DNA of 64,000 bases from assembly GCF_000725885.1 (NCBI RefSeq), contig NZ_JODR01000020.1, forward strand, positions 62,001 through 126,000, read 5' to 3'. The DNA comes from Streptomyces albus subsp. albus. GTDB lineage: Bacteria; Actinomycetota; Actinomycetes; Streptomycetales; Streptomycetaceae. Position 1 is the stretch's first letter. Every line of letters begins with the position of its first letter. A model generated the notes under the pieces. It saw only the letters and a program-made list of their open reading frames with translations, did not search any database and was not told the DNA's origin. Below are positions 1 to 64,000 of the stretch, piece after piece. The position numbers and the translations under genes are program-made.

Positions 1-694
1 CTGTGGTGAAGAATCCGAAGTCCAGCACTGCCACGGGGCGTCCGGCACTGTCGACGTGGATGTTGGGCGGGACGAGATCGCCGTGGACCGCGGTGACGGG
101 CGTGTCCGGCAGCGCCCGCAACGCCGCGGCGGTCCGCTCCACCACCGGGGCGAGACCGGGCACGGCCGCGGCGAGTGCGTCGCCGTTGCGGCGGGCGGCC
201 CGCTCGACCAGGGCGGCGAGGGCGTCGGGGAAGCGGGTGTGGCCCTCCCACAGCGGGCGGTCGTCGCCCCGCACTGTCAGCTGCCGCATCGCGGGCGAGC
301 CCGGCACGGAGGCCAGTCCGCGCACCACGGTGAGCAGCGCCTCCGTCTCCGGCGCGGGAAGATCGCGGGGCGGGGGCGTCCTGGCGGAGTCGTCGCGCAG
401 CGGCACCCCGGGCAGCTCCCGCTCGTAGGTGACGAGGACGCCGTCGCGCTCCTCGGAACCGAGGATCCGCGGCGTGGCGAAGGGCAGCGGATGGCGGGCG
501 ATGTCCGCCTGGACCCGGCTGACCAGGTCGAGACCGGCCGGCGGCCGTCCGTCCCACACCTTGGCGATCGTGCCTCCGCCGAGCCGGTAGACGGTGCCCT
601 CGGCGCCCGCTGCCAGGGGCCGGGGCGCGGGGTGGCCGGAGGAGGCGAAGTACGCGAGCCAGTCCTCTGTGTGCCGTCGGGGATGTGTGGTCAT
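1..694 (-). CDS. Aminoglycoside phosphotransferase family protein (C-terminus off the left edge)
   Basis: Read on the minus strand from ATG at 694, the frame stays open to base 1 (231 codons), so only the C-terminus is missing. A glycine-rich N-lobe loop (AAGAEGTVYRLG) is followed by the lysine strand TIAKVW, and near the window edge lie the kinase-like catalytic HGDLVPPNI motif and the metal-binding LDFG motif. These are the signatures of APH/choline-kinase-fold small-molecule kinases. The substrate cannot be told; membership does not imply aminoglycoside resistance. TGTACT lies 7 nt before the ATG, so the mRNA may be leaderless. It is divergent from the next genes to the right. Confidence 0.8.
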   Translation of the reverse strand, partial: MTTHPRRHTEDWLAYFASSGHPAPRPLAAGAEGTVYRLGGGTIAKVWDGRPPAGLDLVSRVQADIARHPLPFATPRILGSEERDGVLVTYERELPGVPLRDDSARTPPPRDLPAPETEALLTVVRGLASVPGSPAMRQLTVRGDDRPLWEGHTRFPDALAALVERAARRNGDALAAAVPGLAPVVERTAAALRALPDTPVTAVHGDLVPPNIHVDSAGRPVAVLDFGFFTT

Positions 695-861
695 GGGCGC
701 AGTACATCCCGCCGTCCCGGCTCCGCGCATCTCCGTTCCGCCGGGTACGGAGTGTGTCCGGGAAACAGGTGCGAGGTCAGTCCTGTGCGGCCCCGGCGGG
801 CCGGTGTGCGCGAGTACCTGACCGTCGTCACCGTCGCGGCCGGTATCGCGGTGCTCACGGC

Positions 862-1014
862 GCCCACATCTGGGACGCGTCCTCCGTCGCCGCACTCGAC
901 GCGGTCGGGACGAAGTACGCCGAACGCGGCAAGACCGTGGAGATCACCGGCCTGAACGATCCCAGCGCCGACCTGCACGGCAAGCTCGGCGGAACCCTCA
1001 CCGCCGGCCACTGA
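862..1014 (+). pseudogene. Remnant of a SulP-family anion transporter (STAS domain tail)
   Basis: The frame ending at 1014 encodes AHIWDASSVAALDAVGTKY followed by a GKTVEITGLN stretch and ends LTAGH. This matches the C-terminal STAS domain that closes SulP-type sulfate/bicarbonate transporters. Upstream of 862 the reading frame loses all similarity and none of the transporter's 10-12 membrane helices is present, so about 90% of the gene is gone. No convincing start or RBS lies in front. The surviving 50 codons look recently decayed because the motif is intact. This remnant is the only recognisable content of the 695-1208 gap. Confidence 0.65.
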
Positions 1015-1208
1015 CCCGGCCGCGCCCCCGCCGCACGGCGCCGCCGCGTGGCGGGCCGCCGGCCGGCGCGTGAGCATGGGGGTGCGCAGGGCCCGGCCCG
1101 GACCGCGTGCCGTGCCGGAGGGAACCCGCCCTGCGACACCGTCCCCGCGCACAGCGACGGGCCGGGGAGCAGCCCTCGCCCCCGCTTCGCCGAACTCCGG
1201 GAGGCCCG

Positions 1209-2048
1209 ATGCCCCAGCCTCGTCAGCGGCAGTCCCCGCCCGGCGTCACCCCGAAGATGACCCCCAGGCCCGACCACGGTGAGGAGAGCTACCGCGGCTG
1301 CGGGCGGCTGACCGGCAAGGTGGCGGTGATCACGGGCGGGGACAGTGGCATCGGCCGCGCGGTCGCGATCGCCTACGCCCGCGAGGGCGCGGACCTCGTG
1401 ATCTCCTACCTCGACGAGCACGAGGACGCGGAGGAGACCGGGCGCTGGGTGCGGGACGCGGGCCGCGTATGCGTACTGGTACCCGGGGACCTGGCGGACC
1501 CGGCGCACTGCCGGTCGGTCGTCGAGCGGGCCGTGACGGAGTTCGGCCGGATCGACGTACTGGTCAGCAACGCCGCGTTCCAGATGACGCGCGACTCCCT
1601 CCAGGACATCCCCGACGAGGAGTGGGACCGCACCCTGGCGATCAACCTCAGCGCCTTCTTCCACCTGGCCAAGGCCGCCGTCCCGCACATGCGGCTGGGC
1701 TCGGCGATCATCGCCAGTACGTCGGTCAACTCCGACATGCCGCCGCCGCAGCTGCTCCCGTACAACGTCACCAAGGCCGGTATCGCGAACATGGCCGGCT
1801 CGCTGTCGCAGCTGCTGGGCCCGAAGGGCATCCGGGTCAACAGCGTCGCCCCCGGGCCCATCTGGACGCCGCTCATCCCGGCGACCATGCCCGAGGAACA
1901 GGTGGAGTCCTTCGGCTCCCAGGTACCGCTCGGGCGGCCGGGGCAGCCGGCCGAGCTGGCGGCGGTCTACGTACTGCTCGCCTCCGACGAGGCCGGTTAC
2001 GTCTCCGGGGCCCGTATCGCGGTCACCGGCGGGCAGCCGATCCTGTGA
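1209..2048 (+). CDS. SDR family NAD(P)-dependent oxidoreductase (YhdF/YghA-like)
   Basis: 279-residue classical-to-extended short-chain dehydrogenase. It has the nucleotide-binding TGGDSGIG motif near residues 44-51, the NAA structural motif, and the catalytic triad Ser172, Tyr185 (YNVTK) and Lys189. The proline-rich N-terminal extension (PQPRQRQSPPGVTPKMTPRPD) is typical of the stress-associated YhdF/YhxC/YghA subgroup. The ATG at 1209 is chosen because GGGAGG lies 6 nt upstream; a longer frame exists but has no RBS. The stop overlaps the GTG start of the manA-like gene, so the two are probably cotranslated. The substrate is unknown. Confidence 0.9.
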   Translation: MPQPRQRQSPPGVTPKMTPRPDHGEESYRGCGRLTGKVAVITGGDSGIGRAVAIAYAREGADLVISYLDEHEDAEETGRWVRDAGRVCVLVPGDLADPAHCRSVVERAVTEFGRIDVLVSNAAFQMTRDSLQDIPDEEWDRTLAINLSAFFHLAKAAVPHMRLGSAIIASTSVNSDMPPPQLLPYNVTKAGIANMAGSLSQLLGPKGIRVNSVAPGPIWTPLIPATMPEEQVESFGSQVPLGRPGQPAELAAVYVLLASDEAGYVSGARIAVTGGQPIL

Positions 2049-3154
2049 GCGAGCGGATGAGCGGCCTGTATCCGCTGCGGCTGAGCGTGACGGCCAAGCC
2101 GCTGGTCTTCGGCGGCCACGCCCTCGCCCGCCGCCTCGGCAAGCGCGGCATCCCCGACTGGAGCGTCGCGGAGACCTGGGAGTGCAGCGATGTGCCGGGC
2201 GCACAAAGTGCGGTGGTCAACGGGCCGCTGGCCGGCCGGTCCTTGCGTCAGGTCGTCACCGAGTACCCCGCGGAACTGATGGGCGCCGGGTGGTCCGGTG
2301 ACCGCTTCCCGGTGCTGACCAAGTTCATCGACGCCTCCGGCGCGCTGCCCGTGCACCTGCACGCCGACGACGAGGCCGCCCAGCGACTGGAGGGCCAGCC
2401 GAACGGCAAGACGGAGGCCTGGCACATCCTCGAGGCGGCGCCAGGCGCGACCGCACTGTGCGGCGTCAAGAAGGGAGTGACGAGCGACCGGCTGCGCGCC
2501 GCGCTGGAGGCGCAGGACTTCGACGCCGTGCTGCGCCGGCTGCCGGTGCGTGCGGGGGAGACCGTCTACGTCCCCGGGGGCACACCGCACAGCTTCGGCC
2601 CGGACACTCTCGTCTACGAGATCGAGCAGACGTCCGACATCCAGCAGCACGCGATGCGCTGGAACATGGAGGACGGCTCGCCCGTCGGCGACGCCGAGTT
2701 CGCCGCCAACCTCGACATGCTCATGCGCCAGGCCGACCTCGACAGCAGACCGGACTTCACGCCAGGGCTCCGCATCCCCGTGGGCGACGGAGTGGAGCGC
2801 GTCTTCCTGTGCGCGGGCCCGTACTTCGCACTCGAACGCTGGCGTGCCGCTGCGGAGGAGCCGCTGCGGCACTCCTTCGCCACCGCACAGATCCTCTCCA
2901 ACGCCGGTGCGCCCGTGCGGGTGCGCACGGGCGGGTGGAGCGAGGAACTCGGGCGGGCGGAAACTCTTGTGCTGCCCGCCTCCTGCGGGGACGTGGAGAT
3001 CGGCGGGCCGGCCGACGTCCTCTTCGGCTATCTCCCCGACCTCGACCGCGATGTCCGGGGCCCGCTGCTCGACGCCGGATATCCCCGCCGGCTCATCGAC
3101 GCCCTCGGGCCCGCCGCCGGCGGCGCACCGGGACGAGCCGGACGGGGACCGTGA
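2045..3154 (+). CDS. manA: Class I mannose-6-phosphate isomerase-like cupin
   Basis: 369 residues with the cupin architecture of type I phosphomannose isomerase, which interconverts mannose-6-P and fructose-6-P. The zinc site is visible as HLHADDEAAQ, with KTEAWHIL and the C-terminal-side TPHSFG histidine. The first residues (YPLRLSVTAKPLVFGGHALARRLG) fit the N-terminal sugar-binding edge. GTG at 2045 overlaps the preceding TGA by 4 nt, implying translational coupling; ATG at 2057 in the same frame is an alternative start. It is somewhat divergent from housekeeping ManA and may be a paralogue. Confidence 0.85.
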   Translation: MSERMSGLYPLRLSVTAKPLVFGGHALARRLGKRGIPDWSVAETWECSDVPGAQSAVVNGPLAGRSLRQVVTEYPAELMGAGWSGDRFPVLTKFIDASGALPVHLHADDEAAQRLEGQPNGKTEAWHILEAAPGATALCGVKKGVTSDRLRAALEAQDFDAVLRRLPVRAGETVYVPGGTPHSFGPDTLVYEIEQTSDIQQHAMRWNMEDGSPVGDAEFAANLDMLMRQADLDSRPDFTPGLRIPVGDGVERVFLCAGPYFALERWRAAAEEPLRHSFATAQILSNAGAPVRVRTGGWSEELGRAETLVLPASCGDVEIGGPADVLFGYLPDLDRDVRGPLLDAGYPRRLIDALGPAAGGAPGRAGRGP

Positions 3155-3244
3155 CCGTGGGCGAGGTCCCCGGCGGCGGGCCCGGAGGCAGCCGGGGCCG
3201 CATGGCAGGCACCGGGTGTGCAGGCCCGGTCCGAAAGGAGAGTG

Positions 3245-4624
3245 ATGGCCGCACCGGACGCGTCAGCGCGCATGCACCACAGCACCGCGGAGACCGAGGG
3301 CGCCGTCGACCTCGTACTGGACCATGCGCGGCGCCGGATCCTGGAGGAGCACCCCCCGCTGAACCGGTCGCGCACCCCGGGGGAACTCTCCCGCCTCGCG
3401 GCCGGAACACTCACCGAGGACGGCATCGGGGCCCGTGAGGCGCTCTCCGTCTTCGAACGGATCCTGGCGCCCGCCTGCGTCACCCTCGCCCATCCGCGGC
3501 ATCTGTCCTTCATCCCCGGGGCGCCCACCAAGGCCGCCACCGCCTTCGACCTCGCCGTCTCCGCGGCCAACGCCTACGGCGGCTCGTGGCTGGAGTCGTC
3601 CGGTGCCATCTTCGCGGAGAACGAGGTGCTGGCCTTCCTCGCCCGCGAGTTCGGGCTCCCCGCCGAGGCCGGCGGCGCGTTCGTCCAAGGCGGCACGCTC
3701 GGCAACCTGTCCGCGCTGGTCGCCGCCCGCGACGCCGCACTGCGGAAGCGGAACGGGCACCGGCCGCCGCGCTGGCGCGTGGTGTGCAGCGCCGAGGCCC
3801 ACTCCTCCCTGGTGACGGCCGCCAAGGTGATGGACATCGACATCACGCTCGCGCCCACCGGCGCCGACGGGAAACTCACCGGACAGGCGGTCGAGCGGGC
3901 CCTGGGGCGGTACGGGGACGAGGTGTTCGCGGTGGTCGCCACCGCGGGTTCCACCAACTTCGGCATCGTCGACGACATCGCCTCCCTCACCCGGCTGCGC
4001 CCCCGCCACGACTTCTGGCTGCACGTGGACGGCGCCTACGGGCTCGCGGCCATGCTGACGCCGGAGCGCCGGGAGCTGTTCCGCGGTGTGGAGCTGGCCG
4101 ACTCGCTGACCGTCGACCCGCACAAATGGCTGTTCGCGCCGTTCGACGCGTGCGCTCTGCTCTACCGCGACCCGGGCGCGGCACGGGCGGCGCACGCCCA
4201 GGACGCGGCGTACCTCGACCCCCTCCACGACGCTCCCGGCTGGAACCCCGCCGACTACGCCGTCCACCTCAGCCGCCGCACCCGCGGACTGCCGCTGTGG
4301 TTCTCGCTGGCCACCCACGGGGCGGGTGCGTACCGCGCGGCGATCGCCCGGTGCCTGCACCTGGCGGAGGAGATCGCGGAGGAGATCAGGGCGAGGCCCC
4401 GCCTCTCCCTGGTCCGGGACCCCGAACTCTCGGTGGTCGTCTTCCGGCGCGAGGGCTGGCGCAAAGCCGACTACACCGCATGGTCGAACCGGCTGCTCAG
4501 GGAGCAGACGGCGCTCGTCGTCCCCAGCTCCCACCAGGGCGAGCCGGTCACCCGGTTCGCCCTCGTCAACCCGGCCGCCACCCGCGAAGAGCTCATCGAG
4601 GTCCTGGACACCATGGAGCGGTGA
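3245..4624 (+). CDS. PLP-dependent decarboxylase (group II, aromatic amino acid/glutamate type)
   Basis: 459 residues of fold-type I group II amino acid decarboxylase. The PLP-anchoring lysine is Lys294 in VDPHKWLF, the HVDGAYG segment supplies the cofactor-ring aspartate, and the N-terminal HPRHLSFIPG matches the substrate-binding loop of DDC-like enzymes. AAGGAG sits 4 nt before ATG 3245. An in-frame GTG at 3242 is also possible. It probably yields a biogenic amine from an aromatic or acidic amino acid; the precise substrate cannot be read from sequence. It follows manA by 90 nt on the same strand. Confidence 0.88.
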   Translation: MAAPDASARMHHSTAETEGAVDLVLDHARRRILEEHPPLNRSRTPGELSRLAAGTLTEDGIGAREALSVFERILAPACVTLAHPRHLSFIPGAPTKAATAFDLAVSAANAYGGSWLESSGAIFAENEVLAFLAREFGLPAEAGGAFVQGGTLGNLSALVAARDAALRKRNGHRPPRWRVVCSAEAHSSLVTAAKVMDIDITLAPTGADGKLTGQAVERALGRYGDEVFAVVATAGSTNFGIVDDIASLTRLRPRHDFWLHVDGAYGLAAMLTPERRELFRGVELADSLTVDPHKWLFAPFDACALLYRDPGAARAAHAQDAAYLDPLHDAPGWNPADYAVHLSRRTRGLPLWFSLATHGAGAYRAAIARCLHLAEEIAEEIRARPRLSLVRDPELSVVVFRREGWRKADYTAWSNRLLREQTALVVPSSHQGEPVTRFALVNPAATREELIEVLDTMER

Positions 4625-4705
4625 CGGGGGAGCCGAACGTCTGGCGGAACGCCTGGCCCGCGCCGAGTGACGGCAGCCGCGGTGGCCTCGCGCCTCCCAC
4701 TGTCC

Positions 4706-4719
4706 GTGACGGGCGTCAC
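4706..4719. promoter_or_regulatory. 6-bp inverted repeat upstream of the CynX/NimT transporter
   Basis: GTGACG-GG-CGTCAC is a perfect 14-bp palindrome in the 171-bp gap between the decarboxylase and the transporter. It could be an operator or a weak hairpin; no T-run follows. Confidence 0.3.
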
Positions 4720-4729
4720 CACGAGTCAT

Positions 4730-4754
4730 CAAACATGGGAGGTTAGGATGTTTG
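4730..4754. promoter_or_regulatory. Candidate operator (7-bp arms, 11-bp spacer) before the CynX/NimT transporter
   Basis: CAAACAT at 4730-4736 and ATGTTTG at 4748-4754 are perfect reverse complements separated by 11 bp, a one-turn spacing typical of dimeric regulators. The site ends 41 nt before the transporter start. It is AT-rich in an otherwise GC-rich region. The FCD/GntR regulator encoded just downstream is a candidate ligand (inference). Confidence 0.45.
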
Positions 4755-4795
4755 CTGCGCATGAGGCTGATGGGACTGCTGAAGGGAGCTGAGCA

Positions 4796-6085
4796 ATGAG
4801 AGCCGCTGGACCCGGGGAGCCCGGGCGGAGACGGACCATATGGCTGGCGGTGGCATTGATCGTCGTCGCACTGAACCTGCGGCCCGCGATCGTGGCCATG
4901 TCGCCGCTGCTCGACGAGGTCCGCTCCGCGACCGGCCTCACGTCCACGGCTGCCGGGCTCCTGACCACCCTGCCCGTGCTGTGCTTCGGGCTGTTCGCAC
5001 CGGTCGCGCCCCGCCTGGCCCGCAAGGCCGGCATGGAAGCGTCGCTGCTGGTGGTGCTCGTGGTGCTGCTCGCCGGTGTCGGCCTGCGGCTGGCGGGCTC
5101 CGTCACGGCCCTGTTCGCCGGCACCTTCCTGGTCGGCGTGGCCATCGCCATGGGCAACGTCCTGCTGCCCGGCATCATCAAACGGGACTTCCCCCACAAG
5201 GCCGGACTGATGACGGGCCTGTACTCGATGGCACTGTTCGGCGGCGCCGCACTGGCCGCCGGGCTGACCGTGCCGGTACAGCACGCCGCTTCCCTCGGCT
5301 GGCGCCCGGCCCTCGCCCTGTGGGGAGTCCTGGCCGTCATCGCCATCCTGTGCTGGGCGCCGCAACTGTCCACCGAGCACAGGGACATGGCCCCCAGCCA
5401 CCCCGTCCGCGCCGTGCGGGGCCTGTGGCGGGAGCCGCTCGCCTGGTACGTCGCCCTCTTCATGGGCTTCCAGTCGCTGAACTACTACACCGCCACCGCC
5501 TGGCTGCCGGCCATCTTCACCGCCCACGGGATGTCCGCCGGGCAGGCGGGCTGGATGCTCTCCCTCAGCAGCATCCTGGGCATCGTCTCCTCCCTGGCCG
5601 GGCCGGTCCTCGCCGGCCGTACCCGCTCCCAGGGGTGGCTCGCCGTCGTCGCCGCGGTGCTGTGCTGCGCGGGCCTGGCCGGAATGATGGCGGCGCCCGT
5701 CACAGGCGCCTGGGTGTGGATGGTGCTCCTCGGCCTCGGGCAGGGCGTGGCGATCAGCGTGTCCCTGGCGTTGATCGTGCTGCGGGCCCCCGACGCCCGG
5801 CACGCGGCGCAGCTGTCGAGCATGGCGCAGTGCGTCGGATACCTGCTCGCCGCACTCGGCCCGCTGGTGCTCGGCGCCGTCCACGACGCCACGCACGACT
5901 GGACCACGGCCCTGACCGTGCTGGCAGCACTGCTGGTGCCGCAGACACTGTTCGGCGTGCTGGCCGGCCGCGACCGCTACGTGGGCCGCCACGAACGGCA
6001 GGCCGCGGCCCAGGGCCCCGTCCGGCACACCGACGCGGAGGTGGAGTGGGCCTCGATCGGGGCCGACGCCGACGGCACCCGGTAA
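4796..6085 (+). CDS. CynX/NimT family MFS transporter
   Basis: 429 residues with about 12 hydrophobic segments. The early segment LNLRPAIVAMSPLLDEV is the hallmark of the CynX/NimT (cyanate / 2-nitroimidazole) branch of the major facilitator superfamily, followed by the TSTAAGLLTTLPVLCFGLFAP helix 2 region. The hydrophilic C-terminus (RHTDAEVEWASIG) is cytosolic. GAAGGGAG lies 9 nt before the ATG. The substrate is unknown; exporters of small aromatic anions and nitro compounds are found in this family. The neighbouring GntR gene is probably its regulator. Confidence 0.88.
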   Translation: MRAAGPGEPGRRRTIWLAVALIVVALNLRPAIVAMSPLLDEVRSATGLTSTAAGLLTTLPVLCFGLFAPVAPRLARKAGMEASLLVVLVVLLAGVGLRLAGSVTALFAGTFLVGVAIAMGNVLLPGIIKRDFPHKAGLMTGLYSMALFGGAALAAGLTVPVQHAASLGWRPALALWGVLAVIAILCWAPQLSTEHRDMAPSHPVRAVRGLWREPLAWYVALFMGFQSLNYYTATAWLPAIFTAHGMSAGQAGWMLSLSSILGIVSSLAGPVLAGRTRSQGWLAVVAAVLCCAGLAGMMAAPVTGAWVWMVLLGLGQGVAISVSLALIVLRAPDARHAAQLSSMAQCVGYLLAALGPLVLGAVHDATHDWTTALTVLAALLVPQTLFGVLAGRDRYVGRHERQAAAQGPVRHTDAEVEWASIGADADGTR

Positions 6086-6122
6086 GGCGCCGCCCACGGG
6101 CACGGGCCGATCCGCGCTGTCG

Positions 6123-6155
6123 GCCGCGCCGGGGGGCCGCGTCCCCCGGCGCGGC
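6123..6155 (+). terminator. Strong hairpin terminator after the transporter gene
   Basis: A 13-bp perfect stem, GCCGCGCCGGGGG (6123-6135) pairing with CCCCCGGCGCGGC (6143-6155) around a 7-nt loop, lies 38 nt past the transporter stop. It lacks a U-tract, as is common in Streptomyces. Confidence 0.7.
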
Positions 6156-6296
6156 GGCGTCTATCCTCGCTGGTGTCCTGCTCAGGGGCCCGCGGGCCCT
6201 CGCCGCTGCCGTACGGCGCAACGCCGTCCGGCCGCGGGTGCCAGGACACCCCCCGCCGCCGCGGCCCGGCCCCGCCCACCCACTTGGAGGTCCCCC

Positions 6297-7013
6297 ATGC
6301 CCCTGAGCAGCGCCCCGCGCCCGAACCTGGTGGGGACCGTCATCTCCCAGCTCGAAGCGCTGATCGAGAGCGGCGAGTGGGCTGTCGGCAGCAAGATCCC
6401 GCCGGAACCCGTGCTGGTCGAGCAGCTCGGCGTCGGCCGCAACACCGTCCGCGAAGCCGTACGTGCCCTCGTGCACACCGGTCTGCTCGAACCCCGTCAG
6501 GGCGACGGCACGTATGTGCGCTCCCGCAGCGAACTCGCCGCCGCCATGCAGCGCCGTCTGCGCCGCTCCGCCGCCCTGGACGCCTACGAGGTGCGCGCCT
6601 CCCTCGAACGCGACGCCGCCCGCTACGCGGCACTGCGCCGCACCGACGACGATCTGGCCGCGCTGCGCGCCGCCCTGGGCGGACGCACCCGCGCCTGGCA
6701 GGCGCAGGACACCGAGGCCCTGATCGAGGCCGATGTGACCTTCCACCAGAAGGTGGCCGCCGCCGCCCACAACCCGGTGCTCGCCGAGCTGTACGACTAC
6801 TTCTCCGACGCCCTGCGCTCCACCCTGAGCTCCGTGATGCGGGCCCCTCTCCCCGACGCGGTCCGGCTCCAGAACGCCGCGCACGTCACCATCGTCGACG
6901 CCATCGCCGCCCGCGACCCCGACGCGGCCGAACAGGCCGCCGTCGCCCACCTCACCGAGGCCAGCCAGGCACTGCGCGGCCTCGCCGACGCCGACACACC
7001 ACCGCACCCCTGA
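6297..7013 (+). CDS. FCD-domain GntR family transcriptional regulator
   Basis: 238 residues. Winged helix at about 10-75 (VGRNTVREAVRALVHTGLLE recognition region, then the QGDGTYV wing) followed by an all-helical FCD ligand domain of the FadR type (about 90-225), whose metal-coordinating D/H positions are in the expected helices (ADVTFHQKV, HVTIVDAI). Ligands of this family are usually small organic acids. GGAGG lies 7 nt before the ATG. Encoded just after the CynX/NimT gene but behind a terminator, so it is separately transcribed and probably controls that transporter. Confidence 0.9.
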   Translation: MPLSSAPRPNLVGTVISQLEALIESGEWAVGSKIPPEPVLVEQLGVGRNTVREAVRALVHTGLLEPRQGDGTYVRSRSELAAAMQRRLRRSAALDAYEVRASLERDAARYAALRRTDDDLAALRAALGGRTRAWQAQDTEALIEADVTFHQKVAAAAHNPVLAELYDYFSDALRSTLSSVMRAPLPDAVRLQNAAHVTIVDAIAARDPDAAEQAAVAHLTEASQALRGLADADTPPHP

Positions 7014-7221
7014 CCCCGGGGACCGCCCGCGCCTCTCGCAAAACCCGTACGCACGAACCTGTACGCGTCCCGACGCACGGGCCGCCGGGACGAGGGCGTG
7101 ACGGTATCGTCAGCACACCTCGATGCGCACGGTTGTTCCCCGATCACCGGCGGACGCCCGGAGCAGGCGGTGCCGCGAGAACGGACCGGCCTGCCGCACC
7201 GGCCCGCGGAAAGGTCCTCGT

Positions 7222-8124
7222 ATGCGGATCCGCTCCTCCCGCTCCGCCGGTCTGCTCGCCGCCGTCGTACTGACCGTCGGCCTGGGCGCCCTCCCCGGCT
7301 GCGGCAACCCGCAGGAGGCGGGCCACTCCACGCGGGAGGCCGACGGCGACAGCGCACGGGCCCGGGCCCAGCGTGCCCGGCACGTCGCGGCGGCATGGGA
7401 CGGGTCGGCGGCAGCCGCCAAGTGGCGTGCCGGATACCACCCGTTGGCCGAGACGGTCCGGCCGCCGAGGGGCGGCCTGCGCGGCGAGGCCGACAAGCGG
7501 GCCTACCGGACGGGCAGTTTCGTCCTGCGGGCGGAATTACCCACCGGAGGACCGCGGCACGGCCGGGTCGAGTGGCACAAGGGGAAAACCCTCAACCGGC
7601 CGTCGGACGGGGCGGAGGAGTCCTACGAGGCACTGGCCGAGGCCGCGGAGCCGGGCGCGCCGCACCTGGCGGTGACCCGGGTGGAACCAGGGCGGATGCG
7701 CGTCGTCACGAGCCGGGGAGCGGCGACCGTCCCGGCCTGGCTCTTCAGCCTGGAAGGCTACGAAGCGCCCCTCGTGCGGGCCGCCGTCGTCCCCTCCGCA
7801 CCGCCCCGGTCGCCGGTCGAGCCGATTCCCGGCGTGCCCCTCGCCCTCAAGGGACCCGTAAGCACATCCGCGGACGGACGCGTCATCACAGTGATCGCCC
7901 ACCACGGTGTCTGCGACCGCGGTGCCGGGGTGGAGGTGCTGGAGACCCGCGGCAGTGTGGTGCTGTCGGCCTTTGTCAAAGGCCCGCGGAAGCCCGGCCT
8001 GTGCACCAAGCAACTCGCGTCGCAACGGGGCACGGTGACGCTGCGCCGGCCGGTGTTCGACCGCGTACTGCTTGACGCCACCACCGGCCGGCCGCTTCCC
8101 CAACGGCCATGGACCCGGTACTGA
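7222..8124 (+). CDS. Putative lipoprotein of unknown function
   Basis: 300 residues starting with a basic region, a hydrophobic stretch and the lipobox LPGC, giving Cys27 as the lipidated residue. The mature part is largely polar with no recognised domain; a stretch from about 150 to 290 has the strand-rich look of an extracellular beta domain. Two cysteine-containing segments (VCDRGAGVEVLE, GLCTKQ) could form a disulfide. The ATG at 7222 is selected because it starts the signal peptide and has AAAGG upstream. Upstream gap 7014-7221 shows no other gene. Confidence 0.75.
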   Translation: MRIRSSRSAGLLAAVVLTVGLGALPGCGNPQEAGHSTREADGDSARARAQRARHVAAAWDGSAAAAKWRAGYHPLAETVRPPRGGLRGEADKRAYRTGSFVLRAELPTGGPRHGRVEWHKGKTLNRPSDGAEESYEALAEAAEPGAPHLAVTRVEPGRMRVVTSRGAATVPAWLFSLEGYEAPLVRAAVVPSAPPRSPVEPIPGVPLALKGPVSTSADGRVITVIAHHGVCDRGAGVEVLETRGSVVLSAFVKGPRKPGLCTKQLASQRGTVTLRRPVFDRVLLDATTGRPLPQRPWTRY

Positions 8125-8258
8125 CCGGGAGAGCGCCGATACCCCTCCGAAAGGGGCTGCACCTCCTCGCGTCCTGGGCGGCAAGCCACGAGGACGACGC
8201 GTCCGGTAACCCGCGAGGCACCGCCTGAGGCAAGCCGGTGCCGCACGCACCGGCCACT

Positions 8259-8290
8259 GCGCCACCGCGTCACTGCGCCACCGCGTCACT
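8259..8290. repeat. Two tandem copies of a 16-bp unit
   Basis: GCGCCACCGCGTCACT occurs at 8259-8274 and again at 8275-8290, overlapping the 3' end of the LysR gene. Probably a slippage duplication. Confidence 0.6.
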
Positions 8291-9242
8291 GCGGCGCCGT
8301 ACCGCCGTGCTGCTCCGTCTCCGCCGCCTGCTCGCCGCGGAGGGCGACCGCGCGGCGGAGGGCCGTACGGCAGGCGACGACGGCGGGGTGCCGGCTGCTG
8401 CCGCGGCGGGCGACGGTGACGATGCGGCGCGTGCCCTGGCCCTGGGGGAGTGGCCGCAGGGTCACGGTCGTTGGCGGCCCGTCCCCGAGGAGGCCGGGCA
8501 GGAAGGCGACGGCGTGTTCCTGCTCGACGAGGCGCAGGTGCAGCAGCAGGTCGGTCGTCTCGAACCGTACGTCGGGTTCGAAGCCGGCCGAGCGGCACAG
8601 GGTCAGGGCCCAGTGCCGCGCGGTCGTACCGTGCGGTTCCATCACCCAGGGCCGGTCAGCCAGCGAACGGAGCGCCGCCATCGGGCTCTTCGCGGCGGTT
8701 GGCCCGGCTGTTCGCGGGGTGGCGAGGTGGAGTACGTCGTCCAGCAGGTGCTCCTGTTCCAGCCCGACGGGCCGCGGGGCCGGATTGCCCGGGTACTCCT
8801 CGGCCAGCACGAGGTCGAAGTCGCGTGCCTGCAAGGCGGGCAGGGCCTCCTCCGGTTCCCGCTGCGTGACGTGGACGCGCAGTCGCGGGTGCGCGTCACG
8901 CAGCAGACGCAGCGCGGCCGGGACCAGGGAGAGGGCCGCCGTCTGGAACGAGGCGATGCGCAGGGTGCCGGTCAGTTCGGCGAGGGAGCCGGCGATGTCC
9001 GCCTCCGCGCGCTCCAGACGCTCCAGGACCGCCTCCGTGTGGGCGACGAGGATCTTGGCCTGCTCGGTCAGTCGCACCCGGCGCCCGACCGGTTCCAGCA
9101 ACGGGACACCGACCTCGGTCTCCAGTTGCGAGAGCTGCTGGGAGACGGACGAGGGCGCGTAGGAGAGGGCCGAGGCGACGGCGGCGAGGGTGCCGCGGTG
9201 CTTCAGTTCGCGCAGCAGACGCAGCCGGTGCAGATCGAACAT
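8286..9242 (-). CDS. LysR family transcriptional regulator, divergent from dpaL
   Basis: 318 residues. N-terminal winged helix-turn-helix at 1-60 (LAAVASALSYAPSSVSQQLSQLE) and a periplasmic-binding-like effector domain from about 90 to 300. The ATG at 9242 begins MFDLHRLRLLRELKHRG, the normal LysR N-terminus, so the longer open frame is not used. It is transcribed away from the diaminopropionate ammonia-lyase gene, the standard layout for a LysR activator and its target. The ligand is probably an amino acid metabolite (inference). Confidence 0.9.
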   Translation of the reverse strand: MFDLHRLRLLRELKHRGTLAAVASALSYAPSSVSQQLSQLETEVGVPLLEPVGRRVRLTEQAKILVAHTEAVLERLERAEADIAGSLAELTGTLRIASFQTAALSLVPAALRLLRDAHPRLRVHVTQREPEEALPALQARDFDLVLAEEYPGNPAPRPVGLEQEHLLDDVLHLATPRTAGPTAAKSPMAALRSLADRPWVMEPHGTTARHWALTLCRSAGFEPDVRFETTDLLLHLRLVEQEHAVAFLPGLLGDGPPTTVTLRPLPQGQGTRRIVTVARRGSSRHPAVVACRTALRRAVALRGEQAAETEQHGGTAPQ

Positions 9243-9271
9243 CGTGGGCCGCTCCCTCCCGCACTGCCCTT

Positions 9272-9287
9272 GAACCTCAAAAGGTTC
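9272..9287. promoter_or_regulatory. Palindrome in the LysR/dpaL divergent promoter
   Basis: GAACCT-CAAA-AGGTTC is a perfect 6-bp inverted repeat with a 4-bp spacer, 30 bp upstream of the LysR start codon and about 15 bp before a TATAAG -10-like element (9303-9308) directed at dpaL. It is a good candidate for the LysR binding site. Confidence 0.5.
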
Positions 9288-9357
9288 GGATGATCCGATG
9301 AGTATAAGTTGGAAACATCCGCTGGACCGATCGAAGCGGTTGCCGGAGCCTGTACGC

Positions 9358-10503
9358 GTGTCCGAAGACGAAACGGAAGACGAAACCGAAGGCCGAACCT
9401 CGCCCCGTACGCCCCGCTGGTTCGCGCGGCCTGCCGCCCGGCTGTGGCGGTGCGCACCTCCGCCCGCGGAGGTGCGGAACTTCCACGCCACGCTTGCCGA
9501 CTACGCCCCCACACCGCTGACGGAACTGCCCTCCCTGGCCGGTGAACTGGGGGTCGGCCGGGTCTTCGTGAAGGACGAGTCGTGCCGCCTGGGCCTGCCC
9601 GCCTTCAAGGCGCTGGGCGCCTCGTGGGCGGTCCATCGCGCGCTCGCCGAGCGGGCCGCGAGCGGTGCCGACCCGGGTCCCGTCACTCTGGTGACGGCCA
9701 CGGACGGCAACCACGGCCGCGCTGTGGCCCGTATGGCACACCGGCTGGGGCAGCGCGCCCGGGTGTTCGTCCCGCACGGTGTGCATCCGCGGGCCGTCGC
9801 GGCCATCACGGCCGAAGGGGCAGAGGTCACCGAGGTGCCGGGAAGCTACGACGACGCCGTGCGCCGGGCGGCCGAGAAGGCAGCCGCCCCGGACGCGGTC
9901 CTGATACAGGACACCGCCTGGGCCGGTTACGAGCGGATACCGGGATGGATCGTCGAGGGGTACTCCACCCTCTGCGCCGAGATCGACGAACAACTCGCGT
10001 CCCGTGGCGTGGCCGAAGGGCCCGGCCTCGTCTGCGTCCCGGTGGGGGTCGGGTCACTGGCCCAGGCCGTCATCACCCACTACCGCAGCCGGCCGTCCGG
10101 CCACGCCCCCGCGTTGCTGTCGGTGGAGCCCGAGACCGCCGCCTGCGTCCTGGAGAGCCTCACCCGCGGCGCACCCGTCAGCGTCACCACCTCGCACACC
10201 ACCATGGCGGGCCTGAACTGCGGCACCCCGTCCAGCACAGCCTGGCCCCGCCTGCGCGACGGGCTGGACGCCGCCGTCGCCGTCACCGATGCCGCCGCGG
10301 ACCGCGCGGCTGCCCGCCTGGCCGCACTCGGCGTCTCCTCGGGGCCCTGCGGAGCGGCCACGCTCGCCGGTCTGCGGACAGCGCTCACCGGCCGGGACGC
10401 CGGAGACCGGCGAACGTCACTGGGACTCGACGCCACCTCGGTCGTCGTCCTGCTGAACACCGAGGGCACGTCGGCCAACCCCCACTTGGCCACCGCTCCC
10501 TGA
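9358..10503 (+). CDS. dpaL: Diaminopropionate ammonia-lyase-like PLP enzyme
   Basis: About 381 residues of fold-type II PLP enzyme. The motif GLPAFKALGAS holds the Schiff-base lysine (Lys84 from this start), TATDGNHGRAVA is the phosphate/substrate loop, and GLNCGTPS plus the C-terminal LNTEGTS follow the DpaL/YgeX pattern. DpaL converts 2,3-diaminopropionate to pyruvate and two ammonia; serine/threonine dehydratase-like activity is an alternative. GTG 9358 has GGAG 9 nt upstream and lies after a TATAAG box; an ATG at 9298 in frame would add 20 charged residues. Followed after 90 nt by a LysE-type exporter. Confidence 0.8.
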   Translation: MSEDETEDETEGRTSPRTPRWFARPAARLWRCAPPPAEVRNFHATLADYAPTPLTELPSLAGELGVGRVFVKDESCRLGLPAFKALGASWAVHRALAERAASGADPGPVTLVTATDGNHGRAVARMAHRLGQRARVFVPHGVHPRAVAAITAEGAEVTEVPGSYDDAVRRAAEKAAAPDAVLIQDTAWAGYERIPGWIVEGYSTLCAEIDEQLASRGVAEGPGLVCVPVGVGSLAQAVITHYRSRPSGHAPALLSVEPETAACVLESLTRGAPVSVTTSHTTMAGLNCGTPSSTAWPRLRDGLDAAVAVTDAAADRAAARLAALGVSSGPCGAATLAGLRTALTGRDAGDRRTSLGLDATSVVVLLNTEGTSANPHLATAP

Positions 10504-10544
10504 CCACACGGCACGCAACTCCCGCACCCTCCCCCCGACTCCAG

Positions 10545-10579
10545 CCCCGCCGGGGAGGCCGGCCCGGCCCCCGGCGGGG
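10545..10579 (+). terminator. Intercistronic hairpin between dpaL and the LysE gene
   Basis: CCCCGCCGGGG (10545-10555) pairs with CCCCGGCGGGG (10569-10579), an 11-bp stem with a 13-nt loop. It overlaps the GGGGAGAAAG ribosome-binding region of the next gene, so it could attenuate transcription or hide the RBS. Confidence 0.45.
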
Positions 10580-10593
10580 AGAAAGCCGTCACC

Positions 10594-11208
10594 ATGCTGA
10601 CCCACTTCGCAGCCGCGGCCGGCGTGCTCGGCCTGCTGACCGTCACACCGGGCCCCGACATGGCGGTGGTGACCCGACGCGCCCTCGCGGCCGGCCCCGG
10701 CGACGCACTGCGGACCAGCGGCGGTGTCGCGCTCGGACTGCTGGTGTGGGGAGCCCTCGCCGCGGCGGGCCTCGCAGCGGTGCTGACCGCCTCTCCCACC
10801 GCCTACCTCGTCATCAAGCTGCTGGGCGCCTGCTACCTGGTGTTCCTGGGTGCCCGGACGCTGTGGCAGCACCGGCACTCCGCGCCCGACACCGCTGCGG
10901 ACACGGCCGGCGCGACCGGAGGCGGCCCCTGGCGGACGGGGCTGATCAGCAACGTCCTCAACCCGAAGATCGCCGTCTGCTACACCGGACTGCTGCCCAC
11001 GCTGGCCCCGCCCCAACTGCCCGCCGCCTGGGCCATGGTGCTCCTCGTCCTCCTCCACGCCGCCCTCACCCTCGCCTGGCTGGGCGGCTGCGTGCTGCTG
11101 CTCACCCGGTCGGGACACCTGCTCCGCAGTCCGCGGAGCCGCCGCTTCCTCGGGCGGACCACGGGTGCGGTGCTGATCGGCTTCGGCCTGGTGGCCGTGT
11201 CGGTGTGA
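10594..11208 (+). CDS. LysE family amino acid exporter
   Basis: 204 residues, six predicted membrane helices, with the family's TPGPDMAVV motif in the first helix and the SNVLNPKIAVCY motif in the middle of the protein. LysE/RhtB proteins expel amino acids and their derivatives by proton exchange. Its position after the diaminopropionate lyase gene suggests it exports a toxic diamino acid or related compound (inference). Confidence 0.9.
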   Translation: MLTHFAAAAGVLGLLTVTPGPDMAVVTRRALAAGPGDALRTSGGVALGLLVWGALAAAGLAAVLTASPTAYLVIKLLGACYLVFLGARTLWQHRHSAPDTAADTAGATGGGPWRTGLISNVLNPKIAVCYTGLLPTLAPPQLPAAWAMVLLVLLHAALTLAWLGGCVLLLTRSGHLLRSPRSRRFLGRTTGAVLIGFGLVAVSV

Positions 11209-11228
11209 GCCCTCGCCGGGAAGGGCGC

Positions 11229-11260
11229 CGCGGCCGGACGCAGGTGCTCGTCCGGCCGCG
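11229..11260 (+). terminator. Terminator after the LysE gene
   Basis: 12-bp perfect stem CGCGGCCGGACG / CGTCCGGCCGCG with an 8-nt loop, 20 nt after the LysE-family stop codon. Confidence 0.7.
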
Positions 11261-11281
11261 GGGCGGGGTGGTCCGCTCCGC

Positions 11282-11311
11282 CGGCGGGAGCCGAGGGCAC
11301 GGCTCCCGCCG
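11282..11311 (-). terminator. Terminator of the DUF4232 gene (minus strand)
   Basis: 12-bp perfect stem CGGCGGGAGCCG / CGGCTCCCGCCG with a 6-nt loop, 9 nt beyond the stop of the leftward gene. Together with the preceding hairpin it insulates two convergent transcripts. Confidence 0.7.
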
Positions 11312-11320
11312 ACGGGGGCG

Positions 11321-12013
11321 TCACCACTTGATGGCGTCCTCCAGCGACTGCTGCCAGTAGGTGACCTTGAGGCTGTCGTCGATGTAGACGCCCTCCGCGG
11401 GCAGCGACGGGTGGGCGCCGGCCGGGACGTCCTCGTCGGGGGTGCGGCCCTGGAAGTAGACGGTGAGGGACTTCTCCACGTGGCCGTCGCCGCCGCTGCC
11501 GTCGGCGGAGGACAGGTTCACGGAGGCGTACCCGCTCTCGCCCGGAGCCAGCGTGACGACGGCCTGCGGCTTCGAAGCCTCGATGGCCGGCGGCACCGAC
11601 TGCGCCTCGCCGAAGCGGACGGCCGGGTAGGCGTAGAGGTAGCAGGTGCTGTTGCTGGTGTTGGTGACAGTGAGCAGCATGTGGTTCGCCGGGCGGTTCA
11701 GAAGCTGCGCCTCCGTCCGGGTGTTGGAGCCCTGACAGGTGACGGCCTTGCCGGCGCTCGTACGGGCGTTGCGCTTCCCGGCGGTGACCGTCGCCGCATC
11801 ACCCGCAGCCGCCTTCGAACCGGACGCGACCTGTTCGGCGTCGTGGTGGGAGGACGAGACGGCGCGGGAGGAGGCGGAGGGCGAGGAGGCGCCCGAGGAG
11901 CGCGCGTCGTCGTCCGCCGATCCGCCGCCGCACGCGGTCAGGGAGAACGCGGCGAACGCGACGGCCGCGGCGGCGGGCAGGAGACGTGCGCGGGAATTGC
12001 GGATGCTGGACAC
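11321..12013 (-). CDS. DUF4232-type secreted lipoprotein
   Basis: 230 residues. Signal peptide with lipobox LTAC (Cys28), a Ser/Ala-rich linker, and a C-terminal beta-sandwich of the DUF4232 kind (from about residue 90: CQGSNTRTEAQLL, LLTVTNTSNSTCYLYAYPAVRF, YASVNLSS). A conserved cysteine pair (TCQG, TCYL) probably forms a disulfide. DUF4232 lipoproteins are abundant on the Streptomyces surface, of unknown role. The GTG at 12013 is chosen because it opens the signal peptide and has a GAAGGGG upstream. Divergent from the XRE membrane protein gene. Confidence 0.82.
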   Translation of the reverse strand: MSSIRNSRARLLPAAAAVAFAAFSLTACGGGSADDDARSSGASSPSASSRAVSSSHHDAEQVASGSKAAAGDAATVTAGKRNARTSAGKAVTCQGSNTRTEAQLLNRPANHMLLTVTNTSNSTCYLYAYPAVRFGEAQSVPPAIEASKPQAVVTLAPGESGYASVNLSSADGSGGDGHVEKSLTVYFQGRTPDEDVPAGAHPSLPAEGVYIDDSLKVTYWQQSLEDAIKW

Positions 12014-12212
12014 GTGGGTGAGCCCCTTCGGTGGTGCGGTCGGTGTGGTGCTTGGATGACCGAAGCTTGCGGGGCGGTCCGTCCCAGGTGCCACACAATC
12101 CGGCCAGTTCGGGACGCCGGAACGCAGAAACAGGCTCCGACCAGGGACAATGCAGAGGTCCTGGAACGCGGGAACGGGACGCGACAGGCCACCGGGGGAA
12201 GGGGAGGGAACG

Positions 12213-14129
12213 GTGTCAGGGGCGACAGGGGCCACCGGAGCGAGGGGCTTTGCCGAGGAGGCGGAGGCGTTCGCCGAGCTGCTGCGGCGGCTGAAGGAAC
12301 GCTCGGGGCTCAGCTACGGCGCGCTCGCCAAACGGCTGCACACGAGCACGTCGACGCTGCACCGCTACTGCAACGGCAGCGCGGTCCCGGCCGACTACGC
12401 ACCCGTCGAACGGCTCGCCAGGGTGTGCCGGGCCACCCCGGACGAACTGGTGGAGCTGCACCGGCGGTGGATCCTGGCGGACGCGGCGCGCGGACGCAGG
12501 GCGGCGCCGGGAACGCGCGGCGGGACGAGTGGTGACGGCACCGGACAGCCGAAGGCGCCCCCGGCGCCCGTGGAGCCGACGACCGGCGCCGGGGGCGGCC
12601 CCGCCCGCCCGGAGGCCCCCGGAGACGGGCTGCCCGGGTCGGGGGAGGGCCCGGCTGTCGCGGGTGGCTTGCTGTCCGGGGCCGGGGAGACCCGCGACGT
12701 TCCGGGGAACGGCGCGCACCCGGCGGCGGGAGGACCGCCCGTTCCGGGTGACGGCCCGAACGGGACGAGTGGAAGCCAGGCCGTTCCGGCAGACGGCCTG
12801 GCCAAGACGGTGGGGAAGCAGGCTGTCCCGGACGACGGTCCGCACGGGACGGCAGGAGAACCGGCTGTCCCAGGAGACATCCCGTCCGGGGCAGCGGACG
12901 GCGCGGAGGCGGCGCCCGGGGACGACGGATCCGGCGGGCGCGGCGCCCCCGAGGCATCCGGTGAACACGCCCGTCCCGACGGACGGGACGGGCATGGCGC
13001 ACCCGGACGGAACGACGAGCAGGGCCGCCCGGCCCGCTCCGACGAGCGCGGCCATCCCGCCCGCCCCGACGGCCGAAGAGCACTCACCGGATCCGACGGG
13101 CGCGGCGGCACGGGACTACTCGATGGACGAGGCGAACCCGACGAGTGTGCCGGTCCCGACGGCCCCGCCCGGCCCGACGGCCCCGACCGGTCACAGGAAC
13201 CAGTGGTCCACCGCACCGTGGCCCGCGCTCCCGTACGCTCCCGGCGGCGCCGGACCCTGCTCGTCGCCTCCGTCGCCGCCGCCGTTCTGGGAGCCGTCGC
13301 CCTCACCGTGCAGCTGCCGGCCACCCGCGGGGACGTCACCGGCAAGCAGGCGGCCGAGGTCACCGCTCCGGCCACCGGAGCAAGGAGTGGTCCGGGGCGG
13401 GCGCACGAGGCACGGCCACCCGTGCCCTTCCCGTCCCCGTCCCGGTCCAGGAGTGCGAGCGGCGGTGGCTCCGCCGCGCCGACGCCGAAGTCCGGTGCCG
13501 AGGACGGCAGGAGCGCCGCCCGGCGCGGCGGTGGTGCGCCCGTCAACGTCGCCGTCCGCCCCTACGTCTACGAGAGCCCGTGCAGTCAGCACTTCCTCGT
13601 GGACGGTGAGCCGGAACAGGTCGGCCCGCCCGCCGGTGAGCAGGACGCGCCCCGCTGGGCCGCCGCCTACCGTGCGGTCTCCTCGGGGGAGCAGCGCGTG
13701 GCCCTCACCGTGCAGGGCACCGGCAAGGAGACCGTCGTGCTGGAGGCCCTGCATGTGCGGGTCGTCAGCAAGGGCGCCCCGCTCGCCTGGAACGACTACT
13801 CGATGGGCGTCGGCTGCGGCGGCAACGTCGAGACCAAGTCCTTCGGTGTCGACCTCGACAACGGCAGCCCCACCGTCACCGTCAGGAACGGCCAGCGGGA
13901 CTTCCCGTACAAGGTCAGCGAGTCCGACCCGGAGGTCTTCTACGTCACCGCCCGCACCAAGGCGCACGATGTCCGCTGGGACCTCACGCTGGACTGGTCG
14001 AGCGGCGACCGTCGCGGCACGGTGCACATCGACAACAACGGCAGCCCCTTCCGCACGAGCGCCGATGCCGGCCGCCCCGGCTACGACTACCCGCTGGGCG
14101 GCAGCGAGTGGATCGAACGGGAGGAGTAG
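12213..14129 (+). CDS. Membrane-anchored XRE-type helix-turn-helix protein with disordered linker
   Basis: 638 residues. The N-terminus (about 15-90) is a helix-turn-helix domain of the Streptomyces XRE type (YGALAKRLHTSTSTLHRYCNG). Residues about 105-340 are a low-complexity, Pro/Gly/Asp-rich region with degenerate repeats around GDGPxGTxGxxAVP. One membrane helix (TLLVASVAAAVLGAVALTVQ) follows, and then an external domain with cysteines (SPCSQHFLVDG, GVGCGGNVE) ending in TLDWSSGDRRGTVHID. This N-in topology lets a cytosolic DNA-binding domain be coupled to an outer sensor. GTG 12213 has GGGGAGGGAA before it. Function unknown. Confidence 0.8.
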   Translation: MSGATGATGARGFAEEAEAFAELLRRLKERSGLSYGALAKRLHTSTSTLHRYCNGSAVPADYAPVERLARVCRATPDELVELHRRWILADAARGRRAAPGTRGGTSGDGTGQPKAPPAPVEPTTGAGGGPARPEAPGDGLPGSGEGPAVAGGLLSGAGETRDVPGNGAHPAAGGPPVPGDGPNGTSGSQAVPADGLAKTVGKQAVPDDGPHGTAGEPAVPGDIPSGAADGAEAAPGDDGSGGRGAPEASGEHARPDGRDGHGAPGRNDEQGRPARSDERGHPARPDGRRALTGSDGRGGTGLLDGRGEPDECAGPDGPARPDGPDRSQEPVVHRTVARAPVRSRRRRTLLVASVAAAVLGAVALTVQLPATRGDVTGKQAAEVTAPATGARSGPGRAHEARPPVPFPSPSRSRSASGGGSAAPTPKSGAEDGRSAARRGGGAPVNVAVRPYVYESPCSQHFLVDGEPEQVGPPAGEQDAPRWAAAYRAVSSGEQRVALTVQGTGKETVVLEALHVRVVSKGAPLAWNDYSMGVGCGGNVETKSFGVDLDNGSPTVTVRNGQRDFPYKVSESDPEVFYVTARTKAHDVRWDLTLDWSSGDRRGTVHIDNNGSPFRTSADAGRPGYDYPLGGSEWIEREE

Positions 14130-14142
14130 CCGTGGCCGCCCG

Positions 14143-14850
14143 TCACCGTGCGGCGGCTGCCGCGTTGCGGATCCAGCTGCGGAACTCGATGGCCAGGTGC
14201 CGGCAGTGGCCCTCGATCATCGAGTCCGGTGCGGCGGACGGGTAGATGACGCGTACCACCACATCCGCGCCCGTGGCGGTGTCCCGTGCCTGGTGCAGGC
14301 AGTACGCGAAGGGGGTGCCGTCGTCCAGGGCGAGCAGGGCGTTCATCAGCGTCACCGGGTAGGCGGCGTCCAGGTACGCGCCGACCGCCGGGGGCAGTTC
14401 GCGGGCCACCGAGACCTTGAAGCGGGTGAGGTGGCCGCCGATCGTCTCGACCATGCCCCCGGTGTAGGACGGCGGTTCGACGTAGTGCTCGGGGTGGGCG
14501 TTGAGCAGCAGTGTCTTGTCCTGGAAGCGGCCGGTGCCGGCCTGTGACCCGAACCAGCCGGCCAGCTCGGAGCCGCCGAGTCCGTGCACGGTGAACTCGG
14601 TGCGGGACTCGCGGTAGGTGCCGGCGGAGGCCTCGACGAGTCCCTTCTGGAAGCGGTCACCGGCGGCTATCTGGTCGGCGAGGAGGTCCATCATCACCTG
14701 GCCACCGGCCACGGTCTTGAGGTTCTTCAGCGCCCGTCGCGCGGCTTCGAGTTCCCACCGGTCCACTGCGGTTTCGTCGAACGTGCCGCCCATCGTGTGG
14801 ACGTCGACGGTCACCGAGCGGTGCGGCTGTGTATCGGTGCTGGTGCTCAT
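14143..14850 (-). CDS. Conserved hypothetical protein, divergent from a TetR regulator
   Basis: 235 residues, no signal peptide or membrane helix and no domain I can name. Soluble alpha/beta composition; notable stretches are GGQVMMDLLADQIAAGDRF and VVVRVIYPSAAPDSMIEGHCRHLAIEF. ATG 14850 is preferred over the upstream in-frame ATG because the latter would extend over the promoter region and the TetR operator. It is probably the regulated partner of the divergent TetR gene. It converges with the XRE gene with only 13 nt between stops. Confidence 0.7.
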   Translation of the reverse strand: MSTSTDTQPHRSVTVDVHTMGGTFDETAVDRWELEAARRALKNLKTVAGGQVMMDLLADQIAAGDRFQKGLVEASAGTYRESRTEFTVHGLGGSELAGWFGSQAGTGRFQDKTLLLNAHPEHYVEPPSYTGGMVETIGGHLTRFKVSVARELPPAVGAYLDAAYPVTLMNALLALDDGTPFAYCLHQARDTATGADVVVRVIYPSAAPDSMIEGHCRHLAIEFRSWIRNAAAAAR

Positions 14851-14924
14851 GGGTGTCTCTTTCGCCAGGGTGGAGAGGTGCGTGGCATGACGGAATTGCC
14901 GGGCATGCTCATGCATCGGCCCGC

Positions 14925-14954
14925 TTGTCGGGGCCTCGACGGCGAGCGTAAGAT
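14925..14954 (+). promoter_or_regulatory. Promoter of the TetR gene, probably giving a leaderless mRNA
   Basis: TTGTCG (14925-14930), 18-bp spacer, TAAGAT (14949-14954). The -10 element ends 6 nt before ATG 14961, so transcription should start at or next to the initiation codon. Confidence 0.55.
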
Positions 14955-14969
14955 GCATCCATGCATCTT
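14950..14969. promoter_or_regulatory. Perfect TetR-type operator overlapping -10 box and start codon
   Basis: AAGATGCATCCATGCATCTT is a perfect 20-bp palindrome (two 9-bp arms, 2-bp centre). It covers part of the -10 element and the ATG of the TetR gene, ideal for autorepression. A matching half-site ATGCATC occurs exactly 50 bp upstream at 14911-14917, toward the divergent gene. Confidence 0.7.
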
Positions 14970-15557
14970 GCAAGCTCGGATTCCGGTCCCAGGCGTCGCC
15001 GGCACGGCGCGGAACTGAAAGCGGCGCTGCTCGACGCGGCGTGGGACGAACTCATGGAACGCGGGTACGCCGCACTCACCTTCGCCGGGGTCGCGCACCG
15101 TGCGGGCACCAGCCGCCCGGTCGTCAACCGCCACTGGGCCGCCAAGGACGTGCTGGTCCGCGACGCCCTGGCCCGCGCCGGCGACAGGTTCCCGTTCGCC
15201 GACCCCGACACGGGGTCGCTGCGCGAGGACACCGTCGCACTGCTCGAACAGCTCAATGACGGGTTCGCGATGTTCGCTGCGGCCATGACCGCACAACTGG
15301 CCGCCTACTTCGAGGAGACGGGAACGACGCCCGCCGAACTGCGGGCATCCCTGATCGACCAGCGGTGGTCACTGATCGAATCCGTGACGCACCGTGCCGT
15401 CGAACGCGGAGAGATCGACGGGGCGAAGCTGACCCCCCGCATCATGCGGCTGCCCTACGACCTGCTCCGGCACGACGTCCTCATGAACCTGCGACCCATG
15501 CCCTCCTCGGACATCGAGGAGATCGTCGACACGGTCTTCCTCCCGCTGGTCACCTGA
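14961..15557 (+). CDS. TetR family transcriptional regulator
   Basis: 198 residues. N-terminal TetR helix-turn-helix at about 18-65 (LKAALLDAAWDELMERGYAA, FAGVAHRAGTSRPVVNRHW) and an all-helical C-terminal ligand domain. The start is fixed by a consensus-like promoter whose -10 box is 6 nt upstream. It very probably represses itself and the divergent hypothetical gene through the palindrome that spans its start codon. Ligand unknown. Confidence 0.9.
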   Translation: MHLASSDSGPRRRRHGAELKAALLDAAWDELMERGYAALTFAGVAHRAGTSRPVVNRHWAAKDVLVRDALARAGDRFPFADPDTGSLREDTVALLEQLNDGFAMFAAAMTAQLAAYFEETGTTPAELRASLIDQRWSLIESVTHRAVERGEIDGAKLTPRIMRLPYDLLRHDVLMNLRPMPSSDIEEIVDTVFLPLVT

Positions 15558-15577
15558 GCCGCTGCTCACCTGAGCTG

Positions 15578-15610
15578 CCGGGCTGCCGGGCAGCCGGGCA
15601 GCCGGGCACC
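15578..15610 (+). terminator. Repeat-rich hairpin after the TetR gene
   Basis: Short CTGCCGGG/CAGCCGGG repeats allow the GGCTGCC/GGCAGCC stem about 25-50 nt past the TetR stop. Plausible terminator, imperfect. Confidence 0.4.
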
Positions 15611-15787
15611 GAAGCGTGGGCCGGCCGGCCCGCTGACACAGATCGTCAACTGATCGACTCTCACGGGACTGGCCGCTCTGCGGGCCCTGCGTAGGGTTTC
15701 AAGGAGACGAAGCAGTGCGGCATTCACGCACTCCGTCCGCTGCCGCGCCGAGTGTTCAGGCGCATCCCGAGAGAAGGAAACACCCCT

Positions 15788-16696
15788 ATGCGTGCCCTTG
15801 TGGTCGAGCACGGCGAGGCCGGACCCGTCCGGTTCGCCGACGTAGACGAGCCCGAGCCGTCCAGCGACGAGGCGTTGGTCGAGATACGCCACATCGGTCT
15901 CAACTTCGGCGAGCTGAACTATCTGCACCTGTGGCAGTCCGGCGCCGTGCACGGTCACGACGCGGCCGGCGTCGTGGTGCGCGCCGCGGCCGACGGCTCG
16001 GGGCCGCCCGAGGGCACCCGCGTCGCGCTGGGGATGTCGTCCCACGCGTGGGCGGAGCGGGTGGCGGTCAGTCCCGCCTCGCTCGGCATCGTCCCCGAGG
16101 GCGTCGATCTCGCCGACGGCGCCGCGCTGGGCATCGCCGGAGTCACCGCGCTGCGGGTGCTGCGCAAGCGTTCCCTGCTGGCGCGCGACGTCCTGATCAC
16201 CGGCGCCAGCGGGGGCGTGGGCCATTTCGCCGTCCAGCTGGCGGCGCTGGCGGGCGCCCGGGTGACGGCACTCGTGGGCTCACCGGACCGGGCCGCCGGA
16301 CTCCGCGAACTCGGAGCCGACAGGGTCCTGACCGACCTGGCCGGGACCGAGTACAGCTTCGACTTCGTCCTGGACACGGTCGCCGGACCGCTGCTGGCCC
16401 AGGCGTGGCACCGCCTCGCCGAAGGCGGCACCATCCACCTGGTCGGCTACTCCTCGGGGCAGGACACCACGTTCCCGTCAGGGGCCTTGTTCGGCTTCGG
16501 TGAGTCCCGCAGCATCACCACCTACGGCGACATGACGCCGACCAGCGAGGACCTGACGGACCTGCTCGGCCTCGTGGCCGCCGGAAGGCTCTCGGTACCG
16601 GTCGGACTGCGGGGCAGCTGGCTGGATGTGGACGATGCCGTCCAGGCACTGTTCGCGCGGAAGGTGCACGGAAAGATCGTTCTTGACGTGGTCTGA
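15788..16696 (+). CDS. Zinc-independent MDR family quinone oxidoreductase
   Basis: 302 residues of medium-chain dehydrogenase/reductase lacking the zinc-ligand Cys/His set, as in QOR-type NADPH:quinone oxidoreductases. N-terminal GroES-like part (MRALVVEHGEAGPVRF, VEIRHIGLNFGEL), then a Rossmann domain with the cofactor-binding segment ITGASGGVGHFAVQLA around residues 138-153. AAGGAA lies before the ATG. Separated by only 23 nt from the AraC-type regulator that follows, so the two are likely cotranscribed. Confidence 0.88.
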   Translation: MRALVVEHGEAGPVRFADVDEPEPSSDEALVEIRHIGLNFGELNYLHLWQSGAVHGHDAAGVVVRAAADGSGPPEGTRVALGMSSHAWAERVAVSPASLGIVPEGVDLADGAALGIAGVTALRVLRKRSLLARDVLITGASGGVGHFAVQLAALAGARVTALVGSPDRAAGLRELGADRVLTDLAGTEYSFDFVLDTVAGPLLAQAWHRLAEGGTIHLVGYSSGQDTTFPSGALFGFGESRSITTYGDMTPTSEDLTDLLGLVAAGRLSVPVGLRGSWLDVDDAVQALFARKVHGKIVLDVV

Positions 16697-16719
16697 CGCC
16701 TGGCGACAAGAAGGGAACG

Positions 16720-17670
16720 ATGGACGTACTCGCTGAGGCCCTGCGCGTATCTGGCGCGCGAGGGGCACTCGGGGTCGTGCTGGAGGCCGGCGGGACCTGG
16801 GGCCTGTGGCTGGACTCCTCCCCGGGAGCGGCACTGCACGTGGTGTCCCGCGGCACGATGTGGCTCCACGTCCCGGGCGGGAAACCCCTGGAGGTGGGGG
16901 AGGGGGACGCCGTCCTGCTGCCGCCGGGCACCGCCCACGGGCTGGCCGGCGGGCCCGACACGGTGATGGGGCCCTGTGACCGGGAGGCGACGGGACGGGC
17001 GCTCACCGACGGCAGCGCCCTGCACCTGGGCTCGGACCCGGCGCGGACGGAGGTGCTCATCCTGCGCTACGAGCAGGACCCGGAGGTGAGTACGCCGGTG
17101 CTCACCTCCCTCGCCCGGCCGATGCACGTCACGAGCCGCGAGAACGCACAGTTCAGAAAGACCGTCGAGTTTCTGACGGCCGAACTTGCACAGCCGCAGA
17201 TCGGCACCACCGCCGCCGTCAACAGCATCGTCGACCTTCTGCTCATCCAGTTCGTACGCGTCTGGCTGGCCCGCCACCCGGAGCGGCAGCCCGGCTCATG
17301 GCTGGGCGGGATGCGCGACCCGGTCGTACGCGACGCCCTGGAACGTGTCCACGCCCGGCCGGAACACCCCTGGACCACCGAGTCCCTGGCGGCGGCGACC
17401 TCGGTCTCCCGGGCGACGCTGTCCCGGCACTTCAGATCCGCCCTCGGACAGACGCCGGGTGCGTACGTGACGCAGTGGCGCCTGGACCTGGCGTCCGTCC
17501 GGCTCCGCGACACCGACGAGCCGGTCGAGTCGATCGCCGACGCGGTCGGCTACGCCTCACCGCACGCTTTCAGCCGCGCCTTCCGACGTGCCCGGGGCAT
17601 GCCGCCGGGCGAGTACCGTGCCCGGCTCCGGGGCGACCGCGGGCAGACGGCCACCGGCGGCAACGCTTGA
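16720..17670 (+). CDS. AraC family regulator with N-terminal cupin
   Basis: 316 residues. N-terminal cupin-like sensing domain (about 1-190; VVSRGTMWLHVPGG, EVGEGDAVLLPPGTAHGL) and C-terminal AraC double helix-turn-helix (about 210-305; TTESLAAATSVSRATLSRHF, ESIADAVGYASPHAFSRAFR). The cupin type matches the AraC regulators that control nearby oxidoreductases in actinomycetes. AAGGGA precedes the ATG. Probably regulates the adjacent quinone oxidoreductase gene. Confidence 0.92.
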   Translation: MDVLAEALRVSGARGALGVVLEAGGTWGLWLDSSPGAALHVVSRGTMWLHVPGGKPLEVGEGDAVLLPPGTAHGLAGGPDTVMGPCDREATGRALTDGSALHLGSDPARTEVLILRYEQDPEVSTPVLTSLARPMHVTSRENAQFRKTVEFLTAELAQPQIGTTAAVNSIVDLLLIQFVRVWLARHPERQPGSWLGGMRDPVVRDALERVHARPEHPWTTESLAAATSVSRATLSRHFRSALGQTPGAYVTQWRLDLASVRLRDTDEPVESIADAVGYASPHAFSRAFRRARGMPPGEYRARLRGDRGQTATGGNA

Positions 17671-17845
17671 GCACGCCGGTCCGGGCCGACGCGGCGGCGG
17701 ACCGGCCGCAGCGGGCCTGTTGCCCAGCGGCCACGTACTCAACAGGCATACCGGGAACCACACGCTCACCAGTCGGAAAGGGCGCCCCAGTGGCCGCTCA
17801 GCCCCCGACGGCCGCCGCCGGCGCCGACGCTGCGAGACTGCTGCC

Positions 17846-18295
17846 ATGGACCCAGTGCCGCACCCTGTCGCCGATGCCCTCTCCTACCTGGCCGGTGAGT
17901 GGACCGTACGCCGTGAGCTGCGTGACCGGGCAGCCGGTCACAGCGGCTGGTTCACCGGGCGCGCGGAGTTCCGCAGGGACGGCACCGGTACGGAATGGCT
18001 GCACGTGGAGGAAGGCGTCCTGGAGTGGGGCGGGACCCGGCGGCAGGCCGGGCGGACGCTCCGGCTGACACCGAACCCGGACGGCACCGCGGAGGTCGCC
18101 TTCCTGGACGGGCGGCCCTTCCACCACCTCGACCTGACCGGCGGCCGGTGGATCGCCCGGCACCCGTGCGCCGCCGACCTGTACGAGGGCACCTTCACGG
18201 TGGTCTCCGACGACGAGTGGCGGCTGCGCTGGGTGGTGCACGGCCCGGCCAAGGACCAGTTGCTCAGCTCGGTCTACCGCCGGACCGCACCCTAG
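17846..18295 (+). CDS. DUF6314 family protein
   Basis: 149 residues, cytosolic, predicted beta-barrel of the lipocalin-like DUF6314 group: YLAGEWTVRRELRD at the N-terminus, GRAEFRRDG, and a closing DEWRLRWVVHGPAKDQLL strand pair. The role of the family is unknown. No Shine-Dalgarno is seen and GAGACT lies 7 nt upstream of the ATG, suggesting a leaderless message. The following 308 bp hold no gene, only a terminator. Confidence 0.75.
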   Translation: MDPVPHPVADALSYLAGEWTVRRELRDRAAGHSGWFTGRAEFRRDGTGTEWLHVEEGVLEWGGTRRQAGRTLRLTPNPDGTAEVAFLDGRPFHHLDLTGGRWIARHPCAADLYEGTFTVVSDDEWRLRWVVHGPAKDQLLSSVYRRTAP

Positions 18296-18603
18296 CGGCG
18301 CTTTTGGCCCGTACCGCGCCGGACGGCCGAGGAAGACGCCCCGACGCCGGGGCGCAGGCTCAGATGGTCGAGGACGAGCCCCACCCCGCGAGCCACCCAC
18401 GTCCACGTCCTCACCAGAAACTCGTCCACCGCATCCTTCTCTCCACGACCTTCGTCCCCTGACCAGACGCAACCAGCACCCGAACGGTTGCCCAACAGCC
18501 GCCCCTTCCGCGCGGCCCGTCCAATGTGCCGGCCCGCCGCATGGAACGGTGAAGGGGCGCCGCCCGGGTGCGGGGCCGGGCGGCGCCCCTGGGGCCGGCC
18601 GGG
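18296..18603. other. Intergenic gap of 308 bp between convergent genes
   Basis: No coding potential that I trust. The only structure is the strong hairpin near its right end, listed separately. Confidence 0.6.
18554..18589 (-). terminator. 14-bp perfect stem terminator of the MFS operon
   Basis: GGGGCGCCGCCCGG (18554-18567) pairs with CCGGGCGGCGCCCC (18576-18589) around an 8-nt loop, 14 nt downstream of the leftward MFS stop codon. Confidence 0.75.
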
Positions 18604-19968
18604 TCATTCCCGGGTGCCGGTCCGGGTGAGGGGGAGGTGCAGGGTCTCGCGGAAGGCGAAGAGGACCACCAGTGCGGAGACGACGGCGAGCCCCATCAGG
18701 TAGAAGCCCGGCGCGAGGGGACTGCCGACGGCGGTGACCAGACCGGTGGCGACGAACGGTGCGGTACCGCCGAACAGGACGTAGGCCGCCGTGTAGCCGA
18801 GGGCGGAGCCGCTGGCCCGCAGCTGGCCCGGGAACATCTCGACCATGGCCGGGACGTTGGAGGTGCCGATCACCGCGACGAGCACCGCCAGTACCGCCGT
18901 GCCGACGAGGGCTCCGGCCAGTCCGGTGCCGATCAGCCAGAAGACGGGGAGGGTGGCGACCGCGAAGCCGCCGCAGGCCGCCAGCAGCATCGGCCGGCGC
19001 CCGTAGCGGTCGCTGGCGGCGGCCATGAAGGGGCAGGCCGCGCTGTAGGCGAGCATTGCGACGAATCCGACGAGCATGGCCTGCGACTTGGTGTAGCCGA
19101 CCTCCTCCGACATGTAGGAGATCATGTAGCTGCTCATCAGGTAGTAGCCGACCGCGTTGGTGATGCTGTAGCCGAAGAGCGTCAGCACCTGCCGCCGGCA
19201 GGCCCGCCACGCCTCCCGCAACGGCGCCTCCTGCACGGCCTCGCGCCGCTCCATCGCGCGGAAGACGGGGGTGTCCTCGATCCGGCTGCGCAGATAGAGG
19301 CCGATGAGCCCCAGCGGCCCGGCCAGCAGGAAGGGGATGCGCCAGCCCCAGCTCTCCAGTGCGGCCTCGTCCAGGGACGAGGTGATCACCAGCCCGGTCA
19401 GTGCGCCGGCCACCGAGGCGAGTCCCACCGTCAGCGGGACGACGCTCGCGTACCGGGCACGGCGGCCCTCGGGCGCGTACTCCATGATGAACGCGGAGGC
19501 ACCCGTGTACTCGCCGCCGGTGGAGAAGCCCTGCACCGCGCGCAGCAGGAAGAGCAGCACCGGGGCGACGATGCCGATGGTGGCGTAACTGGGCAGCAGG
19601 CCGATGAGGAGTGTCGAGCCGCTCATGCACAGCACGCTCAGCGCCAGCATGCGGTTGCGGCCGATCCGGTCGCCGTAGCGGCCGAAGAAGGCGGCGCCCA
19701 GCGGCCGGGCGATGAAGCCGCCCGCGAAGACGGCCCAGGTCGCCAGGAGGGCGGCGGTCTTGTCGTACTGCGGGAAGAACAGTCCCGCGATGGTGGCCGA
19801 CATGATGGCGTAGGCGCCGGAGTCGAACCACTCGACGAAGTTCCCGACGGCGGTCGCCAGGGCGACCTTGCGCCGTACCCGGGGTGCGTCGGCCGCTTCG
19901 GCCGCCGTGCCGTCGCCGCGCGTCTCGTCCCCCGGGGCGGACCGGGGCAGGGTGCTGTCTGTCGTCAC
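18604..19968 (-). CDS. MFS transporter of the metabolite:H+ symporter (ShiA/ProP) family
   Basis: 454 residues, 12 predicted membrane helices. The opening AVGNFVEWFDSGAYAIMSATI and the inter-helix 2-3 motif GRYGDRIGRN are diagnostic of the MHS branch that imports organic acids, shikimate, betaine and proline with protons. GTG 19968 overlaps the stop of the acyl-CoA synthetase gene by 4 nt, so it is the last gene of a three-gene operon. Its probable cargo is the carboxylate activated by that synthetase (inference). Confidence 0.9.
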   Translation of the reverse strand: MTTDSTLPRSAPGDETRGDGTAAEAADAPRVRRKVALATAVGNFVEWFDSGAYAIMSATIAGLFFPQYDKTAALLATWAVFAGGFIARPLGAAFFGRYGDRIGRNRMLALSVLCMSGSTLLIGLLPSYATIGIVAPVLLFLLRAVQGFSTGGEYTGASAFIMEYAPEGRRARYASVVPLTVGLASVAGALTGLVITSSLDEAALESWGWRIPFLLAGPLGLIGLYLRSRIEDTPVFRAMERREAVQEAPLREAWRACRRQVLTLFGYSITNAVGYYLMSSYMISYMSEEVGYTKSQAMLVGFVAMLAYSAACPFMAAASDRYGRRPMLLAACGGFAVATLPVFWLIGTGLAGALVGTAVLAVLVAVIGTSNVPAMVEMFPGQLRASGSALGYTAAYVLFGGTAPFVATGLVTAVGSPLAPGFYLMGLAVVSALVVLFAFRETLHLPLTRTGTRE

Positions 19969-21653
19969 CGTGGCCCGTCCTTCGTGCTCTGTGTACCGGT
20001 GTCGGGGGTGGCGGGTGCTGGGGCCGCGGGGTTCGCGGCGGCACCGAGGTCGCGGGCCCGCAGGGCGGCGCGCTGGACCTTGCCGGTGGCCGAGCGGGGC
20101 AGCTCGTCGGTGAACTCGATCAGCCGCGGGTAGGCGAAGCGGGAGTGGGTGGTGCGGGCGAAGCCGGAGATCTCCCGGGCCAGCTCGTCACCCGGCTCGT
20201 ATCCGGGGTTCAGCTCGATCCACGCCTTGACGGCCTGGCCGCGCACCGGGTCGGGGACGCCGACCACTCCGGCGTCGGCGACGGCGGGGTGCCCGCGCAG
20301 CACGGCCTCCACCTCGTAGGGGCCGACCCGGTACCCGGAGGTCTTGATGACGTCGTCGGTGCGGCCCAGGAACCAGAAGTAGCCGTCCTCGTCCATGACG
20401 GCCTGGTCCTTGGTGCGGTACCAGGTGCCGCCGAAGGTCTCGGCCGACGCCTCGGGCCGGTTCCAGTAGCCCAGCGGGTACTGGGGGTTGGACCCGGCGC
20501 GCAGGCAGATCTCGCCCGGCTGTCCCACGGGCACCTCGCGGTCGTGCTCGTCCAGCAGTGCGACGTCCCAGCCGGGCAGGGGCCGGCCCATGGAGCCGGG
20601 CTTGACCGGTACGCCGGGGAAGTTGCCGAGCAGCGGGTAGGACTCGGTCGATCCGTAGTAGTCCAGCAGGGTCACGCCGAACTGTTCGCGGAACCAGTCG
20701 ATCAGGTCGGGGGTGAGCGGCTCGTTGGAGCAGCACACCACGCGCAGCGACTGCGGATAGCGGGTCCCGGCGTCCGGGACGTCCTGCATCATCTTACGGA
20801 GGAACGTGGGGTTGACCAGGGCCGTTGTCACCTTGTTACGGGACATGGCGGCCAGCAGCCCGGCCGGGTCGAAGCCGGCGGCGGGCCGGTGGACGAGGTG
20901 GACGGCGCCGGCGCGCAGCGGGCCCATCAGCTTGGCCATGGACCAGGCCCAGTCCCCGGCGCCGTAGAAGACATCGCCGGGCCGCAGATCGTGGCAGTGG
21001 CGGAACTCGTTGTGCCCGAGCAGGGTGCGGTGGGCGTGCACGATGCCCTTGGCCGGTCCGGTGGTCCCGGAGGTGTAGAAGATCAGCGCCGGGTCGTCGG
21101 CGGCCGTCGGGGCGGTCGCGTACTCGGGTGCCAGGGCGCCGATCGCCGGGTCGTCGACGTCCACCACGGTGCCGTCGAAGCCCTCGGCCCGGCCGAGCGC
21201 GGCCCGCTCCGTGATCAGTACGCCCGCGCCGGAGTCGGCCAGCCGGTAGCGGATGGGCTCGTCCGCCCACAGCAGCGACATCGTCACCAGGACGGCGCCG
21301 GTCCGCAGGACGCCCAGATAGGTGGCCGGGGTGTCCGGACGCTGCGGCAGCAGCACGGCCACCCGGTCGCCCTTGCGGACACCGAGCGCGTGCAGATGCG
21401 CGGCCACCTGGCGGGAGCGGTCCTGGACCTGCTGCCAGCGGACCTCCTCCCGGTGGCCGGTGTGGTCCTCGAAGATGAGCGCGAGTTTGTCGCCCGGGTG
21501 CCGGTCGGCGACGTCGGCGGCCATGTTGTACCGCTCGGGGACGCTCCAGCGGTGGTCCGCCACGAGCCGGCGGTAGACGGAATCTCCGTCACCGGTCGTA
21601 TCGGCGGTATCAGCGGCATCGGCGGTGTCGGCGGGGGTGACGCCGGTGGTCAT
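19965..21653 (-). CDS. AMP-forming acyl-CoA synthetase (medium-chain/aryl type)
   Basis: 562 residues of ANL-family ligase. P-loop-like IFYTSGTTGPAKGIVHAH, DYYGSTES adenine motif, YRTKDQAVMDEDGYFWFLGRTDD hinge region and the C-terminal PRSATGKVQRAAL catalytic lysine are all present. The WAWSMAKLMGPLRAG segment resembles medium-chain/benzoate CoA ligases more than acetyl-CoA synthetase. AGGAGG precedes the ATG. Cotranscribed with the enoyl-CoA hydratase upstream and the carboxylate transporter downstream, suggesting uptake, activation and beta-oxidation-like breakdown of an aromatic or branched acid. Confidence 0.9.
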   Translation of the reverse strand: MTTGVTPADTADAADTADTTGDGDSVYRRLVADHRWSVPERYNMAADVADRHPGDKLALIFEDHTGHREEVRWQQVQDRSRQVAAHLHALGVRKGDRVAVLLPQRPDTPATYLGVLRTGAVLVTMSLLWADEPIRYRLADSGAGVLITERAALGRAEGFDGTVVDVDDPAIGALAPEYATAPTAADDPALIFYTSGTTGPAKGIVHAHRTLLGHNEFRHCHDLRPGDVFYGAGDWAWSMAKLMGPLRAGAVHLVHRPAAGFDPAGLLAAMSRNKVTTALVNPTFLRKMMQDVPDAGTRYPQSLRVVCCSNEPLTPDLIDWFREQFGVTLLDYYGSTESYPLLGNFPGVPVKPGSMGRPLPGWDVALLDEHDREVPVGQPGEICLRAGSNPQYPLGYWNRPEASAETFGGTWYRTKDQAVMDEDGYFWFLGRTDDVIKTSGYRVGPYEVEAVLRGHPAVADAGVVGVPDPVRGQAVKAWIELNPGYEPGDELAREISGFARTTHSRFAYPRLIEFTDELPRSATGKVQRAALRARDLGAAANPAAPAPATPDTGTQSTKDGPR

Positions 21654-21726
21654 GGTGTTCCTCCTGGTGGGGCGGGGCGGATCCGGGGGGTACGGGCCGG
21701 TGCGACGCGGCGGCGGCCGGCCGGCT

Positions 21727-22524
21727 TCAGCGGCGGCGGCCGGCCAGGAAGCGGGCCATCTCGCGTTGCGGCTCGCCCGTGGCGTAGGCGGCCGTGTGCA
21801 CCTTCTTCGCCGCCTCGACCGCCTCGTCGAGCCCCGCGTCGTCCAGTTCGCGCAGCCGGCCCTTGGTCAGGGCGACGGCACCGGGCGGGAGCTCCGCCAG
21901 CCGTGCGGCCTCCGCCAGCGCCTCGCTCTTCACCCGGTCCTGGTCCACCAGGCGGGACAGCAGCCCGAGCCGCTGCGCCTCGGGGCCGTCCACCAGGCGG
22001 CCGGTGAGGGCGAACTCCGCGGTCTTCGCGCGGCCGAGGATGCCCCGCATGGCCCAGATGCCGGTGATGCTGGGGATGCCGGAGAGCACTTCCGGCTGTC
22101 CCATCCTGACGCCCTCGTGGCCGATGCGGAGGTCGGCGAGGAGGGCGAACTGGAATCCGGAGCCGGCCGCGACCCCGTTGACGGCGGCGACGACCGGTTT
22201 GTCGAGGGCCCGCACCGCGCGGAAGAGGCGGCCGAAGTCGTCGATCCACGCCTCGGCGGCGGCGTGGTCGTCGGGGTCGATGGCGGCCGTCTCCGCCAGG
22301 TCCTGGCCCGCGCAGAACGCGCGTCCGGCGCCGGTGAGCACGACCGCCCGGCACTGCGGGTCGGCGCCCGCCTCGTCGAGCGCGGCGACGAGCCGGTCAC
22401 GCATCGCGGCGGTCCAGGCGTTCAGCTTGTCGGGACGGTTGAGCGTCACCTCGGCCACGTGGATTCCCTCGCCGTCGGCCGGTACGGGGTGGCGGGTCAC
22501 CAGGACGGTGCTGTCGTCGGTCAT
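21727..22524 (-). CDS. Enoyl-CoA hydratase/isomerase family protein
   Basis: 265-residue crotonase-fold enzyme. Oxyanion-hole segments VVLTGAGRAFCAGQDL and VNGVAAGSGFQFALLADLRIG are clear; one of the usual catalytic glutamates maps to the GQPEVLSGIP stretch. Substrate not determinable. The ATG at 22524 has AAAGG upstream; a longer frame would run into the LysR operator. First gene of a leftward operon with the acyl-CoA synthetase and MFS transporter. Confidence 0.9.
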   Translation of the reverse strand: MTDDSTVLVTRHPVPADGEGIHVAEVTLNRPDKLNAWTAAMRDRLVAALDEAGADPQCRAVVLTGAGRAFCAGQDLAETAAIDPDDHAAAEAWIDDFGRLFRAVRALDKPVVAAVNGVAAGSGFQFALLADLRIGHEGVRMGQPEVLSGIPSITGIWAMRGILGRAKTAEFALTGRLVDGPEAQRLGLLSRLVDQDRVKSEALAEAARLAELPPGAVALTKGRLRELDDAGLDEAVEAAKKVHTAAYATGEPQREMARFLAGRRR

Positions 22525-22732
22525 GAGGGCATGCCTTTCTGTCGCTTGTGTCGCTTCCGTGGTTTTCAGGGGCCTGACTGCGCCTGTCGTGCGCGCAGGG
22601 GAGGGCTGCGGCATGGCCGCCGCACATGGGGTGGGTGGGTTGAGGGCGGGTGAAGGCCGGTGGGCTTCCCGTCGGCAGCCATGCAAACAGCCCGCGATGT
22701 GATCCGGCTAACACCAATCGGGACTGCCGGCG

Positions 22733-22747
22733 ATATCGGAGCGATAT
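22733..22747. promoter_or_regulatory. LysR box in the enoyl-CoA hydratase/LysR divergent promoter
   Basis: ATATCGGAGCGATAT is a perfect inverted repeat (6-bp arms, 3-bp centre) that contains the classical LysR T-N11-A arrangement (T22734, A22746). It lies 9 bp before the LysR start codon. Confidence 0.65.
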
Positions 22748-22756
22748 GGTGCGCCG

Positions 22757-23692
22757 ATGGAGCTTCGTCACCTGCGTTATTTCGCCGTTCTGGCCGAAGA
22801 GCTGCACTTCGGCAGGGCCGCGGAACGGCTGCACATGGCGCAGCCGCCGCTGTCGCAGCGCATCCGCGACTTGGAGAACGAACTGGGTGTGCGGCTCTTC
22901 GACCGCACCCGTCCCCGGGTTCAGCTCACCGAGGCGGGCGCGCTGTTGCTGGAGCACGTACGGCCGGTGCTGGCCGGCGTCGACAGTGCACGGGAGGCCA
23001 TGCGGCGGGTGCGGCCGGGGGAGGCGGGCGTCCTGCGGGTCGGCGTGCCGCCGGACACGGGCCCGCAGGTGCTGCCGACGCTGACCGCCGGCTTCGCCCG
23101 CCGCGTCCCCGACGTGCTCATCGACCTGCACGAGCTGACGACCGACGAGCAGTTGCTGCGGCTGCGTGAGGGCGAACTGGACGCGGGGGTGGTCCGGCAC
23201 CCCGCGGACACGGTCGGTCTGGAGTCCGGGCCGGTGCTACGGCGGGAGCTGGGCGTCGTGCTGCGGGCCGACCACCCGGCGGCCCGGCCCGGGGGCGCCG
23301 TCCGGCTGCGCGACCTGGACGGCGCCTCGCTGGTGGTCTTCCCCCGGGCGATGGCGCCACGGCTGTACGACCACATGCTGCTCATCTGCCGTGACGAGGG
23401 GCTGCTGCCCGGGGCCATCCGGCACGCGCGCAACCCGCACTTCGTGCACGGTCTCGTCCTCGCGGGCCGGGGCGTCCACTTCAACGAGCCCCCGGCGACA
23501 CCGCTTCCCGACGGACTGGTCTGGCGCCCGCTGGAGGGGGCGACGCTGGCCTGGCAGACCTCGGTCGTGTGGGTGCCCACCCGCCACAACGAGGCGATCG
23601 TCGCGTTCACCGAGGCGGTGTCCGAAGGACTGACGGCGGCCGGGCACCGTCTGGTGGAGGCGGTGCCCGAAGCAGCCCGGAGTGGTGACTGA
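22757..23692 (+). CDS. LysR family transcriptional regulator
   Basis: 311 residues. The N-terminus MELRHLRYFAVLAEELHFGRAAERLHMAQPPLSQRI is the CatR/BenM-type signature for regulators of aromatic acid catabolism. Effector domain about 90-295. Divergent from the enoyl-CoA hydratase/ligase/MFS operon, whose expression it should control. TATGGT lies 6 nt before the ATG, so the message may be leaderless and the operator would overlap the -10 region. Confidence 0.92.
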   Translation: MELRHLRYFAVLAEELHFGRAAERLHMAQPPLSQRIRDLENELGVRLFDRTRPRVQLTEAGALLLEHVRPVLAGVDSAREAMRRVRPGEAGVLRVGVPPDTGPQVLPTLTAGFARRVPDVLIDLHELTTDEQLLRLREGELDAGVVRHPADTVGLESGPVLRRELGVVLRADHPAARPGGAVRLRDLDGASLVVFPRAMAPRLYDHMLLICRDEGLLPGAIRHARNPHFVHGLVLAGRGVHFNEPPATPLPDGLVWRPLEGATLAWQTSVVWVPTRHNEAIVAFTEAVSEGLTAAGHRLVEAVPEAARSGD

Positions 23693-23750
23693 GGCGGCGT
23701 TGGGCACGGGCGGTCACGACCCGCGCTCCCCCTGTGGAGGGCCGGACCGG

Positions 23751-23999
23751 TCAGCGCTGCGGCGGCCGGGGCCGCACCCGGGGGGTCTTCCTGCGCAGCC
23801 AGTCACGCCGTTCCTCGTCCATCGGCACGTGCCACTGGAGATGGCCGCAGCCGGTGCACACCAGAACCGTGAAGACGTTCACCTTCATCAGCAGCCCGCC
23901 CGGCTTGCGGAGCCCTAACTGCCCGGCCATCTCCGCTTCGTGGACCTCGTCCCCGCCGCACAGGGAGCAGAATCCGCTGCGCATGTCGTCTGTCGCCAT
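23751..23999 (-). CDS. Small zinc-ribbon protein
   Basis: 82 residues. Two CxxC pairs (CSLCGG near residue 11 and CTGCGH near residue 49) separated by a beta-rich stretch form a zinc ribbon; the tail is Arg/Pro rich. No enzymatic motif. Small proteins like this are common hypothetical genes in Streptomyces. It converges on the LysR gene; the 95 bp to its right separate it from the metallophore importer operon, which runs in the same direction. Confidence 0.7.
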   Translation of the reverse strand: MATDDMRSGFCSLCGGDEVHEAEMAGQLGLRKPGGLLMKVNVFTVLVCTGCGHLQWHVPMDEERRDWLRRKTPRVRPRPPQR

Positions 24000-24094
24000 G
24001 CCGGCCGACTGTAGCGGCCGGCCGGACCGCTCCCGGCGGGGGCCCGGCCGTAGCGGCCCCCGGCACCCGCAGCCCCGCCCGCCGGGCGGACGGA

Positions 24095-25552
24095 TCACCG
24101 CGCCTGACCTGCGGGCACACGAGGGCGCCGGGCCAGTTCTCCGTCCGTGAGGGCGACTTCGTCGTCGGCGATCCGGCGTACCACCCGCGGATCGTGCGTG
24201 ATGACGAGCACGCCCAGCGACTGCTCCTCGCACAGCTGACGCACCAGGCCGAGCACGGACTCCTGGGTCACCGAGTCCAGGGCCGAGGTCATCTCGTCGC
24301 ACAGCAGGACGCGTGGTCCGGCGGCCAACGCCCGGGCGAGGGCGACACGTTGACGCTGGCCGCCGGAGAGCCGGCCGGGCAGCCGTCGCGCGAGCCCGGC
24401 CGGCAGGCGGACCAGGGCGAGCAGCCGCTCGATCTCCTCGTCGATCTCCTGTGCGTCCCGCATCCCCCGCAGGACGCGCAGCGGACGCCGCAGGGCGTCA
24501 TGGACGGTCTGCGCGGGGTGCAGCGTCTCCGCCGGGCTCTGCGGCACCAGTTGGACCGCCGCGCGGTCCGCGGTGCGCCTCTTGTGCGCCCGCCCCGGCA
24601 ACGGCCGGCCGTCGAGGAGGACCGTTCCGGCGGCCGGCGGATGGAGCCCCGCCAGGCAGCGGGCCAGTGTCGTCTTGCCGCTGCCGGAGGCGCCGGTGAC
24701 GGCCAGGCACCGTCCCGGGTGCACCGTCAGACCGACGTTGTGGAGGACCTGCCGGGTGCCGCGCCGCGCGGTGAGACCTTCGACGTGCAGCAGCGGGGTC
24801 CCGCCGCTCTCGCGGGGAGGACGGCCGGCTGCCGCCGACGCCGCGGTGACGAGTGCCGCAGCGGCCCGGGAGGCCGGAGCGGTCAGCACGCGTTCCGCCG
24901 GGGCGTCCTCCACGATGCGTCCGTCGTCGAGCACCACGATGCGGTCGGCCAGTCCGTCGATCGAGGACAGGTCGTGGGTGATCCACAGCAGGCCCACCCC
25001 CGCCGCGCGGACGCGGGCGAGCTCCGCGCGGACCTCGTCCCTCGCCGCGGGATCGAGCGCGGAGGTGGGTTCGTCGAGCACCAGGAGCCGGGGATCCCGG
25101 GCGAGTGCGGCGGCCAGAGCGGCACGTTGCTGCTGGCCTCCGGACAGTTCGGCGGGCCTCCGGCCGGCGAGGGCGGCCGGCAGGCCGACCCGGTGGAGGA
25201 GCGCCGCCACGGGGTGCTCGCCACGGGTTCCCGAGGCGGTGCTCAGCGTGCGCGCCAGCCGGCGGTACGGGTTGAGGGTCGAGCCGGCGTCCTGCCCGAG
25301 ATAGGCGACGGTACGGCCCCGCAGCTGCGGGTGGGGCTCGGGCAGTGTGTCGTGCCCGGCGACGCGGACCCGGCCGCCGCCCAGCGTGATGCCCGGCCGC
25401 AGGTGTCCCAGCACGGCGAGGGCCAGTGTCGTCTTGCCGGAGCCGGAGGCGCCGACCACCGCCAGTGTCTCGCCGGCCCGTGCGGTCAGGGACACACCGC
25501 GCAGGACCGGCCCCTGGGCCGAACGCAGCGTCAGATTCTCGACGGAGAGCAT
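24095..25552 (-). CDS. Double ATPase of the peptide/nickel/opine ABC importer (DppD-DppF fusion)
   Basis: 485 residues holding two complete nucleotide-binding domains. Domain 1 (1-235): Walker A GASGSGKTT, signature LSGGQQQR, Walker B LLVLDEPTSALD. Domain 2 (about 250-480): Walker A GASGSGKTT, signature LSGGQRQR, Walker B VLLCDEMTSALD. Both belong to the Dpp/Opp/Nik subfamily normally encoded by two genes. ATG 25552 is chosen; GTG 25564 in frame overlaps the permease stop. Last gene of the importer operon; it should energise re-uptake of the metal-loaded metallophore. Confidence 0.92.
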   Translation of the reverse strand: MLSVENLTLRSAQGPVLRGVSLTARAGETLAVVGASGSGKTTLALAVLGHLRPGITLGGGRVRVAGHDTLPEPHPQLRGRTVAYLGQDAGSTLNPYRRLARTLSTASGTRGEHPVAALLHRVGLPAALAGRRPAELSGGQQQRAALAAALARDPRLLVLDEPTSALDPAARDEVRAELARVRAAGVGLLWITHDLSSIDGLADRIVVLDDGRIVEDAPAERVLTAPASRAAAALVTAASAAAGRPPRESGGTPLLHVEGLTARRGTRQVLHNVGLTVHPGRCLAVTGASGSGKTTLARCLAGLHPPAAGTVLLDGRPLPGRAHKRRTADRAAVQLVPQSPAETLHPAQTVHDALRRPLRVLRGMRDAQEIDEEIERLLALVRLPAGLARRLPGRLSGGQRQRVALARALAAGPRVLLCDEMTSALDSVTQESVLGLVRQLCEEQSLGVLVITHDPRVVRRIADDEVALTDGELARRPRVPAGQAR

Positions 25553-25560
25553 CGCGTGGC

Positions 25561-26424
25561 TCACTCCTCGGCCCGGGGGCGGGTCAGCGTGTCGGACAGC
25601 AGGTTGACGCCCACGGCGAGGACGGCGATCAGGACCAGCGGCGCCAGCAGTGCGTACGGCTGGAGAGCGGCACCGGGCAGCGCCTCGTGCAGCAGGGTGC
25701 CCCAGTCGGTGCCGGTCATCCCGACGCCGAGGAACCCGGCGGCGCCCACCAGGTACAGGGAGAAGACGAAGCGGAGGCCGGCGTCGGCGAGCACCGTGGT
25801 GGCGACCAGCGGCAGGACCTCGTACCGCAGTACCCAGGGCCACCGTTCGCCGCGCGCGACCGCCAGTTCCACGTGCGGTCTGTGCAATACGGGCAGTGCG
25901 GCGGCCCTGACGACCCGTGCGGACAGCGGGACCCCGGCGACACACGCGGCGACCACGACGCCGAGCCGGCTGGGCACGGAGGTCAGGACGAGCAGGAGGG
26001 CGAGCATGGGCGGCAGCGCGGCGAGGGCGTCGAGGGGGCGCATGACGACGCCTTCGGCCCTGGGCCGGCGGTGTGCGACGAAGGCCGCCAGCAGCCCGGC
26101 CGTGGTGCCGAGCACCACGGTGACCGCGGTGGCGAGCGTGGTGGTGAGCAGCACCGGCGGACCCCCGTGCAGCAGCCGGGACAGTACGTCGCGGCCCAGG
26201 TGGTCGGTGCCCAGCGGATGTGCGGTATCGGGGGCCGCGAACGGTGCCGCGGCCACCTCGGTGGGGGAGTGCGGGGCGAGCCACGGTCCGGCCGCCCCGG
26301 CCACCACGACGGCGCCGACGAGTACGGCCACGGCCGTGGTGCGCCTCCCGCCGCGGGCCCGGACGCGGGCGGCGGACGACCGGCCACCGCGTATGCCGCG
26401 CCGTGGCGGTGCGGGGGTGTTCAT
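25561..26424 (-). CDS. ABC importer permease (DppC/NikC type)
   Basis: 287 residues. An N-terminal cytosolic stretch rich in Arg, a first helix (TTAVAVLVGAVVVAGAAGPWLAPH) followed by the HPLGTDHLGRDVLSRLLHG motif of DppC/OppC/NikC permeases, then five further helices. The cytosolic coupling loop has the usual AARGERW-like EAA element (LAVARGERWPWVLRYEVLP). Its ATG overlaps the preceding permease stop by 4 nt. Part of the leftward importer operon. Confidence 0.92.
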   Translation of the reverse strand: MNTPAPPRRGIRGGRSSAARVRARGGRRTTAVAVLVGAVVVAGAAGPWLAPHSPTEVAAAPFAAPDTAHPLGTDHLGRDVLSRLLHGGPPVLLTTTLATAVTVVLGTTAGLLAAFVAHRRPRAEGVVMRPLDALAALPPMLALLLVLTSVPSRLGVVVAACVAGVPLSARVVRAAALPVLHRPHVELAVARGERWPWVLRYEVLPLVATTVLADAGLRFVFSLYLVGAAGFLGVGMTGTDWGTLLHEALPGAALQPYALLAPLVLIAVLAVGVNLLSDTLTRPRAEE

Positions 26425-27371
26425 ACGGACCTCGTTCTTCCGACTGCGGTGCCGACGACGTCTGCGGCGATGGTGGCCAGCAGGGTGAGGGCGCCCATGA
26501 GCATCGCGAGTGCCTGCACGACCGGCAGGTCGCCCGTGCTGACGGAGGTGACCAGCACCTTGCCGATCCCCGGGTAGTTGAAGACGATCTCCACCAGGAC
26601 GGTGCCGCCGAGGAGGCCGGCGGAGGTGACCAGCCAGATCTGGGCGGCGGCCGGCAGCACGGCCGGCAGTACCCCTTGGCACAGCACGGCCCGTTCGGGA
26701 ATGCCGTTGAGCCGCATGGCCTCCACGTGCGGGGCGCGGCACGCGGTGAGCGTCTGCGCCCTGATGACGCGGGTGGCGTAGGCGAGGCTCACCCACAGCA
26801 GACTGAGGACCGGCAGGACCAGCACCTCGGGATGGACGAGGGGCGAGTCACCCGCGGGCACCAGCGAGGTCGCCGGGAGCCAGCCCGACTGCGCGCCCAG
26901 TACGAGGGCGAGCACCCCGGCGACCAGGTACTCGGGCACGGCGGTGGTCAGGAGCAGCAGCGTCGAGCCGGTACCGTCGACGCGGCTGCCGGCCCGGCGG
27001 CCCAGTGCGACACCGAGGAGAAGGGAAAGGGGCACCAGAAGGAGGATGGTCAAGGCGGTCAGGACGGCGGTGTTGCCGAGCCGGCCGGCGAGCATCCCGG
27101 CGACGGGGGTGCCGTTCGCCGAGGTCCCCAGGTCGCCGTGGAGCAGACCGCCGGCCCACTCCAGATACCGCTGTGCCAAGGGCTCGTTCAGGCCGAGGCG
27201 TTCGCGCGCTGCCGCCAGCTGTTCCGGTGTGGCGTCGGGGCCCAGCCGGGCGGACGCGGGGTCACCGGGCAGGAGGTCGACGCCCGCGTACACCACCAGG
27301 GACAGGGCGGCCAGCAGGACGGCGGCGGTGCCGAGCCGGCCGGCGACGTACCGGGCCGTGTCCGCTCTCAC
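26421..27371 (-). CDS. ABC importer permease (DppB/NikB type)
   Basis: 316 residues, six membrane helices. It has the DppB-type first helix, a TPEQLAAARERLGLNEPLAQRYLEW external segment and the HGDLGTS motif, and the coupling loop RAPHVEAMRLNGIPERAVLCQGVLP. GTG 27371 overlaps the stop of the binding-protein gene. Forms the heterodimeric channel with the DppC-like subunit. The family imports peptides, nickel chelates, and opine metallophores (Cnt systems). Confidence 0.92.
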   Translation of the reverse strand: MRADTARYVAGRLGTAAVLLAALSLVVYAGVDLLPGDPASARLGPDATPEQLAAARERLGLNEPLAQRYLEWAGGLLHGDLGTSANGTPVAGMLAGRLGNTAVLTALTILLLVPLSLLLGVALGRRAGSRVDGTGSTLLLLTTAVPEYLVAGVLALVLGAQSGWLPATSLVPAGDSPLVHPEVLVLPVLSLLWVSLAYATRVIRAQTLTACRAPHVEAMRLNGIPERAVLCQGVLPAVLPAAAQIWLVTSAGLLGGTVLVEIVFNYPGIGKVLVTSVSTGDLPVVQALAMLMGALTLLATIAADVVGTAVGRTRSV

Positions 27372-28954
27372 GCGACGAACCCGACCTTCCCCAGCCACGG
27401 GTACTTCGGCGACTCGCGGTTCTCGATGCCCGTCAGTTTCTCCTTCGCCAGGCTCAGCACGTCACCGCGCCCCCAGGCCACCCAGTTGCCCCGCTCGGCC
27501 ATCACCCGCTGGGCCTTGGCCCAGGCTTCGGCCCGGTCGGCTTCGGAGGTGGTGGACAACGCCGTGGCGACGGCCTTCTCCAGCTCCTCGTCCGGGAAGG
27601 CCAGGGTCTTGAAGGCGGCCGACCGGGTGTAGGTCAGGGCGAGGGAGACGGGCCCGAGGGGGAAGGAGATGGCGTCGCACGCCTTCATCCCGGCCGGGTC
27701 GTAGCCCTCTGCGGTGGTGACCTTGACCAGGGAGGCGTCGAGACCGAGGCCGCGGAGCTGTTCCACGAAGAGCCCGGCGGCGGAGTTGAGTCCGGTCTCG
27801 TACTCGGCGGTGCGCACCACGAACGGTTTGCCCGTGGCACCGGCCTCCTTCAGCAGCCGCTTGGCCTTCGCGACGTCGCGTCCGGGAACGGGAACGTCGT
27901 CGAGGTAGTACTTGGCTCCCGCCCCGAACAGGTCGTTGGCGGGCGCGCCGTACCCGAGGAAGACGGCCTCGACCAGGGCCTTCCGGTCGATGCCGAGCTT
28001 GATCGCCTGCCGTACGCGGGGGTCGGAGGGCAGGTCGCGGCCGACGTTGAGGACGAAGCCGTAGGTCGTGCGGGCGTTCTTGCCCGCGTCACGGATCTGG
28101 AGGCCGGTTCCGGGCGGTCCCGCCTTCGCGGTCGTGAAGGAGATGTCGGAGGCGTAGTCGGCCTGGCCGTCCTTGACCGCGTTGACCCGGGCCTGGGCGT
28201 CGTCGACGCTGAGCAGCACCACCTTCTCGGCGTACCCGGCTCCGTCCCAGTAGTCGTCGTGGCGCTCCAGCCGGGTCTCGACGCCCGCCTTGAAGGCCGT
28301 GACGCGGTAGGGGCCGGTGCCCACCACCTTGCCGGCGGAGAAGGAGGAGGTGCCCTTCTTGATGACGTACAGGCCGGCGCCCGCGAGGAGGGTGGCCGGG
28401 TCGCCGACCGGCCGGCGGGTCGGTATGACGACGGTGTGGTCGCCGTGCGCCTCGGCGGCGGCGAGGTCGAAGTAGGCCGCCAGTTCGCTGGGGGAGACGC
28501 GGTCGGGGGAGGCGCGGTACGCCAGCGTGTGGACGACGTCGGCGGCGGTGAAGGGCGTTCCGTCGTGCCACGTCACGCCCCGTCTCAGGGCCAGGGTGCA
28601 GCTCTCGGCCTCGGTGTCGGCCTCGGCCGACGTGGCGAGGGCCGGCTTCGCCTGGCCGTCGGCGAAGAAGAACAGGGTGTCGTAGACGACCGAGTAGCGG
28701 GCGAGGTCGCAGGGCGAGGTGCCCACAGTGGGGTCGAGCGATTCGGCCGCTCCCGCTCCGGCGAAGGCCAGCCGTGCGGTGCCGCCGCGCCCGGGCTCGC
28801 CGGTGGGCGCGCCGGTCACGGTGGGCGCCGCCGCACCGTCGGACGTGCAGCCGGTGAGCGCGGGTGCGGCGGCGGTGGCGGCCCCCACTCCGAGCAGGGC
28901 GAGGAGGGTGCGCCGTGTGACGGGCGGTGAGGGCATGGCGGGGCTGGGAGACAT
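27368..28954 (-). CDS. Substrate-binding lipoprotein of the metallophore-type ABC importer (SBP family 5)
   Basis: 528 residues. N-terminus carries a twin Arg (TRRTLLALLG) and a lipobox LTGC (Cys36), so it is probably Tat-exported and lipid-anchored. The body is a class C (family 5) binding protein: DPTVGTSPCDLARYSVVYDTLF, LRRGVTWHDGTPFTAADVV, KVVGTGPYRV, RVRQAIKLGIDRKALVEAVF. This family includes DppA, NikA and the staphylopine receptor CntA. GGAG lies 4 nt before the ATG. First gene of the leftward operon, sharing the FUR-box promoter with the biosynthetic operon, so it is likely the receptor for the product. Confidence 0.92.
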   Translation of the reverse strand: MSPSPAMPSPPVTRRTLLALLGVGAATAAAPALTGCTSDGAAAPTVTGAPTGEPGRGGTARLAFAGAGAAESLDPTVGTSPCDLARYSVVYDTLFFFADGQAKPALATSAEADTEAESCTLALRRGVTWHDGTPFTAADVVHTLAYRASPDRVSPSELAAYFDLAAAEAHGDHTVVIPTRRPVGDPATLLAGAGLYVIKKGTSSFSAGKVVGTGPYRVTAFKAGVETRLERHDDYWDGAGYAEKVVLLSVDDAQARVNAVKDGQADYASDISFTTAKAGPPGTGLQIRDAGKNARTTYGFVLNVGRDLPSDPRVRQAIKLGIDRKALVEAVFLGYGAPANDLFGAGAKYYLDDVPVPGRDVAKAKRLLKEAGATGKPFVVRTAEYETGLNSAAGLFVEQLRGLGLDASLVKVTTAEGYDPAGMKACDAISFPLGPVSLALTYTRSAAFKTLAFPDEELEKAVATALSTTSEADRAEAWAKAQRVMAERGNWVAWGRGDVLSLAKEKLTGIENRESPKYPWLGKVGFVA

Positions 28955-29036
28955 GACACTCCGAGTGCGAGGGGGCGGGCGCGCCGATGTGCCGGGCCGC
29001 CCGCGGCTGAGAGGCGAAGACCCCCTCAGTCTTACA

Positions 29037-29051
29037 TGACAATCATTTTCA
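29037..29051. promoter_or_regulatory. FUR-family (Zur-like) box 1, importer side
   Basis: TGACAATCATTTTCA is a 7-1-7 palindrome with one mismatch (TGACAAT against TGAAAAT). It matches the form of the Streptomyces Zur box (TGAAAAT-N-ATTTTCA) and differs completely from the 19-bp DmdR1 iron box. On the minus strand it falls between a possible -35 TTGATG (29058-29053) and -10 TAAGAC (29034-29029). Confidence 0.65.
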
Positions 29052-29200
29052 CCATCAACCGGACGGGGTGCGGGCCGGTGTGCCGCGCCCGGTCGGATGT
29101 CATCAACTGCGCAAGCTGGAGCGGAAGTTGGGGACTCCCGGTGTGCCGGGGTTGTGGTGTGCGGCCGGTCGTCGAATCGAACAGTAGTCGGCAAATAGTT

Positions 29201-29229
29201 TTGACAATCGTTTTCGATAGGGCTTGTAT
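29201..29229 (+). promoter_or_regulatory. Promoter of the biosynthetic operon
   Basis: Perfect -35 TTGACA (29201-29206), 17-bp spacer, -10 TTGTAT (29224-29229). About 100 nt before the thioesterase start. Such a near-consensus housekeeping promoter is unusual in Streptomyces and suits a strongly repressed gene set. Confidence 0.65.
29202..29216. promoter_or_regulatory. FUR-family (Zur-like) box 2, overlapping the biosynthetic -35
   Basis: TGACAATCGTTTTCG shares TGACAATC and TTTTC with box 1 but is a weaker palindrome. It overlaps the -35 hexamer and half of the spacer, the position expected for a repressor that blocks RNA polymerase. Confidence 0.55.
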
Positions 29230-29328
29230 GGGCAGCGCCCGACGGCACCCCGCCGGCCCGCACCCGCCGTGCGCGCCACCGGGGCCGATCCCTCCGCCGG
29301 GTGCCTGTGCCGAAGGGAGACAACGCAC

Positions 29329-30102
29329 GTGACGGACGCCTGGCTGCGCTGCCGAACGCCCCGGCACAAGCCCTCCGCCCGCCTGGTCTGCCTGCCGCAC
29401 GCCGGCGGCACGGCCGGCCCGTACGCGGCCTGGTCGGCCGGCCTCCCCGAGGACGTGGAGCTGTCCGCGGTGCAGTACCCCGGGCGCGAGGACCGGCTGT
29501 CCGAACCGCCCGCCGACGACCTGCGGACCCTCGTCGCCGGCGTCTCGGCGGCACTCCTGCCGCTCACCGACCGCCCGTTGGTGCTCTTCGGTCACAGTTT
29601 CGGCGCCGCGGTCGCCTACGAGACCGCGTGTGTACTGACCGCCTGGGGAGCCGCCCCCGGCCACCTCGTGGTCTCCGGCCGCCGCGCCCCCTCCGCGCCG
29701 GCCCGCGGCGACATGCACACCAGGCCCGACGACGAACTGGTCGCGGAACTCGTCCGGCTCGGCGGAACCCGCGGCGACCTGCTCGCCGACCCCGCCGTCC
29801 GCGCCGTCTACCTGCCCGCCGTCCGCGCCGACTTCCGGCTCGCGGAGACCTACCACCGCGCCGCACCCCCGCCCCTGCACTGCCCGGTGACCGCCGTGCT
29901 CGGAGACGCGGACACCGAGGTCGACGAGGCGCAGGCTGGGAGCTGGTCGCACCACACCACCGGCCCCTTCGCCCTGCACACCTTCCCGGGCGGCCACTTC
30001 TACTTCACCCCCCGGCGCGAGCCGGTGCTGCGCCTCCTGGCGGACCTCACCCGCACCGCCGCCGGCGCCCGCCCCCAACCGGAAAGCGAGAACCTTTCGT
30101 GA
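29329..30102 (+). CDS. Type II (editing) thioesterase
   Basis: 257-residue alpha/beta hydrolase of the GrsT/YbtT class. N-terminal RLVCLPHAGGTAGPYAAW, nucleophile motif GHSFG, acid in LGDADTEVD, and the catalytic His in FPGGHFYF. Such enzymes clear mis-primed carrier proteins on NRPS lines. GTG 29329 has GAAGGGAG upstream. First gene of the rightward operon; its stop overlaps the next start (GTGA). Confidence 0.92.
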   Translation: MTDAWLRCRTPRHKPSARLVCLPHAGGTAGPYAAWSAGLPEDVELSAVQYPGREDRLSEPPADDLRTLVAGVSAALLPLTDRPLVLFGHSFGAAVAYETACVLTAWGAAPGHLVVSGRRAPSAPARGDMHTRPDDELVAELVRLGGTRGDLLADPAVRAVYLPAVRADFRLAETYHRAAPPPLHCPVTAVLGDADTEVDEAQAGSWSHHTTGPFALHTFPGGHFYFTPRREPVLRLLADLTRTAAGARPQPESENLS

Positions 30103-31484
30103 CCCCTCGGGACCCCTTCCCCGAACGCGGACTCACCTTCAGCGGCGACCCCGTCACCGTCGCCGCCGCCCTGTGCGCGGCCACCGATGAGCCGCACCTG
30201 CTGTACGAACAAGGCGGCGACGTCGTATGGAGCGAGGGCGAGGCCGTCGTGGTCGAGGTGGACGGGACTGCCGTCCGCCGGTACGGCCCGGACACCGCGA
30301 CCGCGCAACTGCCCGCCGGCGCCCACCCACTGGCCGCCGCCGGGGAACTGCTCCGCGCACAGACCGGCGGCCCGGGAACGGCGCACGGCTGGATCACCTA
30401 CGAGCTGGCCCACGCCTACCACGGCGGCGACGTGCCCGCCGGCCGTCTCCTCGCCCGCTTCGTCGTCCCGCGGCGCGAGATCAGGCTGACGCCCTCCGCG
30501 GCCGTACTGCGGGCCGCAGGCCCGGACGCCCTCGACACACTGGAGCGGCGGCTGCGCACCGCCGAGCGCGCGGCCACCACCCCGGTCGCCTCCCGGATCA
30601 CCGTCGACCTGGAGGAGCACGCCGCCCGGTACCGCGCCGCCGTCACCGAGGTCGTACGAGCCATCCGGGCGGGGGAGTTGGACAAAGCCATCGTCTCCCG
30701 CAGCGTGACCGTGCCCCGCGAGATCGACCTGCCGGCCACCTACGTGGCGGGCAGGCGCGGCCATCGCCCGGCCCGCTCCTTCCTCCTGCGGCACGGCGGA
30801 TGGGAGGCCGCCGGGTTCAGCCCCGAGATAGTCGCCCGGATCGACGCCGACGGCCTCGTCACCGCCCAGCCGCTGGCCGGCACCCGCGCCCTGACGGGCG
30901 ACCCCGCGGCGGACGCCGCCCGCCGCGCCCAGCTCCACCGCGACGCCAAGGAGGTGTACGAACACGCCGTCTCGGTACGCCTGGTGCAGGAGGAACTGCA
31001 CTCGGTCTGCCTCCCGGAGACGGTACGCGCCGAGGCGTTCATGGGCGTGGAGGAACGGGGCAGCGTGCAGCACCTCGCCTCCCGGCTGCGCGGCAGACTC
31101 GCACCCGGCCGCGACCGGTGGGACGCCCTCGCCGCGCTCTTCCCCGCGGTGACCGCCTCCGGAATACCCAAACCGCCCGCGCTCGCCGCCGTCCGCCGCG
31201 CGGAAGAGCGCGAACGCGGGCTCTACAGCGGCGCGGTCGTCCGGCTCGACCGGGACGGCACCCTGGACGCCGCCCTGGTACTGCGCACCGTCCTGCGCAA
31301 GGACGGCCGGACCTGGCTGCGTGCCGGGGCCGGCATCGTGGCGGACTCCGACCCCGAACGGGAACTGGAGGAGACCCGGGAGAAACTCCGGGCGGTCAGC
31401 GGCCACCTGGTCCCGGCGGACGCGACAACGGTGTCCGACGACACGGGAGGGGCAGTCGTGCCGACCGCCGTGACGGCCCCGTGA
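30099..31484 (+). CDS. Salicylate synthase (MbtI/Irp9/YbtS family)
   Basis: 461 residues of chorismate-utilising (MST) enzyme that turns chorismate into salicylate plus pyruvate without a separate lyase. Characteristic segments are GELDKAIVSRSV (base lysine), RSFLLRHGGWEAAGFSPEIV, the AGTRAL loop, VEERGSVQHLASRLRG, FPAVTASGIPKP, YSGAVVRLD, and GAGIVADSDPERELEET near the C-terminus with Mg-binding glutamates. This order is near-identical to MbtI. It supplies the aryl cap of the metallophore. GTG 30099 overlaps the thioesterase stop by 4 nt. Confidence 0.95.
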   Translation: MTPRDPFPERGLTFSGDPVTVAAALCAATDEPHLLYEQGGDVVWSEGEAVVVEVDGTAVRRYGPDTATAQLPAGAHPLAAAGELLRAQTGGPGTAHGWITYELAHAYHGGDVPAGRLLARFVVPRREIRLTPSAAVLRAAGPDALDTLERRLRTAERAATTPVASRITVDLEEHAARYRAAVTEVVRAIRAGELDKAIVSRSVTVPREIDLPATYVAGRRGHRPARSFLLRHGGWEAAGFSPEIVARIDADGLVTAQPLAGTRALTGDPAADAARRAQLHRDAKEVYEHAVSVRLVQEELHSVCLPETVRAEAFMGVEERGSVQHLASRLRGRLAPGRDRWDALAALFPAVTASGIPKPPALAAVRRAEERERGLYSGAVVRLDRDGTLDAALVLRTVLRKDGRTWLRAGAGIVADSDPERELEETREKLRAVSGHLVPADATTVSDDTGGAVVPTAVTAP

Positions 31485-32632
31485 ACCGGCCTCGACGTCC
31501 GCTGCGCGTCGTGGTCGCCGGAACCGCTTTCGGGCGCATCTACCTCGACGCCGTCCGCCGCGACCCGGACGCCTTCACCCTCACCGGCATCCTCGCCAAG
31601 GGCGGGGACTACTCGCGCCGTTCGGCCGAGCGGGCCGGAGTGCCGCTCCACACCGACGCCGCGCACCTGCCCGACGACACCGACATCCTCTGTGTCGTCG
31701 TCCGCTCCGGCGCCACCGGCGGCCCCGGCTCCGACATCGCCCGCACCGCGCTGCGCCGCGGCATCCACGTACTCCAGGAACACCCCGTCCACGCCGGTGA
31801 ACTCGCCGGCAACCTGCGGGCCGCCCGCGACGGCGACGCCGCCTACGCCGTCGGCACGCTCTACCCCGACCTGGCGCCCGTGCGGGCCTTCCTGGCCGCC
31901 GCCGAGGTGCTGCGCGCCCGGGGCCCCGTCCGCTTCGTCGACGCCGCCTGCAACAGCCAGGTCGCCTACCCGCTGCTGGACGTCCTCGGCCGGGCAGCCG
32001 GCGCACTGCGGCCCTGGGCCTTCCGCGCCCAGCCCGGACCCGACGCCCGGCTCACCGCCCTCACCGGACACCAGCAGCCCTTCCGTACCGCGCACGCCGT
32101 CATCGGCGGCACCCCCGTCACCCTGCGGGTGCAGAACGAGGTGCACCCCGACGACCCGGACAACCACTCCCATCTGCTGCACCGCCTCGCACTGGGCACC
32201 GACGCCGGTGTCCTCACCCTCGCCGACACCCACGGGCCGGTGCTGTGGAATCCGCGTCTGCACGCCCCGCGCGACACCACGGGACGCCTCGTGCTCGCCG
32301 GTCCCGGCACCGAGCGGCTGGCCGCACCCTCCACCGTGGAACTCCACCCGGCCGCCGGCAGCTACCACCACGTCTTCGCCCAGCTGTGGCCGCAGGCCGT
32401 CCTCGCCGCTCTGCACCGCCTGCGGGACGCCGTGACCGACCGGGCCCTGCGGCCCGCCGCCGGGCAGTGGGCCCTGTCGGTGTCCCGCTGCTGGGCCGAC
32501 CTGACCGCGCAGCTCGGCATGCCCGAACTGATCCGGCCCGGCGAGCCGCCCGTCGTGGACTGGACCGACCTGCGGGACGCCGCAGCCGCCGCCTCGACAG
32601 CCCTCGCCCGCGCAGGAGAACAGGCCCCATGA
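31481..32632 (+). CDS. Thiazolinyl imide reductase (PchG/Irp3/YbtU family)
   Basis: 383 residues. N-terminal Rossmann fold starting LRVVVAGTAFGRIYLDAV, then the QEHPVHAGELAGNL segment where PchG/Irp3 place their conserved active-site residues, and a C-terminal substrate domain. The family uses NADPH to reduce one carrier-bound thiazoline to thiazolidine in pyochelin and yersiniabactin. GTG 31481 overlaps the salicylate synthase stop. Implies that one of the three heterocycles in the product is a thiazolidine. Confidence 0.93.
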   Translation: MNRPRRPLRVVVAGTAFGRIYLDAVRRDPDAFTLTGILAKGGDYSRRSAERAGVPLHTDAAHLPDDTDILCVVVRSGATGGPGSDIARTALRRGIHVLQEHPVHAGELAGNLRAARDGDAAYAVGTLYPDLAPVRAFLAAAEVLRARGPVRFVDAACNSQVAYPLLDVLGRAAGALRPWAFRAQPGPDARLTALTGHQQPFRTAHAVIGGTPVTLRVQNEVHPDDPDNHSHLLHRLALGTDAGVLTLADTHGPVLWNPRLHAPRDTTGRLVLAGPGTERLAAPSTVELHPAAGSYHHVFAQLWPQAVLAALHRLRDAVTDRALRPAAGQWALSVSRCWADLTAQLGMPELIRPGEPPVVDWTDLRDAAAAASTALARAGEQAP

Positions 32633-33411
32633 CCGCCACCTCCCCGCCCTCCCCGCCCTCCCTGCCTTCCCCGCCACGCCGCACCAGCCACGTCCTGGTG
32701 CGCGTGCACGACCTGCACCGCGCGGTCCAGGACTTCCGCGCCGCCGGGTTCGACGTCGCCTACGCGACCGCTCCCGAGCGCAAGGCGCTGCACGCGCACG
32801 TCTGGTTCCCCCAGGGGCCGGTGATCGAGCTGCTGACCACACCGCCCGGGGCCCGCTGGATGCGGTTGCCCGTGGACCTGCGCTTCGGCCGGGGCGCGGG
32901 CGACCGCATGGTCCGCTGGGCCCGCCAGGACGAGGGCTTCTGCGACCTGGCCCTGCTCGTCGAGCACGCCGAACTGGCAGGCGTCACCCGCCGCCTCGCC
33001 GACGACGGGGTGCCGTGCGGACGCGCCGTGCACTGGACGCGCCGGCGCCCGGACGGCGGCGAGACACGGTTCGCCTTCTCCTACCCGAGGGCAGGACGCC
33101 TCCCGTTCCTCGTCACCCCCTACGACCCGCCCCAGCACCCGTCCGGTGTCCGCCACCCCAACGGTGCCCGGGCCCTGACCCGGATCGTCCTCGGAGTCCA
33201 CCCCGACGACCTGCCCGCCGTGCGGCACCTGGCCGGTGACGCACCGGACCTCCTGCTGGAGGAGGCACCGGTGACCGCCGTACGCGCCGTCCACCTCGCC
33301 GGGCTGACCCGGCCGCCCGACCCGGCCCTGCTGCACGGCGCCGTGCTGCGCCCGGCCGACGACCTGCCCGCACCGCCCACCACACACGGCAAGGGGACCT
33401 CCACGTCATGA
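32629..33411 (+). CDS. VOC (glyoxalase-3-like) protein in the metallophore operon
   Basis: 260 residues. After a Pro/Ser-rich leader, residues about 20-150 are a glyoxalase/VOC-like module: HVLVRVHDLHRAVQDFRAAGFDVAYAT, HAHVWFPQGPVIELLTTP. The rest resembles the second half of Glyoxalase_3 proteins (PHPSGV-like stretch PQHPSGVRHPNGARALTRIVLGV). Not a standard member of pyochelin-type clusters. The fold can bind metal or ligands, so a tailoring enzyme, a product-binding or self-protection protein are all possible. ATGA overlaps on both sides show it is an integral operon member. Confidence 0.75.
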   Translation: MTATSPPSPPSLPSPPRRTSHVLVRVHDLHRAVQDFRAAGFDVAYATAPERKALHAHVWFPQGPVIELLTTPPGARWMRLPVDLRFGRGAGDRMVRWARQDEGFCDLALLVEHAELAGVTRRLADDGVPCGRAVHWTRRRPDGGETRFAFSYPRAGRLPFLVTPYDPPQHPSGVRHPNGARALTRIVLGVHPDDLPAVRHLAGDAPDLLLEEAPVTAVRAVHLAGLTRPPDPALLHGAVLRPADDLPAPPTTHGKGTSTS

Positions 33412-36400
33412 CCGCACCCACCACCGCGGCCGATCTGCTCGACGAACTCACCTCCCTCGGCGTCGCACTGTGGAGCGAGGACGGCCGGATACGGTTCCGG
33501 GCACCGCAGGGTGTCCTCACCGAGGAACGGCGTGCCGCCCTGCGGGCGCACAAGGAACAGCTCCTCGTCCTGCTCGACGCGGAGGACGCCGCCCGCACGG
33601 TCACCGCCGACCCCGCCGCCGCCCACGAGCCGTTCCCCCTCACCGATGTGCAGAGCGCCTACCTGCTGGGCCGGCGCGACCCGTTCGGGCACGGCGGCGT
33701 CGCCTGCCACGGCTATCTGGAGATCCACTACCCCCGGCTCGACCCCGCCGCGCTGGAGGACGCCTGGAACGCCCTGATCGCCCGGCACGGCATGCTGCGC
33801 GCGGTCGTCCACGAGGACGGCTACCAGCAAATCCTGCCCAAGGTGCCGCGCTGCCGGATCGCCGTCACCGATCTGCGCGACGCCCCGGAACGCCGGGACG
33901 AGCACCTGGAGGAGACGCGCTCCGATCTCGGGCACCGCACCTACGACCCCGCGCGCTGGCCCCTGTTCGAACTGCGGCTGACCCGGCTGCCGGACGGCGA
34001 CGTGCTCCACTTCTCGCTGGACGCCCTGGTGGCCGACTGGGCCAGCGCCGCCCTCCTCCTCGACGAACTGGACACCCTGCTGGCCTCACCCGACCCGGCG
34101 GACACCTCCCCGCTGCCCCCGCTCACCCTCTCCTTCCGGGACTACGTGCTGGCCGAACGCGCCCTGCGCGACACCGCCCGCCACCGCCGCGACCGGGACT
34201 ACTGGCACTCACGTCTCGACTCCCTGCCACCCGCCCCCGACCTGCCCCTGGTGACCGCGCCGGCCGACGGCCGGCCCCGCTTCGCCAGGCTCACCCACCG
34301 CCTGCCCGCGCCCGCGTGGGAACGCCTGCGCAGCCAGGCGGCCGACCGCGGACTCACCCCCACCACCGCCGTCCTCGCCGCCTATGTGTCGGTCCTGGAG
34401 CGGTGGAGCCGCCGCAAGTCCTTCACCGTCAACCTGACGCTGCTCAACCGGCTGCCGCTGCACCCGGACGTCGACCGCCTGGTCGGCGACTTCACCTCCG
34501 TCACCCTGCTCGCCGTCGAGGCCCATTCCGGTGCCGCACCGGCCGAGCGCGCCGAACGGCTGGGCGAGCGCCTCTTCACCGACCTCGACCACCGCCTGTA
34601 CTCCGGGGTGGAGGTCATCCGCGACCTCACCCGGCTCCGCGGCCGGGAGGCGGCCCTCATGCCGTACGTCTTCACCAGCTCCCTTGGACTGGGCCCCGGC
34701 TCGTCGGAACGCAGCGGCCGGACGCTGGGGGCGGGCATCACCCAGACCCCGCAGGTCTTCCTGGACTGCCAGGTCGGTGACGGCTCCGGGGACTTGGAGG
34801 TCAACTGGGACATCCGGCAGGGGATACTGCCCGAGGGCATGGCCGAGGACATGCTCGCCGCGTTCGGCGCCCTGCTCGAAGCGCTCGCCGACGACCCGCA
34901 CGCCTGGGACCGCACCGACCCGGTCGGCCTGCCCGCCTGGCAGCTCCGGGAGCGTGAGGCCGCCAACGACACGGCGGGGCCGCTGCCCGAGGGGCTGCTC
35001 CACGAGGGCTTCTTCGCCCGCGCCCGGCACACCCCCGACGCGCCCGCCCTGCTGGGCGCCTTCGGCACCGTCACCTACGGCGAACTGGCCCGGCGGGCCG
35101 GGGCCGTGGCCGACGCCCTGCGCGCGGCGGGCCGTACGCGCGGCGACCGGATCGCCGTCGTCATGGACAAGGGACCCGAACAGGCCGCCGCCGTCCTCGG
35201 CGTCCTGCTCGCCGGCTGCGTCTACGTGCCCGTCGACACCACCCAGCCCGCGCTGCGCCGCGCCCGGCTGCTGTCCGACGCGGGGATCCGGCACGTCCTC
35301 ACCCAGTCCTGGGTGGGGGACGGCGCCGGCCGGCCCGAGGGCGTGCCCCGCACCGACGTCGACCGGCTCGCCCCCGCCGCCTCCCCGCCGGTGCCGGCGG
35401 CAGGCGACCCCGCCGAACCCGCCTACGTCGTCTACACCTCCGGCTCGACCGGCGACCCCAAGGGCGTCGTCACCTCGCACCGTGCCGCGCTCAACACCGT
35501 GCGGGACATCAACGAGAGGTTCGGCGTCACGGAGACCGACCGGGTGCTCCAGCTCGCCCAGCTCGGCTTCGACTTGTCGGTGTACGACATCTTCGGCGCC
35601 CTCGCCGTGGGCGCCGCCCTCGTCCTGCCCGACCCGGCACGCGGGGCCGACCCCTCCCACTGGGCGGAACTGGTGGCCGGCAAGGGCGTCACCGTGTGGA
35701 ACTCGGTGCCCGCCCAGCTCCACATGCTCGCCGACTACCTGACGACGGAACCGGCGGCACTGCCCACGCTCCGGCTCGCGCTGCTGTCCGGCGACTGGAT
35801 CCCGGTGACCCTGCCCGCCCGGCTGCGGAGCCTGCTGCCCGGCCTGTCGCCGGTCTCGCTGGGCGGCGCGACGGAGGCGGCCATCTGGTCCATCCACCAC
35901 CCGGTCACCGAGGCGGACGACGGACGCACCAGCATCCCTTACGGCCTGCCGCTGCTCAACCAGGGCTTCCGGATCCTCGACGAGGACGGCCGCGACTGCC
36001 CGGTCTGGGTGCCCGGCGAACTGTGCATCACCGGCGAGGGCCTGGCCATCGGCTACCTCGGTGACCCGGACCTCACAGCCCGCCGCTTCCCCCGCCACCC
36101 CCGGGACGGACAGCGGCTGTACCGCACCGGGGACGTGGGACGCTATCTGCCGGGCGGCGAGATCGAATTCCTCGGCCGTGAGGACAACCAGGTCAAGATC
36201 CGCGGTCACCGCATCGAGCTCGGCGAGGTCGAGGCCGCGCTGGCGGCACACCCCGCCGTGGGAGCCGCCGCGGCCGTGGTCGGCGACCAGGACGGCGAGC
36301 GGATGCTCCTCGGCTTCGTCGAACCGGCCCCGCGCACCCCGCCGGACGAGACCGCCCGGGACGCCCGGCTGCGCACCGCCGCGCAGCGCCACGCCGACCG

Positions 36401-38927
36401 CTTCCTGCCGGACGCCGGGCCCGGCCGCATCGCCGCCCACCACCACGCCCTGCACCGCGCGGCCCTGCTGACGATGCTGCACGCCCTGCGGCGGCGCGGA
36501 GCCCTCGCGGGCCGCCCGGAGCAGGCGGACGAGGTGCTGGACGCCGCCCGGGTGGCCCCCCGCCACCGCTGGCTGGTCCGCCACTGGCTGGCCGCGCTGG
36601 CGGACGCGGGTCTGCTGGACCGGGATGCGGACGGCCGCTACCACGCGCCGCGGGCGCCCGGCGACGAGGATGTCTCCCGCGCGTGGGACGAGGTGGCCGG
36701 CTCCGTCGCGGACGGCCTGTGCACCGACGGCTACCTCGCCTACCACCGGGCGCACGCCGAGCGGCTCGACGCCCTGCTGGAGGACCGCCTCAACCCGTTC
36801 GACCTGCTCTTCCCCGGCGGCGACGACGCCCCCGCCCGTGCCGTGTACCGCGACGACGCCCTCTCCCGCCATCTCAACGCCGCCGTCGCCGCCGTGGTCC
36901 ACCGCCGGGCGGCCGAGCACGAGGGCCCGGGGCCGCTGCGCGTCCTCGAAGTGGGCGCCGGCACCGGCGCCACCACGGAATCCGTCCTGCCGCTGCTCGA
37001 CGGCTTCGCCGTGGACTACCTGTTCACCGACGTCAGCCCCTCCTTCCTGCCCCGGGCGCGGGAGACCTTCGCCGGACGCGGGCTGCGCTACGGCGTCCTC
37101 GACGTGGACCGCGACCCGCTGCCGCAGGGGCTGCCGCCCAACTCGGCCGACCTCGTGGTGTGCGCGGGCGTGCTCAACAGCGCCCGGGACAGCGCCCGTG
37201 CGGTACGCACCGCCGTCTCGCTCCTCGCCCCGGGCGGGCTGCTGGTGGTGACCGAACCCGTCGGCGCCCACCCGCACATCCTGCTCACGCAGGGCTTCAT
37301 GATGGAACCGGCCGACGGCGACCGCGAGAGCGGGGCCTGCCCGCTGCTCGGCGAGGACGGCTGGCGTGCCCTGTTCGACCGTGCCGGGGCCGAGGAGGTC
37401 CTCACCCTGCCCGGTGCGGACCACGCCCTCGCGTCCGCCGGGCACCGGCTGTTCGTCCTGCGCGCCAAGGCGGACCGGACACCGGTGCGGCCCGAGGAGG
37501 TCGCCGCACACGTCGCCGAGCGGCTGCCCGCCGCCATGGTGCCCGGCCACCTCCAGATCGTCGACGCGCTGCCCGTCACCGCCAACGGCAAGATCGACCG
37601 CCGCGCCCTGGCCGCCCGGCGCCCCGGCGAACTGGCCGGCAGCGAGCCGCCCGTGGCGGACGAGGACGCCGGGCTGGAGGAACGGCTGTGCGCACTGTGG
37701 GCCACAGCCCTGGGGACCACCTCCCTGGCCCCCGAGGACAACTTCTACGACCACGGCGCCGACTCGCTGATCCTCGCCCGGGTGGCGGGCCGGCTGCGCG
37801 AGGAGATACCGGAGGCGGCCCACCTCAGCTACGACGCGCTGCTGCGGCAGATGCTCAACGAGCCCACGGTCCAGGCCCTCGCCCGGGCCCTGGGCACAGC
37901 GGCCCGGCCGGCGGCGAGCCCCGGCGGCGAGCCCCGCGACACCGGCGGCAACGCCCTGCTCGTCCCGTTCGGCGGCGCCCCGCACCCCGACGGCGTCGTG
38001 CGCGTCATGTTCCACGCCGCGCTCGGCACCCTGGACTACTTCCAGCACCTCGGCCGCGCCCTGGCCGCCCAGGACCTGGGACCCGTGATCGGCGTCGCCG
38101 TCGCCGACGCGGAGCAGTACACGGCGACACCGCCCGAAGAACTCGTGGCCACCGTCGCTGACCGGTACGCCCGGCGCCTGGCCGAGGAGGGGTACACCCG
38201 CTTCCAGCTGATCGGCTACTGCCTCGGCGGGCTGCTGGCCACCGAAGTGGCCCGGCGGCTGACCGAACGCGGACTGCGGGTCGACGACCTCACCCTGGTC
38301 GACAGCATCCCGATGTTCCTGGACACCGACGAGGAACTCGCCTACGAGTCCATCTTCGTGCCCAACCTCGGCCTCGACCCGGTACCGGCCGTCTTCGGTC
38401 CCGACGTGGCCGAGGAGGACGTCTACCGCGCGGTGGAACTGCTCACCGAACGCGGCGGCGGACGCATCCCGGCCGGGGCGCTGGCCACCCTGGACGGCGA
38501 CGAGCGACTGGCCGCGGTGGCCGCCGCCGCCCGCCGCGCCGCCGCCCGCCCCCAGGAGGATCGGCTGGCCGGCTACGCCCGCGCCGCCGAGGCCGGCGCC
38601 CAGGTGCCCGTGGACGCCGAACTGGTCCCCGCCCTCTTCCGCACCTGCCGGCACAGCATGAAGGCCGCCCACCTGCAACTGGAGCCGTACGCGGGCGACA
38701 TGACGTTTCTGCGGGCCGCCGAGCAGCAGTCGTTCGGCGTCACCGGAGGCGTCGGCCACCTCGCCGAGCCGTTCTGGGCCGAGACGTGCCTGGGCCGGTT
38801 CACCGTCACCGACGTACCCGGCAACCACTTCAGCGTCATCGAACCGCCGCACGTCCACACGGTCGCCGCACACCTGGCGGCGCCGCTGCGGCCGGGCCGT
38901 GACACCGAGAAAGGCACCGCCCGATGA
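33408..38927 (+). CDS. NRPS-1: docking-Cy-A(MT)-T-TE, cysteine-specific termination module
   Basis: 1839 residues. TubC_N-type docking domain (about 5-55); heterocyclisation domain about 75-500 with DALVAD (Asp205, Asp210) instead of HHxxxDG; adenylation domain from 530 (YTSGSTGDPKGV, YRTGD) with pocket residues DLYNLSLIW, the cysteine code; a winged-helix plus methyltransferase-like insert (about 950-1385, LEVGAGTGATTES) between A8 and A10; A10 TANGKIDRR; carrier Ser1453; thioesterase about 1500-1830. The TE has GYCLGG, so Cys1605 replaces serine, with the catalytic His probably in GNHFSV. It adds and cyclises the last cysteine, may methylate it, and releases the product. Confidence 0.95.
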   Translation: MTAPTTAADLLDELTSLGVALWSEDGRIRFRAPQGVLTEERRAALRAHKEQLLVLLDAEDAARTVTADPAAAHEPFPLTDVQSAYLLGRRDPFGHGGVACHGYLEIHYPRLDPAALEDAWNALIARHGMLRAVVHEDGYQQILPKVPRCRIAVTDLRDAPERRDEHLEETRSDLGHRTYDPARWPLFELRLTRLPDGDVLHFSLDALVADWASAALLLDELDTLLASPDPADTSPLPPLTLSFRDYVLAERALRDTARHRRDRDYWHSRLDSLPPAPDLPLVTAPADGRPRFARLTHRLPAPAWERLRSQAADRGLTPTTAVLAAYVSVLERWSRRKSFTVNLTLLNRLPLHPDVDRLVGDFTSVTLLAVEAHSGAAPAERAERLGERLFTDLDHRLYSGVEVIRDLTRLRGREAALMPYVFTSSLGLGPGSSERSGRTLGAGITQTPQVFLDCQVGDGSGDLEVNWDIRQGILPEGMAEDMLAAFGALLEALADDPHAWDRTDPVGLPAWQLREREAANDTAGPLPEGLLHEGFFARARHTPDAPALLGAFGTVTYGELARRAGAVADALRAAGRTRGDRIAVVMDKGPEQAAAVLGVLLAGCVYVPVDTTQPALRRARLLSDAGIRHVLTQSWVGDGAGRPEGVPRTDVDRLAPAASPPVPAAGDPAEPAYVVYTSGSTGDPKGVVTSHRAALNTVRDINERFGVTETDRVLQLAQLGFDLSVYDIFGALAVGAALVLPDPARGADPSHWAELVAGKGVTVWNSVPAQLHMLADYLTTEPAALPTLRLALLSGDWIPVTLPARLRSLLPGLSPVSLGGATEAAIWSIHHPVTEADDGRTSIPYGLPLLNQGFRILDEDGRDCPVWVPGELCITGEGLAIGYLGDPDLTARRFPRHPRDGQRLYRTGDVGRYLPGGEIEFLGREDNQVKIRGHRIELGEVEAALAAHPAVGAAAAVVGDQDGERMLLGFVEPAPRTPPDETARDARLRTAAQRHADRFLPDAGPGRIAAHHHALHRAALLTMLHALRRRGALAGRPEQADEVLDAARVAPRHRWLVRHWLAALADAGLLDRDADGRYHAPRAPGDEDVSRAWDEVAGSVADGLCTDGYLAYHRAHAERLDALLEDRLNPFDLLFPGGDDAPARAVYRDDALSRHLNAAVAAVVHRRAAEHEGPGPLRVLEVGAGTGATTESVLPLLDGFAVDYLFTDVSPSFLPRARETFAGRGLRYGVLDVDRDPLPQGLPPNSADLVVCAGVLNSARDSARAVRTAVSLLAPGGLLVVTEPVGAHPHILLTQGFMMEPADGDRESGACPLLGEDGWRALFDRAGAEEVLTLPGADHALASAGHRLFVLRAKADRTPVRPEEVAAHVAERLPAAMVPGHLQIVDALPVTANGKIDRRALAARRPGELAGSEPPVADEDAGLEERLCALWATALGTTSLAPEDNFYDHGADSLILARVAGRLREEIPEAAHLSYDALLRQMLNEPTVQALARALGTAARPAASPGGEPRDTGGNALLVPFGGAPHPDGVVRVMFHAALGTLDYFQHLGRALAAQDLGPVIGVAVADAEQYTATPPEELVATVADRYARRLAEEGYTRFQLIGYCLGGLLATEVARRLTERGLRVDDLTLVDSIPMFLDTDEELAYESIFVPNLGLDPVPAVFGPDVAEEDVYRAVELLTERGGGRIPAGALATLDGDERLAAVAAAARRAAARPQEDRLAGYARAAEAGAQVPVDAELVPALFRTCRHSMKAAHLQLEPYAGDMTFLRAAEQQSFGVTGGVGHLAEPFWAETCLGRFTVTDVPGNHFSVIEPPHVHTVAAHLAAPLRPGRDTEKGTAR

Positions 38928-40765
38928 CCACGACCACCACCGGACCGGAGACGGCGGCCGGACAGCGGCCCGCCGCAGGGGACGCCGCCGCCCCCGACGA
39001 GAGGCGGCGCACCGCCGACGCCCTGCGCGAACTGCGCCGCCCCGTCGCCTGGATGACCCGCCTCGGCGTCGTACTGGGCGCCGTCGGCGCCGTCACCAAC
39101 CTGGTGCCGTTCGTCGGCATCGCCGAGATCGGCAGGGCACTGCTCGCCGACGGGCCCCTGGAACGCGACCGGGTGGTCACCGCGGCCGTCGTCGTGGCCG
39201 CGACCCTCGTCGTGGGCTGGAGCTGCAACGGCGCCGCCCTGTGGATCACGCACCTGGCGGACGGCCGGCTCCAGGCCGATCTGCGGCGCCGCATGGTCGC
39301 CAAGCTCGGCCGCGTACCGCTGGGCTGGTACTCCTCCACCACCTCCGGGCAGGTCCGCAAGGCCGCCCAGGAGGACATCGACGACCTGCACCACCTCATC
39401 GCCCACCACGACGTGGAGCTGACCGGAGCCATCGCGCTGCCGCTGGCCGGACTCGGCTACCTGCTGTGGGTCGACTGGCGGCTCGCCCTCCTCGCGCTGG
39501 CCACCCTCCCGGTCTACTTCACGGCGTACGCCTTCATGATGCGCGGCTTCGCCGAGAAGATGACCTCGCTGGATGCCGCGTTCGGCCGGGTCGGTTCCGC
39601 CGTCGTCGAGTTCGTGCACGGCATCGGCGTCGTCAAGGTGTTCGGCGGCACCCGCCGCGCGCACGCGGGATACCGCGAGGCCGTGCACGCCTACGGCGAC
39701 CAGTACGCCGGCTGGGTCCGGCCGGTGCTCAGGCTGGAGGCGTACACCTCCATGGCCCTGTCCGTGCCCGTGATCAGCGTCGTCGGACTGGCGGGGGGCA
39801 TCTGGTTCACCCACCGGGGATGGGTCGGCCCGGCCGACGTCCTCGCCGAGGTCCTGGTCGCCGCCGTCCTGCCGACCACGCTGCTCACCCTCAACCAGGG
39901 CCTCACCGCCCAGCGCAAGGCCGTGGCAGCCGCCGGACGCATCACCGCGCTCCTGGACGTCCCCGAACTCCCCGTGCCCGCACGGCCCGAACCGCCCCGC
40001 GGCAGGGACGTCGTCCTCGACAAGGTCGTCTTCGGCTACGAACCCGGCCGTCCCGTCCTCCACGGCATCGACCTGACCTGCCGGGCCGGCACCGTCACCG
40101 CGCTGGTCGGCGGCTCCGGCGCCGGCAAGTCCACACTCGCCGCGCTCGTCCCCCGCTTCCACGACGTGGACGCCGGAGCGGTGCGCATCGGCGGCACCGA
40201 CGTCCGCGACATCGCCCCCCAGGAGCTGTACCGCCACGTCGGGTTCGTCCTCCAGGACGTGCAGCTGCTGCACGGCACGGTCGCCGACAATCTCCGCCTG
40301 GGCCGCCCCGAGGCCACCGACGACGACCTCGTCGCCGCCGCGAAGGCAGCCCGCATCCACGACCGCATCGCGCGGCTGCCGCGCGGCTACGACACCGTCG
40401 TCGGCGACGACGCCCGGTTCTCCGGCGGCGAGGCCCAACGGCTGACCATCGCGCGGGCCCTGCTCGCCGACACCCCCGTCCTCGTGCTCGACGAGGCCAC
40501 GGCCTACGCCGACCCCGAGTCCGAGGCGCAGATCCAGGACGCCCTCTCGACCCTGGTGCGTGGCCGCACCGTCCTCGTGGTCGCCCACCGCCTGTCCACC
40601 ATCACCGGGGCCGACCGGATCGCCGTCCTCGACGGGGGCCGCCTCGTCGAGCAGGGCACCCACACCGAACTGCTCGCCGCCGGCGGGCGCTACGCCCGCA
40701 TGTGGGCGGCCCACCGCCCCGCCGGCGCGCCCGGCGCCGAGCCGACGAAGGAGGCCGGCCGATGA
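38924..40765 (+). CDS. ABC half-transporter 1 (YbtP/Irp6/IrtA-like)
   Basis: 613 residues: an N-terminal 6-helix exporter-type transmembrane domain (about 45-345) and a nucleotide-binding domain (about 360-600) with Walker A GGSGAGKST, signature FSGGEAQR and Walker B LVLDEATAYADPE. The altered signature and the A-Y-A-D-P segment are typical of YbtP/IrtA. Siderophore systems of this type have exporter architecture but many act in uptake. ATGA overlaps join it to NRPS-1 and to its partner gene, so it likely forms a heterodimer. Confidence 0.9.
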   Translation: MTTTTTGPETAAGQRPAAGDAAAPDERRRTADALRELRRPVAWMTRLGVVLGAVGAVTNLVPFVGIAEIGRALLADGPLERDRVVTAAVVVAATLVVGWSCNGAALWITHLADGRLQADLRRRMVAKLGRVPLGWYSSTTSGQVRKAAQEDIDDLHHLIAHHDVELTGAIALPLAGLGYLLWVDWRLALLALATLPVYFTAYAFMMRGFAEKMTSLDAAFGRVGSAVVEFVHGIGVVKVFGGTRRAHAGYREAVHAYGDQYAGWVRPVLRLEAYTSMALSVPVISVVGLAGGIWFTHRGWVGPADVLAEVLVAAVLPTTLLTLNQGLTAQRKAVAAAGRITALLDVPELPVPARPEPPRGRDVVLDKVVFGYEPGRPVLHGIDLTCRAGTVTALVGGSGAGKSTLAALVPRFHDVDAGAVRIGGTDVRDIAPQELYRHVGFVLQDVQLLHGTVADNLRLGRPEATDDDLVAAAKAARIHDRIARLPRGYDTVVGDDARFSGGEAQRLTIARALLADTPVLVLDEATAYADPESEAQIQDALSTLVRGRTVLVVAHRLSTITGADRIAVLDGGRLVEQGTHTELLAAGGRYARMWAAHRPAGAPGAEPTKEAGR

Positions 40766-42516
40766 TCCGCCACCTGGCCACCATCCTGGGCCCCGACCAC
40801 CGCGGGGCGCTGCGCCGCTACCTCGCCTGGCTGATCGCCCACCCGGTCCTCGAAGGCATCGCCACGGCCTTCCTCGTGCCCGTCCTGCGCTCGGTCTTCG
40901 ACGGCGACACCCAGGGGGCGCTGCGGCACCTCGTCGTCCTCGCCGTGCTCGTCGTGGCCACCTGCGTCGCCCGCTACCAGCAGACCATGCGGGGCTTCAG
41001 GCTGGCCGTCGTCACGCTCACCACCCTGCACGACCGGCTCGGCGACCATCTGGTGCGGCTGCCACTGGGCTGGTTCACCACGGAGAAGGTCGGACGGGTC
41101 GCCCGCAGCGCCACCACCGGCACCTTCACCGTCACCAACGTCTTCGCGCATCTGCTGACGCCCGTCGTCGGCGGAGTCGTCACGCCCGCCACGGTCGTCG
41201 TGGCGATGCTCGTCCTCGACTGGCGGCTCGGCCTGGTCCTGGTCTGCTGCGCCCCGCTGCTGTACGTCACCCACCGCTGGTCCGCGTCGTGGATCGGCCG
41301 CAGCGAACGGCAGCGCGACTCCGCCGATGCCCTCGCCGGCAGCCGGGTGGTGGAGTTCGCACGGGCGCAGAAGACGCTGCGTGCCTTCGGCCGCGACCAC
41401 GAGGGGTACGCGCCGCTGGAGGCCGCCGTGGAGGAACGCAGCCGGGCCGGCGGCCGGATGCTCGCCGAGACCATGCCCCGGCTGCTCGCCAACGGGCTCG
41501 CCGTCCAGCTGTGCTTCGCCGCCCTGGTGGCCACCGGAGTGGCCATGGCCCTCAACGACGCCGTGGAGCCCGCAGCGCTGGTCGCGCTCCTCGCGCTGGC
41601 CGCACGGTTCGTCGGGCCGCTGTCCGAGGCGGCCGGCATGAGCGGCATGCTGCGCATGGCCGGCAACGACCTCGGCAGGCTCGCGGCCCTCCTGGACGAG
41701 CCGCCCCTGCCGGACACCGCCGTCCGCGCCCCGCTCCCGCGCCCGGGCGAACTCGCCTTCGAGAACGTCAGCTTCGGCTACGACGAGGCGAACCCGGTCC
41801 TGCGGGACGTCTCCTTGCACGTCCCCGCGCACACCATGACGGCCGTGGTCGGCGCGTCGGGCGCCGGCAAGACCACGCTCGTGCGGCTCGTCGCCCGCTT
41901 CTTCGACGCGGACTTTGGAACGGTCCGCGTCGGCGGCACCGACGTGCGCGAGATGCCCGTGGAGCAGCTGATGTCCCAGCTGGCCCTCGTCCAGCAGGAC
42001 GTGTACCTCTTCGACGACACCCTGGAGGGCAACATCCGGGTGGGCCGGCCCGACGCCACCGACGAGGAAGTGCGGGAAGCGGCCCGGATCGCCGGCGTCG
42101 ACGAGATCGTCGAGCGGCTGCCGGACGGCCTCGGCACCCGCGTCGGCGAGGGCGGAGCCTCCCTGTCGGGAGGCGAGCGGCAACGCGTCTCCGTCGCCCG
42201 CGCCGTCCTCAAACGCGCCCCCGTCGTCCTGCTCGACGAGGCCACCGCCGCCCTCGACCCCGAGAACGAGAAGTACGTCCAGCGGGCGCTGCGGACTTTG
42301 ATGACGGACTCCACCCTGCTGGTGATCGCCCACCAGTTGTCCACCGTCGTGGCCGCCGACCAGATCCTCGTCCTCGACGAGGGCCGCGTCGTCGAACGCG
42401 GCACCCACACCGAACTGCTCGCCGCCGACGGCCGCTACGCCCGCTTCTGGGAGCGGCGGCGCCGCAGCCGGGGCTGGCGGCTGGTGGCACAGCAGGAGAC
42501 GGAGGCGACCCGGTGA
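40762..42516 (+). CDS. ABC half-transporter 2 (YbtQ/Irp7/IrtB-like)
   Basis: 584 residues with TMD (about 20-310) and NBD (about 335-570): Walker A GASGAGKTT, signature LSGGERQR, Walker B VVLLDEATAALDPENE, H-loop IAHQLS. Paired by a 4-nt overlap with the preceding half-transporter. Together they handle the metallophore across the membrane; direction (export or fused import) cannot be decided from sequence. The separate Dpp-like importer in this cluster makes export a reasonable guess. Confidence 0.9.
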   Translation: MIRHLATILGPDHRGALRRYLAWLIAHPVLEGIATAFLVPVLRSVFDGDTQGALRHLVVLAVLVVATCVARYQQTMRGFRLAVVTLTTLHDRLGDHLVRLPLGWFTTEKVGRVARSATTGTFTVTNVFAHLLTPVVGGVVTPATVVVAMLVLDWRLGLVLVCCAPLLYVTHRWSASWIGRSERQRDSADALAGSRVVEFARAQKTLRAFGRDHEGYAPLEAAVEERSRAGGRMLAETMPRLLANGLAVQLCFAALVATGVAMALNDAVEPAALVALLALAARFVGPLSEAAGMSGMLRMAGNDLGRLAALLDEPPLPDTAVRAPLPRPGELAFENVSFGYDEANPVLRDVSLHVPAHTMTAVVGASGAGKTTLVRLVARFFDADFGTVRVGGTDVREMPVEQLMSQLALVQQDVYLFDDTLEGNIRVGRPDATDEEVREAARIAGVDEIVERLPDGLGTRVGEGGASLSGGERQRVSVARAVLKRAPVVLLDEATAALDPENEKYVQRALRTLMTDSTLLVIAHQLSTVVAADQILVLDEGRVVERGTHTELLAADGRYARFWERRRRSRGWRLVAQQETEATR

Positions 42517-43661
42517 TCGGCGTGATCGGAGGTTACGGAGACGTGGGGGCGCACACCGTCTCGGCCCTGTACCGGGCCGGAGTGCCGGTGCGCATCGGCG
42601 GACGGTCCGCGACCGCCGCGGCCCACTTCCGCGCCCGGCGACTGCCGCCCGGCGCGGCGGCGGAAGCGCGCACGGTGGACGTGCGCGACGGCGACAGCGT
42701 GCGGGCCTTCGCCGACGGACTGAGCGTCCTCGTCAATTGCGCGGGCCCCTCCCACCTGACCGGCTCGTCCGCCGCCCGAGCGGCACTCCGCGCGGGCGTC
42801 GACTACGTGGACGCCGCCGGGGACGACGCGCTCCACGCGCAGCTGGACGACGACCGGTACCGCCACTCGGGCCGCACCGCCGTGCTCTCGGCGGGGCTGC
42901 GTCCCGGACTGACCGGCCTCTTCCCGCGAGCCGTGGCCCACTGGGTGCGGACCGCCGGCCTGACCCGTCCCGAGACGGTCTGCCTCCGCACGCGCGTGGT
43001 GGACCACTTCACCACCACCTCGGCGCTGGAGTATCTGCACGGCGCGGCCACCACGGCCGCCGGACCCCTGGCCGCCTGGCGCGACGGAGCAGCCAGGCCC
43101 CGCGCACTGACCCGGCGGATCGTCGCCGACCTGCTGTTCTTCCCCGGCACCAGCACGGTTGTGCCCCAGCTGTCCGCCGAGGACATCCGCACCGCGCGGG
43201 CCCTGGGAGTCCGCGACGGCGACTGGCTGACCCTCGTACAGGGCGAACAGGTGCTCGCCGCCCTCGACCGGGTGCACGTCCTGCCGCCCGAGGACGCCGC
43301 GGAACGCCTGTGCCGCGCGGCACGGCTCGACATGGCCGGGCGCTCCCCGTCGGTCACCCTGGCCGTGGTCGTCGCCGGACGCGGGGCGAGCGGTGCGGAA
43401 AGCCGCACCGCCGTCCTGCACGGCACCGGCAACGCGCCGCTCAGCGGCGCCGTCGCCGCCCACACGGCGCTCCAGGTGTTGCGCGGTGAGGTGCCGCCCG
43501 GACGGCACTTCGCCGCCGACGTCCTCGACGCCCCCGCTGCCGTCACCGCGCTCACCCGCCCCGCGGCGGACGGAACGCGAGCGTGCGCCCGCGTCGAACT
43601 GCTGCCACGCGGAGCCGACCCGTTCGCGCCCCAGGCCGTGGCCGAAGTGGGGGCACTGTGA
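42513..43661 (+). CDS. Saccharopine-dehydrogenase-like NADP-binding oxidoreductase
   Basis: 382 residues. N-terminal Rossmann fold with GGYGDVG at residues about 6-12, then LSVLVNCAGPSHLTGSSAARAAL and AGVDYVDAAGD, segments typical of saccharopine dehydrogenase and related trans-acting enoyl reductases. The C-terminal half is catalytic or dimerising. GTG 42513 overlaps the ABC gene. A second NADPH enzyme besides the PchG-like reductase; possible roles are a second ring reduction or an opine-type reductive condensation. The substrate is unknown. Confidence 0.8.
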   Translation: MIGVIGGYGDVGAHTVSALYRAGVPVRIGGRSATAAAHFRARRLPPGAAAEARTVDVRDGDSVRAFADGLSVLVNCAGPSHLTGSSAARAALRAGVDYVDAAGDDALHAQLDDDRYRHSGRTAVLSAGLRPGLTGLFPRAVAHWVRTAGLTRPETVCLRTRVVDHFTTTSALEYLHGAATTAAGPLAAWRDGAARPRALTRRIVADLLFFPGTSTVVPQLSAEDIRTARALGVRDGDWLTLVQGEQVLAALDRVHVLPPEDAAERLCRAARLDMAGRSPSVTLAVVVAGRGASGAESRTAVLHGTGNAPLSGAVAAHTALQVLRGEVPPGRHFAADVLDAPAAVTALTRPAADGTRACARVELLPRGADPFAPQAVAEVGAL

Positions 43662-46435
43662 GCGGCATACGCGCCGACGCCCGGGACACCTCGCGGCTGT
43701 CCGCCGACCTGCACCGTCTGGACCACGTCAGCCGCGCCGCGATGGCGGCCGTGCTGCACCCCGCGCTGCCCGGCACAGCGGACGGAATCGCCGCCCGCCT
43801 TCCCGTGGCCCCGCGGCACCGCTCCCTCCTCCGCCGGTGGCTGGCCTCGCTCACCGCGGCCGGGGCGGCCCGCCGCGACGAGGACGGCGTCTTCCACGCG
43901 GTGGGCCCGGCGGACCCGCCCGCCCTGCACGAGCTGCCCGACCGGTACGGCCGGCTCGGCTTCCCCCCGGCGATGGCCCGCCTGCACCGGGCCGCCCTGG
44001 AACGCCTGCCCGAGCTGCTGAGCGACCGTGTCACCCTGGCCGGTCTGCTGCCCCAGGACACCGATGTGCTCACCGCGCTGGGCGCCTACCAGCGCAACGT
44101 CTTCACCGGGCGGCTGCACGCGCGGTGCGCGGAACTGGTGGCGGGAGCGATCGCCGCGCGCGGGCACGGCCCGGCGCGCGTCGTGGAGATCGGCGGCGGT
44201 TCCGCGGCCACCGCGCAAGCGGTCCTGGAGGCACTGCGCGGCCACGACGCGGACTACGTGTTCACCGATGTGAGCCCGCTGTGCACCGCTGCCGCCGCCG
44301 AGCGGTTCGGCGTCGCCACGGCACTGCTCGACGTGGACGGCGACTTCGCCGCCCAGGGCTTCCCGCCCGGCAGCGCCGATGTCGTCGTCGCCGCGAACGT
44401 CCTGCACAACGCGGCCGACATACCGGCCGCCCTGCGCCAGGTGCGCCGCCTGCTGGCGCCCGGCGGCACGCTGCTGGTCATCGACTCGGCGGGGGACTGC
44501 GACACCGTCCTGACCTCCATGGAGTTCCTGCTGTCCCCGCCGGCTTCGTCGCCGCACGCCGCCGACCCGCGCACCCGCTGCACCGACCGCCGGGCCGGGA
44601 CCGACACCGTCTTCCCCGCGGCGGGGGAGTGGGAGGAGGACCTGACGGCCGCCGGTCTCCTCGTCCGCGCCCGGTACCCCGATGAGGCGGACGGACCGGC
44701 CCCGGCCGGCCAGTACCTGTGGCATGCCGTCGCCCCCGGCGAGGACGCCGTGGACACGAGTGCGCTCCAGGCGATCCTCGCCGGCCGGGACGGGGAAGCC
44801 GTCTGCACCGTCGACGGCAGCCCGTTCGACGCCCGTGCGGTCCTCGCGGCCGTCCCGCCCGCCCCCGCCGGCCGGCTGCCGGAAGAAGCCGCCCTGTTCT
44901 TCTCCGGCGTGGCCGAGGCCCTGGCCGCCGCCCAGCCGGAGCCCGGGCCCGAGCCGGGGCCGCCCCCGCACACCCTCGTACTGACCGGCGACCCGGCGGG
45001 CGCCGAGGCGGCCCTGCACGCCTGGGCGCGCCGCGGCCGGGTCACGGCCGTCCCCTCCGGCACCCCGCCGGCCCGGCTGCTGGCCGCACTGGAGCGGGCG
45101 CAGGCCACCGAGGCGGTCCTCCCGCCGGCACTGGTGCGCTCCCTGCCCGAGTCGCCCACCGCGGCGCTGACCGACCTCTCCGCCCTGGCCCGGGTGGTCT
45201 GCACGGAACCGGGCGCCGACCCGGAAAGCGTCGCGGCCTGGGCCGCCCTCGGCCCCCGGCTGGTAGAGGCGGCACCACCGCGGCCCGGCGGCCACCGCGC
45301 TCCCCGCGACATCGCGAAGACCGCTTCGGCCGCCGGGGACGCGGCGCTGGGCGGTCTCGACCCGCACGCCTCGGCCGCCGCCGCCCGCGAGGTGAGCCGG
45401 GCCGCGCTGCACAGCATGCTGCACACGCTCCGGCAGGCGGGCTGCTACACGCGTACCGGCGAGCGCCGCACCCGGGACGAGATCACGGCCGCGGTGCGTC
45501 CGGCACCCGCCCACCGACGGCTGCTGCACCGCTGGCTGACGGTGCTGACCGAGGAAGGGCTGCTGAGCGCGGACGCCTCGGGGGCGCTGCGCTGCACGGC
45601 GGCCCCGGACACGTACGCGGACCTGGACGCGGTGTGGGGGCCTGCCCGGCAGCGCTGGCGTGCCGCCCACGGCTCCGACGCGACCGTCACCTACGCCCGC
45701 AGCTCGGCAGGGGAACTCCTCGCGCTGCTGCGGGGCGAGCGCTCGGCGGCCGGACTGCTCTTCCCCCGCGGACGGACGGACACCGCACGCTCGCTGTACC
45801 GGGAGAGCGCAACCGCGCGCTACCAGCACCACGCGGCAGCGGCACTGACCGCCGGCCACCTGCGGGAAACGGACAGCGGCCGGGTCCGCCGCGTGCTGGA
45901 GGCCGGGGGCGGGACGGCGACCACCACCGAGGTGGTCCTCCCCGCGCTGGAACGGCTCACCGGCACGCCCGTCGAGTACCTGTTCACCGACGTGTCCCCG
46001 TTCTTCCTGGACCACGCCCGCGACCGCTTCGGCGACCGGCTGCGCTACGGGCTGCTGGACATCGACCGCGACCCCGTGGAACAGGGCCACGCGGCGGGCA
46101 CCTTCGACGCCGTCGTGGCCGGCGGGGTCCTGAACGCGGCCGTCGACACCGACCGCTCCGTGCGGGGCCTGGCCCGGCTGCTGATACCGGGCGGACTGCT
46201 GGTGCTCACCGAACCCACCCGCGAGGAGCACTGGGTGCTGGCCTCGCAGGGCTTCCTGCTGGCCGCCCCCGGCGACGCCCGCGCGGCCACCGGCGCCAGC
46301 TTCCTGACCCACGGCCAGTGGCGGGCCGTACTCGACGAAGCCGGTCTCCTCCCCGTCGCCGACCTGCCCGCCGCCGGACACCCCCTCCACCCGCTGGGCC
46401 ACCGGGTCTTCGCCGCCCGGCGCCCTGCGACCTGA
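43658..46435 (+). CDS. Stand-alone tandem methyltransferase-like protein (two NRPS-MT-type units)
   Basis: 925 residues built of two copies of the module embedded in NRPS-1. Each copy has a winged-helix segment (first LPVAPRHRSLLRRWLASLTAAG, second PAPAHRRLLHRWLTVLTEEG) then a class I methyltransferase fold. SAM-loop motifs are VEIGGGSA (about 176) and LEAGGGTA (about 746), followed by YVFTDVSP and YLFTDVSP. The third loop glycine is Ala in both. About 180 residues of unassigned sequence link the halves. It may act in trans on the two NRPS-2 modules, which lack inserts, either methylating or epimerising. GTG 43658 overlaps the upstream stop. Confidence 0.85.
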   Translation: MSGIRADARDTSRLSADLHRLDHVSRAAMAAVLHPALPGTADGIAARLPVAPRHRSLLRRWLASLTAAGAARRDEDGVFHAVGPADPPALHELPDRYGRLGFPPAMARLHRAALERLPELLSDRVTLAGLLPQDTDVLTALGAYQRNVFTGRLHARCAELVAGAIAARGHGPARVVEIGGGSAATAQAVLEALRGHDADYVFTDVSPLCTAAAAERFGVATALLDVDGDFAAQGFPPGSADVVVAANVLHNAADIPAALRQVRRLLAPGGTLLVIDSAGDCDTVLTSMEFLLSPPASSPHAADPRTRCTDRRAGTDTVFPAAGEWEEDLTAAGLLVRARYPDEADGPAPAGQYLWHAVAPGEDAVDTSALQAILAGRDGEAVCTVDGSPFDARAVLAAVPPAPAGRLPEEAALFFSGVAEALAAAQPEPGPEPGPPPHTLVLTGDPAGAEAALHAWARRGRVTAVPSGTPPARLLAALERAQATEAVLPPALVRSLPESPTAALTDLSALARVVCTEPGADPESVAAWAALGPRLVEAAPPRPGGHRAPRDIAKTASAAGDAALGGLDPHASAAAAREVSRAALHSMLHTLRQAGCYTRTGERRTRDEITAAVRPAPAHRRLLHRWLTVLTEEGLLSADASGALRCTAAPDTYADLDAVWGPARQRWRAAHGSDATVTYARSSAGELLALLRGERSAAGLLFPRGRTDTARSLYRESATARYQHHAAAALTAGHLRETDSGRVRRVLEAGGGTATTTEVVLPALERLTGTPVEYLFTDVSPFFLDHARDRFGDRLRYGLLDIDRDPVEQGHAAGTFDAVVAGGVLNAAVDTDRSVRGLARLLIPGGLLVLTEPTREEHWVLASQGFLLAAPGDARAATGASFLTHGQWRAVLDEAGLLPVADLPAAGHPLHPLGHRVFAARRPAT

Positions 46436-46491
46436 CCCGACGGCCGCCCGCCCGCAGCGCGGCGGCCCGACACGAAACCGAGGAAACACCC

Positions 46492-48333
46492 ATGTGCGGA
46501 ATCACCGGCTGGGTGGCGTTCGACCAGGACCTCACCCTGCGGGGCGCCACGGTCGACGCCATGACGGCCTCTCTCACCGACCGCGGACCCGATGCCGGCG
46601 GCGTGCGTCTGTACCGGCACGCGGCCCTGGGCCACCGGCGGCTGGCCGTCATCGATCTGCCGGGCGGCGCCCAGCCGATGACGGCCGGCACCCCCGAAGG
46701 CGATGTCACCCTCAGCTACTCCGGCGAGGTCTACAACCACCCCGAGCTGCGCGCCGAACTGCAGCGCCGCGGGCACCGGTTCACCACCCGCAGCGACACC
46801 GAGACCGTCCTGCGCGGCTACCTCGAATGGGGAGAGGCCGTCGCCGAACGCCTGACCGGCATGTACGCCTTCGCCCTCTGGGACGAGCGGCGGCAGCGCA
46901 TGGTCCTCGTCCGCGACCGCATGGGCGTCAAACCGCTCTACTACCACCGCACCCCCGACGGTCTCCTCTTCGGCTCCGAGCCCAAGGCCGTCCTGGCCAA
47001 CCCGGCCTTCCCGCGCCGCGTGGACACCTCCTGCCTGCGCGAGCTCGTCGGCTTCACCAAGGCGCCCGGCTGGTCGCTGTGGAAGGACCTGTACGAGGTC
47101 GAACCCGGCACCGTGCTGACCGTCGACCGCGACGGTGTCCGCCACCACACGTACTGGCGGCTGGAGACCGCCGGACACACCGACGACGCGGCCACCACGG
47201 TGGAGCGGGTCGCCGCCCTCCTCGGCGAGATCGTGCCGCAGCAGCTCGTCTCCGACGTGCCCCAGTGCGTGCTGCTCTCCGGCGGCCTGGACTCCAGTGC
47301 CGTCACCGCGCTCGCCGCCCGGCACCAGCGGGCGGCGGGGGACAAGCCGCGCACCTTCTCCGTGGACTTCGCGGGCTACGAGGACAACTTCCGCCCCGAC
47401 GAGTTCCGCGACACCCCCGACGCCCCGTTCATCCGGGACGTGGCCGCGCACGTCGGCGCCGACCACCACAACGTGGTCCTCGACTCCCGCGCGCTGACCG
47501 ATCCGGCACTGCGCCGGGCGGTGGTCGCGGCCCGCGACATGCCCATCGGCCTCGGCGACATCGACAGCTCCATGCTGCTGCTCTTCCGCGCCATCAAGGA
47601 GCAGTCCACCGTGGCGCTCTCCGGCGAGTTCGCCGACGAACTCTTCGGCGGATACGTGTGGTTCCACCACCCCGCCGCCCGCGACGCCGACACCTTCCCC
47701 TGGCTGGCGTTCCAGAACACCTACACCGCCGACCGCACCGATCCGCTCCGCCCGGAGCTGCGTGACGCCCTCGACATCGGCACCTACGTCGCCGACCAGT
47801 ACGCCGACGCCGTGGCCCGGGTCGAGCACCTGCCCGGCGAGGACCCCTTCGAACGCCGCATGCGGACCAGCAGCCACCTGCACATCACCCGGCTGGTACG
47901 GGCCATGCTCGACCGCAAGGACCGCATGTCGATGGCGGCCGGGCTGGAGGTCCGCGTCCCCTTCGCCGACCACCGCCTGGTCTCCTACGTCCACAACGCG
48001 CCCTGGGCGTTCAAGACGGCCGACGGCCGGGAGAAGAGCCTGCTGCGGCAGGCGGTCGCCCACCTGCTGCCCGCGTCCGTCACCGAACGCGTCAAGAGCC
48101 CCTACCCCTCCACCCAGGACACGGCCTACGCCGCGGCCCTCCAGGAACAGGCCCGGGAACTCCTCGCCGAGCGCGGCCACCCGGTGTTCGCCGTCTTCGA
48201 CCACGGCTGGGCACAGCGCACCGCAGCCGCCGACCCGGCCACCGTGACCGGCGCCGTACGCACCGGCCTGGAGCGCCTCCTCGACTTCCACGTATGGGCC
48301 GACCTGTACCAGCCCGAACTGGACCTGCCGTGA
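46492..48333 (+). CDS. asnB: Asparagine synthetase B-like amidotransferase
   Basis: 613 residues. Cleaving the Met exposes Cys2 (MCGITGW), the glutaminase nucleophile; RGPDAGG, SYSGEVYNH and DRMGVKPLYY complete the Ntn domain (1-210). The synthetase domain has the PP-loop LLSGGLDSSAV and SGEFADELFGGY. Both half reactions look intact, so it can move glutamine-derived ammonia to an adenylated carboxylate. Not part of known pyochelin or yersiniabactin pathways; it could amidate the product's carboxylate or catalyse an intramolecular amide or ring closure. Followed by a 10-bp hairpin. Confidence 0.9.
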   Translation: MCGITGWVAFDQDLTLRGATVDAMTASLTDRGPDAGGVRLYRHAALGHRRLAVIDLPGGAQPMTAGTPEGDVTLSYSGEVYNHPELRAELQRRGHRFTTRSDTETVLRGYLEWGEAVAERLTGMYAFALWDERRQRMVLVRDRMGVKPLYYHRTPDGLLFGSEPKAVLANPAFPRRVDTSCLRELVGFTKAPGWSLWKDLYEVEPGTVLTVDRDGVRHHTYWRLETAGHTDDAATTVERVAALLGEIVPQQLVSDVPQCVLLSGGLDSSAVTALAARHQRAAGDKPRTFSVDFAGYEDNFRPDEFRDTPDAPFIRDVAAHVGADHHNVVLDSRALTDPALRRAVVAARDMPIGLGDIDSSMLLLFRAIKEQSTVALSGEFADELFGGYVWFHHPAARDADTFPWLAFQNTYTADRTDPLRPELRDALDIGTYVADQYADAVARVEHLPGEDPFERRMRTSSHLHITRLVRAMLDRKDRMSMAAGLEVRVPFADHRLVSYVHNAPWAFKTADGREKSLLRQAVAHLLPASVTERVKSPYPSTQDTAYAAALQEQARELLAERGHPVFAVFDHGWAQRTAAADPATVTGAVRTGLERLLDFHVWADLYQPELDLP

Positions 48334-48355
48334 CAGCCGCCCACCGCCGCCACCC

Positions 48356-48382
48356 GTGCGCCCGGACGGCAACCGGGCGCAC
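48356..48382 (+). terminator. Intercistronic hairpin between asnB and P450-1
   Basis: GTGCGCCCGG pairs with CCGGGCGCAC (7-nt loop), 22 nt after the asnB stop. Probably an attenuator or processing site, since the operon continues. Confidence 0.4.
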
Positions 48383-48409
48383 CCCCGCACCCGCACACCG
48401 GAGAACCTT

Positions 48410-49636
48410 GTGAACACGCCCGCACCCGCACCCCTCCCGCTCGGTGAGGACTTCATCCAGGACGCCCACACCGTCGCGGCCCGGCTGCGTGCCGCCGCCC
48501 CCGTACGGTTCGTGGAACTGCCCGGCGGATTCCCCGTCTGGCTCGTCACCGGCCACGACGAGGCACGCGCCGCCGTCACCGACCCCCGGCTGAGCAGCGA
48601 GGGCGTCTACGACCGGCTGGAGCGGCTACGCCTGGGCGGCGGCGAGGACACCGAGAGCCGCTTCGCCCCCGAACTGGCCAAGAACCTCCTCAACCTCGAC
48701 CCGCCGGACCACACCCGGCTGCGCTCCCTGGTGACCAAGGTGTTCACCGCGGGCGCCGTCGCCCCGCTGCGCCCGCGCATCGAGGCCATCGCCGACGAAC
48801 TCCTGGACGCCATGGAGAAAGCGGGCCCCGACAGCGAACTCCTCGCCGACTACGCGCTGCCCCTGCCCATCCGTGTCATCTGCGAACTCCTCGGCGTCCC
48901 CTTCGCAGACCGCGACCGGTTCACCGCCTGGACCCGCACCATGGTCGCCGCCACCGGGCCCGAGGAGATCGGCGCCGCCTCCCTGCGCATGGCCTCCTAC
49001 CTCGGTGACCTCGCCGAGGCCAAACGCCGCGATCCCGGCGACGACCTGCTCACCCGCCTGGTGCACGTCAGCGACGGCGGCGACCGCCTGTCCCGCGACG
49101 AACTGATCTCCACCGCCGTCGTCCTGCTGACCGGCGGCTTCGAGACCACCGTCAACCTCATCAGCAGCGGCGTACTCGCCCTGCTGCGCCACCCCGGACA
49201 GCTCGACCTGCTCAAGGCGCGCCCCGAACTGATGCCGCAGGCCGTCGAGGAGTTCCTGCGCTACGAGACCCCCAACAACCTCTCCAGCCCGCGCTACGCC
49301 ACCGAGGACGTCGCACTGGGCGGCGTCACCGTCCCCGCCGGCCACTTCGTGATGGTCTCCTGGCTCGCCGCCAACCGCGACGAGCGGTTCGCCGAACCCG
49401 ACCGGCTCGACATCACCCGCCCGGCGGGCGGCCACCTCGCCTTCGGCCACGGCATCCACCACTGCGTCGGCGCCGCCCTGGCCCGGCTGGAGGGCGAGAT
49501 CGCCTTCGCCAGGCTCCTCGCCCGCTTCCCCGGCCTCGAACTGGCCGTCGCCGAAACCGCGCTGCGCTGGCGCCACTCCACCGCCATGCACGGCCTGGAG
49601 GCCCTGCCGCTGCGTCTGGGCCCGGCCACCCGCTGA
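48410..49636 (+). CDS. Cytochrome P450 (first of two in the cluster)
   Basis: 408 residues of class I bacterial P450 (CYP105/107-like). I-helix VLLTGGFETTVNL with the oxygen-activating acid/Thr pair, K-helix EEFLRYE (ExxR), and the heme loop FGHGIHHCVG with Cys352. The GTG at 48410 gives a normal N-terminus (PLGEDFIQDAHTVAARLR). It needs external ferredoxin and reductase, not encoded here. Likely hydroxylates or desaturates (thiazoline to thiazole) the peptide or its cap. Confidence 0.93.
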   Translation: MNTPAPAPLPLGEDFIQDAHTVAARLRAAAPVRFVELPGGFPVWLVTGHDEARAAVTDPRLSSEGVYDRLERLRLGGGEDTESRFAPELAKNLLNLDPPDHTRLRSLVTKVFTAGAVAPLRPRIEAIADELLDAMEKAGPDSELLADYALPLPIRVICELLGVPFADRDRFTAWTRTMVAATGPEEIGAASLRMASYLGDLAEAKRRDPGDDLLTRLVHVSDGGDRLSRDELISTAVVLLTGGFETTVNLISSGVLALLRHPGQLDLLKARPELMPQAVEEFLRYETPNNLSSPRYATEDVALGGVTVPAGHFVMVSWLAANRDERFAEPDRLDITRPAGGHLAFGHGIHHCVGAALARLEGEIAFARLLARFPGLELAVAETALRWRHSTAMHGLEALPLRLGPATR

Positions 49637-49725
49637 CCCGCCGGCACCTTTGCCGCTCCCGCGCCCCACCCGCGCCCGCCCCACCCGCACCCCGTCCCAC
49701 CCGCCACCGACCCCGAGGACACACC

Positions 49726-51348
49726 GTGCCCCTGCTCGACGGTTTCACCCCCTGGCCCGAGACGGACGCCGCGCGCTACCGCGCCGAGGGCTACTGGACC
49801 GGTACCACCCTCGGCGCCGTGCTCAGGAACAGCGCCCGCCGCACCCCCCGACGCACCGCGCTGGTGGCCGACGGGCGACGGCTGAGTTACGCCGAACTGG
49901 ACGAGGCCGCCGACCGGGTGGCCGCCGGCCTGCGCGCCCACGGCCTCGGGCCCGGCAGCCGGCTGCTGGTCCACCTGCCCAACGGGCTGCCGTTCGTCCT
50001 GACCCTGTTCGGCTGTTTCCGCGCCGCCGTCGTCCCCGTCCTGGCCCTGCCCGCACACCGCGAGAGCGAACTCGTCCACCTCGCCCGCCTCTCCGGCGCC
50101 GCCGCCTGCGTCCTGCACGGCGGCCCGGAGCAGCCCGGACTCGCCGAGGCCGTGACCAGGGCCGCCCACACCGTCCGCCACGTCTTCACCACCGGCCCCG
50201 CCGGGCCCGGCCCCTGGCACCCCTTCGACGCCCTCACCGCCGCCTCCCCGGACGCGGGCGCCCCCGACGACGCCCGCCCCCAGGACGTCGCCGTACTGCT
50301 GCTGTCCGGCGGCACCACCGGACTGCCCAAACTGATCCCGCGAACCCACGACGACTACGCCTACAACCTGCGCGCCGCCGCCCGCGCCGCCGGTCTCGAC
50401 GCGCACACCGTCACCCTGCTCGCGCTGCCCGCGGCCCACAACTTCGCCCTGGCCTGCCCCGGCCTGCTGGGCACCCTGCACGCCGGCGGCACCACCGTGC
50501 TGGCGCCCTCGCCCGCTCCGGACGTGGCCTTCGACCTCATCGCCCGCGAACGGGTCACCACCGTCGCCCTCGTCCCCCCGCTCGTCCTGGCATGGCTGGA
50601 CGCGGCCGAAGAGCTCGCCCCGGACCTGAGCAGCCTCACCCTCCTCCAGGCGGGCGGCGCCCGGCTCAAGGAGGAGACGGCCCGCCGCGTACGCCCGGTC
50701 CTCGGCTGCGCACTGCAACAGGTCTACGGCATGGCCGAGGGGCTGCTGAACCTCACCCGCCTCGACGATGCCGACGAGACCGTGTTCACCACCCAGGGGC
50801 GCCCCCTGTCCGACGCAGACGAGGTACGGGTGGTCGCCCCCGACGGCACCGACGTCCCCGAGGGCGCCACCGGCGAGCTGTGGACGCGCGGCCCCTACAC
50901 CTTGCGCGGCTACTTCCGCGCCGAGCGGCACAACGCCACCGCCTTCACTCCCGACGGCTTCTACCGCTCCGGCGACCTGGTGCGCCGCCTGCCGGGCGGG
51001 AACCTCGTCGTGGAGGGCCGCCTCAAGGACGTCATCAACCGGGGCGGCGACAAGGTCCCGGTCGAGGAGGTCGAGAACCACCTGCTGGCCCATCCGCGTG
51101 TGCACGACGTGGCCCTGGTCGGCTTCCCGGACGCCGACATGGGAGAGCGCACCTGCGCCTTCGTCGTCCCCCGGGGCGAGGCACCCACCCGGCGGGAACT
51201 CCTCGACCACCTCGTCCGCCGCGGAGTCGCCGCGTTCAAACACCCCGACCGGGTCCGCGTCCTGACCGGCTTCCCCCGCACCGGCGCCGGCAAGGTCGAC
51301 CGCGCCGCGCTCGCCCGCACCCTGAACACCCCGGCGGAGGCCCTGTGA
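49726..51348 (+). CDS. Salicyl-AMP ligase (DhbE/YbtE/PchD family)
   Basis: 540 residues of stand-alone aryl adenylating enzyme: LLLSGGTTGLPKLIPRTH, VYGMAEGLLNLTRLDD, YRSGDLVRRLPGGNLVVEGR, catalytic lysine in RTGAGKVDRAAL. Substrate pocket: Asn239 (as DhbE Asn235), Cys244 at the DhbE Ser240 position and Leu in AEGLLN at the Val337 position. These residues are associated with salicylate rather than 2,3-dihydroxybenzoate, in agreement with the salicylate synthase. It loads salicylate on the ArCP of NRPS-2. GTG 49726 has CGAGGA upstream; its stop overlaps the next GTG. Confidence 0.94.
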   Translation: MPLLDGFTPWPETDAARYRAEGYWTGTTLGAVLRNSARRTPRRTALVADGRRLSYAELDEAADRVAAGLRAHGLGPGSRLLVHLPNGLPFVLTLFGCFRAAVVPVLALPAHRESELVHLARLSGAAACVLHGGPEQPGLAEAVTRAAHTVRHVFTTGPAGPGPWHPFDALTAASPDAGAPDDARPQDVAVLLLSGGTTGLPKLIPRTHDDYAYNLRAAARAAGLDAHTVTLLALPAAHNFALACPGLLGTLHAGGTTVLAPSPAPDVAFDLIARERVTTVALVPPLVLAWLDAAEELAPDLSSLTLLQAGGARLKEETARRVRPVLGCALQQVYGMAEGLLNLTRLDDADETVFTTQGRPLSDADEVRVVAPDGTDVPEGATGELWTRGPYTLRGYFRAERHNATAFTPDGFYRSGDLVRRLPGGNLVVEGRLKDVINRGGDKVPVEEVENHLLAHPRVHDVALVGFPDADMGERTCAFVVPRGEAPTRRELLDHLVRRGVAAFKHPDRVRVLTGFPRTGAGKVDRAALARTLNTPAEAL

Positions 51349-52532
51349 CCACGCCCGCCCGCTACCCGTTCAACACCGACGAAGGGCTGGACCTGGCCGA
51401 CGCCTACCGCGCCGCCCAGCACACCCCGGGCCCCGTCCGCGTCCAACTGCCCTACGGCGAACCGGCCTGGCTCGTCACCCGTCACGACGAGGCCCGGGCC
51501 GTCCTCGCCGACACCCGCTTCTCCCGCGCCATGGACGCCCGGCGCGACGCGCCCCGCACCACCCCCGTCAGCCCCATCGGCCTGGTCGCCACCGACCCGC
51601 CCGACCACACCCGGCTGCGCCGCCCCGCCGCCCGCGCCTTCACAGCCCGCCGCGCGGAGGCACTGCGCCCCCGCGTCCGGCGGATCGCCGAGGACGCCGT
51701 CCGGCGGATGACCGCCTCGGCGGCCCCCGCCGACCTGGTGGCACACGTCGCGCTGCCCGTGCCGATCACCGTCATCTGCGAACTGCTGGGCGTCCCCGCC
51801 CAGGACCGCGACCGCTTCCGCGGCTGGAGCGACACCGTACTGTCCACCAGCGGGGCCGGCCCGCAGGACTTCCTGGCCGCCACCGCCGCGCTCAAGACGT
51901 ACATGGGCGACCTGCTCGACCGGCGGCGGGCCGAACCCGCCGACGACCTGATGACGGCGCTGCTGCGCGCCCGCGACGAGGACGCCCCCGACAGCAGGGC
52001 CTCCAGGGACGAACTCGTCGAACTGTGCATCGCCCTCCTCCTCGGCGGCTACGAGACCACCGCCTCCCAGCTCGCCAACTTCACCTGGGTGCTGCTCACC
52101 CAGCGCCCCGACGCCCTCCCCGGCATCGCGTCACATCCCGGGCGGGCCCGCGCCTGGGTGGAGGAACTGCTCCGGTACGTTCCGCTGGCAGCCTCCGCCT
52201 CGCTGCCGCGCTACGCCGTCGAGGACGTGGATGTCGGCGGCGTCACGGTACGGGCCGGCGAACCCGTCCTGGTGGCGATCGGAGCCGCCGACCGCGACGC
52301 CCTCCGCTTCCCCGCCCCCGACACCCTCGACCCGGACCGCGACACCGCGGGGCACCTCGCCTTCGGGCACGGCATCCACCACTGCGCCGGTGCCGCGCTG
52401 GCCCGTGTCGAACTCCAGGAGGGCCTCGGTGCCCTCGCCCGTCTGCTGCCCGGGCTGCGCCTGGCCGGAGAGCCGACATGGAAGCGGGCCGCCTTCCTCA
52501 GAGGCCCGGCCACCCTGCCGGTGCGCTGGTGA
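51345..52532 (+). CDS. Cytochrome P450 (second of two)
   Basis: 395 residues. I-helix LLLGGYETTASQ, ExxR region VEELLRYV, heme loop FGHGIHHCAG with Cys347. It shares the general CYP107-like form of the other P450 but differs over most of its length, so the two are not a recent duplication. GTG 51345 is coupled to the ligase stop. Two P450s imply two oxidations on the scaffold or cap. Confidence 0.93.
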   Translation: MTTPARYPFNTDEGLDLADAYRAAQHTPGPVRVQLPYGEPAWLVTRHDEARAVLADTRFSRAMDARRDAPRTTPVSPIGLVATDPPDHTRLRRPAARAFTARRAEALRPRVRRIAEDAVRRMTASAAPADLVAHVALPVPITVICELLGVPAQDRDRFRGWSDTVLSTSGAGPQDFLAATAALKTYMGDLLDRRRAEPADDLMTALLRARDEDAPDSRASRDELVELCIALLLGGYETTASQLANFTWVLLTQRPDALPGIASHPGRARAWVEELLRYVPLAASASLPRYAVEDVDVGGVTVRAGEPVLVAIGAADRDALRFPAPDTLDPDRDTAGHLAFGHGIHHCAGAALARVELQEGLGALARLLPGLRLAGEPTWKRAAFLRGPATLPVRW

Positions 52533-52598
52533 CACCGCCCGGCCACCGCATCCCCCCGCATCCCCCGCCCCGCCCCACCGGCCGGGCCGCGACGGACC

Positions 52599-52628
52599 CC
52601 GGCACGGCGGCCGTTCCCGCCGTGCCGG
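52599..52628 (+). terminator. 12-bp hairpin between P450-2 and NRPS-2
   Basis: CCGGCACGGCGG (52599-52610) pairs perfectly with CCGCCGTGCCGG (52617-52628) around a 6-nt loop, 32 nt before the NRPS-2 start. It could be a true terminator followed by an unseen promoter, or an attenuator or processing hairpin that lowers NRPS-2 expression. Confidence 0.5.
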
Positions 52629-52660
52629 CCCCGTACCCGGCGTAAGAAGAAGGAAGACCC

Positions 52661-55600
52661 GTGCTGACCGACCCGACCGATCCGGCCGCCGCCGAGACGA
52701 CGGACCTGGAGACCCTGCGTGCCCGGCTCGCCGCGGTACTCGACCTGCCGCCCGGCGACCTCGCCGACGACGACAACCTCATCGCCCTCGGCCTGGACTC
52801 CATCACGCTGATGAAACTGGCCGCCCGCTGGCGCCGCGCCGCCCCAGGCGTCACCTTCGGGGCCCTCGCCGCCGATCCGACGCCCGCCGCCTGGCACGCC
52901 CTGCTCTCCAGCGCTCCGGCACCTCACGCTTCCGGGGCACCGGACCCGGCCACAGCGCCGGCTGCCGCAGGTCACAAGGACACCGGCCACAAGGACACCG
53001 GCCATGAGGCCGGCGGCGAGGAGGACACCGGCCCCTTCCCGCTGGCGCTGATGCAGCACGCCTACTGGGCCGGACGGTCGCCGGGACAGCGGCTGGGCGG
53101 TGTCGCCGCGCACTTCTACCACGAGTTCGACGGCACCGGCGTCGAGCCCGGACGCCTCCAGGCGGCCGTGCGGTCCGTCCTCGCCCGCCACGACATGCTC
53201 CGGGTCCGTGTCCTCGACAACGGCACCCAGGAGATCCTGGACACCAGCCCCTGGCCCGGCCTCCACGTCACCGACCTGCGCCGGCACACTGCCGAGCGGG
53301 CCGCGGCGGACCTCGACCGCATCCGCGGCACCCTGTCGCACCGCGCCATGGACATCGGCGCGGGCGAGGTCTTCGACGTACGGCTCACCCTGCTGCCCGA
53401 CGGCCGCACCCGCACACACGTCAACCTCGACATGATCGCCGCCGACGCGCTCAGCCTCCGCGTCCTGCTGGCCGACCTCGCCGACGCCTACACGGCCGGA
53501 GGCGAGGTGCCCCGCGCCGCGCCCGGCTACTCCTTCCGCCGCTACCAGTCCGACCGGGCGGCCCACCGCGCCGGAGCCGGCCGGGCCGCCTGCGAAGCGG
53601 ACCGCGACTGGTGGGCCGACCGCCTCGACGCCCTGCCGGGGCCGCCGGAGCTGCCCGCGGCCGGACACGACGCGGATGCCACACGCGTCGTCCGCAGACA
53701 CCGGGTGCTCAGCCCCGAGCGGGCCGCCGCCTTCGAGGCCCGGGCCCGCGCCCACGGACTGACCCCCGCGCTCGCGCTCACCGCCGTCTTCGCCGAGGTC
53801 CTCACCGCCTGGAGCGCCACCCCCTCCTTCCTGCTCAACCTCCCGCTGTTCGACCGCGAACCGCTGCACCCGGACGTCGAGGACCTGGTGGGGGACTTCA
53901 CCTCCTCCGTCCTGCCGGCCTGGGACGGAACCGCGCCGGGCGGGTTCGCCGAGCGGGCGGGCAGGCTCCAGGAGCGGTTCCACACCGACGCGGCGCACGC
54001 CCGCCACTCCGGGGTGGAGGTGCTGCGCGACCTGACCCGCCGCCGCGGCGCCCCCACGCTCGCCCCCGTGGTGCACACCAGCGCCCTGGGCCTCGGCCCG
54101 CTCTTCCCGGCCCCGGTCACCCGCGTCTTCGGGGAACCGGTGTGGATCATCTCGCAGGGCCCGCAGGTCTGGCTCGACGCCCAGATCACCGAACTCGACG
54201 GCGGTCTGCTGGTCAACTGGGACGCCCGCGAGGACGCTTTCGCCCCCGGTGTGCTCGACGCCATGTTCGCCGCCTACAGCTCCCTGCTCGACCGGCTCAC
54301 CGACGACGCGACCGCGTGGACGTCCCCCGTCGGCGACCTGCTCCCCGACGACCAGCGGCGCACCCGCCGGGAGGCGAACGCGACAGGCCGGCCGCCCGGT
54401 GGCGGACTGCGGCTGCACGACGAGTTCTTCCGCCACGCCGCAGCCGCGCCCGGCACACCGGCACTGCTGTGGGGGAGCGGCACCGGCACCGGGAAGTACA
54501 CCTACGGCGAACTCGCCGACCGTGCACTGAAAGTCGCCGGACATCTGCGCGCCCGGCAAGTCGGCCCCGGCGATCTGGTCGCCGTGAGTCTGCCCAAGGG
54601 GCCCGAGCAGGCGGTCGCCGTGCTCGGCGTCCTCGCCGCCGGCGCGGCCTACCTCCCCGTCGCCGCGGACCAGCCGCCGGCGCGGCGCGAGCGCATCCTC
54701 AAGTCCGCCGGGGCCCGTCTGCTTCTCGACAGCCTGGACGCCGCCCGCACCGCCGAGCCCCTGCCCGCGCCGCTGCCCGGTACGCCCGAGGACCTCGCCT
54801 ACGTCCTGTACACCTCCGGCTCGACGGGCGAACCCAAGGGCGTGGAGGTGCCGCACGCGGCGGCCATGTGCACCGTGGCCGATCTGCGGGACCGGCTGGC
54901 ACTCGGCCCCGGCGACCGCACACTCGCCCTGTCCGCGCTGGAGTTCGATCTCTCCGTCTTCGACCTGTTCGCACCACTGAGCACCCGGGGAGCCGTCGTC
55001 TGCGTCGGGGAGCCGGAGCGCCGGGACGCCGAGGCGTGGCTGCGCCTGGCGCACACCCACCGGGCGACCGTCCTCAACTGCGTACCCGCCCTGCTCGACA
55101 TGCTGCTCACCGTGGCCGAGGCCAGCACAGTGGACGCACAACCGGCCCCGCGGCTGCCCCTGCGCGCCGTGCTGCTCGGCGGCGACCGGGTCACCACCGG
55201 CCTGGCCGAGCGGCTGGCCCGCCAGGCACCCGACTGCCGGTTCGCCGGACTCGGCGGAACCACCGAGACCGCCATCCACTCAACCTGGCAGGAGGTGCGG
55301 CTCCCGCTGCCCGGCGACTGGGACATCGTGCCCTACGGCCGGCCGCTCGCCGGGGTGCGCTGCCGGGTGGTGGACGCGCTCGGCCGCGACTGCCCCGACT
55401 GGGTGCCCGGCGAACTGTGGATCGGCGGCGGGGGAGTGGCCCGCGGCTACCGGGGCGACCCCGAGCGCACCGCCGACCGGTTCGTCCGGCACGGCGGGGT
55501 GCGCTGGTACCGCACCGGAGACCGCGCCCGCTACCGCCCCGACGGCACACTGGACTTCCTCGGCCGCACCGACGACCAGGTCAAGCTGCGCGGCCACCGC

Positions 55601-58600
55601 ATCGAACCCGGCGAGGTGGAGGCCGCGCTGGCGACCCATCCCGACGTGTCCGCCGTCGTCGCGGTGGTGCTGCCCCACAGCCGGCTGGCGGCGGCCGTCG
55701 TACCCGCCCCGGGACGGCTTCCCTCACCGGCCCACCTCAAGGAACACCTCGGCACGCTCCTGCCGCCGTTCATGGTTCCCGACAGCACGGTGGTGCTCCC
55801 CGAACTCCCGCTGACCCGCAACGGCAAGACCGACCGGGCCGCCGTCGCGGAACGCGTGCGGCAACTGGCCGCCGCCGGCACCGGGCCGGCCGCACCGCAG
55901 CGCCACGAACCGCCCCGCACCGACACCGAACGCCTCGTCGCCGCCGCCTGGAAGGACGTCCTGCGCATCCCCGGGCCCGGACCCGGACGCACCGACGACT
56001 TCTTCGCCCTGGGCGGCGACTCCCTGGTGGCCACCCGTCTCCTGACCCGGCTGCGGGCCGACGGGGCGCGGGGCACCGCCCTCAGCGCCCTGTTCGCCCA
56101 CCCCGTCCTCGCCGACTTCGCCGAAACCCTCCACCTCGGCCCGGCCCGCCCGGCGCCCCGCCCGCCCGCGCCCGACCCCGAACACCGCCACGACCCCTTC
56201 CCGCCCACCGACGTGCAGCTCGCCTACTGGCTCGGGCGCGGCGAGGAGTTCACCCTCGGCGGCGTCGGCTGTCACTTCTACCGCGAGTACGACATACCCC
56301 GGCTCGACGTGGCACGGCTGGAGGAGGCCGTCAACCGGCTGGTGGCACGGCACGAGATGCTGCGGGCCGTCTTCGACGCCGACGGCAACCAGCGCGTCCT
56401 CGCCGAGGTCCCCCGCTTCACCCTCCAGGTCACCGACGCCGGACCGGACCCCGAAAAAGCCCGCGCCGCGCTGCGCGACACCTGGTCGCACCACGTCTTC
56501 GACCCAGGCCGCTGGCCGCTGTTCAGCATCGCCGCCGTCCGCGACGGCGAACGGGTACGGCTGGCCGTCGGCATGGACAACCTCGTCCTGGACGCGCTGA
56601 GCATCCTCACCTTCTACTCCGAACTGTCCGCGCTGTACGCCGACCCGGACGCCGCCCTGCCGCCCGTGGACGTCTCCTTCCGCGACCACGTGCTCGCCGC
56701 CCGGCCCGACCCGGAGGAACAGCAAGCCGCCGAAGAGTACTGGGACCGGCGGCTCGACGACCTGCCGCCCGCACCCCGGCTGCCCCTCGCCCGCGACCCG
56801 GCCGAAGTCGCCCGCCCCCGGTTCGCCCGGCGCACCGCCACTCTCGACGCGGCGGCACGCAGGGCCCTGGAGGAGCGCGCCCGCGCCCACGGCGTCACCC
56901 CGTCCGCCGTCCTGCTGACGGCGTACTGCGAGGTGCTGTCCGCATGGAGCAGCGAGCGGGACCTCACCGTCAACCTGACCCTGTTCGACCGGCGGGAAGC
57001 ACACCCGCACATCGCCCGCGTCCTGGGCGACTTCACCTCGCTGGTGCTGGTCGGCCACGAGCACCGGCCCGACGAGGCATGGCTGACCGGTGCCCGCCGC
57101 ACCCAGCGGGAGCTGTGGCAGGCCCTCGACCACCGCTCCCTGTCCGCCGTCCAGGTGCTGCGCCGGCTCGCCCGCCGCACCGGGCAGGCCGATGTGACCA
57201 TGCCGGTCGTCTTCACCAGCGCCCTCGGCCTGGACGCCGGCGACGATACGGCCGGGCTCTTCACCGACCAGGTGTACGGCATCACCCAGACCCCGCAGGT
57301 GTGGCTGGACCACCAGGCCGTCGAACGGCGCACCTTCGAGGGCACCGTGATCGACCTGCACTGGGACGCCGTCGAGGAGCTGTTCCCCGACGGCGTGCTC
57401 GACGCCATGTTCGAGGCGTACACCGCACACCTGCGGCGTCTGCTGGAGGCCGACTGGAACGCCCCGCGGCCGGTCGGTCTGCCGCCCGCGCAGCGCGCCG
57501 CGCGGGACGAGGCCAACGACACGGCCGCACCCCAGCGGGAGACCTGCCTGCACGCGCCGTTCTTCCGCAACGCCATCGCCAACCCCGACGCCCCGGCGCT
57601 CCTCGCGGACGGCACCCACCCGCCCGTGACCTACGGAGAACTGTCACTGCGGGCCCGCCGGATCGCCGCGCTGCTGACCGCGCACGGTGTCCGTGAGGGC
57701 GAGCCGGTCGCCGTCTGCCTGCCCAAGGGCCCCGACCAGATCGCCGCCGTCCTCGGTGTGCTCGCCGCCTCGGCCGCGTACGTGCCCGTCGGCATCGACC
57801 AGCCACGGGTACGCCGCGACCGCATCGTCACCCGGGCGGGCGCGCGGCTGGTACTGACCGCGGAGGCCACCGGCGAGGAGTGGCCCGCCGTCCCTCTGCC
57901 GCTGACCGACGCCGACCGTCACGAGCCGGTCGCCGCCCCGGCCGCCGCCGCCCCGGACCAGTTGGCGTACATCGTCTTCACCTCCGGTTCCACCGGTGAC
58001 CCCAAGGGGGTCGAGATCACCCACGGGGCCGCCGCCAACACGGTCGAGGACGTCAACGAGCGCTACGGGGTGGGCCCCGACGACCGGGTCCTGGCCGTCT
58101 CGGCTCTCGACTTCGACCTGTCGGTCTACGACGTCTTCGGCCTGCTGTCGGCCGGCGGCGCGCTGGTCACCGTCGCCGAGGAGGAACGCCGCGACGCCCA
58201 GCGGTGGGCCGACCTGTGCGTCCGGCACCAGGTGACGGTGTGGAACACGGTCCCCGCACTGCTCGACATGCTGCTGACGGTCGCCGAGCACCAGCCCGGC
58301 CGCGTCCCCGGCGCCCTGCGGCTGGCACTGCTGTCCGGCGACTGGATCGGCCTCGACCTGCCGGGCCGGCTGTCCGCGCTGGTGCCCGACTGCCGCCTCG
58401 TCGGCCTGGGCGGCGCCACGGAGGCGTCCATCTGGTCCAACGCGCACGACATCGCGGGCCCCCTGGCCGGCTGGCCCTCCATTCCGTACGGCAGGCCGCT
58501 GCGCAACCAGCGCTACCGCGTGGTGGACCCGGCGAACGGTGAGGACCGGCCCGACTGGGTGCCGGGCGAGCTGTGGATCGGCGGCACCGGACTGGCCCGC

Positions 58601-59356
58601 GGCTACCGCGGCGCCCCCGCGGCGACGGCCGCCCGCTTCGTCACCGCCGACGGACACCGCTGGTACCGCACCGGCGACCTCGGCCGGTACCGGCCCGGTG
58701 GAGTGCTGGAGTTCCTCGGCCGCACCGACGACCAGGTGAAGATCCGGGGCCACCGCATCGAACTGGGCGAGGTGGAGGCCGCGCTGTCCGCACACCCGGA
58801 CGTGAGCCGTGCGACGGCCGCCGTCTCGGCCTCCGGCGCCGCACGCGAACTCGTCGCCGCCGTCGTCCCCGCCGACGGCTGCGACAGCACGGCGCTGCCC
58901 ACCGCACTGCGGCACTGGCTGGAGGAGCGCCTTCCCCCCGCGATGGTGCCGCACCGGATCGCCGCGCTGCCCGTGCTCCCGCTGACCGCGAACGGCAAGG
59001 TGGACCGGCGCGGTGTGCCCGCTGCCGTGGCCGCAGCCGTTGGCCGGGGAGCCGGCGAGAAGGAGACAGAAGGGCGGCTCGACGCGGTCCAGCGGTCGGT
59101 GGCATCCCTGTGGGAGAGCGTCCTCGGCTGCCCGGTGCGCACACCGGAGGACAACTTCTTCACCCTCGGCGGCGACAGCGTCAAGGCGGTCCGGCTGGTC
59201 GAGCGGGCGGCGGCGGAGCTGGGGGTGCGGCTGCCCCTCGGCCGCTTCTTCGCCCGTCCGACTCTCGGCGCCTTCGCGGACCTCGCCCGCAGCCGGACGT
59301 CACCCGCGGGCGGCGAGGCGGAGCGGATGGAGGAAATGGAGGAAGGGGCCCTGTGA
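52661..59356 (+). CDS. NRPS-2: ArCP-Cy-A-T-Cy-A-T, salicyl-capped initiating synthetase
   Basis: 2231 residues. Aryl carrier protein (15-85; GLDSI, Ser47); Cy1 about 120-550 (DMIAAD, Asp257/Asp262); A1 about 575-1065, pocket DLFNLGLIH; carrier Ser1121; Cy2 about 1175-1600 (DNLVLD); A2 about 1630-2130, pocket DLYNLSLIW (cysteine); carrier Ser2173; acidic tail EAERMEEMEEGAL. Neither A domain carries a methyltransferase insert. There is no TE, so the chain must pass to NRPS-1. A1 shares Asn, Gly and His with the threonine code, so the first ring may be an oxazoline. GTG 52661 follows AAGGAAG. Confidence 0.95.
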   Translation: MLTDPTDPAAAETTDLETLRARLAAVLDLPPGDLADDDNLIALGLDSITLMKLAARWRRAAPGVTFGALAADPTPAAWHALLSSAPAPHASGAPDPATAPAAAGHKDTGHKDTGHEAGGEEDTGPFPLALMQHAYWAGRSPGQRLGGVAAHFYHEFDGTGVEPGRLQAAVRSVLARHDMLRVRVLDNGTQEILDTSPWPGLHVTDLRRHTAERAAADLDRIRGTLSHRAMDIGAGEVFDVRLTLLPDGRTRTHVNLDMIAADALSLRVLLADLADAYTAGGEVPRAAPGYSFRRYQSDRAAHRAGAGRAACEADRDWWADRLDALPGPPELPAAGHDADATRVVRRHRVLSPERAAAFEARARAHGLTPALALTAVFAEVLTAWSATPSFLLNLPLFDREPLHPDVEDLVGDFTSSVLPAWDGTAPGGFAERAGRLQERFHTDAAHARHSGVEVLRDLTRRRGAPTLAPVVHTSALGLGPLFPAPVTRVFGEPVWIISQGPQVWLDAQITELDGGLLVNWDAREDAFAPGVLDAMFAAYSSLLDRLTDDATAWTSPVGDLLPDDQRRTRREANATGRPPGGGLRLHDEFFRHAAAAPGTPALLWGSGTGTGKYTYGELADRALKVAGHLRARQVGPGDLVAVSLPKGPEQAVAVLGVLAAGAAYLPVAADQPPARRERILKSAGARLLLDSLDAARTAEPLPAPLPGTPEDLAYVLYTSGSTGEPKGVEVPHAAAMCTVADLRDRLALGPGDRTLALSALEFDLSVFDLFAPLSTRGAVVCVGEPERRDAEAWLRLAHTHRATVLNCVPALLDMLLTVAEASTVDAQPAPRLPLRAVLLGGDRVTTGLAERLARQAPDCRFAGLGGTTETAIHSTWQEVRLPLPGDWDIVPYGRPLAGVRCRVVDALGRDCPDWVPGELWIGGGGVARGYRGDPERTADRFVRHGGVRWYRTGDRARYRPDGTLDFLGRTDDQVKLRGHRIEPGEVEAALATHPDVSAVVAVVLPHSRLAAAVVPAPGRLPSPAHLKEHLGTLLPPFMVPDSTVVLPELPLTRNGKTDRAAVAERVRQLAAAGTGPAAPQRHEPPRTDTERLVAAAWKDVLRIPGPGPGRTDDFFALGGDSLVATRLLTRLRADGARGTALSALFAHPVLADFAETLHLGPARPAPRPPAPDPEHRHDPFPPTDVQLAYWLGRGEEFTLGGVGCHFYREYDIPRLDVARLEEAVNRLVARHEMLRAVFDADGNQRVLAEVPRFTLQVTDAGPDPEKARAALRDTWSHHVFDPGRWPLFSIAAVRDGERVRLAVGMDNLVLDALSILTFYSELSALYADPDAALPPVDVSFRDHVLAARPDPEEQQAAEEYWDRRLDDLPPAPRLPLARDPAEVARPRFARRTATLDAAARRALEERARAHGVTPSAVLLTAYCEVLSAWSSERDLTVNLTLFDRREAHPHIARVLGDFTSLVLVGHEHRPDEAWLTGARRTQRELWQALDHRSLSAVQVLRRLARRTGQADVTMPVVFTSALGLDAGDDTAGLFTDQVYGITQTPQVWLDHQAVERRTFEGTVIDLHWDAVEELFPDGVLDAMFEAYTAHLRRLLEADWNAPRPVGLPPAQRAARDEANDTAAPQRETCLHAPFFRNAIANPDAPALLADGTHPPVTYGELSLRARRIAALLTAHGVREGEPVAVCLPKGPDQIAAVLGVLAASAAYVPVGIDQPRVRRDRIVTRAGARLVLTAEATGEEWPAVPLPLTDADRHEPVAAPAAAAPDQLAYIVFTSGSTGDPKGVEITHGAAANTVEDVNERYGVGPDDRVLAVSALDFDLSVYDVFGLLSAGGALVTVAEEERRDAQRWADLCVRHQVTVWNTVPALLDMLLTVAEHQPGRVPGALRLALLSGDWIGLDLPGRLSALVPDCRLVGLGGATEASIWSNAHDIAGPLAGWPSIPYGRPLRNQRYRVVDPANGEDRPDWVPGELWIGGTGLARGYRGAPAATAARFVTADGHRWYRTGDLGRYRPGGVLEFLGRTDDQVKIRGHRIELGEVEAALSAHPDVSRATAAVSASGAARELVAAVVPADGCDSTALPTALRHWLEERLPPAMVPHRIAALPVLPLTANGKVDRRGVPAAVAAAVGRGAGEKETEGRLDAVQRSVASLWESVLGCPVRTPEDNFFTLGGDSVKAVRLVERAAAELGVRLPLGRFFARPTLGAFADLARSRTSPAGGEAERMEEMEEGAL

Positions 59357-59400
59357 CCCCCTGAGCAGGGCCCGCAGGCCGCGCAACGCGGTGCCGCGGA

Positions 59401-59433
59401 CGCTCCCCCGTGCGGGCCGCTCACGGGGGAGCG
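59401..59433 (+). terminator. Terminator at the end of the metallophore cluster
   Basis: CGCTCCCCCGTG pairs perfectly with CACGGGGGAGCG (9-nt loop), 44 nt past the NRPS-2 stop. Marks the right boundary of the cluster. Confidence 0.75.
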
Positions 59434-59453
59434 GGGCCTGGCATGATCGAGGG

Positions 59454-60149
59454 ATGCCTGAACGTATGGTCGCGGCCTGTGACGGTGCCGCCAAGATCAA
59501 CCCCGGGCCCGCGGGCTGGGCCTGGGTGCTCGCTGACCCCGCGGGCACACCGCAGCGCTGGGAGTCGGGCCCGCTGGGCCGGACGACCAACAACGTCGCC
59601 GAGCTGACGGCCCTCGCCCAGCTCCTGGAGGCCACCGATCCGGCGGTACCGCTGGAGATCCGGATGGACTCGCAGTACGCGATGAACGCGGTCACCAAAT
59701 GGATTGCGGGGTGGAAGCGCAACGGCTGGCAGACCGCGTCGAAGAAGCCCGTGGCCAACAAGGAGCTGGTCGTCCGCATCGACGCCCTGCTCGAAGGGCG
59801 CGACGTGGTCTTCCGGCATGTGCTCGCCCACCAGGTGAACGGTGACCCGCTCAACGCGATCGCCGACGCCGCCGCCAGCGTCGCGGCCACCGAACAGGCT
59901 CCCGCCGGCACCGCGCACGGCACACCCGAGATCCCGCAGCCGAGCCCGGCGACCGAGGACAAACCGCGCGCGGCCCGCGCAGGGAAGACCGCCGGGCGTC
60001 GTCGGGGAGGCGGGAGGGCACCGGTCATCAAGGCCAGGTTCCCGGGCCGCTGCGGTCACTGCCGGTCCCCTTATGAGACGGGCGAGGAGATCACGAAGGT
60101 CGCCTCAGGCTGGGGCCACCCGGCCTGCCGCGACGGCGCCACGGCGTAA
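59454..60149 (+). CDS. rnhA: Ribonuclease HI with C-terminal zinc-finger-like extension
   Basis: 231 residues. RNase H fold at 1-140 with the acidic active site: Asp in ACDGAAK, Glu in NNVAELTAL, Asp in RMDSQYAM, and Asp in LNAIADAAA. It degrades the RNA strand of RNA-DNA hybrids. A basic linker (GKTAGRRRGGG) leads to a CGHC...C motif near the C-terminus that looks like a small zinc-binding nucleic acid module, a known extension in Streptomyces homologues. The ATG 59454 follows a CATGAT -10-like element by 6 nt, so it may be leaderless. Not part of the cluster. Confidence 0.9.
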   Translation: MPERMVAACDGAAKINPGPAGWAWVLADPAGTPQRWESGPLGRTTNNVAELTALAQLLEATDPAVPLEIRMDSQYAMNAVTKWIAGWKRNGWQTASKKPVANKELVVRIDALLEGRDVVFRHVLAHQVNGDPLNAIADAAASVAATEQAPAGTAHGTPEIPQPSPATEDKPRAARAGKTAGRRRGGGRAPVIKARFPGRCGHCRSPYETGEEITKVASGWGHPACRDGATA

Positions 60150-60177
60150 CGGGGGGGCGGTTGCCGCCCCGGTGCCG

Positions 60178-60212
60178 CGGGTGCTGCCCGAACTGTGCGC
60201 GGGCAGCACCCG
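60178..60212. terminator. Bidirectional terminator between rnhA and the methyltransferase gene
   Basis: CGGGTGCTGCCCG pairs with CGGGCAGCACCCG (13-bp stem, 9-nt loop) midway between convergent genes. Confidence 0.75.
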
Positions 60213-60256
60213 GGGCCGCCACCAAGTCCTGTGTCCGGCTGCGCCGCGCCCCCTCG

Positions 60257-61036
60257 TCAGGAGGAAGCCGGTGAGGGCTTGTCGGCGTGCAGAAGCCGCA
60301 TGCCGCCGGGGCCCGTGGTGTCCGAGCGGACGCGCAGACCCGCCTCGCGGCACTGTCCGGCCAGCCACGACGGCCCGATGCGCAGCTTGGGATAGCTGCC
60401 GGCCCGCATCTGCCACGATGCGCCGGTGCGGGTGTGGAGCACGTCGTGCACCGTCACCGTCTCCTCGTCGCGGTATTCGAGGAAACAGGTGAGGATCCGG
60501 TCCGCGTCGGCGCGTACGGGGATGAAGCGGTCCGTGCCGTGCAACTCGCCGGTGAGATCACGGTAGGCGGCGACGAAGTGGCCGCCCGGGCACAGGGCGC
60601 GGGCGATGTCGCCCAGGAGTACGGGTATGTCGCTCCTCGCGGGCAGGTGCGGCAGGGTGTCGCCCATGCACACCACGGCGCCGGCCGTGCCGGGTGCGAC
60701 GGCCTGGGGCAGCACGGTGCGCAGATCACCGTGCACCGGGCGGACCGCCGTTGATCCGCGCGTGTGCCGCGCCAGTTCGTCCAGCAGTTCGCGGCTGGTG
60801 TCCACGGCGAGCACGGGGGCGAAGCCGAGCCGGGCCAGGGCCAGCGTCTGTGCTCCCGGGCCGCAGCCCAGATCGACGGCAGTGGTGCCTTCGGCGGAGG
60901 GGGCCAGGCCGAGCTCCGTGAAGAGACCGGCCTGACGCTCGGCGAGTTGCCCGACGTCGCCGCCGATCATCCAGGTGTAGTGCTCGGCCAGGAGCCGGTC
61001 GTAGTGCTCGACGGCGGTGCTCACAGCGGAAGTCAT
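60257..61036 (-). CDS. Class I SAM-dependent methyltransferase
   Basis: 259 residues, with motif I VDLGCGPGAQTLALA and the post-I acidic residue in LAVDTSRELL. Central ALCPGGHFVAAYRDL is the usual motif III region. Substrate unknown; the size and early MIGGDVGQLAERQAGLF helix suit small-molecule methyltransferases. GAAGGGA lies before the ATG. Second gene of an operon with the MarR regulator, 1 nt from its stop. Confidence 0.88.
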   Translation of the reverse strand: MTSAVSTAVEHYDRLLAEHYTWMIGGDVGQLAERQAGLFTELGLAPSAEGTTAVDLGCGPGAQTLALARLGFAPVLAVDTSRELLDELARHTRGSTAVRPVHGDLRTVLPQAVAPGTAGAVVCMGDTLPHLPARSDIPVLLGDIARALCPGGHFVAAYRDLTGELHGTDRFIPVRADADRILTCFLEYRDEETVTVHDVLHTRTGASWQMRAGSYPKLRIGPSWLAGQCREAGLRVRSDTTGPGGMRLLHADKPSPASS

Positions 61037-61037
61037 G

Positions 61038-61550
61038 TCAGTCCCTTCCAGGGGATCGCGGAGCGCTGGGCGTACCGGCGACCGCGGACAGGCCGGTGCG
61101 CACCCACGCGGCCAGGTCGGCCAGATGGATGTTGGTGCGGGCGGCGTCGAGGGCGCTGCCGAGCGCGGCGCGGTAGGTGGGTGTGGCCTGTGCGTAGCGT
61201 TCCCGGCCCTCGGCGGTGATGAGGGCGGTGACGGCACGCCCGTCCCCGGCCCCGGGGGCACGTGCGGCCAGCCCCTGGGTCTCCAGCCGGCCCACCAGGC
61301 GTGTCACGGTGCTGTCCTTCAGGCCGATGCGGTCGGCGAGTTCGCTCATGCGCATCGCCTCGCCGTCCTGCGCCCGGCTCAGCGCGCAGAGCGCCCGGTA
61401 CTCGGAAAGCGGCAGCCCGTGCCGCCGCTGCAGCGTGGTGTCCAGGTGCTTCTCGACGCGGCCGAGCAGCCGCACGGCCATGCACCACCGGTCGTCCTCC
61501 TCGTCACCGGCGGGTGCCGAGGAGAGGCCATCCATGACGAGACCATCCAT
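61038..61550 (-). CDS. MarR family transcriptional regulator
   Basis: 170 residues: winged helix with LPLSEYRALCALSR, MSELADRIGLKDSTVTRLVGRLE as recognition element and the AGDGRAVTALITAEGRERY wing. ATG 61550 or 61535 could be the start; neither has a strong RBS. A perfect palindrome 16 bp upstream of 61550 is the likely autoregulatory operator. Heads an operon with the methyltransferase gene. Confidence 0.88.
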   Translation of the reverse strand: MDGLVMDGLSSAPAGDEEDDRWCMAVRLLGRVEKHLDTTLQRRHGLPLSEYRALCALSRAQDGEAMRMSELADRIGLKDSTVTRLVGRLETQGLAARAPGAGDGRAVTALITAEGRERYAQATPTYRAALGSALDAARTNIHLADLAAWVRTGLSAVAGTPSAPRSPGRD

Positions 61551-61565
61551 GCGCCGGAGCCTACA

Positions 61566-61581
61566 TTGCTTGCACAAGCAA
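61566..61581. promoter_or_regulatory. MarR operator
   Basis: TTGCTTG-CA-CAAGCAA is a perfect inverted repeat (7-bp arms, 2-bp centre) placed just before the MarR start, matching MarR operators in form. Confidence 0.65.
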
Positions 61582-61706
61582 GGACCAGCCCTCGCGGAGA
61601 AGCCGCCAACTCCCTCCCGCACGGGTGAAGGAGCGCGGGCCGGCCGGCGAACCCCCAGCGGAGCCCGCCCGCTCACTGCCTGGGCCCGCTTCGTACAGTG
61701 GGCGCC

Positions 61707-63005
61707 ATGTCGGCTGAATCCCCCCTCATCCAGAGCCTGCGCACGGCGGTGGCCGCCGCGCCCCAGGACGTACCGCTGCGGCTGCACCTCGCCCAACTGC
61801 TCCTGGAAGCGGGCGCGGCCGACGCCGCCGTCGCCGAAGCAGCCGTGGCCCTGCAGCACGCGCCCGGGGACCCACAGGCCCGCGCGCTGATGGCCCGGGC
61901 GATGGGGACCACGGCACCCGGAACCGCGACGCCTGCGCCCGTGAACCCCGCGGCCTCGACGCCCGCGCCCGCAGCGCCCGCATCCTCTACGCCCGCGCCG
62001 CAGCGCGGATTCGACTGGAAGGCCGCCGAGGAACAGATCGGCGACGCCGTCCCGCCGCGCTTCGTCGAACCGGAGGCCCCCCTCACCGAGGACGGCAGCG
62101 GTGACCCCGGCGACGCCGCCGCGTGGGACGTCGAGGTCCCCGGCGCGGTGCGCCTTGCCGACGTCGGCGGCCTGCAAGAGGTCAAGGACCGGCTGGAGGC
62201 GGCGTTCCTCGCCCCGCTGCGCAACCCGGAGCTGCGCCGGCTGTACGGCAAGAGCCTGCGCGGCGGACTCCTGCTGTACGGGCCTCCCGGCTGCGGCAAG
62301 ACATTCGTGGCGCGGGCCGTCGCGGGTGAACTCGGCGCCAAGTTCCTGTCGGTGTCCGTCAACGACGTCCTCGACATGTGGATCGGCAACTCCGAACGCA
62401 ACATGCACGAGGTCTTCGAGACCGCCCGGCGGCAGGCCCCGTGCGTCGTCTTCCTCGACGAACTGGACGCCCTGGGCGGCAAACGCTCACGGACCCACTC
62501 CAGCGGCATGCGCAACACCGTCAACCAGCTCCTCACCGAACTGGACGGTGTGGACGCCGCCGCCAACGAGGGCGTCTTCGTACTGGGCGCCACCAACGTC
62601 CCCTGGGACGTCGACCTCGCCCTGCGGCGCCCCGGCCGGTTCGACCGCACACTGCTGGTGCTGCCGCCCGACGCGCCGGCCCGCGAGGCGATCCTCCGCC
62701 ACCATCTGCGCGACCGTCCCATCGAGAACGTCGAGCTGGGCAAGCTGGTGAAGCTCACCGAGGGCTTCTCCGGGGCGGACCTTGCGCACCTGTGCGAGTC
62801 GGCCGCCGAGAGCGCCCTGCTCGACTCGGCCCGCACCGGCACCGTCCGCATGATCGGCATGAAGGACCTGCTCGGCGCGGCCAAGCAGCTCACCCCCTCC
62901 ACCGAGCCGTGGTTCGCCTCCGCCCGCAACGTGGCGCTGTACGCGAACGAGGGCGGCCAGTACGACGACCTCGTCGCCTACCTGAAGAGGAAGCGCAGGC
63001 TGTGA
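61707..63005 (+). CDS. AAA+ ATPase with N-terminal TPR segment (FtsH/VPS4-like AAA core)
   Basis: 432 residues. Residues about 5-65 are TPR-like helices (LRLHLAQLLLEAGAADAAVAEAAVALQ), then a Pro/Ala-rich linker, then one classical AAA domain: LADVGGLQEVKDRL, Walker A GPPGCGKTF, Walker B VVFLDELDAL, sensor/arginine finger region LGATNVPWDVDLALRRPGRFDR. Similar to CDC48/VPS4-type unfoldases but with no protease or N-domain. TACAGT lies 7 nt before ATG 61707, suggesting a leaderless transcript. The next gene's GTG overlaps its stop, so the pair works together. Confidence 0.9.
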   Translation: MSAESPLIQSLRTAVAAAPQDVPLRLHLAQLLLEAGAADAAVAEAAVALQHAPGDPQARALMARAMGTTAPGTATPAPVNPAASTPAPAAPASSTPAPQRGFDWKAAEEQIGDAVPPRFVEPEAPLTEDGSGDPGDAAAWDVEVPGAVRLADVGGLQEVKDRLEAAFLAPLRNPELRRLYGKSLRGGLLLYGPPGCGKTFVARAVAGELGAKFLSVSVNDVLDMWIGNSERNMHEVFETARRQAPCVVFLDELDALGGKRSRTHSSGMRNTVNQLLTELDGVDAAANEGVFVLGATNVPWDVDLALRRPGRFDRTLLVLPPDAPAREAILRHHLRDRPIENVELGKLVKLTEGFSGADLAHLCESAAESALLDSARTGTVRMIGMKDLLGAAKQLTPSTEPWFASARNVALYANEGGQYDDLVAYLKRKRRL

Positions 63006-64000
63006 ACACCGACCAGGACCAGTCCGTCGACCGGGCCACAGCCCTCATCGACCTCAAGCGGTACGAGGAAGCCGCCGCCGTGCTGGCCCACCGGATCGCC
63101 GAGGCACCGCAGGACGTCAGCGCCTGGCTGGAGATGGCCCGCTGCCACCTGGGGGCCGGCGAGCACCAGCGGGCCCTGGAGGCGGCCGACGAGGTGCTGC
63201 GGCTCGACCCGAAGCAGCCGGGCGCGTTCATCTACCGCTCCACCGCACTGCGGGGCCTGCACCGCATGGAGGACGCCGAGGCAGCCCTGCGCGAGGCGGT
63301 CCGGCTCGCCCCCCACTACCACCGCCCCTACGCGCTGCTCGCCGAGGTCCTCGCCTTCCGGGCCGGCCGGCTGCGCCAGCAGCCGGCGCGGGACGCGGCC
63401 GACGCGCTCTCCCGGCAGCACCAGGCGTCCGTCCTGCTGGAGGAGGCATCCCAGCTGGCCCAGGAGGGCATCCGGCTGGGTCCCGACGATGTCGCGGCCT
63501 ACATGAGTGCCTGGAAGGTCGCGGGAGTCGACGGCAACCACACGGTCACCGACCAGCTGGAGAAGGAGATCCTGCGGATCGACCCGCAGCACCCCTTCGC
63601 CCTGGCGCAGCAGACCCGGAAGGCAGCGAACACCCCGGGGACGCGGGCGGCCGACGCGGCCGATCTGGTCGCCGACGCGCTCACGGCGGACCCCGCCTCC
63701 CCGGACATGCAGCGCGAACTGGACAGCGCCACCTACCGTCTGCTGCGCGGCACCCGCTGGCTGGCCCTGCTCTGCCTGCTGTTCACCGCCGTCGGCCTCG
63801 ATCTGGCCTTCGCCCCCGAGGACCGGGCGCCGGACCCGCTGCCCCTGTCGCTCGGACAGCGGCTGTGGGACGTGCTGCTGCTGGTCCCCGTGTGGGTGTT
63901 CGGGGCGCTGCTGCGCTACCGCAGGCGGCGTCGCGGCGTGCGGCTCAACGTACGGTCCCTGCTGCGCCGCGACGGCTGGGCCCGCCTGGCCGTCGGCCAC
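63002..64000 (+). CDS. TPR-repeat membrane protein (runs off the right edge)
   Basis: 333 codons visible and still open at 64000. Residues about 10-240 consist of TPR repeats (ALIDLKRYEEAAAVLAHRIA, ALEAADEVLRLDPKQPGAFI, AEAALREAVRLAPHYHRPYA). Two membrane helices follow (WLALLCLLFTAVGLDLAF, LWDVLLLVPVWVFGALL) and then a basic cytosolic stretch. GTG 63002 overlaps the AAA+ gene stop. Probably anchors or recruits clients for the AAA+ partner at the membrane. Confidence 0.85.
   Translation, partial: MNTDQDQSVDRATALIDLKRYEEAAAVLAHRIAEAPQDVSAWLEMARCHLGAGEHQRALEAADEVLRLDPKQPGAFIYRSTALRGLHRMEDAEAALREAVRLAPHYHRPYALLAEVLAFRAGRLRQQPARDAADALSRQHQASVLLEEASQLAQEGIRLGPDDVAAYMSAWKVAGVDGNHTVTDQLEKEILRIDPQHPFALAQQTRKAANTPGTRAADAADLVADALTADPASPDMQRELDSATYRLLRGTRWLALLCLLFTAVGLDLAFAPEDRAPDPLPLSLGQRLWDVLLLVPVWVFGALLRYRRRRRGVRLNVRSLLRRDGWARLAVGH

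What the first reader, a model, noticed from the sequence alone, without database searches (positions are those of the whole stretch)
24095..59356. A probable zincophore cluster: salicyl-capped heterocyclic NRPS plus Cnt/Dpp-like importer under FUR-family control
The cluster joins a pyochelin/yersiniabactin-type assembly line (salicylate synthase, PchG-like reductase, Cy domains, YbtP/Q-like ABC pair) with a peptide/nickel/opine importer and a divergent promoter bearing FUR-type boxes, and I see no DmdR1 iron box. The plan recalls coelibactin, the Zur-linked metallophore of S. coelicolor, but the tandem MT protein, AsnB, VOC protein and saccharopine-type reductase are extras I do not know from described pathways. 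The product would be a salicyl tris-heterocycle, possibly amidated, with unknown metal preference.
Basis: partly seen in the sequence, partly recalled or inferred. Interest (0 to 1): 0.85.

Follow-up and report, generated by a model that had tools for sequence, protein, structure and literature searches.

The report
Zinc-scavenger gene cluster in Streptomyces
A soil bacterium carries a gene set that probably builds, exports and re-imports a small zinc-grabbing molecule when zinc runs short; it belongs to a known chemical family but to a branch that I did not find described.

Summary
Window 24095-59356 of a Streptomyces genome is one divergent cluster: a family-5 (Opp/Nik-type) importer on one side; on the other salicylate synthase, salicylate-AMP ligase, two NRPSs with three cyclization domains, two C=N reductases, two P450s, methyltransferases, AsnB and two ABC exporters. 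The promoter region has two Zur boxes. The ChIP-derived S. coelicolor Zur motif matches exactly at two places in the 7.63-Mb genome, one of them here; a pattern made from the cluster's boxes finds three further places at one mismatch, two of them before znuA. Boxes recur before the orthologous clusters of S. cacaoi and Streptomyces sp. ISL-12. The iron-box pattern hits ten other places in the genome, none on this contig. Zinc control is well supported; zinc binding and uptake are inferred. AsnB, a second P450, the importer type and Zur control distinguish this cluster. A reductase tree puts it outside the coelibactin clade. Verdict: a new variant of a known kind.

The parts
24095..25564 (-). 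importer: two fused ATPase domains (NikD/NikE-like order)
   Evidence: Two ABC_tran stretches in Pfam, two Walker A and two LSGGQ motifs; best NCBIfam NikE 314 bits, below its cut-off of 333
25561..26331 (-). importer permease C
   Evidence: Opp1C/NikC-like, below the curated cut-offs; gene model
26421..27371 (-). importer permease B
   Evidence: PF00528 79 bits and PF19300 40 bits
27368..28954 (-). importer substrate-binding lipoprotein, family 5
   Evidence: PF00496 230 bits; twin-arginine-like leader and LTGC lipobox read by eye; start set at 28954 by likeness to the ISL-12 protein; gene caller gave 28936
29037..29051 (.). Zur box 1 (importer side), TGACAATCATTTTCA
   Evidence: exact match to the S. 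coelicolor ChIP motif TGANNATSATNNTCA (motif from PMC5472717; search)
29202..29216 (.). Zur box 2 (biosynthetic side), TGACAATCGTTTTCG
   Evidence: same position before the thioesterase gene as the boxes of S. cacaoi and ISL-12
29329..30102 (+). stand-alone (type II) thioesterase, GHSFG
   Evidence: translation, motif; no NCBIfam match at E<=1e-20; named from sequence and from the orthologous starts
30099..31484 (+). salicylate synthase
   Evidence: TIGR03494 416 bits, cut-off 325
31511..32632 (+). thiazolinyl imine reductase (PchG/Irp3/SrbI type)
   Evidence: TIGR01761 295 bits, cut-off 189
32629..33411 (+). VOC / glyoxalase-like protein (SrbJ-like by domain)
   Evidence: PF13468 62 bits
33408..38927 (+). 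NRPS1: TubC docking - Cy - A(DLYNLSLIW, Cys-type) - MT - PCP - TE with active-site Cys (GYCLG)
38924..40765 (+). ABC exporter half 1
   Evidence: ABC_membrane + ABC_tran
40762..42516 (+). ABC exporter half 2
   Evidence: ABC_membrane + ABC_tran
42513..43661 (+). saccharopine-dehydrogenase-type C=N reductase (SrbE-like)
43658..46435 (+). tandem methyltransferase: two copies related to the MT domain inside NRPS1
   Evidence: two Methyltransf_12 stretches; halves 33% identical to each other, 38-42% to the NRPS1 MT; C-terminal half matches CurJ C-methyltransferase, 117 bits
46492..48333 (+). AsnB-type glutamine-dependent amidotransferase
   Evidence: TIGR01536 454 bits, cut-off 267; N-terminal MCG and SGGLDSS present
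48356..49636 (+). cytochrome P450 a
   Evidence: PF00067; best solved relative TamI 378 bits; CYP105N1 is not among the 60 best of 232 matches shown
49726..51348 (+). salicylate-AMP ligase
   Evidence: best solved relative 5wm2 'Salicylate-AMP ligase' 644 bits, next 2,3-dihydroxybenzoate-AMP ligase 597 bits; below the DHB ligase model cut-off (604 of 724)
51345..52532 (+). cytochrome P450 b
   Evidence: PF00067 (longer frame); NCBIfam matches all below cut-off
52661..59356 (+). NRPS2: ArCP - Cy - A(DLFNLGLIH) - PCP - Cy - A(DLYNLSLIW, Cys-type) - PCP
   Evidence: two A, two Condensation, three PP-binding stretches; codes; Cy motifs

Best explanation
The cluster makes, exports and re-imports a salicyl-capped tris-heterocyclic metallophore of the sorangibactin/coelibactin type and is switched by zinc through Zur. 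With zinc plentiful, Zur-Zn sits on the two boxes and covers the core promoters of both divergent units; when zinc falls, both are released together. Salicylate is made from chorismate, adenylated and loaded on the aryl carrier domain of NRPS2. NRPS2 adds a first ring, probably an oxazoline (A1 code DLFNLGLIH), and a second ring from Cys; NRPS1 adds a third from Cys. Two C=N reductases, one PchG/Irp3-like and one saccharopine-type, reduce two thiazolines to thiazolidines; the embedded and the tandem methyltransferases methylate them on the line; a P450 oxidises the first ring. The Cys-thioesterase releases the chain and AsnB makes an amide at or near the released end. The exporter pair secretes it and the family-5 importer brings the zinc complex back. 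Shown by computation: gene content, Zur boxes, their conservation. Inferred: each chemical step, zinc preference, import of the complex.
For: Exact match to the ChIP-derived Zur motif at 2 places in 7.63 Mb, one this promoter, reversed control 0. A pattern built from the two cluster boxes has 5 places genome-wide at up to one mismatch: 2 here, 2 before znuA, 1 unassigned; control 0. The znuABC-linked FUR protein best matches S. coelicolor Zur, 255 bits. S. cacaoi and Streptomyces sp. ISL-12 carry the same gene order with a Zur box 50-80 bases before the thioesterase gene; ISL-12 has the importer (79-89% identical) on another contig, with its own exact box just before the binding protein. In ISL-12 the cluster abuts a FUR-family gene, a cobW GTPase gene and a znuA-type gene. 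Iron-box pattern: 10 other places in the genome, none on contig C20. NRPS domains and tailoring set match sorangibactin. Reductase-fold match to Schiff-base reductases.
Against: No metal-binding or expression data. Sorangibactin was induced by iron limitation and formed an Fe(III) adduct. The importer is not universal: S. cacaoi has no close relative of the binding protein (best 28%). A consensus promoter scan found no sigma-70-type promoter in the divergent region, so the hexamers under the boxes are my reading. Box 2 departs from the ChIP motif at two positions. The Zur reading depends on a 15-bp motif; no footprint exists for this species.
Confidence: 0.72

Rival explanations
1. It is an iron siderophore like sorangibactin; Zur control is a cross-regulation or reports a general metal-stress response.
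For: Sorangibactin, the closest characterised relative in gene content, is induced by iron limitation and binds Fe(III); salicyl-thiazoline compounds such as pyochelin and yersiniabactin are siderophores (established knowledge).
Against: No iron box in the window at up to 5 mismatches while the pattern hits 10 places elsewhere in this genome; the boxes match znuA's; the ISL-12 copy lies in a zinc-gene neighbourhood.
Confidence: 0.12
2. A broad-range metallophore (Zn, Ni, Co, Cu) whose importer takes several metal complexes.
For: The importer belongs to the family-5 group that contains nickel, opine-metal and peptide transporters; best models NikE/NikA/Opp, best solved relatives include nickel-binding proteins.
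Against: Only a zinc-type operator was found; a nickel-regulator (Nur) pattern, recalled, gives only chance matches in the window.
Confidence: 0.12
3. A zinc-withholding weapon or antibiotic made under zinc starvation rather than an uptake system.
For: The importer is not linked to the cluster in ISL-12 and has no close relative in S. cacaoi; an exporter pair is present.
Against: Importer and biosynthetic genes share one Zur-box promoter region here and each carries a Zur box in ISL-12.
Confidence: 0.04

Closest known systems
Sorangibactin (srb) pathway, Sorangiineae strain MSr11367 (PMC10127202; abstract, one section and passages read)
   Same: Salicylate synthase, salicylate-AMP ligase, NRPSs of 7 and 5 domains, saccharopine-type reductase, two methyltransferase units, P450, thiazolinyl imine reductase, VOC protein, terminal TE with active-site Cys
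   Different: Here the two trans MT units are one protein; there is an AsnB (the terms asnB and asparagine do not occur in that paper), a second P450 and Zur boxes; sorangibactin is induced by iron limitation. Its sequence (OQ368584) was not in any collection I could search, so no residue-level comparison was made.
Coelibactin cluster SCO7676-7692 of S. coelicolor (PMC3430247 and PMC5472717, passages read)
   Same: Zur-controlled salicyl-type NRPS cluster with metal-transport genes, exporters, P450, saccharopine-type reductase; no isolated product
   Different: This lineage lies outside the coelibactin reductase clade; NRPS1 only about 42% identical to coelibactin-type loci; P450s are not CYP105N1-like by best match; has VOC protein and AsnB; divergent layout
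Pyochelin / yersiniabactin pathways
   Same: Salicyl cap, Cy domains, thiazolinyl imine reductase, ABC pair
   Different: Three Cy modules without a polyketide module, two C=N reductases, VOC, AsnB, Zur boxes
Staphylopine Cnt and nickel Nik importers
   Same: Family-5 binding protein, two permeases, two ATPase domains
   Different: ATPases fused in one protein; all model scores below curated cut-offs

Membership tests
Zur regulon | Zur box (7-1-7 palindrome) at the promoter | tested here: met
   Exact ChIP-motif match, one of 2 places in the genome; box shared with znuA pattern
Zur regulon | Zinc-dependent repression by Zur | not testable with these tools
   Needs transcripts or binding assays
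Sorangibactin-type cluster | 7-domain and 5-domain NRPS with three Cy-A modules and TE with Cys | tested here: met
   GYC[LM]GG is not specific: the motif scan also finds it in 22 of the 38 other reductase loci
Sorangibactin-type cluster | SalS, AMP ligase, saccharopine-type reductase, MT units, P450, imine reductase, VOC | tested here: met
   (by domain; not by comparison with the srb sequences)
Sorangibactin-type cluster | Homocysteine gamma-thiolactone product | not testable with these tools
   No product data; AsnB suggests a different end
Coelibactin cluster | Imine reductase within the coelibactin clade | tested here: not met
   Our clade (3 rows, 100/100) lies outside; the coelibactin clade (6 rows, 100/99) joins 11 loci without boxes first, 100/99
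Coelibactin cluster | CYP105N1-type P450 | tested here: inconclusive
   P450 a best matches TamI; 3tyw is not among the 60 shown of 232 matches; P450 b was not searched against PDB
Coelibactin cluster | Zur control | tested here: met
   Zur boxes; in 38 other loci a box with up to 2 mismatches occurs in 5, all among the 6 coelibactin-clade loci
Staphylopine-type Cnt importer | NCBIfam CntA/CntC/CntF equivalogs | tested here: not met
   66, 105 and 210 bits against cut-offs 800, 440 and 385
Salicyl-capped metallophore assembly line | Salicylate synthase and salicylate-AMP ligase | tested here: met
   (over cut-off)

The most novel reading that the evidence does not exclude
This is a second lineage, separate from coelibactin, in which an iron-type salicyl-thiazoline assembly line was turned into a zinc scavenger: Zur boxes were captured at a divergent promoter, a family-5 importer was added, exporter and salicylate-synthase genes were traded with coelibactin clusters, and AsnB amidates the terminal carboxylate, removing a hard iron(III) ligand and so biasing the chelator to zinc.
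Probability: 0.25. Interest if true: 0.7.

Novelty: new variant of a known kind. Interest (0 to 1): 0.55.

Why it matters
Coelibactin, the first proposed bacterial zincophore, was reported as never isolated in the two papers seen (PMC3430247, PMC10127202, passages). A separate, syntenic, Zur-linked lineage in at least three Streptomyces genomes gives fresh material for finding what such a molecule is. A 2026 survey of metallophore clusters states that regulatory elements will likely be needed to tell zincophores from siderophores (PMC12971057, passages); here that test separates loci cleanly at up to 2 mismatches. AsnB is conserved in all 3 clusters compared and gives one gene whose deletion tests a chemical reason for zinc preference.

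Tried and rejected
Rejected: CntABCDF-type importer (scores far below cut-offs). Rejected: simple coelibactin orthologue. Rejected as support: the TE active-site Cys, because the same motif occurs in 22 of 38 other reductase loci. Weakened on recount: a first scan printed Zur boxes for one strand only; with both strands two further loci, L059 and L073, have matches at 3 mismatches, so the clean split holds at up to 2 mismatches (5 of 38 loci) and not at 3 (7 of 38). Independent origin of Zur control in the two clades is favoured only weakly: the label needs 3 changes on the reductase tree, and by my count a single origin would need about 4. The iron-box scan of the other loci found nothing at up to 4 mismatches in 38 loci, so it does not say how those are controlled. 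A nickel-regulator pattern gave chance matches. A consensus promoter scan gave none. No match to the tandem MT in the plasmid collection; AsnB relatives there are at most 61% identical and were not followed. A first named-genome scan with the single MT sequence confirmed none of 137 stretches; the alignment scan gave 5 loci, of which 2 (S. cacaoi, ISL-12) are syntenic. The PDB sequence search with the saccharopine-type reductase found nothing, hence the fold model. The list does not contain a thiazoline reductase; that excludes nothing.
Full report
What is there. The window is G000:C20:62001-126000 of a 7.63-Mb genome in 104 contigs. The tandem methyltransferase is 98% identical to a Streptomyces albus protein, and zur-znuABC lies beside a glycyl-tRNA-synthetase-like gene (that name is from reading the sequence), so this is a Streptomyces close to S. 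albus (inference). Gene models were made by a codon-position script and domains by Pfam and NCBIfam. One unit runs left from about 28954: binding protein, two permeases, fused ATPases. The other runs right from 29329: thioesterase, salicylate synthase, thiazolinyl imine reductase, VOC protein, NRPS1, two exporter halves, saccharopine-type reductase, tandem MT, AsnB, P450 a, salicylate-AMP ligase, P450 b, NRPS2. Neighbouring genes often overlap by four bases, as in an operon. To the right follows a gene with an RNase H domain.

Assembly line. NRPS2 is ArCP-Cy-A-PCP-Cy-A-PCP and NRPS1 TubC-Cy-A-MT-PCP-TE. All three Cy domains carry DxxxxD. My motif script reads the A-domain codes as DLFNLGLIH, DLYNLSLIW and DLYNLSLIW. 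The last two are the cysteine type of this family (recalled). The first differs at two positions that in recalled threonine codes are also Gly and His, so Ser or Thr, giving an oxazoline, is my guess; sorangibactin's first A domain was likewise predicted Cys and turned out to take Ser. The first code is the same in S. cacaoi and ISL-12.

Zinc control. S. coelicolor Zur binds tGaNNatSatNNtCa (PMC5472717, passages). This pattern matches exactly at 2 places in the whole genome, the importer-side box at 29037 and one unexamined site on contig C42; reversed control 0. A pattern covering both cluster boxes, with one mismatch allowed, gives 6 rows at 5 places: two here, two 22 bases apart directly before znuA, one on C16 without an assigned gene; control 0. 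Of the four FUR-family genes found, the one beside znuABC best matches the solved S. coelicolor Zur (7vo0/3mwm, 255 bits). The iron-box pattern (recalled) hits 10 places elsewhere at up to 3 mismatches (13 rows, control 0) and none on C20; I did not check which genes those 10 sites head. On the biosynthetic side the box overlaps TTGACA, 17 bases before TTGTAT (TTGGAT in S. cacaoi); on the importer side the box lies within the 18 bases between TTGATG and TAAGAC (TTGTAA and TATGAA in ISL-12). These hexamers are my reading (sequences); the consensus scan reported none.

Conservation. Two named genomes hold syntenic clusters. Streptomyces sp. ISL-12: NRPS1 86%, AsnB 92%, imine reductase 90%. S. 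cacaoi NBRC 12748: NRPS1 71-73%, AsnB 85%, imine reductase 79%. Each has a Zur box before the thioesterase gene: exact TGACAATCATTTTCA in S. cacaoi, TGACAATCGTTTTCA in ISL-12. At up to one mismatch S. cacaoi has three such places in all: this one and a pair identical in sequence and spacing to our znuA pair, whose genes I did not fetch. ISL-12 has six at that level. At two mismatches many sites are chance (reversed control 10 against 34 rows in ISL-12). In ISL-12 the importer (79-89% identical) is on another contig with its own exact box; S. cacaoi has no close relative of the binding protein. The ISL-12 cluster ends 62 bases from a FUR-family gene, beside a cobW gene, and shares its contig with a znuA-type gene. 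Protein search gives 11 proteins at 61-98% identity over at least 97% of the tandem MT, so the lineage is wider, but their gene neighbourhoods were not seen.

Relation to coelibactin. Thiazolinyl imine reductases occur in 39 of 392 Streptomyces genomes drawn. I fetched flanks of 38 places. Six form a clade whose gene order fits the published coelibactin map; the P450 of one of them, L071, best matches CYP105N1, 433 bits. A Zur box with at most 2 mismatches, either strand, is in 5 of 38 loci, all in that clade; 0 of 190 dinucleotide shuffles. At 3 mismatches two other loci join. The sixth clade member, L080, has none in the fetched stretch. In the reductase tree (41 rows) our lineage is a separate clade, 100/100; Zur-labelled rows need 3 changes, 0 of 500 shuffles as low. 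In the exporter tree, however, L071 and L075 of the coelibactin clade nest with ours and ISL-12 to the exclusion of S. cacaoi, 97/94; their exporter proteins are 87-91% identical to ours while NRPS1 is about 42%. The salicylate synthase tree agrees but with support of only 83-84. So an exporter cassette, perhaps with salicylate synthase, has passed between the two Zur-linked lineages. The other four clade members show no exporter match in the fetched stretch.

Relation to sorangibactin. The abstract, one section in full and passages of PMC10127202 were read. SrbC and SrbD have seven and five domains, as NRPS2 and NRPS1 do apart from the docking domain. SrbB, E, F/G, H, I, J, K match our salicylate synthase, saccharopine-type reductase, MT units, P450, imine reductase, VOC protein and ligase by domain. 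The paper reports each of these needed for the product by deletion (E/F/G together), states that the VOC protein is absent from coelibactin but conserved in many homologues, and that homologous clusters occur in Streptomyces. Its product is salicyl-oxazole-bis(N-methyl-thiazolidine)-homocysteine thiolactone and is iron-regulated, which is the main evidence against a simple transfer to zinc.

Literature. Searches showed no paper on an AsnB-bearing, Zur-controlled salicyl-thiazoline cluster; beyond the papers named I saw listings and abstract openings only, and subscription papers, including the Kallifidas 2010 Zur paper, are not held. A side result in print fits: in Streptomyces sp. Tu6176 salicylate from the coelibactin pathway feeds UK-1, and its production improves in zinc-deficient medium (PMC5445379, passages).

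Verdict. Observation confirmed; zinc regulation well supported; zinc chelation likely but unproven; a new variant of the coelibactin/sorangibactin kind.

Noticed in passing
L071 14977-18896, L075 1055-4659: Coelibactin-clade loci whose exporter genes are 87-91% identical to ours and nest within our lineage, although NRPS1 is only about 42% identical: exchange of an exporter cassette between two Zur-linked lineages.
   Followed up: partly
L098 9366-13623 (ISL-12, contig C187): A second family-5 importer with a Zur box 73 bases before its binding-protein gene, about 30% identical to ours; possibly the importer of another zincophore.
   Followed up: partly
L096 2751-9292 (ISL-12): znuA-type, cobW-type and FUR-family genes with Zur-like sites beside the cluster; a near-identical FUR-like protein lies beside the exporters in L075 177-608 (by eye, not scanned).
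   Followed up: partly
L048 7063-8901, L053 3849-5687: AsnB 62-63% identical to ours beside thiazolinyl imine reductase, exporters and thioesterase in loci without Zur boxes: another AsnB-bearing metallophore type.
   Followed up: no
G000:C42:16448-16462 and G000:C16:199448-199462: Other near-consensus Zur sites in the genome without an assigned target; C42 not fetched.
   Followed up: no
P0027-P0029, P0031: Sorangium proteins that fuse an imine-reductase-like (Gfo/Idh/MocA) domain to a methyltransferase related to the tandem MT (names as given by the source for three of them).
   Followed up: no
window 18604-23692: MFS transporter, acyl-CoA-ligase-like, enoyl-CoA-hydratase-like and LysR-type genes left of the cluster; look like a separate acid-catabolism operon.
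   Followed up: no
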